Shown piece after piece: positions 1-64,000 of a stretch of DNA of 64,000 nucleotides; positions within the stretch are counted from its first letter, which is position 1; the number at the start of each line of letters is the position of its first letter. Under the pieces are notes generated by a model that did not search any database, was not told the DNA's origin, and worked only from the letters and a program-made list of their open reading frames with translations. This stretch comes from Branchiostoma lanceolatum (lineage: Eukaryota; Chordata; Leptocardii; Amphioxiformes; Branchiostomatidae): positions 33,049,193-33,113,192 of the forward strand of contig NC_089723.1 in assembly GCF_035083965.1 (NCBI RefSeq), written 5' to 3'. A program made the translations under genes and the position numbers.

Positions 1-129
1 ATATAACAGAGGCCAGAAATTTCCTGCAGTATCATCATTCATCATCATATTTGTTGTCCCCAGATGACCCAGCGAGGGGCAAAGTAGGGGGGAGGAGGTC
101 CCAGTTCCAGTTTAAGTATCTGTCGTTTC

Positions 130-422
130 TTCATACTAGGATTTGCGAATCGAAATTCACCAAGTGCATGGGGATTGAATAAATTATGATTGATCCTGAT
201 TCACGAATCCAGGTGTGTACTGTCCGACTCTGAGTCTGACTCTGAGAGGGGACTGATCCAGATCAGTCAAATCCACTTCAGGATTGATCCCCTCTCGAGG
301 CTCTCGTACCCTGTTCATACCAGGATTCACCAATCAGGATCAATCATTCAACCCCCTGCCCGGCCCTGCATGGTTCGTCCTGTGTCCTGGTTGAATCCTG
401 ATTCACAAATCCTGGTATGAAC
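130..422. repeat. Inverted-repeat element (MITE-like)
   Basis: The ends are imperfect inverted copies of each other: the left end reads TTCATACTAGGATTTG and the right end, reverse-complemented, reads TTCATACCAGGATTTG. Related 'CATACCAGGATT' and 'GATTGATCC' words recur inside, so the element may be nested or rearranged. A 76-codon open frame across it is repeat-derived and not a gene. Confidence 0.5.
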
Positions 423-742
423 TGGTTGTAAGTTCCTGTTGTTGCAAAAATACTTGCAGTTCCAACCAATGTACCATGGAAATATCTGTATAGTTTCTGT
501 ACCTATCCATGGTAATGATATTACAAAGGGTTTCCGTCTTACACAACACCAACAGAATGGGAGATTAGTAATATAATATTTATCTGTGTTTTGAAAGTGT
601 TTTGTCGTGTTGGTGGTTCTGTTGTGTTGTTGTTTACCGTCGGAAGTTCAAAAGTTTTCATCAATGATGACAGGTGTACACCTGGAAACGTTACACACCT
701 GATATCTTTACATAGAGACAGAAAACGGCGTCGTTAACGTAC

Positions 743-907
743 CCGTCCCGGGACTGTTTTCCGCTCATGTCGGCTACCGGGGTGGGGGAAGGGTTGCTCC
801 GCCGGCGGGATCTCTGTCCTCCCCTGCTCAGCGACGGCCCGTTCAGCAGATGGCTCGCCAAAACGTACACTCGCACCTGCTGATGCGGCCGCTTGGAACT
901 TTTACAT
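743..907 (-). CDS. Possible coding exon of an unidentified minus-strand gene
   Basis: On the minus strand an open frame is bounded by a plausible acceptor (CTATTTTGTAG) and a strong donor-like GTACGT. It is GC- and CpG-rich compared with the AT-rich flanks. The conceptual translation begins C-K-S-S-K-R-P-H, is rich in Ser, Arg and Pro and contains an R-S-R-R-R run. I do not recognise a domain and see no convincing partner exon in the window; partners could lie to the left. It may instead be a GC-rich fossil. No start codon is assigned. Confidence 0.3.
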
Positions 908-1256
908 CTACAAAATAGCAACACAGGCATGAAAGGCTGTTAGAGACCTGGTTAAAGTTTAACCTTATTGTTGTCCCCCCTTTCAAACGATCAGTTTAAA
1001 AACACCGTTCGACTCCAGCAGTGAAAACATCGACTTGACCGCAAATTGTAACAGTCATGAGTAACTTGATAGATAGTTTTAACGTTAGTCACCTTCTCAT
1101 GGCGTGTGGGTCAGCTCTCCTGTAGATTGGGTATCCAGGGGACCATTATTATTGTAGTCACGGTCTAATGAATCCCTTAAGGTATTAATATACCACCAGA
1201 GATCGGGTCACCTTCCCAAACTGTCAACTGGTGACTTACAAACATGGCGGACACAT

Positions 1257-1268
1257 GACGTCACGTGA
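1257..1268. promoter_or_regulatory. Overlapping CRE and E-box
   Basis: A full cAMP-response element (TGACGTCA) overlaps a palindromic E-box (TCACGTGA), just after an AACATGGCGG start-like context. This is typical of a promoter for a widely expressed gene, bound by CREB/ATF and USF-type factors. I cannot attach it confidently to a gene; the exon-like stretch at 743-907 on the minus strand is one candidate. Confidence 0.4.
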
Positions 1269-1965
1269 CACTCGGCGTCGCAATGCGACATTGGCGAGAC
1301 ATCTGGCGATTACAAACAGTACTGCAACATACCAAAGCCCAACTCGACTTACTTTACTTGTGAGTGCCGCGCCAGTCCTCTTCTGCCACTCGAACCACCC
1401 TGTCCGCCCAGTGTCGCCTATGCTAGCCTGTCCTTTATTGCCAAAGCCCAAAACGACAAGGAGAGAGATTCTTCAGGACATTTCTAACCCATTCCAAACC
1501 GTTTTCCAACCCTTTCAAAGCCAGTTTCCAACCATAAAAAACGCAGCGGTTTATTTCAATTTCTTGCTTGTTTATGCCAATGAGTTTTTTTAAACCTCCC
1601 TGTATGTCCTTTTACTGAAAAGTATGCCCGCGCCCTTTTCCGAAACTGGCAGTGATCACTATCAATGATGAAAATATATGGTGTCGCAAGCTAGCCAGAC
1701 AAGACGGAAGGGAACATCATTGAACTAACTTGGAATCACATTTGCCAGTTTTAGCAAATTTCTCTCCAGTCTGTAGTTATATTCGCAAAAACATCGAAAT
1801 ATATCGAATATAAAGTATATCGGAAATTCGGAAATACATATGCTGAAACCAGTGAATCATCAATGACCAGCTCCGTTCTGTTGGGTTAATATGTTGTCTA
1901 CCAACGTCAAGACCAAGGCGCTTAAACTTCCCTGTTCAGATCAAGGACATCATAGCCTCCATAGC

Positions 1966-2096
1966 GGGCTCTATTGGCCTTATTTGGCTTATAATACATG
2001 TACACTTTTGCTGATTACTTCTTTTTTGTAATGGGTCGTTTACGCAACTAAATCGGCAAAAAGTGTACTATAAGCCAAATAAGCTAATAGAGCTCG
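1966..2096. repeat. Palindromic MITE-like element
   Basis: The left arm (CTCTATTGGCCTTATTTGGC and then GTACACTTTTGC) is matched in inverse orientation by the right arm (GCAAAAAGTGTAC and then GCCAAATAAGCTAATAGAG), with an unrelated centre. It has no coding capacity, as expected for a non-autonomous foldback element. Confidence 0.6.
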
Positions 2097-2099
2097 AGC

Positions 2100-4020
2100 T
2101 TGCTGTGGAGAATAGATATCATCATCATCATGGACCATGTCCTGGTTCATCACATATCTAGTTTCTAGACCAATGTTTGAAGGTTGAAAAGTTATGTTAT
2201 GTTTTCGGTGCCGTTTGTTTTTAGAAGCATATACCTCAAACGCTAGCTGCTAAGTTGGTCCAAGTTCGTTCGCTATTTCTGAGAAACCGATGAAAAAAGA
2301 TTACGTGTCGTCCGTCATATTCACGAGCTAAAATTAGCCCCTTTCGTTCATATAAATTTATACATTCTGTCCTAAAAGCATCGTTGACTGCTATCCCGGC
2401 TTTGTCCGGTGCGTCTGTTCTCCACTTGAGCGGACCTGAATACTGATTGTGTCGCTTTTGACAAAGACGATGACGTAGGGTGACGTAGGACCACGCATGG
2501 TGACTGTCCGTATGGAAGCGGCAGCTTAATAAAAGATATTATGATCATATACTTTTAGATAGTTCTGTTCTCAAGGTGGACCCAAGTTTCGTCTACATTG
2601 ATGTGCACGTGCTTTCTCGTTTGAGGACATTTTACAGTCACTTGCACAGACAAACAGTTTCACCCATTGCTTGTTTGAAGTCTGCAGTCTATGCCCTATA
2701 CATGCGGAAAACGCGATTTTAACTGTCGTCGAAAATATCTGCTTCCAAAAAAAGCTGTCCTAAAATAGTTCCGTTTGTCTTCATCCTAAGGGCAACTCTA
2801 GAGTCCCTTGTGGCGAACCACCGTTACTCTCAGGCCAGCGATGTTTCCCGAGAAACGACTGAGTACATGTCGAAAATCACGTCGTCTCTTTGACCGACAT
2901 AAAGGACCGCCGAACACACTTTCTACGCAAGAAAACGTCGTTGGAGTTGAAGTTCGTTAATCTGGTTATCCCTCACTACAAACAAACAAAAGAAGAGGGC
3001 TGTCTCCTTTCGTTTTTAAAGGAGTCACTTAACATTCCGTTCCTTCCAAAACAGGTTCCTCATGTTTCTTGTGCGCAGGGTATTGTCCAGTTTCCCACTC
3101 TGTGATTCTGAACTTTGAAAGCCTGTCCTTCTTGCATTGAGTTTATCCGAGTGCTTTGCCCTTTTGATCAGGAGGTCTGTCGCGTCTGTTAATATTGAAT
3201 ATTGCTGAATCTTATTGATGTGCTGGGTAAATCATAAATCAATCTCTGTACACTGTCTGCTTGTAACCAAAAGTAAGCTCTGATAGTTACTTGCATTGAA
3301 CATTGTCACAAAAGGCACTCGGTACGATACAAGTGCATTGCAGTTTGGTCGACACCTAGACACGATACGTATATCCTCCAAAATCTAGAATAACAATCGA
3401 AATATAGCTCAATGTTTTCTTAAACCTTGCATCATTGCTCGACATTACAATCGTCAAACAGTGGGCAACATTCGTACGCGTAACATGCCGACGATCCAAG
3501 GATGCTCAAATCAACGCTCAAACACACTGAACTGAGTGCAAACTTTCATGTGGATATCGACGATTACGCACGATTTCTCCGTAGATTGTATTGGAAAATA
3601 GCAAAGATGTGACCAAATTAAGGTTTTGCTTGTTGGGTTGTAGATTTCGATAGATGCCGCATTACAATTTACACACGCACAAACCTCCCGTATCTATACA
3701 AATACCGTAAAATTACGTTTTCTGTCGAGTAAATCTTACCCATTTTGTTTGGCAGTGGAAGCCGTGTTGTGCGGAATATGGTAATGAATAACCCCAACAA
3801 TTCTGTAAATCCCCAAAACATGTGCTGCACCAGTTTTCCCTTTGTCCCGACCCGCTAGGGTGAGTCACACCATTAGGAGCGCAGAGAAAGGTCTGGCAGA
3901 CTGGTCTTTTCAGGACAACCTTTCCAGGCTGTGACGGGGAAAAGGACGACTTACGCCATCGACTCATTCATCCCTCACACCACTGGTACGAACGCACGAG
4001 CACCATTGTTCGTCCGAAAA
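2100..4020. other. Intergenic stretch without recognised gene
   Basis: I see only short open frames without splice context or recognisable domains. The stretch leads into the promoter of the first secreted-peptide gene at about 4.04 kb. Confidence 0.5.
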
Positions 4021-4039
4021 AAAACTTTATCGTTGTTGC

Positions 4040-4109
4040 TGACGTCACTATCATCGACGTCATCCTTCTGGGAGTCTTTTGAAGAAACCGGGAGTCTCGG
4101 GTATAAAAG
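4040..4109 (+). promoter_or_regulatory. Prohormone A promoter: two CREs and a TATA box
   Basis: A perfect CRE (TGACGTCA, 4040-4047) is followed by a near-perfect one (CGACGTCA, 4055-4062) and then a canonical TATA box (TATAAAAG, 4102-4109). The start codon is about 90 bases downstream of the TATA box, so transcription probably starts near 4135. CRE plus TATA is the classic layout of cAMP-inducible neuropeptide genes such as somatostatin. The motifs are seen; the regulation is inferred. Confidence 0.75.
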
Positions 4110-4198
4110 TGGTGCGTTTTCTCCACTTGCCAGTAGCTGAGATTCAGGACGACCGAGCAGACGACTTGTGAGACGGAGCGAGAGACCAGACTTGAAGA

Positions 4199-5107
4199 AT
4201 GCGCACCACAGCAACTTTGCCGCTCTTTCTGGTGTTCCTCCTCACTTTGTGGAAGAATGTCAGCAGCAGACCAGGTATGTAATATTGAGATGCTCACTTT
4301 TTAGTCAAATAAAATCTTAAGCGGCCATGAGGTCCCGCTAACGTATTACTAGTTTCAAACGGTTGCACCCGACCTCGTAGAACAAGTGTAAAGACAAATC
4401 TAACTTTGAAAAGTCACAACTTGTACATTTCTTCACTTTCTGAATAGTTCTGTCAACTTCTTGATGAGTCTTGAACTCTTAGTGTTCTAAGTACACATAC
4501 CGATATCATGAGAAGGTACATGTACTTACTCTTTCTTTTCTTTTCTTTTTCTTCAGCAAAAGTCAAGATGTACGATCTGCTGTATGAAGACGGCCCGTTG
4601 TGGGAAGCTGCTGAGGCGACATTTCCAGATTACGGCTCCGGTTCGGCTGAGGTAGATTCCAACTTCGACCTCGTGGGTGAAGCAAAGAACGACGAGAGCA
4701 GCTTCGACCTCTTGGAGAGCGACGACATTGAGGCCGCTGATCGACGTCGTAGAGTGCGGCGGTCCCTTCTGGGGAGGTACAAGTCGCACTGCCGCCGCCG
4801 CCATGGCACCAACGGACAGGAAGACCGCTTTCAACAGGCGGATGAAGCAAAAGCCAGCCCGGAGCAGGCGAGGAGAAAAGCCCGAGCGCCAGCCGGGGTC
4901 TACAACAACGGAGGCTATCCCGTGGTCGTGCAAACAAAGCGGAACACCAAATGCAGGAGCCGCTGGTGCAGCATGGCGTACTTCCTGAAGAAGGTGAAGG
5001 CGTACGGATTCTGGAAGAAGAACCGCGGACAGACCAAGCGTCGCGCCGACTCACGACAAAATAACATGGACTTTATCGACTGGAATACTCTAGAGGCAAT
5101 GCCCTAG
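4199..5107 (+). CDS. Secreted preproprotein A, candidate peptide hormone
   Basis: Two coding exons, 4199-4274 and 4557-5107, joined by a phase-1 intron (donor GTATGT; acceptor after a long pyrimidine tract ending TTCAG), giving 208 residues. Exon 1 is a signal peptide: M-R-T-T start, a Leu/Phe-rich core, and an end at V-S-S-R-P. The N-terminal half of the proprotein is acidic (SNFDLVGEA, SSFDLLESDD) and ends at a polybasic site, R-R-R-R-V-R-R, residues 88-94, a furin-type cleavage signal. The C-terminal part is very basic with Cys at 104, 158 and 163. The last two sit in a motif with W162, Y167-F-L and Y175-G-F-W178 that the paralogue at 23.6-24.6 kb shares. Further dibasic sites (TKR, TKRR) flank the motif. 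A likely poly(A) signal is ATTAAA at 6036. I do not recognise the family; function as a secreted ligand is inferred from architecture and promoter. Confidence 0.8.
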
Positions 5108-5724
5108 AGGTTCCTACTAAGTTAGTGGTACTGATGACTTTGACTTGCAGGACTGGAAAGCTATCATTTTGTCAGACTAGTTCAAATTTTACTCGGTTTG
5201 TTGTGCCGTGAGTATTGACGCCATTTAATTTTTGTTCTTCACTCATTTCTATTTGTCGACTTCCTACCTAAATTCAAAAGTATGGGGTATAGAAGTTCCT
5301 TGCTACAGTGTTGGTATCAACACAGATAACGGTTTATCCTTGCGCATTAGTCACTATCGACAAAGCTTAAAGTTTCTGTGGATTCTATTCTTTCAAACAT
5401 CCAAACAGAAACGCTGCAATACATTCTCAATCCACCTGCTCAATCCTACGATCGGTATTCAGTTCTGAACCTTCTCTAGAGAATGTTGTTCATTTTAAAG
5501 AAGACCGAACTATGTAAGCCCTCATTTTGGGCTGTCCATTATTCTACAGAGGCTAAAAATGTACCGTAAATTATCAACTTTTTGATGTTATAGTTGACAT
5601 TCCACTCAGGTAACTATGATAAGCTATATTTTACAATCGACGTAGGCCTTCACTTTTGTAAACCAACGTTGAAGTTGAAACGGTTGCTTTGAATGGTGCA
5701 GAGTATTATAGATTGGCGTATTTG

Positions 5725-5937
5725 TACTCTCCAGGTAGAGGAGTGGGTCCGGCTGGTTTTTGAGGTGTGTTTAGGCGTTTTTGTCGGGCTTTTTAATTTT
5801 TTTATTTCTTTTCATTTCTTTCGTCTGTGTGGGTTAACCGGCTACAGAGACACAAAAATGACAAAGTAGAAAGTCCGACAAAAACGCCTAAAAACACGTC
5901 AAAAACCAGCCGGACCCACTCCTTTGCTTGGAGAGTA
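5725..5937. mobile_element. Palindromic MITE, TACTCTCC family, copy 1
   Basis: Ends are TACTCTCC and GGAGAGTA. Long inverted arms include GTGGGTCCGGCTGG and GGCGTTTTTGTCGG. Three further copies lie at 17937, 37947 and 38763. It has no open frame. It falls within the probable 3' untranslated region of prohormone A. Confidence 0.8.
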
Positions 5938-6380
5938 GTGTATTTGTATATATGCTAAAGAGACGACAAGACTGCTGGCAGTCTGATTTTTATTTACATT
6001 TGTATTTATTGACAATGTCTATTGTTTACTTGAACATTAAAGCGTGAAATATCATCAACATATGTCATGTTTTGCTTGGGCTACTTTGGCTAGTAAACAG
6101 TAATGATAAGATAACGTTTGTGTAAGCTGTGGTATACCGGTAAGATTTTGCAAGTTCAGAATGGAATTTAAGCTTGCCAGTGAGAGATAGTTTTAAACGC
6201 AATTCAGGAAAGAGTGATAAGCATTGCGATAAACTCAAATTTAAGGGTCCCTTTGTTCCGCCCGCCTGGATCAACTAGTACAAATACGAAATAATTTAAC
6301 TTAGGACCGCATACAGTCTGCCGAGCTGTAGCCACCCCCTTATTGAATGAGCAGCCAGGATAGCTCAGGATGGCTCTCAC

Positions 6381-6410
6381 CAAGGAGGTTAAATGTATTT
6401 AACCTCCTTG
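6381..6410. mobile_element. 30-bp perfect foldback with 7-bp target duplication
   Basis: Fourteen bases (CAAGGAGGTTAAAT) and their exact inverse flank a central GT. The palindrome is bracketed by the direct repeat CTCTCAC (6374-6380 and 6411-6417), which looks like a target-site duplication. The arms resemble the AACCTCCTT ends of the larger element at 15714-16171, so this may be a relic reduced to its two ends. Confidence 0.6.
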
Positions 6411-6544
6411 CTCTCACTAAACGATAACTTACCTAGCCGAGAGACCATGCTTACCACAGAAGCGGTATAATGTAAGCAAGTGAACAGCCTAAGTGACGGT
6501 GAGTCAGCAACTACCGAGGTGCCAGGCTACCGCCAGCCCATTTG

Positions 6545-6772
6545 GCCTCCTTTACAGGGCTTCTAGGCGCGCCGGCGTTTATTTTTAGAGGGGAGCGCTG
6601 ATTCGTGATTTTCAACGTACTTCATTTTTTGGCAAGTTCTCACGGTGCTTATGCTGGGGAGATCTTAAACGTGTTTTATTCTACTTTATCTTTTCTAGTC
6701 TTGGGGCAGAAACGATCTCACCAGCACTAAGTCAGTGGCCCATATGTTAAAAATCGCAAATCATCGCTCCCC
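6545..6772. repeat. Degenerate foldback element, related to 15714-16171
   Basis: It begins CCTCCTTTACAGGGCTTCT and holds GGGGAGCGCTGATTCGTG, with an imperfect inverse near 6744-6772. The 15.7-16.2 kb element contains the same blocks (TTTATTTTT, GGGAGCGCTGATT, ATTTTCAAC). Confidence 0.5.
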
Positions 6773-6776
6773 CTAA

Positions 6777-6969
6777 TGCTTCGGTCCCATTTCCAATCCG
6801 GGGCCCGGCCGAGCTGTTTGCGAAAACAAAAAATGAAAAATGTATCCCAAGAAAATAAACAATATATGTTTAGGGGTAATTATTGTGTCCTTTGTTGTCT
6901 TTTATATCATGTTTTACGTTCCCACAAGCTGCCCGGCCGGGCCCCGGATTGGAAATGGGGCCGAAGCAT
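6777..6969. mobile_element. Palindromic MITE with GC-rich ends
   Basis: Terminal inverted repeats read TGCTTCGGTCCCATTTCC on the left, with an imperfect inverse on the right (GGAAATGGGGCCGAAGCA), followed inwards by CGGGGCCCGGCC. The centre is AT-rich. A diverged second copy follows at 7021-7203. Confidence 0.7.
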
Positions 6970-7020
6970 AAATCTAAACGCTTGTGACGCCCAGAAGGCC
7001 TGCAAAGGACGCTAGGTCAA

Positions 7021-7203
7021 AATTCCCAACCCGGGGCCCGGCCGGGCAGTTTACGGGAACGAAAAGTATGATATAAAAGACAACAAAACGCAACAAAGTT
7101 GCAAAAATCAAACATGAGTACCATTTTTGTATAGTCTTGGTATGATTTGTTTCATTTTCGTTGACACAAACAGCCCGGCCGAGCCCTGGTTTGGAAATGC
7201 GAC
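7021..7203. mobile_element. Diverged copy of the 6777-6969 MITE
   Basis: It carries the same GC-rich inverted ends (CCCGGGGCCCGGCCGGGCAG on the left, CAGCCCGGCCGAGCCCTGG on the right) around an AT-rich centre. It lies about 160 bases upstream of the CCT3 start codon, so it may overlap the CCT3 promoter. Confidence 0.6.
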
Positions 7204-7359
7204 CTTAGCATATACGTACGGTAGAATAGTTGCAGCCTCCCATATATGATCCGTCTGGCTCTTTGATACTACTTACCGCAGGGGGTTCTGGGTGTTACAA
7301 GATTGGACTGACTGCGCATGAACGAACAGTAGCTGTGAATACCCAAGAAAACCGGCAAA

Positions 7360-10300
7360 ATGATGGGTCAAGGCGGTCCAGTTTTGGTTCTCAGTAAGTA
7401 TTTCAAACCTTATTCCATCATCCAAACGTTGCTTTCCGTTCATAAGGAGTTGTTCTACAATGTTCTCTTGTCTGTTATTTCACAGAGCAGAACACAAAGC
7501 GAGAATCGGGGCGGAAAGTCCAGCTCGGAAATGTGAAAGCAGCAAAGGTAAGGCTGTCATCCCGCAAGCACATGGTCTCCATGACTGCACATTTTCACAC
7601 TTCAAAAAATACATCTTATCGTCAAAATTTTAAATAATTACCCCAACGACGTATAGATTATGTTACTGCAGTGTAATAGAAGCAAGCAGAAGTGATTAGA
7701 TTACTGAAATGGGTTGACAGCGGAAAGAATAATCTAGAAGTCTCTAGAACGTTCTGCCCCCCTCCCCTTCATCAGATTCTGCTGTGTGCACTGTATCGTG
7801 TTTGAAATACCTTAAAGTTTCCCCTCAGAATTACGGGTGCTATAGCTGTACGGTGCTTTTATTCACTATGTAGATTAAATGTAAACGAAGTACACTGTCA
7901 CACGTTTTTTTTACTGTTACAAAATTTGTGTAAGAAAGAAAACTAGGTCAGCAGAAAAAATGCATACTTTTCTTTGTTTAGTATATATTTTGTGTCAGGT
8001 CTGAATCAAAAGTGTATTACAATTTACTAATGATGAAATGTGTGCTGTTTTGCGCAGATGATCTCGGACGTGATCCGGACGTGTCTCGGACCTCGCTCCA
8101 TGATGAAGATGTTGATGGACCCGATGGGCGGTATCGTCATGACAAATGACGGAAACGCCATCCTCAGAGAGGTAATGTCGCAACGCCGATGATAAGGGTT
8201 ATATGAACAGCATGGTCAGACTTAAGGAAACATTCTCTCACAGACTTTGAACTTGTTAGGTATTCAGGTTTGGTGGGTTTTCTTCCAGTGGAGATCTCGA
8301 TGATGAATGCTTGCGTCTTAGAATTGTGCTTTGTCGATAGCTAAGCCTAATAGGGCAAAGTCGCTTTGCAATTGTGTTTATATAGCCTAACACACTTATG
8401 CTAACTGGAGATAGAGAGAGATCTCATTAACCCTGGCCTCAGCTTTACCATTTCACCAGAATGCTCAATGCCATATTAGGTCAACAGACAGTCCTACTGG
8501 TATTTTCTTTTCTTGGATGCAATGTAGAATAAAACATGGATTGTGATTGCCACAGATCCAGGTACAGCACCCTGCTGCCAAGTCCATGATCGAGATCAGC
8601 CGTACCCAGGATGAGGAAGTGGGCGATGGAACTACGTCAGTCATCATCTTGGGTAGGTTCTCAACCAACTTGAACAGTTGGATTTCGCTGAGATTTAATC
8701 TTTAGCGCTCTGAAGTAGCCGTTTGGCACCCAATTCCCTATTGGTTACAGAGTTAGGCAGCAAGGAGAAGGTTGATTAAAGATTTGCCTTTGAGAAAACT
8801 GTGGAAAAGACTAGTGTGAATTTTCCAACGAGCTTTAAAAATCTTTTGAAAATGCTGAGGCAATTCTGATCTTGAAAGTCAAGGTTGTAAGTAAAAGATT
8901 TCATTCTGATTTTGTCTGTCATTTATTTGCATGCATTGACTTTTATTTGATTGTATTACAAAATAAAAGGAATAGAAAATGTAACATCACATAACTATAA
9001 TTATAAGGCTTCTTTGGACAAGTCAACATAGTTATAATATTCAAGATATCTCACAGTCAGACATAGGCATCTACCTGGCTTGTTTGCAAGGGCCGGACAC
9101 AAATGTATAGTCCGCATGTGTAAGTAACCAATGACCCATGGGAAGAGTGTTGAGTTACAGAAAAACAAAATTGATGTGCTCACAAAGACGTTTTTATTTG
9201 CTTGACAATTTCACCACTACAATGACAGGAATATTGAACTATTGGGTATGAATGATGGCCTCACATCATTGCTGGCATTTGCTACAGTCGTCTAGGATAC
9301 AGTGAATGGTATGAAAAGTAAGAAAACATGTTCAGGAATATTGAATGCATTGTTTGCCTGTTGTTGATTATAGCTGGAGAGATGCTGTCGGTCGCTGAGC
9401 CTTTCCTGGAGCAGCAGATGCACCCCACACAGATCATCAGTGCCTACAGACAAGCACTGGAGGACAGCCTGGATGTACTGAGGGACCAGATTAGGTAGGA
9501 GGAAAAGGAATTTTGTATAGTGTTGATAAAGTTTGTGTGGAAAAAATTACAAAAATTTGAAGAACTGTATGGAATAGAAATGTTAAATTTTATGCGGGAA
9601 CACTGGGGACTGTTTTTTACTTATGTTATTTCATTTGTTTAGATATTGCTTCAGCCTTAACAGCACAAAGCAGATGTTTGTAAGAATATAATACAACTGC
9701 TGCAGAAAATAGAGCTTCCTGCTGCCTAACCTAGAAACCAATAGAGAATTGAAAGCCAAATGGCTACTACAGTGCGCTACAGGGTGAAGATTCAATATCA
9801 AGATATTAGATGGTAACCAAATTCTGTTTTTTCCTGTCCTAGTGTTCCAGTTGATGTGTCTAACGAGGATGAAATGGTGAAGATTATCTGCAGTGCCCTG
9901 GGCACAAAGTTCATTCGTAAGTGGATGGCCCTGGCCTGCAAGATGGCCCTCCAGTCCGTTAAGACGGTCGCTCTAGACGACCAGGGGCGACGGGAGATCG
10001 ACATCAAGAGATACGCAAAGGTGGAAAAGGTAAGGAGGGGCATTTTTCTGGCATCCATATCATTCTGAACTTCTGCAATTTGCAAGCAATGGCTGTTATA
10101 CATGTTGCATTCATGTAGATAGCGATTGACCAAAATAAGACTTGATTTTATGATTGGACTATGATGCAGTTGCACAATGAAAAAGTATTATTCAAATGAG
10201 ATCAAAGCATCAAAAATGTAAAAACGTTTCTTTTCTATCAATGAAATTCATTGAGCGACCTTGTCAAATGTTTGGTTCCAGCTTGTAGTGGAACTGGCAT

Positions 10301-13300
10301 GTTAGCAACAACAGAGAATGAAGACATTTTTTGGCAAAACAATGGTGTCCACTATTCACATTGGGAACATAAAGTGGTCACATATTTTTGCCTTTGCTGG
10401 ACCATGTCCCTGCTTTTACTCAAAGTTTGCTGTTCCTCTCACAGATCCCAGGGGGAGCCATCGAGGACTCCCAAGTTCTGAGCGGCATCATGATCAACAA
10501 GGACGTCACCCATCCCAAGATGCGGAGACGCATCGAGAACCCGCGTATCGTCCTCCTGGACTGCTCACTCGAGTACAAGAAGGGGGAGAGTCAGACAGAC
10601 ATTGAGCTGGTTAGCGAGCAGGACTTTAGGTGGGTACAGACTTGATCAGGGATCCATCTTGTCCAAAACATGATACAGTGAAATAATTCTTCCAATGGAC
10701 ACAAGCATTAAGAATCCAGGTTTTGTAGGTCCCGAGTGGTCTTGTTTGGTAGCTTTGACTCTCTTTGATATTTGATCAAGATATTTCTCAAATGAGTGAA
10801 AGACTGTCTTAATTGCAAATATGCAACATGTGCTAGTAGCATACCCTGGGGCCATGCAGAGAGTCTGCATAGACTTTTACGTTTCTCATAAACCCTTGTG
10901 CCTTTGCAGTCGTATGCTGCAGTTGGAAGAGGAGTACATTCAGAAGATCTGTGAAGACATCATCCGAGTGAAGCCCGACATTGTGTTCACGGAGAAGGGG
11001 GTTTCAGGTAAGGCATGTTTATTGTCGTATAAAGGAACATCTGTGCATTGATTAGACAGGGAGGCATGTATATTGTTGTAATGGTACAAAGAAACATCCA
11101 TGCATTGATCAGAAATCAAAATATATGGTGAGAGGCTGACAATGGTATGAATTTTTTTCTGGGATTTTTCTTCTGTAATGTAAAGAAATTACATTGTCAC
11201 ACTATGAAATTCTCATATTGTATTCTGCAGATCTTGCCCAACATTACCTTGTGAAGAACAACATCACCGCCATCCGCCGCATCCGTAAGACGGACAACAA
11301 CCGTATTGCAAGGTAAGATTAGAGAGCTGACAGTTTCTTTTAACTTCAAACGAGGATATTTTAGAATGCTGTTGTGAATACTGAAAATATGACATTTCCT
11401 TGCCATTTGTCATATGTAGTAGCAGGAGACTTCAAGCATGGTGAAAATTCCTCTGTGTTAGACACAAAATTGGACTTACCCACATTTTCAGCTGTCCAAC
11501 CCCAGTCTGGTCAAGGAATGAGTAATCCACTGCTTCTGCGATGTCTCGTTATGTATATAGAACATGACTCACTGCCCACCGAGTCACACGTTTATCTGTA
11601 TATTGAGCCGTCACGTAAGGTGTGGATTGCTCATTCCTCGACAAAGACTGTATTTGGACAGCTGAAATTTTGGGTAGAAATTGCAGTTCAACTTTGCTTC
11701 TGCACAGTGAAAATTTGGAAAATCCATGTACCAATGTTAGACTTGTGATGTAACCTGCACCTGTCCTCCCCCAGGGCCTGTGGAGCCAACATTTTGAACC
11801 GCACCGATGAGCTGAGGGAAGATGACGTTGGAACAGGAGCTGGCCTGTTTGAGATTAAGAAGTTCGGGGATGAATATTTCACCTTCATTACTGAGTGCAA
11901 GGATCCAAAGGTGAGTTTTTTACCTTCGCCAAAAAGGTTATGATTTTCAGGTCTCTGTGTGTGAACAAGATAACTCTAAAATGCCTTGATATTTGGTATG
12001 TTAGTAGATCTTGATGACACCTCAAAATGATTACATTCTGGGGCCTCTAGCGGCTTATGCTACTGCAGTGGAACTTACGGTATTGATAGCTCATGTTCTG
12101 GACAAGCTATGGTCTACTATTTTAAGTAGATATCTCTTTGAAGAGTTTTGAAGGTTGGGGCCCACCAGCGGCTTTTTGAAACTGCAGGGGCCGATTTAGT
12201 TTTCGACTTTGTTTCTGACCTCCGACAAAAATAACTCGAGGAAGGGACATTTCATGTATATTTACTTCAAAAAGGATTTGAATGTGGTACATTTTAGGTT
12301 AACAGCATCATTTCCTGTTATTGATAATGATGAATACATCTTTGATCTGTCCCCCAGGCGTGCACCATCTTGTTGCGAGGAGCGTCCAAGGACGTGCTGA
12401 ACGAGGCGGAGCGTAACCTGCAGGACGCCATGCAGGTCGCGCGCAACGTCATGCTGGACCCGCGACTCGTACCTGGCGGCGGCGCAGCGGAGATGGCGCT
12501 CGCACACGTGAGACGCTTTACTCGTCATCTTTGAATCAAATCAAAAGTGCCTTCTGTTTCTTACAGTTAACACTGGTCAACATCCCTGTCCTCACCACTC
12601 TATACTTCGTACAAGGCTTCCTGTACGGTATCCAGGGGATGTTGATGAAAAATGAAGCCATTTCAACTTCATACCTTTGTTTATGGGAAAATGATCAGAA
12701 GCCAACAGACGGTATGAGTTTATTATTTATCCATTCATTTGGTTCAGCATGTAGTTACATGCCAGGGTTGCCCAACTAGCAAGAGGCTATGAGTTGCTAC
12801 TGAATGATGAACCAGCTTTTTACTCATACATGTAGTCTCTGTCCTTACCTCTATGATCTGTTTAGTATGTTTAACTATAACCTCTCTCCTTGCAGATTCT
12901 GAACGAGAAAGCCAAGTCCATCCAGGGTGTCCAGCAGAAGCCGTACATGGCAGTGGCCAAGGCTTTGGAGGTGGTGCCCATTACACTCATCCAGAACTGT
13001 GGCGGCAACACCATCAGAACACTCACACAGCTCAGGGTATGTCTCAACACAACATGTGTACAAGTACTGGTAGTGTGATACACCATCAAGGCGCATAGGT
13101 GGTCTCAATCTAATTTGTATTCATAATCAATCCATTATGTAGACAGGTCCCTGAGTATCCCTGCTTGGAAATTTCACAAACAGCATGTATCTAATAATTC
13201 AATTCTTTTTTTTAAAGAAATTGGTTATGCTAAAGAACTTAATAGTCGATTGTTATGTATGTTTATGAATTCTTGCCATCCTTTGTACCATGTACAATTT

Positions 13301-14279
13301 TCGTGCAATAAAGTTCTTCTAATTCTTCTTATGGTCATTTTGTTACCCTCCCCTTAAAGGCCAAGCATGCCACAGCAGGTAATAAGAGCTGGGGGATCAA
13401 CGGTGAGACGGGCAACATCCAGGACATGGAAGAACTGGGCATCTGGGAACCGTACGCTGTCAAGGCACAGGTCTACAAAACTGCTGTCGAGGTAAGGAAA
13501 ACCGTCTGTTACACTCCGTCTCTAGTAGAGCCTGCAACTGCTGAGCGACCAAACATGTGATAGATTGATCAACAAATTTTTATCTCCATGAAAAATGGAG
13601 ATATTGTTTTGGGTGTGTATGTCTGTTTGTCTGTTTGTGTTTCCGCACCACTCCAGTCAGCATTACTCAAGAGCCTCTTGATGGATTACAATGATATTTG
13701 GTATGTGGATGGGTGTTGTGAAACCGAAATTCAAGGTCGATTTTGGGCCCCCTGGTATGTGACCTTGGTACTGCAGCAGAACTTCAATTTTTGTATCTTT
13801 TGACCTGGACGTGCTGTGGTCTTGTTGATAAAGAACAAATCTTGTTATGTTTCGTATGTCTTCTTTTGAGAAAAAAGTGCCATGCTTCATCCTCAGTCTG
13901 AGGTTGGCTGCTTTACCTTGTCTTTTAAATCATTCTTTTACGTCGTGTCTCATTCCAATTATAAAACCAAGGATAGCTCAAATCCAATTTTGGTAGCTCA
14001 GTGATTGCCATCTAGTGGAAAGGGGGTCTAACTACTTTGTTGTTCTTGATTTAATTGAGTGATATCTTCACCTTGTACATGGCTTTGGTCTCACATAAAG
14101 TCCAATATTGAGGAGTTGTACATTTTTACTACTTCAATGTTTTATACTATGCAAAAAGAATCTTGTTAATTTGTTGTTTTCCTTTTTTTTCACAGACCGC
14201 AATTTTGCTCCTCCGAATTGACGACATTGTCTCGGGTTCCAAAAAGCAAGCAGGCGCTGACCCAATGAAACCTGAATGA
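7360..14279 (+). CDS. CCT3: T-complex protein 1 subunit gamma (CCT3)
   Basis: This is a subunit of the cytosolic TRiC/CCT chaperonin, which folds actin, tubulin and other proteins using ATP. I assign 14 coding exons, all with GT/AG junctions and a consistent frame: 7360-7393, 7486-7547, 8058-8171, 8556-8652, 9374-9494, 9843-10029, 10445-10629, 10910-11007, 11231-11312, 11775-11910, 12358-12507, 12896-13036, 13360-13491, 14196-14279. The product is 540 residues, close to the 545 of the human protein. It starts [11 protein letters not shown] like the family. The ATP-site motif V-G-D-G-T-T-S is at about 92-98 and V-P-G-G-G at about 410-414. D-L-A-Q-H-Y, C-K-D-P-K and G-I-W-E-P are also present. 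No frame break. It converges with the PAQR gene. A poly(A) signal lies at 15000. Confidence 0.97.
11935..12200. repeat. Intronic repeat in CCT3
   Basis: This CCT3 intron holds a stretch of the type TTCGCCAAAAAGGTTATG ... GATATTTGGTATGT. Its 'ATTTGGTATGT' core also occurs in the intron at 13.68 kb, which suggests related dispersed repeats. Boundaries are approximate. Confidence 0.35.
13570..13910. repeat. Intronic dispersed repeat in CCT3
   Basis: This intron segment begins TTTTTATCTCCATGAAAAAT and contains the inverse pair CTCCATGAAAAATGGAG. A 71-codon open frame across it is not conserved with any family I know. The shape (short hairpin, then GTCTGTTTGTCTG, then ATATTTGGTATG) looks like a high-copy non-coding repeat. 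Boundaries are approximate. Confidence 0.4.
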
Positions 14280-14999
14280 TGACCAGCGGAGCTTTAATCT
14301 TAAACTGAATTTCAATTTGCACTAGGTAGTATTGAAAATATGAATGATATGCTCTAAAATGGATAGCAAAAAAAAGTTGACCTGATTTTGGTGACTCATC
14401 CACTTCTCCAATGAAGATGCCAGATTACTGTTGGGGTCCACAGATGTCTTTTAACGTGTCACAACTATACTGGTGCCGTCTCCAAAATGTCACCAATGTG
14501 GTACACAACACCATTTATCCTGTGTGCACAGGTATTGTCTACCTATACATTTTGTAAGTTTGCTACTCATATGCAAAGACATAATGTCTACAACATCTGT
14601 ACTTCATTATTGGTCTGTAGAGTTTCTTTAAGAATAGATCTGTTTGCATGATTATTATAAATTGTTGTGTTTTCTGAGTGTATTTCCTTTGAGGTATAAG
14701 TTCCAGGTGGTTGATGTGTTGAAAGAGTACAACAAACGTTTACTGTGGGCCAAACTGATATGAAATCGTCATACATGTATTGGTAAAGAGATTACATAGG
14801 AGTTTGTTGCCTTTGTGTTTATTTCTGATACATTTTTGTACTTTGTGTCTGACATCATTGTCACTATTTACTACAGTGGAGGGATAGAAAATCTCTATTC
14901 CTTTGAAAGAGTGGACACTTTAACTTGCAAAATTGTATCCAGAAATGTTCAGATTTAGGGAAGAATCCCCTTGCACACCCTGCAGAGCACTATGGTACC

Positions 15000-15005
15000 A
15001 ATAAA
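15000..15005 (+). terminator. CCT3 poly(A) signal
   Basis: AATAAA lies about 720 bases after the CCT3 stop codon, followed by a T-rich stretch (GTCTTTTGTATTATATATTG) that fits a downstream element. Confidence 0.6.
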
Positions 15006-15505
15006 GTACAGAAACTTCAACAACAGTCTTTTGTATTATATATTGCTTTTATTATTACAGTATTATTGTTATGGAGGTTTGAATTTTGAGGTAGCCAGAA
15101 GAATATCATAGCCCCGTGTACCTGGTATATCACAGCTCTTCAACTATGAGGGTAACCAACTACCAGCAACAGAAGACTTAATTGTTATATGATATTTAAT
15201 CTTGAAGCCAGAAGACTATCACAGCCCTGCACTTCCTCGATACCTCGTATACATGTATCTCTTAAAAGCAGCACTTCAACTAGTGTGAGGGTAACCAACT
15301 AACAGAGAAGACTAGACCTGAGCAAGGCTATTGTAAAATACAAAAGCAAGTCAGTACTTGGTACCTACCTTTGTTTTCCAACATCATCCATGTGAAATAG
15401 TGATTGTAATCAAAGCATTGTGAATTTTAGTGCCTTAACATAAGGTCATTGATGCTCACTTGTGTTGCTGTTATGTTCATGTTCCTACAGACAGCTTCAT
15501 TTTTG

Positions 15506-15575
15506 TAATCTTTAAGCAGATCCTAGGGCGGCAGGTGATACTGTGCCCTGCCACCGTAGGATCTGCTTGAAGATT
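15506..15575. mobile_element. 70-bp mini-MITE, AATCTCCAAGCAGAT family
   Basis: It starts TAATCTTTAAGCAGATCCTA and ends with the near-inverse TAGGATCTGCTTGAAGATT. Its ends match those of the 179-bp element at 21798-21976, with a half copy at about 44755. Confidence 0.65.
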
Positions 15576-15713
15576 TTGGCAATTATCTATGATACCATAT
15601 CCTAAGTAGAAATGTTGGAATGAAAGTTTGAAAGCACCATGCATAACTGACTGTAGGTCTGTTCAAAATGACACCTAACTAGAGTTCAATCAATAAACCA
15701 GTCATAACCAGTA

Positions 15714-16171
15714 ACCTCCTTCGCAGACTTCTAAGAGCGCCAGTGTTTATTTTTCTTGGGAGCGCTGATTTGCAATTTTCAACATGGGCCAGATTCTCTT
15801 AACGCCGGGTAGACAGTTTTGCCACTAATCATTAGAGAACCTGGCCCATGTTGAAAATTGCGAATCGCCTCTCCCCAAAAAAGAAACACTGGTGGTATTA
15901 CTAGTATTAGCAGCCCTCCAGACTGGGACCATCTTATGAGATTTATATATTTTAGAATCCATCGAAATACATTATTTCAGGTTGTTAACATTGATTGATA
16001 GGAGTGTTTCTTAGTGTGTCCACGAGACTTGCTTGTGCCCCCAATTTTTTTATTGTGTTGCGTCTAAATTTTTGCTGGTGCGCCAAATTTTTGGGGGGTT
16101 GTGAGCAGTGTGCTCCTAGGTCAAAAAGTTAGTCTGGAGCCCTGGCTCTTAGACGTCTGTAAAGGAGGTTG
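15714..16171. mobile_element. Foldback element with AACCTCCTT ends
   Basis: The left end AACCTCCTTCGCAGACTTCT is mirrored on the right by AGACGTCTGTAAAGGAGGTT. Internal arms ATTTTCAACATGGGCC and GGCCCATGTTGAAAAT form a second inverted pair. No coding capacity. It lies between the 3' ends of CCT3 and the PAQR gene and stops just short of the PAQR stop codon. Confidence 0.7.
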
Positions 16172-16188
16172 CCTAACTTAAGGTGTTG

Positions 16189-19100
16189 CTATCTAACGTG
16201 GCAGGGGTGTGTCCTCCTCACATCTGCAAACTCCCAGCATGCATTGTGCCAGCAGTACAGGGCATAGATGTACAGGCAATGCCACAACTGGTGACTTTGT
16301 CCGACGTAATCAAACTTTCCTGCAAGAAACATGAAAATGTGTATTTGTTAAAAATACTAACTCTATTTTCTATTTACATGTGCATCATATACTTAAATGT
16401 CAATATTCAAAACATCTGCAGACACTGCAAGAAACATAAAAATTTGCGTTTGTTGAAAGATTTTTTCAGTATCTACAGACACAGACCACTAGAACAAATT
16501 TCCCATATTTTTCATAACTTCATGCTGCAATTAGGAAGTGTTATAACGTTACATACTGCAGAACATTCAGGCTGATACAAATGTACAAATCACATTGCCT
16601 TACCTGGCCAAAACCTCTCCGGAAACTTGACGGTGTAGGTTGCCAACATGAATGGAAATAGGACCATATAGGTGGACAACCACTTGTTCCAAACAACCTA
16701 CAGAGGAATATAGGCACATGAAAAGTGTCATTGACCCATTCCTGTACAAGTCAAATTATGACATATCTACATTACAACATGATATTTAACAAAAGTAGCC
16801 ATGATGGTAAAAGTGAAGCCACAGTCATAATTTCAGAGACACGACATTGTTGGCTATTGTTACCGTGGTAAGACTGTTGGTAAACCCAGGATCCAGAACC
16901 AGCCAGACATGGAGTAAGGCGAGGGCCGGCGCCAGGTGCAAGAGTGCGGCCTGGAATAGTCTGAAGGGATGAGACTTCATTCCGCGCGCTGTGCAGAAAA
17001 GGAGCACCACAACGAGCACAGCTAGGCCGGACAGATACAGCCTAGCGTAACCCTGAAAAAGACGACAAAAAGGTTTCAAATATTTTTTGACCCACTTTAC
17101 ACGTCAGATGGTTACCAAAAGAACGCCCCAGCTTAGCTGAGGCAGAAACTCACACAAACACTCGATACGTTTTTCTGCTTTCCTAGCGGAGACGTCAAAC
17201 AACCGGTACCCATTTCTGCGCCTGACCGCCCTTCTCTTGTTCTGTCGCTGCCATCAGTTTTGGAATTTTTCTGTGCTAAGTACTCGGCTGAGTGACATAC
17301 GCTACTCACCTGATAACAGTACAACCCGTAGGCGAACACAGGAACAACGGTGCCTCCTCCCGCTACCCACACGCCCAGGATGTCCGCCACGTTAGCTAGC
17401 CGCGCCGCTCTCTCACTCCGATGGTTGATGAAGAGGTGCCAGGCAGCGGAACTAAGGCAGCATGGCTGGGGAAACACGGGACAGGTTGTTAGTAGGGCAG
17501 TAATTGATTCTGTTGACTGGCAGTTATTGATTATACTGACTGACTGTAGCAGTATTGATTGTGCGTATTGATTTCGTAATGACAGAAGGGGAGAAGGTTT
17601 TTTCAATAAAATCCGAGAAAGGGATTAAAGGAAAGACTGATATTCTCATACTTACTAAACAAGACACAAGGACACAGGCGTGGACGAAGAAGTCGAAGGA
17701 ATCCTGGCGCTCACGTGCGAGAACGACGCCTACCAGGTGACCCAGAAAATACACCGCCGCCAGAAACGACGTCCAGAAATTCAGTGTCTCGTTCGTCCAA
17801 CGGAAGGGACTGTAAAAGTACATCGTTCGTTTGTTTGTTTGATCATATACATGTTTTTATCAATTATCAATATTTCAGAAGAGCAAGTTTGTTGGATTTG
17901 CGCAGCCACACAAATATTCGCCAATCAGTCATTGAGTACTCTCCAAGCAGAGGAGTGGGTCCGGTTCGTTTTTGGTGTGTTTTTAGCTATAGGCGTTTTT
18001 GTCGGGCTTTTTACTTTGTCCTGAGAGACAAAAAAACACGACAAAGTAGAAAGCCCGAGAAAAAAGCACAAAAACACGTCAAAAACCAGCCAGACCCACT
18101 CCTCTGCTTGGAGAGTATCCTTGGCTTGAGTCTCTTTCAATGTTATTCATCGCCTACCCACGTACACTCCTCACACACATAAACACATTGGCGCTATTCT
18201 TGCTCAGTCTGATAGTTAATTTTTATGAGAGTACGACATTAGGGAATATTTACGTTGTGAAACACTGTGTCGTCGACAAGTTGTACATGTAGCCGTTGCG
18301 GATGAAGGGTGAACACCAGCCGTTCGCTGTCCTCCACCTCGGCAACTCCCGGAGACTACAGCCAACCACGCCTTCACAACAAACAACACGGGGCGTTAGC
18401 AGTAGCTGCAGGTCAAGTCAAGTCAAATCAAATCAAAGTTTATTGCACAACTATTGTAACAGGTACAATGTAAGGCAAAATACTACTTGCTACTTATATC
18501 AATCTAGTACAAACTACAGGAAGTTTCTAGGCTATACAATGTTCTAGTACAAACTGCAAGTTGACCACCATAATCTGCTTCTTTTGCATGTATTTTTGTT
18601 GCATTTTAGATGCATCTTTACCAGCACCAGTAACGTTAGTTACCCTTCGACCAGTGGAAAAATGCACCTGTAAAAAGGCGTTCAACTTGAAGGAAACTAA
18701 CTTGAACACATGAAGTAAAGCCACATATCTGCTTGGATGATAAAAAACTATCTACGACCATATTTCTGAGCAAAGAAATCCGTAAACAAACAAAAAACTT
18801 CGGCCACTCAAGTATTACAAGTAGTTTATGCTAATCAATGACGCCCTAGAACAGTTCGCTGAAGAACAACGTCCGTATGCAAATTCGGAAAACCCGACGT
18901 CATTCATGCCGAGGCATGACGTAGTCCAAACCGCATGCCGTCCATGCTACGCATTCTTGCGTCAAGGGTTATTCGTAGGTTGACCCCAAACACAGAGCAG
19001 ACCTCAAAGGTCGGGTTGGGGTCCCAGAAAGGTCATTCCGTCTCAGCTATTCATGTTAAGGTTAACGTGTTTCCGCTTCTTTTGACTTGCCAAGTCATCG

Positions 19101-19371
19101 AGCTATGTCTATCCCCAGTTAGTTATTCAATCATATTGACCAAATGTCGGCACGCTAACATGATTTACCAATTTCTAACCCATCGAGAGTGCATAGGATA
19201 CGTAAACGGTAAAGCTGGACCAGAAATTGAGAAGTGCACTGTCAGTGTATCATTATGTCTAAACTCACCAGAACACTCGATACGTTGTTCTGCTTCCCTG
19301 GCGGAGACGTCAGGCAACCGGTACCCATTTCTGTGCCTGGCCGGGCCTTTTTCATGTTCTGTCGCTGCCAT
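16189..19371 (-). CDS. Progestin and adipoQ receptor (PAQR5/6-like)
   Basis: Seven-helix membrane protein of the PAQR family, which includes the membrane progestin receptors. Seven minus-strand exons splice in frame to 314 residues: 19269-19371, 18254-18371, 17656-17809, 17310-17465, 16864-17052, 16604-16697, 16189-16319. Family hallmarks are visible: G-Y then T-N-E-T-L-N-F-W at 79-86; a first helix rich in Leu and Val; S131-x3-H135 and D153; P-E-R-F-W-P-G at 266-272; and K-F-D-Y-V-G-Q-S-H-Q-L-W-H ending at H285. S131, H135, D153, H281 and H285 correspond to the conserved metal-site residues of PAQRs. The T-N-E-T form and the F-D-Y-V-G-x-S-H-Q-L block are closest to the PAQR5/6/9 group. Exons 3-7 are firm. 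Exons 1 and 2 rest on frame, splice sites and length. Exon 1 (start M-A-A-T-E-H-E-K-G) is hydrophilic, and a decayed copy lies in an intron at 17147-17266. Confidence 0.87.
17147..17266 (-). pseudogene. Decayed duplicate of PAQR exon 1
   Basis: About 120 bases inside the intron between PAQR exons 4 and 5 align with exon 1 and its flanks at 19260-19386: the start codon (minus strand, 17254), the ATGGCAGCGACAGAACA opening, GAAATGGGTACCGGTTG, GACGTCTCCGC and AACGTATCGAGTGTT are all shared. The copy is about two bases shorter in the middle, which shifts the frame to an early stop, and its donor GTGAG is displaced. It is therefore a non-functional exon fossil. Confidence 0.75.
17937..18117. mobile_element. 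Palindromic MITE, TACTCTCC family, copy 2
   Basis: It starts TACTCTCCAAGCAGAGGAG and ends with the exact inverse CTCCTCTGCTTGGAGAGTA. It is inserted in the PAQR intron between exons 2 and 3. Confidence 0.85.
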
Positions 19372-19959
19372 ATCATCAGTTGTGGAAAGGCGGCTGTGCC
19401 AATTATAAGATATGCCAGTCACCAAAAGTCAAGTTCTCGTTTCTGTTGGTATATCTCTATAAAATTTGAGGTCGCAAAAGATTATCGGTAGTGGTTGATC
19501 AAATGAATGGCCGGCCACCTGCAACGGCCTCGAGGAATTCACGTGCTTGAGTTAGTTTTAATAGATTACCAATACTAAACACCGTGGCGGTTGCATCATT
19601 CTCACTTACTAGTCGATCAATTTCAGAAGACTTGAAATAGTGAAAACTCAATGAAGGTCTGTAGTACCAAAACCTCCTTGGTAGTACTGACTGTCATGAT
19701 AAGGTTACCGTCCGTTTGGTGCTGTCAGTCAGCTCACGGCGGGCTCTAAATAAACCACTACCGACCTAGGGGTCGAACTCTCCACCCGGTAGTAGTATCC
19801 ACTTCGGCGGTTTAGGAAATATGCAGGGTATTTGCAATGTACAACTCATCCAACGGCAATGAGAACCATTGAAAACATAAACGGAAGTAATTTCAAAGTG
19901 ATGCACGTCAGTCGAAAGTGATGGATACAACAACTTCGACAAAAAATACAAAAGATTTT

Positions 19960-20031
19960 AGGTTCTACCGAGATTTGAACTCGGATCGCAGGATTCAGAG
20001 TCCTGAGTGCTAACCATTACACCATAGAACC
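19960..20031 (-). tRNA. tRNA-Gln (anticodon CUG)
   Basis: The minus strand folds as a complete 72-nt cloverleaf without intron. The acceptor GGTTCTA pairs with TAGAACC, the D-arm holds TGTAATGGTTAGCAC (A box), the anticodon stem CAGGA/TCCTG encloses loop CTCTGAA with anticodon CTG (plus 19996-19998), and the T-arm has GAGTTCAAATCTC (B box). The discriminator base is T and CCA is not encoded, as expected for a nuclear gene. T-runs just downstream on the minus strand (19950-19953, 19941-19946) serve as Pol III terminators. It closely matches animal tRNA-Gln(CUG). Confidence 0.96.
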
Positions 20032-20039
20032 CGTTCATG

Positions 20040-21790
20040 TCGCTTACACATACATTTAGCTATACAAAGACTACTCCGACCTTTGAGCCGACAGGCAATA
20101 ACTGCAATCAAAGCACAGGTGCCTTGCACACAACTATAACTAGAGTTCGGAGTTCGCGTACCTCCACCAATTAGAAGCCACTGCCCTCGTTAGCCTATCA
20201 ACGGCCACGCATGACTGTTGTAAGACGTCCTTCAGAAACATGGGTTTCATTCTCAAGACTTTGAGACCAGTATAGCATTTCACGAATGGATCGGAATTCG
20301 GGCTGGTTTCACAAATATTCTTTCTTCTCTATTATTGTTTGTGAGCAAATATGCTTCGTCTTACATTTTGCGTTAGGACGTCTTGATACTTGAACACGAT
20401 CTACAGACTGATAATAAGATTAGAATAACCTTATAGTCAAAGTCACTCAATAATAATGAATAAGTTAGCAGTTTGTCTGTTCCTCATTTATAATGTAAGA
20501 GGTTAACAATATTTCCTTCTAATGGGCAGCCTAGATGTAGAAACTAACCATATCAAGACGATCAGTGGCTATATACAGTACTACCTTCTTGTCGAAATAT
20601 CATTTGTGGCAGTACAACATTTCAGTGGCAGAAATGCCGTCTTAAAAAAGGTTCAAAGAGCACTAGTGATAAAGTGTCATTCTTCGACGCACAACAAAAT
20701 TACAACATACAATACAAACGATTATTTGCGACAAAGTATGTTTCTGTAAGAGAAAGTTTCTCGTTGTTCAATTTCATTGACAGTTTCCAGTTATGTATTG
20801 TCAGTTTCTATCGATTATAGTTGCGTGTGACGTTTCATGATCTATTAAGCCATCTCTAAAAAAAAAAATTAAGCCATCTCTACGCCTAGGTAATTGTTAT
20901 TGGTATTCAATACATCATTGGTACTGTATACGTACGGCGTTCTTCCTAGCTATTTGCCTATATCATTTACTACAATCAACTGTGAAATATATTGGTATAT
21001 TTTTGTACATTGTCTGTGGTGACTCGTGCTATTTCACAAATTTGACTAGCATTTAAAAACGGTCCGTATTTTCTTTTGTTTATACCAGTAAGGTTTATAT
21101 GGTATTTCATGGCCTTGATAGTTGAAAGCAGCTAGTTACCGATATTTACATGTGAAGGAAAGACTGTTCAGTACGTGTTTGACCAGAGAACGACTTCGTG
21201 TTGACCTACTCATCGTTGCGTGTGTATCAGTGTTTTTCAAGTTTGCCCCAGGGCGATGGCCATGGAATGTGGGGTGGTGGGCGAAGTCCCTAAAACCAGG
21301 CATTCTCGTGTGTTTTCTAATAAGTCCAAGCTGTTTTCAGTCTACACATAACTTAGTAATGGAGTAAACATATGAGAGGACTTACCGGAAGGGTTGTGTC
21401 CAGGTATTTTTTCTTGTCCTACTTGTCAAAACAAACAAACAAACTGCTGTACAGGTGGCACAGTGAAGGTACCGGACCGGCTGTTGTATTATTGATGAAC
21501 CAGTGTTGAAAGGGATGTTCCATTTGCATTCTTTACGTATACCCAACGGGCCGATACTTTTAATAAAAACTGTACATATCATATATTCACTCTCTGTAAA
21601 AAGGGACACATAGAACTCGTGTTCAACAACGATTTTTTTTAAACCGACCTGTTAAAAAATTAAGTATCTTGAAACACAAATAACATCACTTTATTGTGAC
21701 ACCCCCTCCCGATGCTAATGGTACAACCCGGTTTTTCAACTCCGATCCGTGGATCAATAGCTTCCATGGTCAATTCTGAGCTTATAACGA
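20040..21790. other. Intergenic, no recognised gene
   Basis: AT-rich sequence with short, unconvincing open frames on both strands. I see no conserved domain or splice-supported exon. Confidence 0.5.
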
Positions 21791-21797
21791 ATGTGTG

Positions 21798-21976
21798 TAA
21801 TCTCCAAGCAGATCTACACGGTGCCAAAAATCGTATATGCTAGCCAAATAAGCTCCAGTTCAGTTACGTCTTGTAGCAGATCATACGGTGCCCGACTGGA
21901 GACTTATCCGGCTGACTGGAGCTTCTCTGGCTAGCATATATGAATTTTGGCACCGTGTAGATCTGCTTGGAGATTA
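21798..21976. mobile_element. 179-bp palindromic MITE, AATCTCCAAGCAGAT family
   Basis: Ends are TAATCTCCAAGCAGATCTAC and its exact inverse. The arms continue through CACGGTGCCAAAA and ATATGCTAGCC, with a partly duplicated centre (two GACTGGAG words). A 70-bp member is at 15506-15575. Confidence 0.8.
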
Positions 21977-21979
21977 GTA

Positions 21980-23220
21980 GATGTTCGACAGGTCGATTGA
22001 AGCTGAAGAGATGTTCAGTGGTATCGCTCCAGGCACCTGCCAATCTTGCTAGCTTGCCTTTTCAGTGAAGAAGTGAACATACTAGATGTTGTAGAAAATT
22101 TACTATTACTAAACTTACAGAAGCCATGAAAACAATCGCATGCCTGAATAGAACGTCCATGGTGACCAATCCACAACGTACCAAAGGAGGGATTTTCAGA
22201 TCGGTGTCTGGGGTTACTATCTCTGACATACAAAAGTTACGTTAGTCTATGCTGGGCGGTTACTTGATATAGTGCTGCAGGTGTAGTGATGCAGCACTGC
22301 ACCGTCGACGCGAGGGGATGGCAGAAAATGTATCCAGGACCCATTCTTCCTTCGACAAAAATGTTATTTTTGGACGGAAAAAATACTCTCCGTCCGTAAG
22401 TATCTGAAATTCATGACATAAAATTGGTGGAAATGTACTTTTCTTGGTTACATCCATTTTGCCATGTTGGTTTTCTTACTTCACGGTTTCCAACCTTCTT
22501 ACCCCCGTGAAATGTATAACGTTACATCTGGTTCAAGTGTTTGCTGCATCGTTTTAGGTTTGATTCAAAATGATAATTTGAATCTACTAAGTCCTAATAA
22601 CAATGACAATTAGACTGACCTTAACTTGAATTGACGCTCAAATTGTCGAAATAGGCATTATGATAATGATAACCTTTATTGTACATGTCTGTCCTTTATA
22701 GGTCACTGCATTTCTATAAACACAAACACAAGTACACAGATGCAAATACAGTTACCGTAAATATAACAAGGCTTAGTATAGTAATCTAACACATGGCCTC
22801 AGCTTCTTCTTGCTTTAAATAGAGTGTACCTATGGTGTAGTTGTATTCGTTTGTGAAAGTACTCGTACTCAGATACCCACAGGACTTCTTAGCGTTCGTG
22901 GACGTTAGAACACAGACTACTATGACCTACTATTTTCCGTTCAATCGTTGGACCTAAAAAGAGAAGGAGAGCGTCATTTGGGTGCACAAAGGATGCGTAA
23001 GTTTAGAAATCGAACAAAAGCGCCGTTTCTGACGAAGAGCTCAATGTGCTGTATCGCCGGGTATAGTACTACACGACAATGGCTGGTCGCCGACTGGAAC
23101 GGCACAATGAGGTGAATCATTTTCTTTTCAGTCCCGCTCCTTTCGTCTGACCTTTTTGCAAATCCCCAGAGGTAGTTAACGTTTCGTAGAAAAGGCGTCA
23201 TTCATACAATACAGCCGTGC
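21980..23220. other. Intergenic, no recognised gene
   Basis: No exon-like frame with splice context. Short open frames on both strands look random. Confidence 0.45.
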
Positions 23221-23224
23221 GCTG

Positions 23225-23389
23225 TGACGTCACAGTGGCGAACGCTTTTGACAAAGAAATGACGAGGCTTGCCCAGACCGTAAAAATGTCAAGTTTTGTG
23301 ACGACGGTGTGCAGACGTCATTCACTGCGGGGAGAATTCTCAGAAGAGCGATTAGATGGCGCCTCCTGTGGGCCTTCAGGACATAAAAG
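23225..23389 (+). promoter_or_regulatory. Prohormone B promoter: CREs and TATA-like box
   Basis: A perfect CRE (TGACGTCA, 23225-23232), a near-perfect CRE (AGACGTCA, 23313-23320) and a TATA-like CATAAAAG (23382-23389) precede the start codon at 23562. The element order matches the prohormone A promoter, although spacing is wider. The 5' untranslated region would be about 150 bases. Confidence 0.7.
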
Positions 23390-23561
23390 CCGGCCAGACG
23401 ACGGTCTCAGGCTCAGAACGCTTTTGCGACGACAGGAGAAACACGCAACTTCGCCTGCCCCATCAGCCTAGGATCCCGGAGAAGAAATTAGCCACAAGTT
23501 CAACGGAGCGACACACCGATTTGTTGGGCACCGATCACCTTTTCAAACTACGAAAGAAGGA

Positions 23562-24639
23562 ATGTCGACTCTCAGAATATACGCTGTAGTGACGGTGCTG
23601 TTCATCGTGCTGGAATGTGCATTTAGCAGACCCGGTAAGTTGATGAGTTCTTTTTGCCATTTTTAAAAGCTTTGCTGCACATACTCGTCAAGCAGAGGTT
23701 AGGTAGGCTACGGCTAGTTTTAACTGTCTTTCCATGCGTTTTTATAAGGCTTTCTATTTCTACAGATTTGTGTCTTGTCTGCAAGCTAAAAAGAAAACCT
23801 GACAAAAGAGAAATACTGATTAAAAACTCCAAGCTAGATTTTGTTGGTAATTGAAAAACGAAGGGAATTTAAAAGTCATTCCGTTCTACTTCGATTCTGC
23901 GATATGTTTTGTTGTGATAAGTGGTAGAACTAGACAGAAGGGGTAACGTTATACTAGAAATTGAATAGTTGTTTCATCAGTGGCCAAATAACGCATTATT
24001 CTAAAAAGTACTTCTAGAAATCTAAAAACTAATGCATATATAAACAATGTGCCAACTGAAAACTTACATTTCTCTTTCTTTCTTTCTTCCGTAGTAAGCG
24101 AAAGCTTGAGACACAGCAGGGAGACGGACAGTTTTGACCTACAAGAAGCTGTCCATGACCTCCAAGACCTAGATAGTCTACTAGGCGACGTCTACGCCGC
24201 CAAAGCGGGCATCTTGGAGAAGCTCAACACCGATGGGGAAACAGGCGACTCCAAAGTAAACGAGAACAGACTAGCAGACGCAAACGGCGGGAACGAAGGC
24301 CAGGAAGACCAGCGAAGTGCCGACGAAGTCATCCTACGGCGAGTCCGACGTCGCTCCCGTGTTCCCCGGCCAGTTCATCGCGGAAACAGGATGGCGTCGC
24401 GGCTCCTAGTCCCCTCACAGAGCTCGAGAACAACTCGTCCAAAACGCATGATGCCCAGGATCATGTCTCCACTATCGTCCAGAAACGTGGGGACCATACA
24501 TGACCGCGCGTTTACGAAAAGAAGGTTCAAGTCAACGTTAGGAAAGAAGTGTAAGTGGTGTGGGCTTAATTATTTCTTGCAGAAGATAAAAGTATACGGG
24601 GACTGGAATAGGAAGCAATCGCTCCATCGCTACGTTTAA
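23562..24639 (+). CDS. Secreted preproprotein B, paralogue of A
   Basis: Two coding exons, 23562-23634 and 24095-24639, joined by a phase-1 intron (donor GTAAGT; acceptor TTCCGTAG after a TTTC-rich tract), give 205 residues. Exon 1 is a signal peptide ending A-F-S-R-P, the same place as in A. The propeptide is acidic (DSFDLQEAVHDLQDLDSLL) and probably helical, and ends at a polybasic site R-R-V-R-R-R, residues 106-111. The C-terminal part is strongly basic, low in Cys, and ends in the shared motif: C177-K-W179-C180, Y184-F-L, K-I-K, Y192-G-D-W195. Only two Cys remain after the signal peptide, and they would form a tight CxxC loop, against a C-x4-C loop in A. The extra spacing and low identity elsewhere imply an old duplication. 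No known family is recognised; a ligand or antimicrobial-type basic peptide are both possible. Confidence 0.8.
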
Positions 24640-25197
24640 TGAAGATATAGACTTACTACTAGCACAAATGTATATCCGACCACTATTTTCCTAGGAAATA
24701 GACGACATGATGTTAATTATATCGCAATATGATATGTGACAGAATGCATGCTGGTACATGCTGTATTAGAACCTACGATTTGAAATGTATTTATTCTATA
24801 GACATGATATCATATATGACAAATCATTTGTTAAATATGCCTATATGTATTTATCTATGTATTTAGAAATGTATACTATAGGCTACCTCGGTATGTTAAA
24901 ATTGAATATTGAAACGACGAAATCGTGCAACATGAGGAATGTGTGAACGATGAAACTACGATAGTATACGGCCTCCAAGGAAATGAAGAACACTGAAACT
25001 ATTTGGACTCTTTCGTTCTTATTACTACGGTATCTATATTCACTTTTTTATATGTTCAATCATTCCGACATCTTGTATGTAAAACCAAAGATGATGCAAT
25101 ATCTGCTTGCAGACTTAGAGACCAATTGTTAAAAATGTGATTGTGATTAAGAGGAAAATGCTTCATAAGTAGACTATATTTTGGGTGACGAGAAGTT

Positions 25198-26288
25198 TCA
25201 AAGTGTCTTACATCATTGCAACTGAACTTCATTAAATATTTAAACGAAAAGATTCAAACTTTGTGTCCATGTGTGGCTTTTTGACGACTTAACTCGTTAT
25301 GGAGTAAGCTTCAGAGTTGACCTCGCTACATCTAGATTATAGAAGAAAAGACAGGTTGAGGAGGACAAGTGGCCGACTCAACGTGGCATAGCGCACTGTG
25401 CACAGGCAAATAAAACCACTGTTCGCAAAATCGCAACCTACGTTTGAAAAATGTCCAGATGCAGTTTTATGATTTGATTTGATATTTTATCAAATATTGA
25501 GCTGTAGAGATATGTTCATCAGCTTTCGGCGAAAGAATGAAACATCCCGGCCGGTCGGTTCGGTACCACACTGAGAGATGCAGTATAGAAAAGCTCCACT
25601 AGAGGCCGCTGTTGCTCCAGGCATTGGCTGTATGACTGTATGTAGTGTTCCGTTATTTGTAGTCATGCCTATGTGCAGTCTACATCACTGAATATCATCC
25701 AATATCGAAGAGAGCCTGGCCAATCCACGATAGACTGGATACCATGTTGTTCGTTTTATAGTGTTACTACTGATATCAAAGTGTCTTACATCATTGCAAG
25801 TAAACTTCATTAAATATCTCAACGAAAAGATTCAAACTTTGTGTCCATGTGTGGCTTTTTGACGACTTAACTCGTTATGGCGTAAGCTTCAGAGTTGACC
25901 TCGCTACATCTAGATTATAGAAGAAAAGACAGGTTGAGGAGGACAAGTGGCCGACTCAACGTGGCATAGCGCACTGTGCACAGGCAAATAAAACCACTGT
26001 TCGCAAAATCGCAACATACATTTGAAAAATGTGCAGATGCGGTTTTATAATTTGCTTTGATATTTCATCAAATATTGAGCTGTAGAGATATGTTCATCAG
26101 CTTTCGGCGAAAGAATAAAACATCCTGGGCGGTCGGTTCGGTACCACACTGAGAGATGCAGTATAGATAAGCTCCACTAGAGGCCGCTGTTGCTCCAGAC
26201 ATAGGCTGTACGTAGTGTTCCGCTCTTTGTAGTCATGCATACCTATGTGCAATCTACATATCACTGAATATCATCCAATATCCAATCA
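25198..26288. repeat. Tandem duplication, about 0.52 kb units
   Basis: Unit 1 runs from 25198 to about 25716 and unit 2 from 25776 to about 26288, offset 578 bases. They share nearly identical blocks such as GTGTCTTACATCATTGCAA, ACTTTGTGTCCATGTGTGGC and GAGGAGGACAAGTGGCCGAC, with scattered point changes. Each has an AATAAA (unit 1 at 25409). They lie 0.6 kb after the prohormone B stop and could be a duplicated 3' flank. Confidence 0.85.
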
Positions 26289-26493
26289 ACAACGTTTAAA
26301 TGGATTTTGATAATCTTTTATTCTAGTTTGGCCTTGGTCGAAGATGCAGATTAATGAATTTGTGATACAGAATGTATATTGATATTTGTCAGCTTTGGTG
26401 AGAAGGGTATATCTAGATGATACGTTAGGATTCAGGTACGTGAATACTAGAAGTTGTCCTGGAGTGTCAGTCCGCGGAAAGTTTAGTTGGTTA

Positions 26494-26825
26494 TAGTCTG
26501 GTAGAGACTACACGCGACCCATGACATGGTTTGACATGTCCTTGCTAGTCTCTACGAGACCAGCTACGATGGCTTTCGCCTAGATTAACGAAAGGTGTTT
26601 TTGATTGATAGTATATGTAATATCAAGCAAAAAACACCCTTCGTTAGTCGCCACGGCTAGCTTTCGCCAAAAATAAGTTGTCAGGGGAGTTTGGCCACCA
26701 TATGGTTTGAGCGGGGGGAAATGTTAACCTTTCCGCGGACTGACTCTCCTGGCCAAGTACTGTATTCCATTTTTTTGGGCCAAATTCTACTATCCATGCC
26801 CCCGTAGAAATGCCTGGTGGAGGCC
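26494..26825. mobile_element. TIR element, TAGTCTCTACCAGA family, copy 1 with nested insert
   Basis: It runs from TAGTCTGGTAGAGACTA to GCCTGGTGGAGGCC and holds TCCGCGGACTGACTCTCCTG and CCGTAGAAATGCCTGG. A second hairpin is nested inside (AACGAAAGGTGTTTTTG with an imperfect inverse, 26583-26648). Other copies are at 41106, 60162 and 62526. Confidence 0.65.
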
Positions 26826-26862
26826 ATGTCGTTACTGTTAAGGTACTACAATTACATTTGTA

Positions 26863-27482
26863 TCACAAACATACTTCCAACATTTGGAAGAAATAACTTG
26901 GGGTCATGCTGATACCGCTCGCGTCCGTCCGATACTGACACAGATACCATAACATCGCGTTGCCTTGACGACAACAGTCATCACCAGCGCGCGTCGAGGT
27001 CGGGCTGCCCTGTGGTAGGTCTTCTGAAATGTCAGTCATAATCCCATCAGAGAGGACCGTGCCGACATTGTGGGCGTGAGCAGATGGCAGAGTGCTCAAA
27101 AACCTCGTTAATGAAATGTCTAGCGGATTCTCTCCTGGATATGCGAGGGCGGTTTTCACTTTGTACGTATCCCACATATTAGTGCCGGCGGGAGAACGTG
27201 CTACTTGATAGTGGGCGCTTCGATACTGACGTAGGATGTGACCTACAGGTACTAATAACGCAGACGCGTGCACGCCGGATTTGATATTTCTCAGAATCTT
27301 GGGTTACATCTGAGCGTCCTGCGAAAAGTCGGGGTCACCGAGACAAATGCCCTTTTTGAGGACCGTGGGAATGTGGCCGTCTTCTTGGTCCTGGGCATCG
27401 CGCCTACAGTAGTGATGATGCATCGTGTGCAGCTGATGGTGTAGAACACGTGTCCTTCCTCTTCTAGTTGTCCTGTCAACAC
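26863..27482 (-). CDS. Candidate hypothetical coding region
   Basis: On the minus strand two adjacent GC-richer open frames (27291-27482 and 26863-27273) stand out from the AT-rich surroundings. The second gives 136 residues including D-D-C-C-R-Q-G. Overlapping frames in the first part also read open, so the correct frame is unclear. I recognise no domain and find no convincing splice pair or signal peptide. It may be part of a gene model or a decayed element. Confidence 0.2.
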
Positions 27483-27499
27483 TCCACATTGGTTGTTAC

Positions 27500-30400
27500 T
27501 GTACCTTTATGATTGAAGAGAAAGTACATGTCAATTTTCATCTTTACATGTGTAGTCACATGATGATAAATGTATGACCGACTTTAAAACACGCACGTAA
27601 CCTATTTCATTAAAAATAGAAGAACTCTTTAGACTAACTGAAAAGCATTGCAGGGAATATCTGGAGACAATGAAATCTCTCGTATTCAAATATACAAACA
27701 AGGGCGTACAAGCGGCAAACATGGGTCCCTGAACAGTAAAAAAGGGCCGAGGGGCACGTGAGATGTACATGACCGGTCAGTGACTGGGGGTGGCCGGTCA
27801 TTGTCGCTGAGCCCCCTAATGGTCAATTCTAATCTGGAGCGACAAACCGAATCAGTCTGGCTATTGTGGGAAACGCCCTGCGTGAGAACATTCATTTTGT
27901 TCAAGGTCGCCGAGCTGTTGAGCAGCACGGATACATTGCCAATCCTCTTCTGGTAAGCCGCCATGCGTGATTCAAATGAGCGTGGCTAAAACAGGTGATT
28001 ACGTGGGATGGATCAGTAAAGATCGTGGGGAAGGAGATGACAAAAAACGGGAGTGGAACAAACTACAAAACTGCGTGTTTAACACGTTAAATCAAGATGT
28101 CGCGCTAATTAGTTTTCAAGGGAATTGGGCTCGCGGAAATGCTGTTCTGCCGACATTTTTTTTCCAACATCCCTTTTGGTCTTTCCAACCCATACATTAT
28201 GGAACGTGCTGTTGTACTTTACGCTTGCTCTGACAAATTGGGCCCTTCCTAGTCCATCGTAACCTTCGGATCAAATTGTCTCACGCCCTTAGGGTTATGT
28301 TTAGTCGTGCAATGATAATGGTATTAGAGGAATGGTTCATATGTTCTTACAGTTATAGTTATTTGGTTACACTCGACCCAAATTGTTGAGCATATGGGAT
28401 TTAGACTAATAAGATTTCCATCTCTAGCACCATTATGATTGTCATCATCAGCACTTCAATGAATGAATGAATGAGCACTTGACATACTATACTAAGCTTA
28501 AAAGCAGGCCAATTTTGCTTAGTGCTCATCTCTTCTTTTACCTTGACTAAAGTACCAACTGAGTACCAGCAGCGAGCGTTGCGTCTGTCGTGAGCCCTTG
28601 ACTGCAGTGCGCATGCTCGCATACGTTATTTAAGCCCCATTCACACTTGTGGCTGTGCGGATATATGCAGTTCCGTATATATATATATGAGTTCCGTATT
28701 AAATTTTGTCAACACGCAGCCGTACACTCAAAAGTTCGAAATGTATGAAAAAATCTCAATATGGAACTCATACGGACTTGATATACACATAAGTGTAAAC
28801 AAGCCCTTGTACACCACCACACACACCCTTATGATGATACATGGGGGACAATGAGTTGCCATGGCAACTCCCGCCAGAATGCTTGGTAGCCTGCTCAATA
28901 TTGTTTTCGCCATCATGACATGGTGGTAAAGCCGGGAATGTCAATAATGAAGAGGCCACGGGTTGTGTCGCGCTTATAAAGGTCAAGGTTGTCATCAGAG
29001 TCAAAGAAAACGTTGTCAGCTAGAGTTACGTTAGAAGCTGTTTGTCATGTATCTAGGTGACGCGGCCTCTGGAGAAAAACGATAAGCGTATTGTTCGTGT
29101 TTGGTTCCAAGGACATTCTGAGGAAAACATGCAAAGATGAAACCTCCGCTCGCCATTAGATATTACCTGTGTGGGTGGAAGAAGATGGTGCGTCATTAGG
29201 TATATGTATGGGTGACAGGAGTACGTATAACGACAAGCTTGTTTTGTATAATGCATTGAGAAAATGTCAGTAAAAACCTGATTGGCGTGTTTCAATGACT
29301 GAGCATGTTGCCATCGTTGCAAACGGGGAAATTGGAAAGCACGACGGTCCCTAGTCGAAGGGCAGGCATATCAACCAAACCTGAAAACGTATGAACCAGC
29401 ACCTGAGACGGAGTCCATGCTCCTCTGATGTCTGAGTATAATGGATACAGGACCATCCTTCAAGGCTGCAGGTTAATCTGCCGCTAGGTGACGCTTTTGA
29501 TCCGCTAGTGGGCCTTGATCACTGGCCTCGCCGACAGTACACGCATGGCCCTATGGTACAGGCATACGTCCAGCACACTGATAACCTTAGTGTCACGCAT
29601 GGTCTCTGTCCTGTGACACGTGCGAGTCCTCACACATCTCGCTCCTCACTCGTCTCATCTTCTGTCATATGCAAAAACGACGTCAGTTTCTAATCTGAAC
29701 AGCGCCAGCTATCAGTCAGTGAGTACCGAGAGAGTCGCTTGCAACAGTCAAAAATAATATGAGCTATGTATTGAAACTGCTCCATCCGACTGGCCTATAA
29801 CCTCATTGGTCTGGTGGAGAGAAGGGTCTTCAAAGAACTTCAAAGAACAAGTATGTGGCCGACGTGAAGAAATCTTTCATGCGACAAAAAGAACGAAAAA
29901 TTTCTTTAAAAAAACAGGTGGAAAGAAAAGGAGGAAAATTGTTTCATACCGGTACCGCCTTCACTATTTCCTGCCAAATCAGCCATATCTTATCACACAA
30001 TGTGCAGCCGCAATACGTTCTTGTAAGCATCCATCGTACAGTACAATGTATTCCAATAACCATGTATTTCCGTGTCTGAACCGCCACAAGGCCACACAAA
30101 GGGCCCTTCAATGTTTTGCGCGCAGTGGAATATGCATCACGTTGTTGGAAACGAAACCGACAAGCTTCCATTGATTTCTCATTGATATGAAATATGCTTG
30201 CTGTTCAGAGTTCGGTAATAAATCTTTGAGAGTCATCTTACTACGGATACAGCAATATCATGAATGACAACAATCTTTATTTACACAACAAAAGTACAGC
30301 GACATAGATTGTAAGGTCTCCTACGACTATACATACATACAAGTAAGGGGACACAAATTAACCTACGTATACGTATAAGCATATGAACAAATCAACATGT

Positions 30401-32270
30401 TTGAGTTTGACGTATTACTTATTTTACAAGTTCCAAGGTCTAAACATTCTTTGATATCTTTACCTATCTGTACACTGTATCCTGTTAGAATATAATTGAA
30501 TTTATCTATAGCATAGGATGGAATGTATCGAATTTTGTTGAGCAAGCGGAAAGAGTGTTGAACAGCTTTGAGCGTTTATCATCATATCGTGAACAATCCA
30601 TATCTATCGCGAATTTTATAAATTGGGTACTTATTGCTGCCAACAGCGAGATAATTTATTTGCTTTTAGTCCGAGCAATCAATGTCTGAATACAGTAGAG
30701 TATAGCCAGAGCGCTATTCTGTACCTGAATCGATGGGAAAAAGACTTGATAATAAACGTGGCATATGATGCTTGTCATTTGCGTTCACTGTCTATATCGC
30801 CGTATCGATCGCATGATTGTTATTTTATAAGTACTCCAATTTTTTATCATCAAGGGCCGAAAACTACAAGAGAGATGAAACTGTTGACAGTGAGATTCAA
30901 CCTGGTTCTCCACAAAGAAATCCTTAATTAGGGTGTGAGTATTGTGACCCCAATGCGGCATGATTTCCCAGGAGTGGCCGAAGAGGCCAAAGAGTCATGA
31001 ACGTTGGTGTCACTCTCTTACTTTTCAGGTAGCCTCGTCTGCCAAAGGGCTGCAAAAACGCTTCAATTGATCACTATTTCAAGCAAAACGACAGCCCGGG
31101 TTAATGGCTATTGCAAACCAAAGAGGTCCAATCTAACCTCCTTGGGTAAGCCTAGTGTAAATAATAACTGCGATCGAGGTTTCATAGCAATCATTGCTGT
31201 GGAATCGAAGTACCGACTCCTCCAGACACGTTTTCCTCCGCACAGCTAGCGTATGATCTATCAATGACTGCTGCTCAGCCCCCAGCGCCCACACGTTAGG
31301 CTCAACGATCATAACCATCATTTTCCAGGAACGTACAGCTATATATGGATCACTGATCTGTTTTCCAAGAACTATTCATTTTAGATTCACGCAACATAAA
31401 CATGTATACCTACCTACCTATGCATGACGACATCTGATTATGACTACGGTAGTCGTAATTTCTTCATGGTAGAAGTCGATCAAGATTTGTCCATCTAAGT
31501 AAAAGATTATTGTTTTATTTTTCACCAAGTCATACAACGCACACATGATATATCTCAATAGAGAGGACCTTTAGTTACCGACCAATCAATTTCTATTACA
31601 TTCTATTAGAAGGTTTCCGAGATCGTTTGATGACAATTTCCAGTTACCTATTTTGCAATCTTTGATATTCATTGATCCAAATATTCTTCTCCTTTTTGTA
31701 AATAGTTTCCATGCTCTGCGCGTGCGCCGTTTAAATTTTGCAAAGCAAGCCGGAACATGGAAATGCGAGTCACGAGGTTTTATTTCCACGCTGGGATTTG
31801 ATATTACCGTTTTCTTCTTTTCATTTTACGCAGCGGCCTTCACATTTCTAGAGTAATCCATCCTGGGACCATTACTGTACTCGCCGATGTGTGTACACGA
31901 CGGATCGTTCTTCACTAAGCTGTTTTCACTATTTTGGCTTCCATCTTGATGAGTGTGTCAGGCTAAGGACAAGGTTTCCTACATTGATACTCAGTTCTGT
32001 CACCTGCCTTCAACCATTCAAGCATTCTGTCTGGCCGGCTGTTCTATCGTGGAAGGAATATTGCAAAGCAGATTCTGCTCTTTTGATGCACTGAACTTGT
32101 GTACTGCTGTTCAAGTAAATAAAGATGAAAAGTTTGGATCTGCGAAATTCGAATCTTTTACAGAACTATGACTGGTTTGATATATTGCACTAGGGGGCCC
32201 ATTATCGAACTTGAACTTCGTTTTCCCGACCCCTACCCACCTATCAAATATCATAAGGATCCATCTTCTC
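27500..32270. other. Gene-poor intergenic stretch
   Basis: I find no exon with supporting splice signals or domains on either strand. Many short open frames are present but overlap each other on both strands, as expected by chance. Confidence 0.45.
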
Positions 32271-32282
32271 GAGTAATGCTGT

Positions 32283-32372
<90 letters not shown>

Positions 32373-32382
32373 GCACACACAG
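32283..32382. repeat. (CA)n / (GCAC)n microsatellite
   Basis: An uninterrupted CA run changes into GCAC units and back into CA. Long Thr-His and Ala-Cys-Val frames on the two strands come only from this repeat. Confidence 0.95.
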
Positions 32383-33558
32383 AGACTTCTCTGTTATACA
32401 GCACCTTGGCTGGAATGGTTTACAGAATGATAGCAGCCAAATGACAGACTATCACAAAATAACAAACCCACGTTAAGCTACTCTACAAACACCTATCGTG
32501 TCCACATCTACGTCTTTTCCCGCCAAAATCAATACGCTCTCACGGGTGTTTGGTTGTAGACAGATAGAACATGGCGGATTTAGAAAGCTCTTCAGATCTA
32601 AACCAGGCCAACATTGATTAACTGTAGAGAGCACTTCTTACAATGCGTAGGCTTTGTCGCAAATGGCGGACATTCAAAGCCGCGGCAAGTGGAATAGCTA
32701 CTGTCTGCGCCCCCCGCTTTTCGCTCAAATGGCTATATCAAAAACATGCACGGATGGAGAGAGAGAGAGACAAAAAATTGAATTAGAAAACAGGAAAGTT
32801 AATCACAAATATATTTTCTGGTGGCATGACAATGAACAACGAAAATGTTTCAATCTTTTGCATGAACGTTTCGTATCATTAATCTAAATGGTAAGAACCG
32901 TTTCCCTCTGGAAAGATGTACATGTCAACACAAGAGAGGGCGGCCGCGGTAAGACGATTCCTTTCTACAGTATAGATAGTATTTGGGTGGGAAATATAGC
33001 AACTTTCAAATATACAAATACAGTCAATTACGCTGCCAAAGAAACAACAAGTGATTAGGTTAGTGGTTACATCCCCAGAAAACATTGCGTCCGGGTCTGA
33101 CAAGAGCACGTGTACATCACAGACATCACGGCACCCTGTATGGGTTCAGGGCCAGTATGGGTTGTAACTATGGCTGGAGCGTCAAACCTTTAGAGAAGCT
33201 TAGCGACATGTTCGCGGTATTTGAATGATGTGACACCATCTCCGTATAAGCTGACTGATATGAGGCCAATTATTCTCTCAAATACCTCGAAATTATCACC
33301 CTATATTTTTGCACAACTTTTAGAGGACCTGGATTAGCCTGCAAGTAGTACTCCTGAGTGACGGTGTTCGTTAGTATGTCCAGTATTGGAGAACTTTTTG
33401 AAAACGCAGCGATGTTGCTGACTTATGGTTTGTCATTTAGTTTACAACATTTTTGTTTTACAACATTTTTGTGGTATATCCAAACTGTATATCAATTGGA
33501 CTCTATGTTTTAAAGGGCGGGCATAAAGTATTGCTAAACGCATTTATAAGATTGCTTA

Positions 33559-33757
33559 GTCACTCACTCACTCACTCAGTCACTCACTCACTCGCTCACT
33601 CACTCATGCACTCACTCACTCACGCACTAATGCACTCACTCACTCATGCAGTCACTCACACATACACACGCACTCACTCATGCACTCACTCACTCACTCA
33701 CTCACTCACTCACTCACTCACTCACTCACTCACTCACTCACTCACTCACTCACTCAC
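33559..33757. repeat. (CTCA)n satellite, about 200 bp
   Basis: Tandem CTCA units with variants (CTCG, CATG, GCACT) in the left half and a perfect array on the right. The Leu-Thr-His-Ser frame that spans it is an artefact. A shorter (GAGT)n array, the same unit on the other strand, is at 52438. Confidence 0.95.
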
Positions 33758-34327
33758 AACTTCCCTGCAATTCCTGCCCATACATGCTCACCCCATGTTG
33801 TTACATGACGAATGGGCGCTTTTCATCGCCACAACAATAGGTGACTTTGGTAGCACATCAACAAGTCCCATTTATGCAAATGTATCAGCTTTGTTGGTCA
33901 AGTCGTCCTGACAGCGTCTAGACCGCCAGTCTTCAGGGGCAAAGGTGGCCAAGGGCAGCTGGAGTAACAGGTGGTGATGGTAGATCTGTTAAACCGAGTT
34001 TCTACTTGCACAGTTGATCGTCCAGATTCTACCAAAATGCTACCATAACTGATGAACAATTTGTTTCACACATTTTTGATAGAAATTAAATAGAATAGAA
34101 CATACCAGACTTGCATGCCTTAAAAGCTTCTCTCGAAAGGTTATCGAAACATCAGTCTTTGTTCAGTTCGTCGATTCACATTTATCACTATAAAGCGTAT
34201 GGAGATCATACAGGATTATTTCCTATATATTGATGCTCTGTAATAAGAAAGTGTATATGGTCTATCGAATCTGATGAATGATGGCAAGCATCGTCGACGA
34301 CTGACAAATAAGATTGAACTTGTTTGC

Positions 34328-34415
34328 ATTAGGTGATGTCACAGTTCTCTCTTTAGGCCTTACTTTGATTCATGACGACGCCTAAAGAGAAAACTGTGAC
34401 ATTACCTAATGCGAC
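34328..34415. repeat. 88-bp hairpin
   Basis: CATTAGGTGATGTCACAGTT and CTCTTTAGGC on the left are mirrored by GCCTAAAGAG and AACTGTGACATTACCTAATG on the right with very few mismatches. It looks like a small foldback element. Confidence 0.75.
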
Positions 34416-34511
34416 AAGTTTCTATCTCTGTCGACCGATGATACCAAAATAATCTTCGACATTACTCATACAAGACAGCGTGGGACATCACTAGTCTGGG
34501 CTACAGGCACC

Positions 34512-34731
34512 TAGCCTCTACCAGGCTCCGCGGATGGCTGCAAAAATATAGTAGAAATTGGCCAAATAGAGTGAATAGTATGCCAAAGGAGTCGGCTACG
34601 GAGAGAGGGTCCAAAACATTGGACCATCTCTCCGTAGCCGACTTCCTTAGCGCATATAGCTTACTATTCACTCTATTTGGCCAATTTCTACTCATATTTT
34701 TCTAGCCATCCGCGGAGCCTGGTAGAGGCTA
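34512..34731. mobile_element. 220-bp palindromic MITE
   Basis: It starts TAGCCTCTACCAGGCTCCGC and ends with the exact inverse. Inner arms (AGTAGAAATTGGCCAAATAG, GTCGGCTACGGAGAGA) are also inverted, so nearly the whole element folds back. A further degenerate end (ACTCCGTGCGTAGCTGGAAA) follows at about 34745. Confidence 0.85.
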
Positions 34732-37186
34732 CAAGCTACAAGCAGACTCCGTGCGTAGCTGGAAAAATAGTAGACGTTGGCCAAATAGGTTGAACAATTT
34801 TCAAGAGGAGTTAGCCGCTCATAGGATAACCATTTTGCTACCCACAAATGCATATGCTTCAAGGCAATCTCTGTGACCCTTGCAATTGTCCCTCTTTTGG
34901 CCGATTTGACCACCTTTTTTTCCAATTCGATGAGGGAGCCTGGAAGAGACTTGGACAACAAAAAATGAAAGACCAGATACGTGCCGTCTCTGACAGCTTG
35001 ACAGAGTGAAGAGTAATGCTTTATTTTCCTGTTGACTATGATAAGTTGACGACGCCACCGACTCTCCCGAAACAACACGCTGAACAATGGCGGGAAAATC
35101 GTGCCCTTCCATCATAGCCGACAGTCATCATTTTTCATCTATTTTGTCTTTGTGGTGGCGGACATAATGCTTCCTCAACCGACAAAGCAAATTTGATTTG
35201 CAGGCTTAAGTATAATTTTCATGCTAACGCCACATCCACGGGAGGTATTCATATGTCCGATTTATTACGGAGGGTTTCTTTTTCTGTGTTTTGACAAAGA
35301 TAAGTTCGCAGTGCCCTGGTCTCTGACACCCGGGTCGTTGGCGGGAGACCGTTCTCACAATAGCCGACAAAAACAATCAATCTACCGCCGCCCTCTGCTG
35401 TGATGCCCCGTGTTTTATTTTTCGAATTCATTCAAGGACACCCCGGGCCAGCTTATGTCACTGTTTGAACAGGCGCGGACAACAAAATATTTTCCGACAC
35501 ATATTTGGGTTGCCCGATAGCCTGATGAATTTTGTAGACCCTTTCAAAGAGTGAGTTCTGTAAAGGAACTGATATGACAAGGAGAAAGCATTTTTTTTAA
35601 ATTTCAGTGGCGACATATTTTACCTGTATGTTTCCTAAAAAGCAGAGAAAATTGATGTAACAAATGCTGAGACTGATAAAACTCTAAAAAAGTAATAAAC
35701 TATTTTGGACGCCTTTTTGCAAACTGTTTTTATATGCTTTCCACTTTTACACCTAGCGCTAGACGCTAGTTATTCCTCCCTTGAACCTATTCTAGGAAAG
35801 GTCAAATCACGGGCCAGTGCACAAGCCCTCGTGTTCATCTCGGACGTTCTGTGAATATTCATTGTCCTTGACCTTGGATGGCTCTCTGCTGGAATAACCG
35901 TGACATGGTCCAGACATCTTTCCAGATTTACATTGTCAAAGAAGGATGACAACACGTAGCCCAATCATGCTGCATCTACACATCTAAATATGTAGGAAAT
36001 ACCAATTACGAAAGTTTAGTGAAAGTATACAGATTTACGTTTGGATTTATAGCAGGTGGGTGGTGAATTCCATTCCCCTTTGGCGCCGAGAATCTATTTG
36101 TATACACGGTCAGGATATTTGCAGGCCTAAGCAACATGTATTATGTTCATGTATTATGTACGAAATAACGGGTCAGTTTAAGTTCAAGGGTACAAAATCA
36201 TCCATCTTCCTACATGTACATGCCAATTACTGTCCCAGCAGAGACCATTCTAATAATTTTCAAGGTGAACACTACTTTATCAGATTTACAAAAAGCTCTT
36301 GCATCTCGTTTGGATCAGGGACTCTAGAGTCTATATCCGTATCTACACCTACGTAATCGGCACATCAAACAGAATGTTATCTTTATTGTTGATCACCTTT
36401 GAAGATGATCATAGACATCAACATGTTTTGAGATATGCTTTGTTCGTTGATAGGTTGTCGACTGATTCCACGTTATCCTCCGAAAATTACCCGCTGGGAA
36501 GACAAACATGGCTAAAAGTACGTCTGGGGTTATATTTCCCGCCAAAACGACACTAGGTCAGGGGCCGTACGTGGGTTGGAAGGCAAATTAGCACCAGGGA
36601 CGATATCACTACTGCGTGAAGCAGGGGCAAAACTATTTTCGAACCCCGTTTTTTTAATGTTTTTTATCCGATTTTCGTTAATTTGTTCCTGATACATTGC
36701 ACATAATAACGTTAACTGCACCTAAGGCAATCCTTGCGCGGCTTGTTCACCAGGGTATAAAGACATGTCAGCTGTACGTGTTTTCCTCCCAGCACAAGGG
36801 AGCAATAACGTTATAGACGATTACCGTTCGGCGAACTAAGGAGTATCAGGACTAAAGAGAATAATATAAGAAGTGCCACATCTACGTTTCTGTGAACAGC
36901 ATACTTGCGATATCAGCGATCATGTTTTGACCCAGACCCCACCTTCCCACCCGTCCCTCTGCGATTCTTTTCCAGTGACAGCGTTATTTCTTTTTGCTCG
37001 ATGGTCACAACGTAAGAAAATCCGAAACCCACGAACCGTGTAAGTGGAAAGAAAAAAAGGACAAAAAGTTGACTTCTATCCAACCTTTCCAGGTTGATAG
37101 CTTACTCCTCAAATCCCTCTTACCTCGCCTCAATTTTTACCACTACATCCTGTTCTGTTGATTTTCTCGACAAAAGAATAAGAGTC

Positions 37187-37262
37187 ATAGCCTGGGTGCC
37201 ATCCTATTTCTACCGGGGCTCCTACATTCGCTACCCTAAAAATAGGATGGCACCCAGGCTAT
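37187..37262. mobile_element. 76-bp hairpin element, ATAGCCTGG family
   Basis: The left arm ATAGCCTGGGTGCCATCCTA is exactly mirrored by TAGGATGGCACCCAGGCTAT on the right. Related ends occur at 37313-37437, and similar words occur at about 56940 and 61200-61320. Confidence 0.75.
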
Positions 37263-37312
37263 AAGAATCAAGACTCAAGATCCCAACAAAATGTTCCGCA
37301 GGACACCGGCTA

Positions 37313-37437
37313 TAGCCTGGAATCCATCCTATTTAGCTTCCGGCCGCTGCCCTAGCTCCGCTGCGCTACCCAACATGTTTTGAGATAGCGGAGCTTGGAT
37401 AGCGAACGGAAAGCTAATAAGGCTGGACTCCAGGCTA
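37313..37437. mobile_element. ATAGCCTGG-family hairpin element in unit 1
   Basis: It starts TAGCCTGGAATCCATCCTAT and ends GGACTCCAGGCTA, with inner arms such as AGCTCCGCT and AGCGGAGCT. The flanking sequence ACACCGGCTATA appears on both sides. It is absent from unit 2 of the tandem duplication. Confidence 0.6.
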
Positions 37438-37946
37438 CACCGGCTATATCCACAAGAGGTGACATATCCACTGCTTCGCGTGTTTCTTGTCCTCCTTATA
37501 GAATGTTTAATGACAAGTCAAGTTGCTGGCGCAAGCACAAAGTAAAACACCTCGGAGAGCACGTAAGGCACCGTGTGCCTTCTGAAGTCCCGTACGAGAG
37601 GGACAGATCTGACGGCGATAAGACTCGGGTATCATTAACATGTGCTACGTGGATTATCCCGTCAAACTGACATAATCTATCCGTAAATCAACCAAGAAAG
37701 AAAAAAAAAAAGAAGTTAGCGGTGTTGGGCTCATCAAATCAATTGCCACTCGACTCTCTGCCCTGAAAATAACACAGCTTCCAAATTCATCTTCAGAAGT
37801 GGGCGTCAGTTGGCCCCCGCCGCTCTTTCAATGCGGTACTGTAATTCTACATCATCTGGTGATGTGCTAAGACCTGTACATCATCCGTTGTTTATTGGAA
37901 AGACCCATTTACTCCTTTACCCTACCCTTATCACACCCCTCATCGA

Positions 37947-38100
37947 TTCTCTCCAAGGAGAGGAGTGGGTCCGGCTGTTTTTGTTACGTGTATGTGTCGG
38001 TTGGTGACATAAAGAAAACGAGACAAAAAAGAAAGCCCGACAAAAACGCCTCAAAAACACGTCAAAAACCAGCCGGACCCACTCATCTGCTTGGAGAGTA
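37947..38100. mobile_element. Palindromic MITE, TACTCTCC family, copy 3
   Basis: It has the same ends and arms (GGAGTGGGTCCGGCTG; CAGCCGGACCCACTC) as the copies at 5725 and 17937, with a shortened centre. It lies inside unit 1 of the 37.3-39.1 kb tandem duplication. Confidence 0.8.
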
Positions 38101-38762
38101 GCTCATCAATTCATTCATTCACTCCGCACACCTACCATTTACTCTACTGTCGTTTGATATCAGATAAATGTTGTTTTATTTTTCAGAGTAAATTGGACTA
38201 ACATTATTTCTTGATCTTCCAAAACGGCATATTTTTCACACGACCTCAGGTTTCCCAGCCTGTTCATATCGGACAACCCAGGCTATAAGAGTCAAGACTC
38301 CCAACAAAATGTTCCGCAGAGGTGACATATCCACTGCTGAATACTTCGCGTGTTTCTTTAATTTTCCTCCTTGTAGAATGTTTGATGACAAGTCAAGTTG
38401 CTGGCGCAAGAACAAAGTAAAACACCTCGGAGAGCACATAAGGCACCGTGTGCCTTCTGAAGTCCCATAAGAGAGGGACAGATCTGACGGCGATAAGACT
38501 CGGGTATCATTAACATGTGCTACGTGGATTATCCTGTCAAACCGACATAATCTATCCGTCAATCAAGCAAGAAAGAAAAAAAGAAGTTAGCGGTGTTGGG
38601 CTCATCAAATCAATTCCTAATTCAGTTGGGCCCCGCCGCTCTTACAATACGGTACTGCAATTGTACATCATCTGTCGATGTGCTCTGACCTGTACATTAT
38701 CTGTCGTTTATTGGAAAGACCCATTCACTCATCTACCCTATCCTTATCACACCCCTCATCGA

Positions 38763-38914
38763 TTCTCTCCACGCAGAGGAGTTGATCCGGGGTTTCTTTG
38801 CGTGCATGTGTGGGTTGGCGACATGAAGAAAATGAGACAAAATAGAAAGCCCGTCAAAAACGCATCAAAAACACGTCAAAAACCAGCCGGACCCACTCCT
38901 CTGCTTGGAGAGTA
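38763..38914. mobile_element. Palindromic MITE, TACTCTCC family, copy 4
   Basis: Duplicate of copy 3 inside unit 2. The left arm is more decayed (AGGAGTTGATCCGGGG) and the right arm well kept (AACCAGCCGGACCCACTCCT). Confidence 0.8.
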
Positions 38915-39294
38915 GCTCATCAATTCATTCATTCATTCACTCCGCTCACCTACCATTTACTCTACTGTCGTTTGATATCAGATAAATGTTGTTTTATTTT
39001 TCAGAGTAAATTGGACAAACATTATTTCTTGATCTTCCAAAACGGCATATGTTTCACACGACCTCAGGTTCCCAGCCAGTACATATCGGATAATCTATCC
39101 GCTCCCTGATCTTTGCGCGCAGGTGAAAAACAAGGCTATTTCTGTACCGCACACACCCTATCGACCCGTGAGCGATCAAAACAACTTTATTCAACATAAT
39201 TACAACTGTGGAACTACACAGCCAACGGAAAGCTTTACTGACAGGTGATCTACGTCGCCATCGGTAACCATGGAAACCACGCCTTCCTGCGGAG

Positions 39295-39507
39295 CTACTT
39301 AAAGGTGTTTTTCTGAGAATCTTCCGAACACATTTGGCTGTGAGCCAAGGCGTCGAAAAACAAGCCACCCGTCAAGCTCATGATGCACAGTACGTATGCG
39401 GATGGGAGAAGCACGCAGGTGTCATTCCCTATTCCCTCCACGTACGTGAATGGAGGAAAAACAAGCTGCATCAAATACTGAAGTACTGACTCCTGGCACT
39501 TGGCCAT
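39295..39507 (-). CDS. Small hydrophobic open frame, doubtful
   Basis: A 70-codon minus-strand frame starts M-A-K-C-Q-E-S-V-L-Q-Y-L, has one hydrophobic segment (LLPSAYVLCIMSLTGGLFF) that could span a membrane, and ends C-S-E-D-S-Q-K-N-T-F-K. No paralogue, splice signal or promoter supports it. It could be a small membrane protein or a chance frame. Confidence 0.2.
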   Translation of the reverse strand: MAKCQESVLQYLMQLVFPPFTYVEGIGNDTCVLLPSAYVLCIMSLTGGLFFDALAHSQMCSEDSQKNTFK

Positions 39508-39699
39508 GTAATACTGCTCCCCAGCCTCTCATGTATACAGACAACTCACGTCGGCGCTCAGACTGAAGAGCAAACCTTTAGATGACATTGACGATAATTC
39601 AAACTAGCTTATTTTGTTCAGAAATCATCGTCCCGAACGTTGATTAATAGAAGGAAAGGTTGTTCAACCCCTGAGGTCCCAACATCTTCAAATCTGTGT

Positions 39700-41100
39700 T
39701 TAATTAAGAAGACGAAATGTGTATCCTATCCGTGCATATCGTTACAAGGTGTCCCTACTTCCAGGGCATGCGTTCACTACTAGTCTATCTCCTGTCTACT
39801 TTATCCCTCCCCTCCCTGTGACGAGCGATCCGTCCTGCTCCGTCCCGTAGCGGCTCGGGTGTGTTCAGACAGATGTTGTTGAAAGGTATCCCGTTGCCCC
39901 AGAGTTTTCTTTGATCTAACCGCGCCGCGCCGTCGTAAAGGTGAATAAGTATCCGCATGACTGAGTCTGGAGTAAACAAGTCGGCCGCAGTGCGTTGATG
40001 GCGGATTACTTAGAAACCCGCCGAAATAGAATTGTGCGTGTGTGTGTGTGTGTGTTTTGGTGCAATTCTGTTTGTATTGTTGAAAACTTGAAGCCAGTCC
40101 GTTATTTTCGAACTCTCGTAAAAAATATAAACGACTTAGTAAACTCCCAATATGGAAACAAACAAAATTACCCAAATGATTCTGCTCAGTTATGCATGTT
40201 GATTTACAAACGAATTTAAACCTTTGGCAATTTTTGATTGTGACAGGCGACATATAAATGCACAAAGTAGAGAGTAGTCAACACAAAACGGTGGAGTCGT
40301 CATTATATAACACACTGTGGTGTGCTAATGAACAATTTCATTAGACTGATGTTTTCGCCATCCATGATGAAGAGCAGGCCTCCATCTTATGTTGACAGAG
40401 AAGGTATTCATTATATTCTCTGCAGTTGTTTTTGCTTAACATTTCAAACGTGAGATCCCTGCACGTGGGCGCTTTGTAGAGTTGTTTTTATGATATTCAT
40501 AACCGCAGACGACATTATCGACCGAGCCCTCCAGGGCACCGCTCACCATCAAAACAAAACCATCATTCATTCTCCGCATCAATGACCAATCAGCGTGGAC
40601 CAATCCGAGGCCAAATGCAGCCCAGGGATTGGTGCGTAGGAGCTGAAATCATTCTCCATCATCTGTACAATCTTCCAGGTCAGAAAAACAAGCTATAAAC
40701 AGCGCTTAGAGCTACTCGTATTTTTGGACCATGAATCGAAGATAATTAGCCTTGCAATTAGCTAACGTTAAGAACAAGTTTTCCGCCTCGCGTGATTTTG
40801 GTCACACCCATCACCACTCCGGTTGCAAGGGTGATTTAGTACGCAATCAATTTTGCTACACTGAAAATGTAATATTTCGACATGGGGTAAACTTCAAAAC
40901 GCATTGGGTCAGTTGGGGTAAGATATGTACAGATAATTTCTAAGGACGCATACTGATCATCAACAAGCGCAATACTGCACACAACCCATTTCAATGATGG
41001 CGTGAAAAAAAACGACATCTCTGCTACTGTGTCGTAGCACGTAACGAAAACTGATTGCCTGATACATGTATATAGAAAATACGTGAACTAGGAATCAATA
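39700..41100. other. Intergenic, no recognised gene
   Basis: A short GT run at about 40036 and random open frames only. No domain or splice-supported exon seen. Confidence 0.45.
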
Positions 41101-41105
41101 TTCGG

Positions 41106-41311
41106 TAGTCTCTATCAGACTTGCTACGCTGGCTATACGGGAGAATAATTATAGGACCTTCTAGTTCTCGGGAGAAATAAAACTTCCTTGCTTGTTTGGA
41201 CCCAATGGGGTTTCATTTGCCCGGGCTCACTCTTCTAGCGAATTATGCAGCTTTTTTGCCGCATTCTACCATCCATAACCCCTTACATATAGGAAGGCCT
41301 AGTGGAGGCTA
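41106..41311. mobile_element. TIR element, TAGTCTCTACCAGA family, copy 2
   Basis: It runs from TAGTCTCTATCAGACTTGCT to AGGAAGGCCTAGTGGAGGCT. Internal words GGCTATACGGGAGAATAATT and CCGCATTCTACCATCCATA match the copies at 60162 and 62526. Confidence 0.7.
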
Positions 41312-41339
41312 AATATTTGTGGCCCTGAACTTGCTGAAG

Positions 41340-41443
41340 TTGTGCGGCAGTAAGGAAGCAGGAAGGTGGTCGCTAGGTGGCGCCTCTCGAGTACCCGGAT
41401 GTTGTTGACGCGTTCTCTTCCTGGTCAAGCCTTCCCACACGAG
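41340..41443 (+). other. Probable SSR2 5' untranslated exon
   Basis: A GC-rich stretch (GGTGGCGCCTCTCGAGTACC) ends at a consensus donor, CACGAG|GTAGGT, about 1 kb before the SSR2 coding start. The coding start sits exactly at a splice acceptor (TTCTAG|ATG), so a non-coding first exon is required and this is the best candidate. The 5' limit is not determined. Confidence 0.45.
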
Positions 41444-42443
41444 GTAGGTGATCGTTGTGTCGTCTCAGAACATCCAAGATTATCCCGCTATCCCAGAACA
41501 TACAGCGTTTTTACTGGGTTCAGACTTCTATCATAATGTATTTAACCAGCGAGCGTAGTATAGGTGTATACCGTGGCCTTTGTGTGAAGATATCTTGTCG
41601 AAAACTAGGAGGGGTGAAAGGTCGATTTGTGTATTCAGCTGGTTCTCGCGACATCGATTCGCGCAAAAAACATGTTGCGAAGTTGTTTGAATGGTTCATA
41701 TTCATTCTATCGGTCGCCTGTTTATAATATTCGTAAGAAGTAATGGCTTAGTACTGTCTAAAAGTTTTGATTAAGGTTACCTTGAGATAAACGGAAGCCA
41801 ACGAAAGTTGCAAGCTGTCGCCCCCCTCCCCCATAAAAGTGCCACGTATGTGTGTGTGCACTTGATGTGTAGTGCGTATAGTACCAGTGTGTTGTTAGCC
41901 AAAGCTGTTATAGGTAAGAACCATAAATACCTACAGAATACAACGGTTACGTATCTTTTGAAGCATGATTTAGATCATTTGATTCTCTACTTGAGTTCTA
42001 TAAACTTTGATCGATTTGGTAACAAGTACTGTTATAACTTTGAAGGTGGGGAGGGTGGTGTTCTGTGTTTGAATAATTTTATTGATAATGTGAAGTGGGT
42101 GTAGGATGGATGATTATTCTACTAGTGCCATGAATGCAGTTTGATGAGCGAGTAAATGGAGTAGAGTTCTATATTTCGCTATAATGTACTGTGGTAGAGT
42201 AGAATCTTTGACCTGGTATGAATAATTATGTAGGATTCCAGTTTGGACCATTCTTCATTGTGTCAATTTTTAATATTGTAGCAAATTTAAGTGTGAAGCC
42301 ATTTTAACACGCATCTTTGTTCATGTCCACCTTCAGTATGTAGAAATGCTTAAAACACAATATTTAACACCAATAGCTAGAAGCCAGTTCTCCTTACAGA
42401 GTGCATATCTCTAACAGTAACATATTCTCTGTTGTTGTTCTAG

Positions 42444-44363
42444 ATGAGAATCCTCACAGCAGTTGCGATCTTTGGCCTGGTGTGCCTGGCAGGCTCAGCC
42501 GACGACAATGTGGCTCGTCTGCTGGCAGCCAAACATGTTCAGAACCAGTATCTTGTAGAAGGAAGGGACTTGACTGTGACATATAGCATCTACAATGTAG
42601 GCACAAGGTAGGAACAGTTGGAGTTTTACCATATGATTAAGAACACTGCCAACCTACTGAAATTTTGAAGTAAAAAGCTTGTATGCAAGGATCTGAAGTG
42701 CTGTAGTATAATTCTCAACATTATATTTGTTATGGCATGGATTGTTTCCAGTGCAAAGGGTTTTGAATTCCCCAGCATTTATTCAATTTAAATGTTTGTG
42801 AACTGGACGGATAACTCAAAACGTCATGTATAGATATCTCGTATTGCCTCCAACAAGAGAGCGGTTCTTAACTATTTTGTGTCTGTCTCTTCCTTGCAGT
42901 GCGGCGTTGAGTGTGCTGCTGACTGATGAAGGCTTCCCAGAATCAGACTTCAAGGTCAAACACGGAATGCCAACAGTCAACTGGGCCAGAATTGCTCCGT
43001 ATCCTTATCATTACATAAAAGCCTGCATAACTTCATTTGTATATGAACCTTATTGTTCAAAGTCTACTTTTTACTAATACTGTAAATGCAGAAATCTTTT
43101 ATGTGCATGTTTTTTTTGTTGAACTCTTTACCGCAAACTTAAAACCACCGCAAAAAGCCGTTCCATTGTGTGGCTGTAGTGACAGGGTCCATCGATAATG
43201 GAGCTTCACTGTATAGAGAACTACCCTGTATAGCGGATTACCTCGGCCGATTTCTACAATTTTCCCAGCGATAGGACGGGGCCTGGTAGAAACTATGGCT
43301 GTAGCACTACTATTGTTTCAAATGCAAATTCAAAATCATCGCGAACACTCCATTTTCCCCCTACCACAAAATCACCGTGAACATTTCTGCATTTACAGTA
43401 CTCTGTAGGAAAGTCTACTTGCCTGTATAGTTTTGTTTTCATTTCTGTTACAACCAACCATACCATTTATTTCATGAAAAGACGGATTGTTGTTTAGACC
43501 TTGACTTTTCAACAACAGTGGCACTAATGTGACCCACTCCATTGTCCTGACACCGCTGAAGTCTGGCAAGTTCAACTTCACGGCAGCTGAGCTGTCGTAC
43601 GTGCCCTCGGAAGGTGCCCAGCCGCAAATCGGCTACACCAGCGGGCCAGGAGAGGGCGGGATCATGCCAGAAAGGGACTACGATAGAAAGTTCTCCCCTC
43701 ACATTGTAAGAATGGAAATATACTTCATCCTTAGATGACACTCAGTTCATATTATGAAGTGTCAGAAATTAAAGTAAAGCTGAATATGAGAGGGACACAA
43801 ATTAAAGTCTTAGCCTCCTCTTGATGACAGAATCAACAACACTGACATGTGACTCAAAAAATGGGTCACCGGCTCTTTAAAGTTTAAATGCTGGAGGAGT
43901 TCCTCCCTTTTGTATTGACCCATCCCGACTGCCCATATAGCAGTTCAACCAATCCTAGCATGACAATTAGCGGTTAGATCAATGGGATAGTGGATGCATG
44001 TCCGTCAAATGTTTTCATTTTTATGTGTTTATCTTACATTTCTAAATTTTGACATAGGTGGGTAGGGCTTTGAGATGGGTCAATTCTGGTGTACCCTATC
44101 ATGTTGATTTTCAGCTGATCTAAAAGAGAGGTCAGGCCTAGGAGAGGTATTTTTCTACTTGTGAGATTTTTGTGACTCCAATATTGCCTGAATGGGATTC
44201 GTAACAAGAGCAAGATGATGACGAGACTCCTATTTCTCTTTACCGACAGCTCGACTGGGCTGCGTTTGCTGTGATGACCCTCCCCTCCATCGGAATCCCC
44301 CTGATGCTGTGGTACAGCAGCAACCGCAAGTACCACATCTCCAGCAAGGCCAAGAAGCACTGA
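42444..44363 (+). CDS. SSR2: Translocon-associated protein subunit beta (SSR2)
   Basis: SSR2 is a single-pass subunit of the TRAP complex beside the Sec61 channel in the ER membrane, where it helps secretory proteins translocate. Four coding exons, 42444-42607, 42900-42998, 43519-43705 and 44250-44363, join in frame to 187 residues (human has 183). A cleavable signal peptide at the start (M-R-I-L-T-A-V-A) is followed by A-R-L-L-A-A-K and V-E-G-R-D-L-T. N-glycosylation sequons are at N91-V-T and N107-F-T, with G-P-G-E-G-G-I before D-Y-D-R-K-F-S-P-H. The last exon is the membrane anchor ([13 protein letters not shown]) with a short Lys-rich cytosolic tail. No defects seen. It converges with the insulin-type receptor gene. 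Confidence 0.97.
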
Positions 44364-44413
44364 CAGCAACATACCCCCCTCCCACCTGGTTTTAGCACAT
44401 AGCTATCTACATC

Positions 44414-44419
44414 AATAAA
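44414..44419 (+). terminator. SSR2 poly(A) signal
   Basis: AATAAA lies about 50 bases after the SSR2 stop codon, giving a very short 3' untranslated region. Confidence 0.65.
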
Positions 44420-45007
44420 GATCATTTGGTACAATTTTTGGGTCACTCTTCATTTGCGTATTGATTTCACACTGACAGGAAATTATAATAATGTACAGTT
44501 GTACATATTACATATTAGTATATAATAGCCTGTACTGTTTGCTCTGTCACTAAGGCCTAAGGGGACAAGCGCATGAAATATGACTGGACTGTCAGAAAGC
44601 TGAAGAGGGTATATTGAGGAACAAAATAAGTCAGAATCTGAAATGATAAGCAGATTTTCTAGCCTGCTATTCAAAGCTATTATAGCTCGCAAGTCTCTTC
44701 TGTCCTCTATGCAACTAGCTACAGTTTCCCCCATAGACAGCAGTACCTGAAGGTTAATCTCCAAGCAGATGTAGGGTCCTGCCGTGTAGTGTTTTAGGCC
44801 TTGTTTAAGGCTTTTGAAAGTTCTAGTGGTCCTATTTTTTCTCCTTGAAATCTGGGAGATATGGAAAGGTAACAATGATCAACAATGGACAATGAATTAA
44901 AGAAGTACCATGAATTAAGAAATAATCCATTCATTCTGGTATTCAGGCATCCCTTCACCTAAAATGAACCTTACATGAGGACACAAGGCTGGCTTTAGGC
45001 ATAAAAC

Positions 45008-47723
45008 TTTATTTGCAGAATTTTGTTGCAATATTGGAAAGGCAGAGAACTTGGAAGTCAGGAAAATCAAAACTTATTTATCAAATATACATTTTGTCTG
45101 CAGTGCCATATACATCTTACCTCTAGGTTGTGTGTGTGTAAGATCAAACACAATATACAGAGATAGCAATCCTAATTTGGTGCTGAGTCAGTGCAGTAGT
45201 ACAAGAACTTAAAATGAATCATATCACCAGTGATTGGCCACTAGCATTTATCCTATCAAACTTCATCTGACATCAGTTCTTTTTCCATGCTTAAAATAAC
45301 CAGGCTTTAAAGTTCATTGTCTTCTATTTACATTTGTATGGACAGAAATGGAAATAAACCTTTGCACAACTTCCACATCATACAATTTTGTGAATCAGTT
45401 TACATGGTGGCAACCTTATGTTTTAACAAGAACAGAGATACAACGAGTAGTGTATCTGAGACACATATACATCTATTTGTTTACAAGGAACTACCCTTTT
45501 GTCTTTCTTTCCAAGCTAGAATGAAGCCATCCTAGAAACCTAATAGTGAAAGTCATTGGAAAACTAAGTCAGGATACAAGTAGTGGCCAACCACACCCTG
45601 GCGACATTTCCTATAATACAGACTCCATTGCAACACTGTTTTCTACAACAGAACACTAGGCACTGCAAGGTATAAGCTTATTTTACCAGGAAGGGTACAT
45701 GTCTGCCTCCCGATGTCCTACCCCCGCAGGGGTAGATGGCACGATCCGCTGTACCACGAAATCACTTCCCATCATGCATTGTATTTGGCACAGCATTGTG
45801 GGTACACTTGCAGACACAAAGAGGTGCAAAGCTTATGGCTTGAAATTGGCTGCAACAAGGAGTACTATAGAGCGAGAAAGGACAGGTCTTGTTGCTACCT
45901 CTGCAACTGAGATTTGGGAATTTGAAAACTCTGTACAGTAGATATCATACAATTTGCATCTCTGATCATCGCTAACATCTGTTCTCTGTCAAAGGCTTCA
46001 TAATATTAAAAATAAATATTAAGTGAAGATGCCATTTGATTACACAGGCTCTGTCATTGCGTCATGTTTGATCATATAATTTACACTGAGGTTTACAAAG
46101 GCCTTCATTACCAGAGGTAGCACATGTCTATAATAAGTACAGGAGAGATGTACCTACTGTGTTCAACATCTCTAATCCATAGAGCAACAAATATTTCAGA
46201 AAGAGAGCTTCATTTTGCACACATTATTTACACTACAATTTCTTCTGAAACATACTTCTTTAATTATACAAGAGCTGGACTTCTTCCAACATTGAGTTCT
46301 TCTGGAGTTAGTACAACTGTCTACAGCCTTTCGTGCATCTGGATTAAATAGAAAACTCAAAACTAACAGATTATGAAAATAATCCTTCATTAGGCTCTGA
46401 CGTATTCTCACATTTATATACAGAAGAAAAAATAATCTCCCAACTTCATCAAACGTCACATGAAATCAGTTACAATGGAAACATACATCCGACGAGCCGG
46501 CTGTCACACGGCAGCCACACTCCATATGAGAAACTTTTACATCTTAAACATCGTGGCTGCGTGCGGCCAGCGCCCATCCCACGTGTACTCTCATCTTCCC
46601 CACATTTACGTCTCAAAACTCCTGGACATCAGAATACTCCAAACTCCCCATACGGACCCTCCACAACGAAAGCAGTTGTTTTTTTTCCATTTTGCTATGA
46701 AGCTGACCATTTTGCATTGGAAGCTGCTTGCTCATTTTTTGTTTGGAATAAAACATCTACCAGGATGCCGGAAAAAAACTATCATATGCCCCAGTGGCAC
46801 CGAGGTGTCATGACTAAAAAGAAAAGAAAAAAGAAATAAAATAATAATATACACTGATAATATCTCTGAAAATGCCAAGCATTGTTAGAAACATTCTGAA
46901 GACATGAGCCTGTAGCAAGGAACCATGGGTAATTTGGCACAACTTAAAAAAATCTACCTCCATGCTGGCTTGGTGACTTCATTTTCTGACAGGACCAAAT
47001 GAACAGCACTGTTAGAGCAGCCCCAGGTCTTAAGAATGTGTGAGAAATGACTTCTATGGCATCACTGTGATGACTATTTGTAATTGTATGCAAGCTTTGG
47101 TTGTATGCGAGCTTTGGTTGTTCACAACCTTTGGCCAAAAATAGCTGCCAATAAGAAATGCAGAGCAGGTAGGTAAGTGCCTGCAATTAGTACTTTTCAT
47201 TTCCTCTTTTTTTCTTTTTTCTTTAATAAGCCAATCCCTGCCAAGAACAAGTGCTATTTCCACAGTGTACGTGTATGTCGTCGGTCATGCTTGTCAGGTG
47301 AAACTGAAGGTGATTGCTGGTAAGCGTCTTAGAAAGCTTTGTTGGCTCTGATTACATTGCACGTAGCACATTGAGGTAGATACATGGCAGGGTGTTTTTT
47401 TTTTGTTACACTGTAACAACTGTGTCAATGGTGCTACTGGTCAGGACAGGTGGCAGAAATTGCAAAGGCAGTGTGACTAACATTGAGGTAAAGTAGTAAT
47501 CAGGACTCCTGGCATTGGATTTGTAAGTACATGTTCTCTTGGCATTTCAGGATTGCTTCTGATTTGTTCCGTTGCTACTGAATAGATTTTACACAGCTTG
47601 TACTAAAAAATAGCTTGCTGCCTCAAAATTATATTACTCTCTTCAAATATATATATACACAATACATCTGTATAATTCTCCTGAATTGCATTGTGGATAC
47701 AGCAGGGATAAGTGAACTTCTGC
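45008..47723 (-). other. Probable 3' untranslated region of the insulin-type receptor
   Basis: The region between SSR2 and the receptor stop codon is AT-rich and has no coding signal. On the minus strand the most distal good poly(A) signal is AATAAA at 45013-45008, which would give a 2.7-kb 3' untranslated region. Nearer signals cannot be excluded, so the limit is inferred. Confidence 0.4.
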
Positions 47724-63883
<16,160 letters not shown>

Positions 63884-64000
63884 CTGGAGAAAAAAATAAC
63901 AAAACAAAACAACAAGATGATTATCATTGGCATTCAATAGTTTTGGGGTGCTTAAGTTTACACAAAATGATACTTAAAATGTCACACTGATATCATTTAA

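Follow-up and report, generated by a model that had tools for sequence, protein, structure and literature searches.

Bilaterian neuropeptide and hormone precursors begin with a signal peptide, with an intron behind it, and continue through an acidic spacer and basic cleavage sites to a short conserved peptide. Among the chordate families, endothelin has four cysteines, arranged C-x-C-x7-C-x3-C ahead of a W, calcitonin, CGRP and adrenomedullin have a six- or seven-residue cysteine ring and a C-terminal amide, and in osteocalcin and matrix Gla protein the glutamates around the cysteines are carboxylated to Gla. Work on hormone evolution commonly uses lancelets as a proxy for the ancestral chordate. 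Branchiostoma floridae has most of the bilaterian neuropeptide systems, according to PMC5818035. In the bombesin/GRP type, a phase-1 intron interrupts the peptide-coding sequence, and the lancelet GRP-like peptide, DKGQEHWQYGHWY-NH2, is amidated (PMC12002301). A lancelet precursor of a different kind, BjAMP1, has a 24-aa signal, an anionic region, a dibasic site and a cationic C-terminus; in antimicrobial peptides the signal and the pro-region tend to exceed the mature peptide in conservation, which is a tendency and not a strict rule (PMC4683396).

The window studied here, a stretch of 64 kb from Branchiostoma lanceolatum, contains two putative peptide-precursor genes, A and B, both on the + strand (Table 1). 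As the original prediction had it, each consists of two coding exons, for which coordinates, frames and splice sites proved correct, and in both a phase-1 intron lies directly behind the signal peptide, exon 1 closing at S-R-P. Gene A encodes 208 aa that match the deposited "uncharacterized protein" P0001 at every residue, which implies the same splice model. The 205 aa of gene B share 91% identity with Hypp1451, and the exon junction of B, ...SRPVSES, is also present in P0005, P0006 and P0007. No third copy was found when six-frame open stretches of at least 15 aa of the window were searched by hmmsearch with three profiles, nothing but the A and B exons scoring above threshold.

Table 1. Positions of gene A, gene B and their candidate control elements in the window.
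Feature	Positions	Strand	Remarks
Perfect CRE palindrome TGACGTCA	4040..4047	.	159 bp upstream of ATG of A; second half-site GACGTCA at 4056
Gene A TATA box TATAAAA	4102..4108	+	from sequence
Gene A coding exon 1: predicted signal peptide MRTTATLPLFLVFLLTLWKNVSS + RP, phase-1 donor	4199..4274	+	cleavage point by eye
Gene A intron, 282 bp, GT-AG (GTATGT...TTCTTCAG), phase 1	4275..4556	+	spliced product identical to P0001
Gene A coding exon 2: acidic propeptide, RRVRR, basic C-terminal part, acidic end DFIDWNTLEAMP, stop	4557..5107	+	
Gene A conserved peptide NTKCRSRWCSMAYFLKKVKAYGFWKK, residues 155-180	4943..5020	+	bases hand-derived from exon coordinates
Gene A candidate poly(A) signal ATTAAA	6036..6041	+	
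Perfect CRE palindrome TGACGTCA	23225..23232	.	337 bp upstream of ATG of B; second half-site GACGTCA at 23314
Gene B TATA-like CATAAAA	23382..23388	+	CATAAAA occurs 10 times in window
Gene B coding exon 1: predicted signal peptide MSTLRIYAVVTVLFIVLECAFS + RP, phase-1 donor	23562..23634	+	cleavage point by eye; orthologues
Gene B intron, 460 bp, GT-AG (GTAAGT...TTCCGTAG), phase 1	23635..24094	+	
Gene B coding exon 2: acidic propeptide, RRVRR, basic C-terminal part, stop	24095..24639	+	
Gene B conserved peptide KCKWCGLNYFLQKIKVYGDWN, residues 176-196	24547..24609	+	bases hand-derived from exon coordinates
Gene B candidate poly(A) signal ATTAAA	25231..25236	+	alternative candidate AATAAA at 25409

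The N-terminal signal peptides are predicted from two hydrophobic cores, LPLFLVFLLTL with a mean hydropathy of 2.75 and IYAVVTVLFIV with one of 2.93. Behind them, both proteins have the acidic propeptide, the polybasic R-R-V-R-R and the basic C-terminus that had been described: net charge is −13 over 64 aa in the propeptide of A and +17 over the 114 aa of its C-terminal part, and −13 over 81 aa and +23 over 95 aa, respectively, in B. Two structural guesses about the C-terminus were not borne out. A short disulphide ring is no more than putative, gene A spacing its motif cysteines as C-x4-C and gene B as C-x2-C. An amphipathic tail was rejected, because the helical hydrophobic moment does not rise above that of shuffled sequences, either for the tails (0.042 in A, with 93% of shuffles as large; 0.193 in B, 26%) or for the 12-residue cores (0.210 and 0.248; 31% and 22%), and AlphaFold gives a helix at low confidence only. 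AlphaFold, working from shallow alignments, predicts no folded domain (mean pLDDT 46 and 52). No amidation signal follows the motif, its W being succeeded by KK in A and NRK in B and not by GK or GR; in gene B, a G-K-K sits ahead of the motif.

Lancelet relatives were found for both genes. Besides P0001, these are Hypp1449 (A) and Hypp1451 (B) in B. lanceolatum, LOC118410082 (A) and LOC118409238 (B) in B. floridae, and LOC144914482 (A) and LOC144903163 (B) in B. floridae x belcheri; these six align to 99-100% of the query with an identity of 58-92%. All were deposited without function, and no mention of Hypp1449, Hypp1451 or the four LOC names was found in the literature searched. The core W-C-x3-Y-F-L-x-K-x-K-x-Y-G-x-W is invariant in 8/8 lancelet sequences (4 A, 4 B), which agrees with the predicted motif, written there with [VI] between the two lysines, and R-V-R-R is likewise kept in all eight. 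The S-F-D-L word, also noted at the outset, occurs in both window proteins and fails as a family feature, being present in 3/4 A and 1/4 B orthologues. Invariant columns make up 23/26 of the conserved peptide in A and 19/21 in B (4 sequences each), as compared with 25/46 and 15/39 of the linkers.

For each gene, two versions from B. lanceolatum were also compared. The acidic propeptides differ at 26/147 positions versus 0/84 in motif and tail (Fisher p = 4e-6), or versus 8/221 from R-V-R-R onward (p = 1e-5); the conserved peptide thus varies less than the spacer. Constraint is not confined to the motif, because signal peptides are also conserved (0/25 and 2/24 changed in A and B) and the residues just before the B motif differ at 1/7; the A linker differs at 7/46. 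The ends of a released peptide are uncertain, since some of the basic sites close to the motif vary between sequences: K-R precedes the A motif in 4/4 sequences, T-K-R-R precedes the B motif in 3/4, with Q-R-G-R in its place in P0007, and a dibasic site follows the A motif region in 3/4, P0004 having only KSR downstream.

Genes A and B are homologous (BLASTP E = 7e-8 in a single comparison). Smith-Waterman alignment of the mature halves scored 87, the maximum among shuffles being 57, and 0/5000 shuffles equalled it. Significant similarity is confined to the C-terminal motif: shuffles did as well for the propeptides in 1232/5000 cases, for the signal peptides in 2469/5000, and for the mature part ahead of the motif in 3241/5000. 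Together with the shared architecture, the above-chance motif similarity bears out the view of A and B as a duplicate pair of secreted-precursor genes, and the shuffle tests and conservation counts agree with its corollary that the rest has diverged strongly and the motif is the most constrained shared part. The orthologues of A and B lie on equal-sized contigs in three assemblies (38,510,819, 35,136,500 and 30,627,739 bases). The proposal of a family not recognised in vertebrates or insects also stood: no Pfam domain, credible PDB match or credible relative outside lancelets was found, and in a protein search, made in a database of 5.8 billion proteins, 7 of 6577 candidates passed, all lancelet. 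As this search depends on shared 5-residue words, relatives having the spaced motif alone could escape it.

Upstream of both start codons we found cAMP response elements (CREs), an observation that is new here, as is the contrast between a diverging propeptide and an unchanging peptide. Full CRE sites occur three times in the 64 kb (1256, 4040 and 23225) and GACGTCA 11 times in total. Two of the three perfect CREs fall less than 400 bp upstream of the A and B ATGs, an outcome seen in 42/200000 random placements of three sites; this test was conceived post hoc, with the sites already seen. A gene was also sought behind the CRE at 1256: among 17 frames of at least 20 aa that begin with ATG in 900-3000, none was convincing by eye. 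From 25 bp past the TATA or TATA-like element to the start codon, both genes are ATG-free. A common promoter beyond the CRE and TATA-like elements was rejected, the alignment of the 500-bp upstream regions of A and B being no better than that of shuffles (46/300 equally good). A bacterial-type promoter scan of 3900-4300, a method uninformative for an animal gene, gave no match.

From these sequence data, A and B probably encode precursors of peptide hormones or neuropeptides and form a tandem pair restricted to lancelets. A tandem duplication would have produced the two prepropeptide genes, each yielding a small secreted signalling peptide. The signal peptide would be cut off ahead of R-P, and furin would cut at R-V-R-R, between the acidic propeptide and the basic part. 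Further cleavage may occur in A at the K-R ahead of NTKCRSRWC, and in B at T-K-R-R or at the G-K-K ahead of CKWC. The peptide released in this way would be some 20-40 residues long and would carry the core and, towards its N-terminus, a putative short disulphide loop (C-x4-C for A, C-x2-C for B). It may signal through a receptor at the cell surface, most likely of the G-protein-coupled type. The CREs beside the promoters may drive transcription, possibly under cAMP regulation.

We favour the hormone or neuropeptide reading because the two genes share the same two-exon, phase-1 architecture with similarity limited to the candidate peptide region, because R-V-R-R and the core are constant while the propeptide diverges, no known domain is present and CREs lie near the ATGs, and because the orthologues of both share equal-sized contigs in three assemblies. 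Like bilaterian neuropeptide and hormone precursors, A and B show a signal peptide with an intron behind it, an acidic spacer, basic sites and a conserved peptide; unlike them, they have no amidation signal behind the peptide and no recognised family motif. The missing amidation signal, the variable basic sites nearby and the unaligned upstream regions weaken the reading, as do the conservation of the signal peptides, the variable linker of A, and the third cysteine (SHCRRR) and conserved acidic end DFIDWNTLEAMP of gene A, which the one-peptide model leaves unexplained. More tentatively, the motif peptides may both be ligands in a chordate peptide-receptor system that has gone unrecognised. 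They would have duplicated before the Branchiostoma species diverged, would be regulated by cAMP, would have been born in lancelets or else be lost or unrecognisable in vertebrates, and would pair with lancelet GPCRs that have no known ligand. With no family assigned to it, the conserved pair offers such receptors a concrete candidate ligand, and both peptides are open to direct synthesis and testing. If the family is truly lancelet-only, it would represent a peptide signal peculiar to one lineage of basal chordates.

It is rather unlikely that A and B are instead host-defence (antimicrobial) precursors, in which an anionic pro-region silences a cationic, cysteine-containing C-terminal peptide behind a signal peptide. 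Their charge plan, −13/+17 and −13/+23, would fit, and the lancelet BjAMP1 is comparable in having a signal, an anionic region, a basic site and a cationic two-cysteine C-terminus; in A and B the good conservation of the signal peptides within the species is also what PMC4683396 leads one to expect. However, BjAMP1 has 97 aa and A and B have 205-208, the peptides are dissimilar (Smith-Waterman p = 0.78 and 0.90 against mBjAMP1), and the tails have helical amphipathicity at shuffle level. A pro-region less conserved than the peptide is the opposite of the antimicrobial tendency given in that source, so the diverging propeptide and fixed peptide speak against this class.

Alternatively, furin would cut at R-V-R-R and the entire basic part of 95-114 residues would be active, perhaps heparin-binding, as a growth-factor-like or matrix-binding protein. 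The strongly basic C-terminal part of both proteins would suit this, as would the constancy of R-V-R-R when the sites flanking the motif vary. Gene A, moreover, has a second conserved block, SLLGRYKSHCRRRHG, just past R-V-R-R (14/15 invariant), and retains the conserved acidic end. Nevertheless, the mature part ahead of the motif is not common to A and B, the linkers diverge, and no folded domain is predicted, which makes this reading improbable.

That A and B are distant endothelin/bombesin, calcitonin/adrenomedullin or osteocalcin members, beyond recognition by sequence search, is very improbable, since they lack any Pfam or credible PDB match and differ in the defining features of the bombesin/GRP, endothelin, calcitonin and osteocalcin families. 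The Y-G-x-W near the peptide end resembles that of the lancelet GRP-like peptide (Smith-Waterman p = 0.076 and 0.125), but the intron follows the signal peptide, with the motif deep in exon 2, and there is no Gly before the basic site behind W (compare PMC12002301). C-x3-Y-F ... W recalls endothelin; the A and B motif, however, has two cysteines, spaced x4 or x2. Unlike the calcitonin/CGRP/adrenomedullin ring, the cysteine spacing changes between A and B, and the amide signal is absent. Comparison of 17 known hormone peptides with A and B was convincing for none: of the 34 pairwise tests one gave p <0.05, about the chance level (orexin A: 0.007 versus A, 0.97 versus B). A Pfam scan of neighbouring frames (60 of 321 stop-to-stop frames of at least 60 aa, picked by length and position) placed a PAQR gene and an insulin/IGF-receptor-type gene near gene A, which recalls the cluster that PAQR6, BGLAP and INSRR presumably form on human chromosome 1. 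Osteocalcin by position was nonetheless dropped, because the conserved peptide has no Glu, unlike osteocalcin and matrix Gla protein, and similarity to human osteocalcin is absent (Smith-Waterman p = 0.95 for A and 0.60 for B).

The original prediction placed two genes in this stretch, A and B, whose products (208 and 205 residues) resemble secreted prepropeptides. Their coordinates and gene models proved correct: the splice product of gene A is P0001, a deposited B. lanceolatum protein, identical over 208 residues (E 8e-138), which identifies the window as DNA of that species. For gene B the closest database match was Hypp1451, another B. lanceolatum version of it, at 91%; the exact B allele was absent among the matches. 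S-R-P immediately precedes the intron in both genes; at each start codon, position -3 is a purine and an in-frame stop lies upstream. No ATG was found, in A or in B, from 25 bp past the TATA-like element to the start codon.

Coordinates of genes A and B and of the neighbouring genes
Feature	Position	Strand	Basis or detail
Gene A coding exon 1	4199-4274		sequence
Gene A intron	4275-4556		282 bp, GT-AG, phase 1
Gene A coding exon 2	4557-5107		sequence
PAQR gene (HlyIII, PF03006), multi-exon, between A and B	16870-17860	minus	Pfam
Gene B coding exon 1	23562-23634		sequence
Gene B intron	23635-24094		460 bp, GT-AG, phase 1
Gene B coding exon 2	24095-24639		sequence
Insulin/IGF-1-receptor-type tyrosine kinase receptor gene, right of B	47727-63920	minus	Pfam

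A and B had been proposed to be a duplicate pair, and BLASTP gave E = 7e-8 between them. Similarity was then tested part by part, with 5000 shuffles each. The mature halves (the basic part after R-V-R-R) scored SW 87 against a shuffle maximum of 57, and none of the 5000 shuffles was as good. No significant similarity was detected between the acidic propeptides (1232 of 5000 shuffles as good), the signal peptides (2469 of 5000) or the mature halves deprived of the motif (3241 of 5000). The duplicate claim is carried by the C-terminal motif and the identical gene plan, which bear it out. Across eight sequences (seven database proteins, gene A itself among them, plus B), the residues W-C-x3-Y-F-L-x-K-x-K-x-Y-G-x-W were invariant. 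The cysteine ahead of this core is spaced differently, as C-x4-C in A (CRSRWC) and C-x2-C in B (CKWC). A third copy of the motif was sought within the window, and none was found.

A search of 5.77 billion protein sequences (E up to 10) returned four proteins for A, including itself, and three for B. A joint A and B profile drew 6577 candidates and yielded the same seven proteins, all from lancelets (B. lanceolatum, B. floridae and a hybrid assembly of B. floridae x belcheri). All these protein searches required short exact words, so that relatives sharing only the spaced motif could escape them. In each of three assemblies the recorded longest contig is equally long for the A and the B orthologue (38,510,819; 35,136,500; 30,627,739), which presumably places the two on the same chromosome. 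The duplication would predate the split of these Branchiostoma species. Pfam (E up to 10) gave no match, nor did PDB for A alone. Two PDB matches of a longer profile to RAP1 (E 3.8 and 4.9) and one of the motif profile to a phosphatase (E 1.3) are noise. The view that no recognised family is involved was supported, with nothing credible beyond lancelets in these protein, Pfam and PDB searches. Six protein or locus names were absent from the literature searched, a scope excluding supplements and most subscription journals, as were six motif words of 8-10 residues, with the 2013 Mirabeau and Joly survey, which PMC5818035 cites, outside scope. The original observation holds up, and within the range of these searches the family is undescribed; on present evidence it is a new, lancelet-only family of a familiar kind, with a putative function.

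On the most probable reading, A and B encode a secreted signalling peptide in precursor form. The two B. lanceolatum versions of each gene differ in the acidic propeptide at 11/66 (A) and 15/81 (B) positions, versus 0/84 in motif plus tail (A 26+8+20, B 21+9; Fisher, p = 4e-6) and 8/221 in everything from R-V-R-R onward (p = 1e-5). Changes in A and B, respectively, were 0/25 and 2/24 in the signal peptide, 0/5 and 0/5 at R-V-R-R, 0/15 and 0/19 in the block after it, and 7/46 and 0/37 in the linker; the pre-motif stretch of B had 1/7. With four sequences per family, invariant columns amounted to 23/26 (A) and 19/21 (B) in the motif, and to 41/66 and 29/81 in the propeptide. This distribution bears on a rather unlikely alternative, that A and B encode antimicrobial peptide precursors. 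The charge pattern agrees with it, and lancelet BjAMP1 (PMC4683396) is built on the same plan. That paper states that in antimicrobial peptides conservation tends to be higher in the signal and pro-regions than in the peptide; the A/B signal peptide is conserved as expected, but the pro-region shows the opposite trend. A growth factor is improbable; in its favour are R-V-R-R as the best-kept basic site and the additional conserved blocks in gene A.

R-V-R-R was present in 8/8 sequences, and basic sites closer to the motif were less constant. K-R precedes the motif in 4/4 A sequences and G-K-K precedes C-K-W-C in 4/4 B sequences; T-K-R-R occurs in three of four B sequences, with Q-R-G-R in P0007, the B orthologue of the hybrid assembly. 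No dibasic site follows the motif region in the A-family sequence P0004. In gene A, SLLGRYKSHCRRRHG, with a third cysteine, is kept at 14/15 positions, and the acidic C-terminal end DFIDWNTLEAMP (coding exon 2, up to 5104) is identical in 4/4 A sequences and missing in B. A one-peptide model accounts for neither. In P0007, an RPVHRG-x-RMA unit is duplicated inside the basic linker, forming a second peptide-like repeat.

Endothelin, calcitonin and osteocalcin types were rejected, A and B lacking their defining features. The bombesin type, as defined in PMC12002301, was ruled out by intron position and amidation. Comparison with 17 peptides (34 pairwise tests) gave a single p = 0.007 and no second value below 0.05, which we attribute to chance.

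The full cAMP-response element (CRE) TGACGTCA occurs three times in the 64 kb, versus 0.95 expected from dinucleotides. Two copies lie upstream of start codons, 159 bp from the ATG of A and 337 bp from that of B, each followed by a second GACGTCA (at +16 bp and +89 bp) and, downstream of both, by TATAAAA (A) or CATAAAA (B). When three sites were placed at random, both 400-bp upstream regions were struck in 42/200000 trials, in a test devised post hoc. CREs are common in neuropeptide gene promoters, yet are found in housekeeping promoters too. The remaining promoter sequences of A and B did not align. The third perfect CRE, at 1256, lies inside ACATGGCGGACACATGACGTCACGTGAC (1240-1275), which by eye has the look of a YY1/ATF/USF housekeeping promoter; no gene was identified there.

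AlphaFold, run on seven sequences with the B-family protein P0005 standing for B, gave mean pLDDT values of 46 (A) and 52 (P0005). The helix predicted across the motif (161-187 and 180-201; block means 51-61) is too weak to use. An amphipathic tail had also been guessed; it is not supported, since the helical hydrophobic moments of the A and B tails were not above those of shuffles.

In the PAQR gene, one HlyIII frame scored over the Pfam cut-off and another under; a further exon at 16.9-17.1 kb was recognised by eye, and the TNETLNFWTSF stretch is, by eye, reminiscent of membrane progestin receptors. In the insulin/IGF-receptor-type gene, Furin-like, Recep_L and kinase matches above cut-off begin at 63.9 kb and extend to about 49.8 kb; there is also a weak fn3, and weaker kinase similarity to 47.7 kb, the last kinase exon (47.7-48.1 kb) being under cut-off. 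The 5' end of this gene falls close to the window edge or past it. Among the best 60 of 149 PDB matches of a kinase frame, the insulin receptor came top (E 7.6e-17).

An element ending CCAGCCGGACCCACTCC...TTGGAGAGTA is present in four copies (5846-5937, 18026-18117, 38009-38100 and 38823-38914), 68-87% identical to the reference; the copy near gene A has, by eye, an inverted counterpart from about 5730, and is MITE-like. Immediately 3' of gene B lies a direct duplication of 300 bp, 96% identical (25198-25497 and 25776-26075), and a tandem duplication spans 37487-39073, with offsets of 814-875 bp and blocks 88-97% identical.
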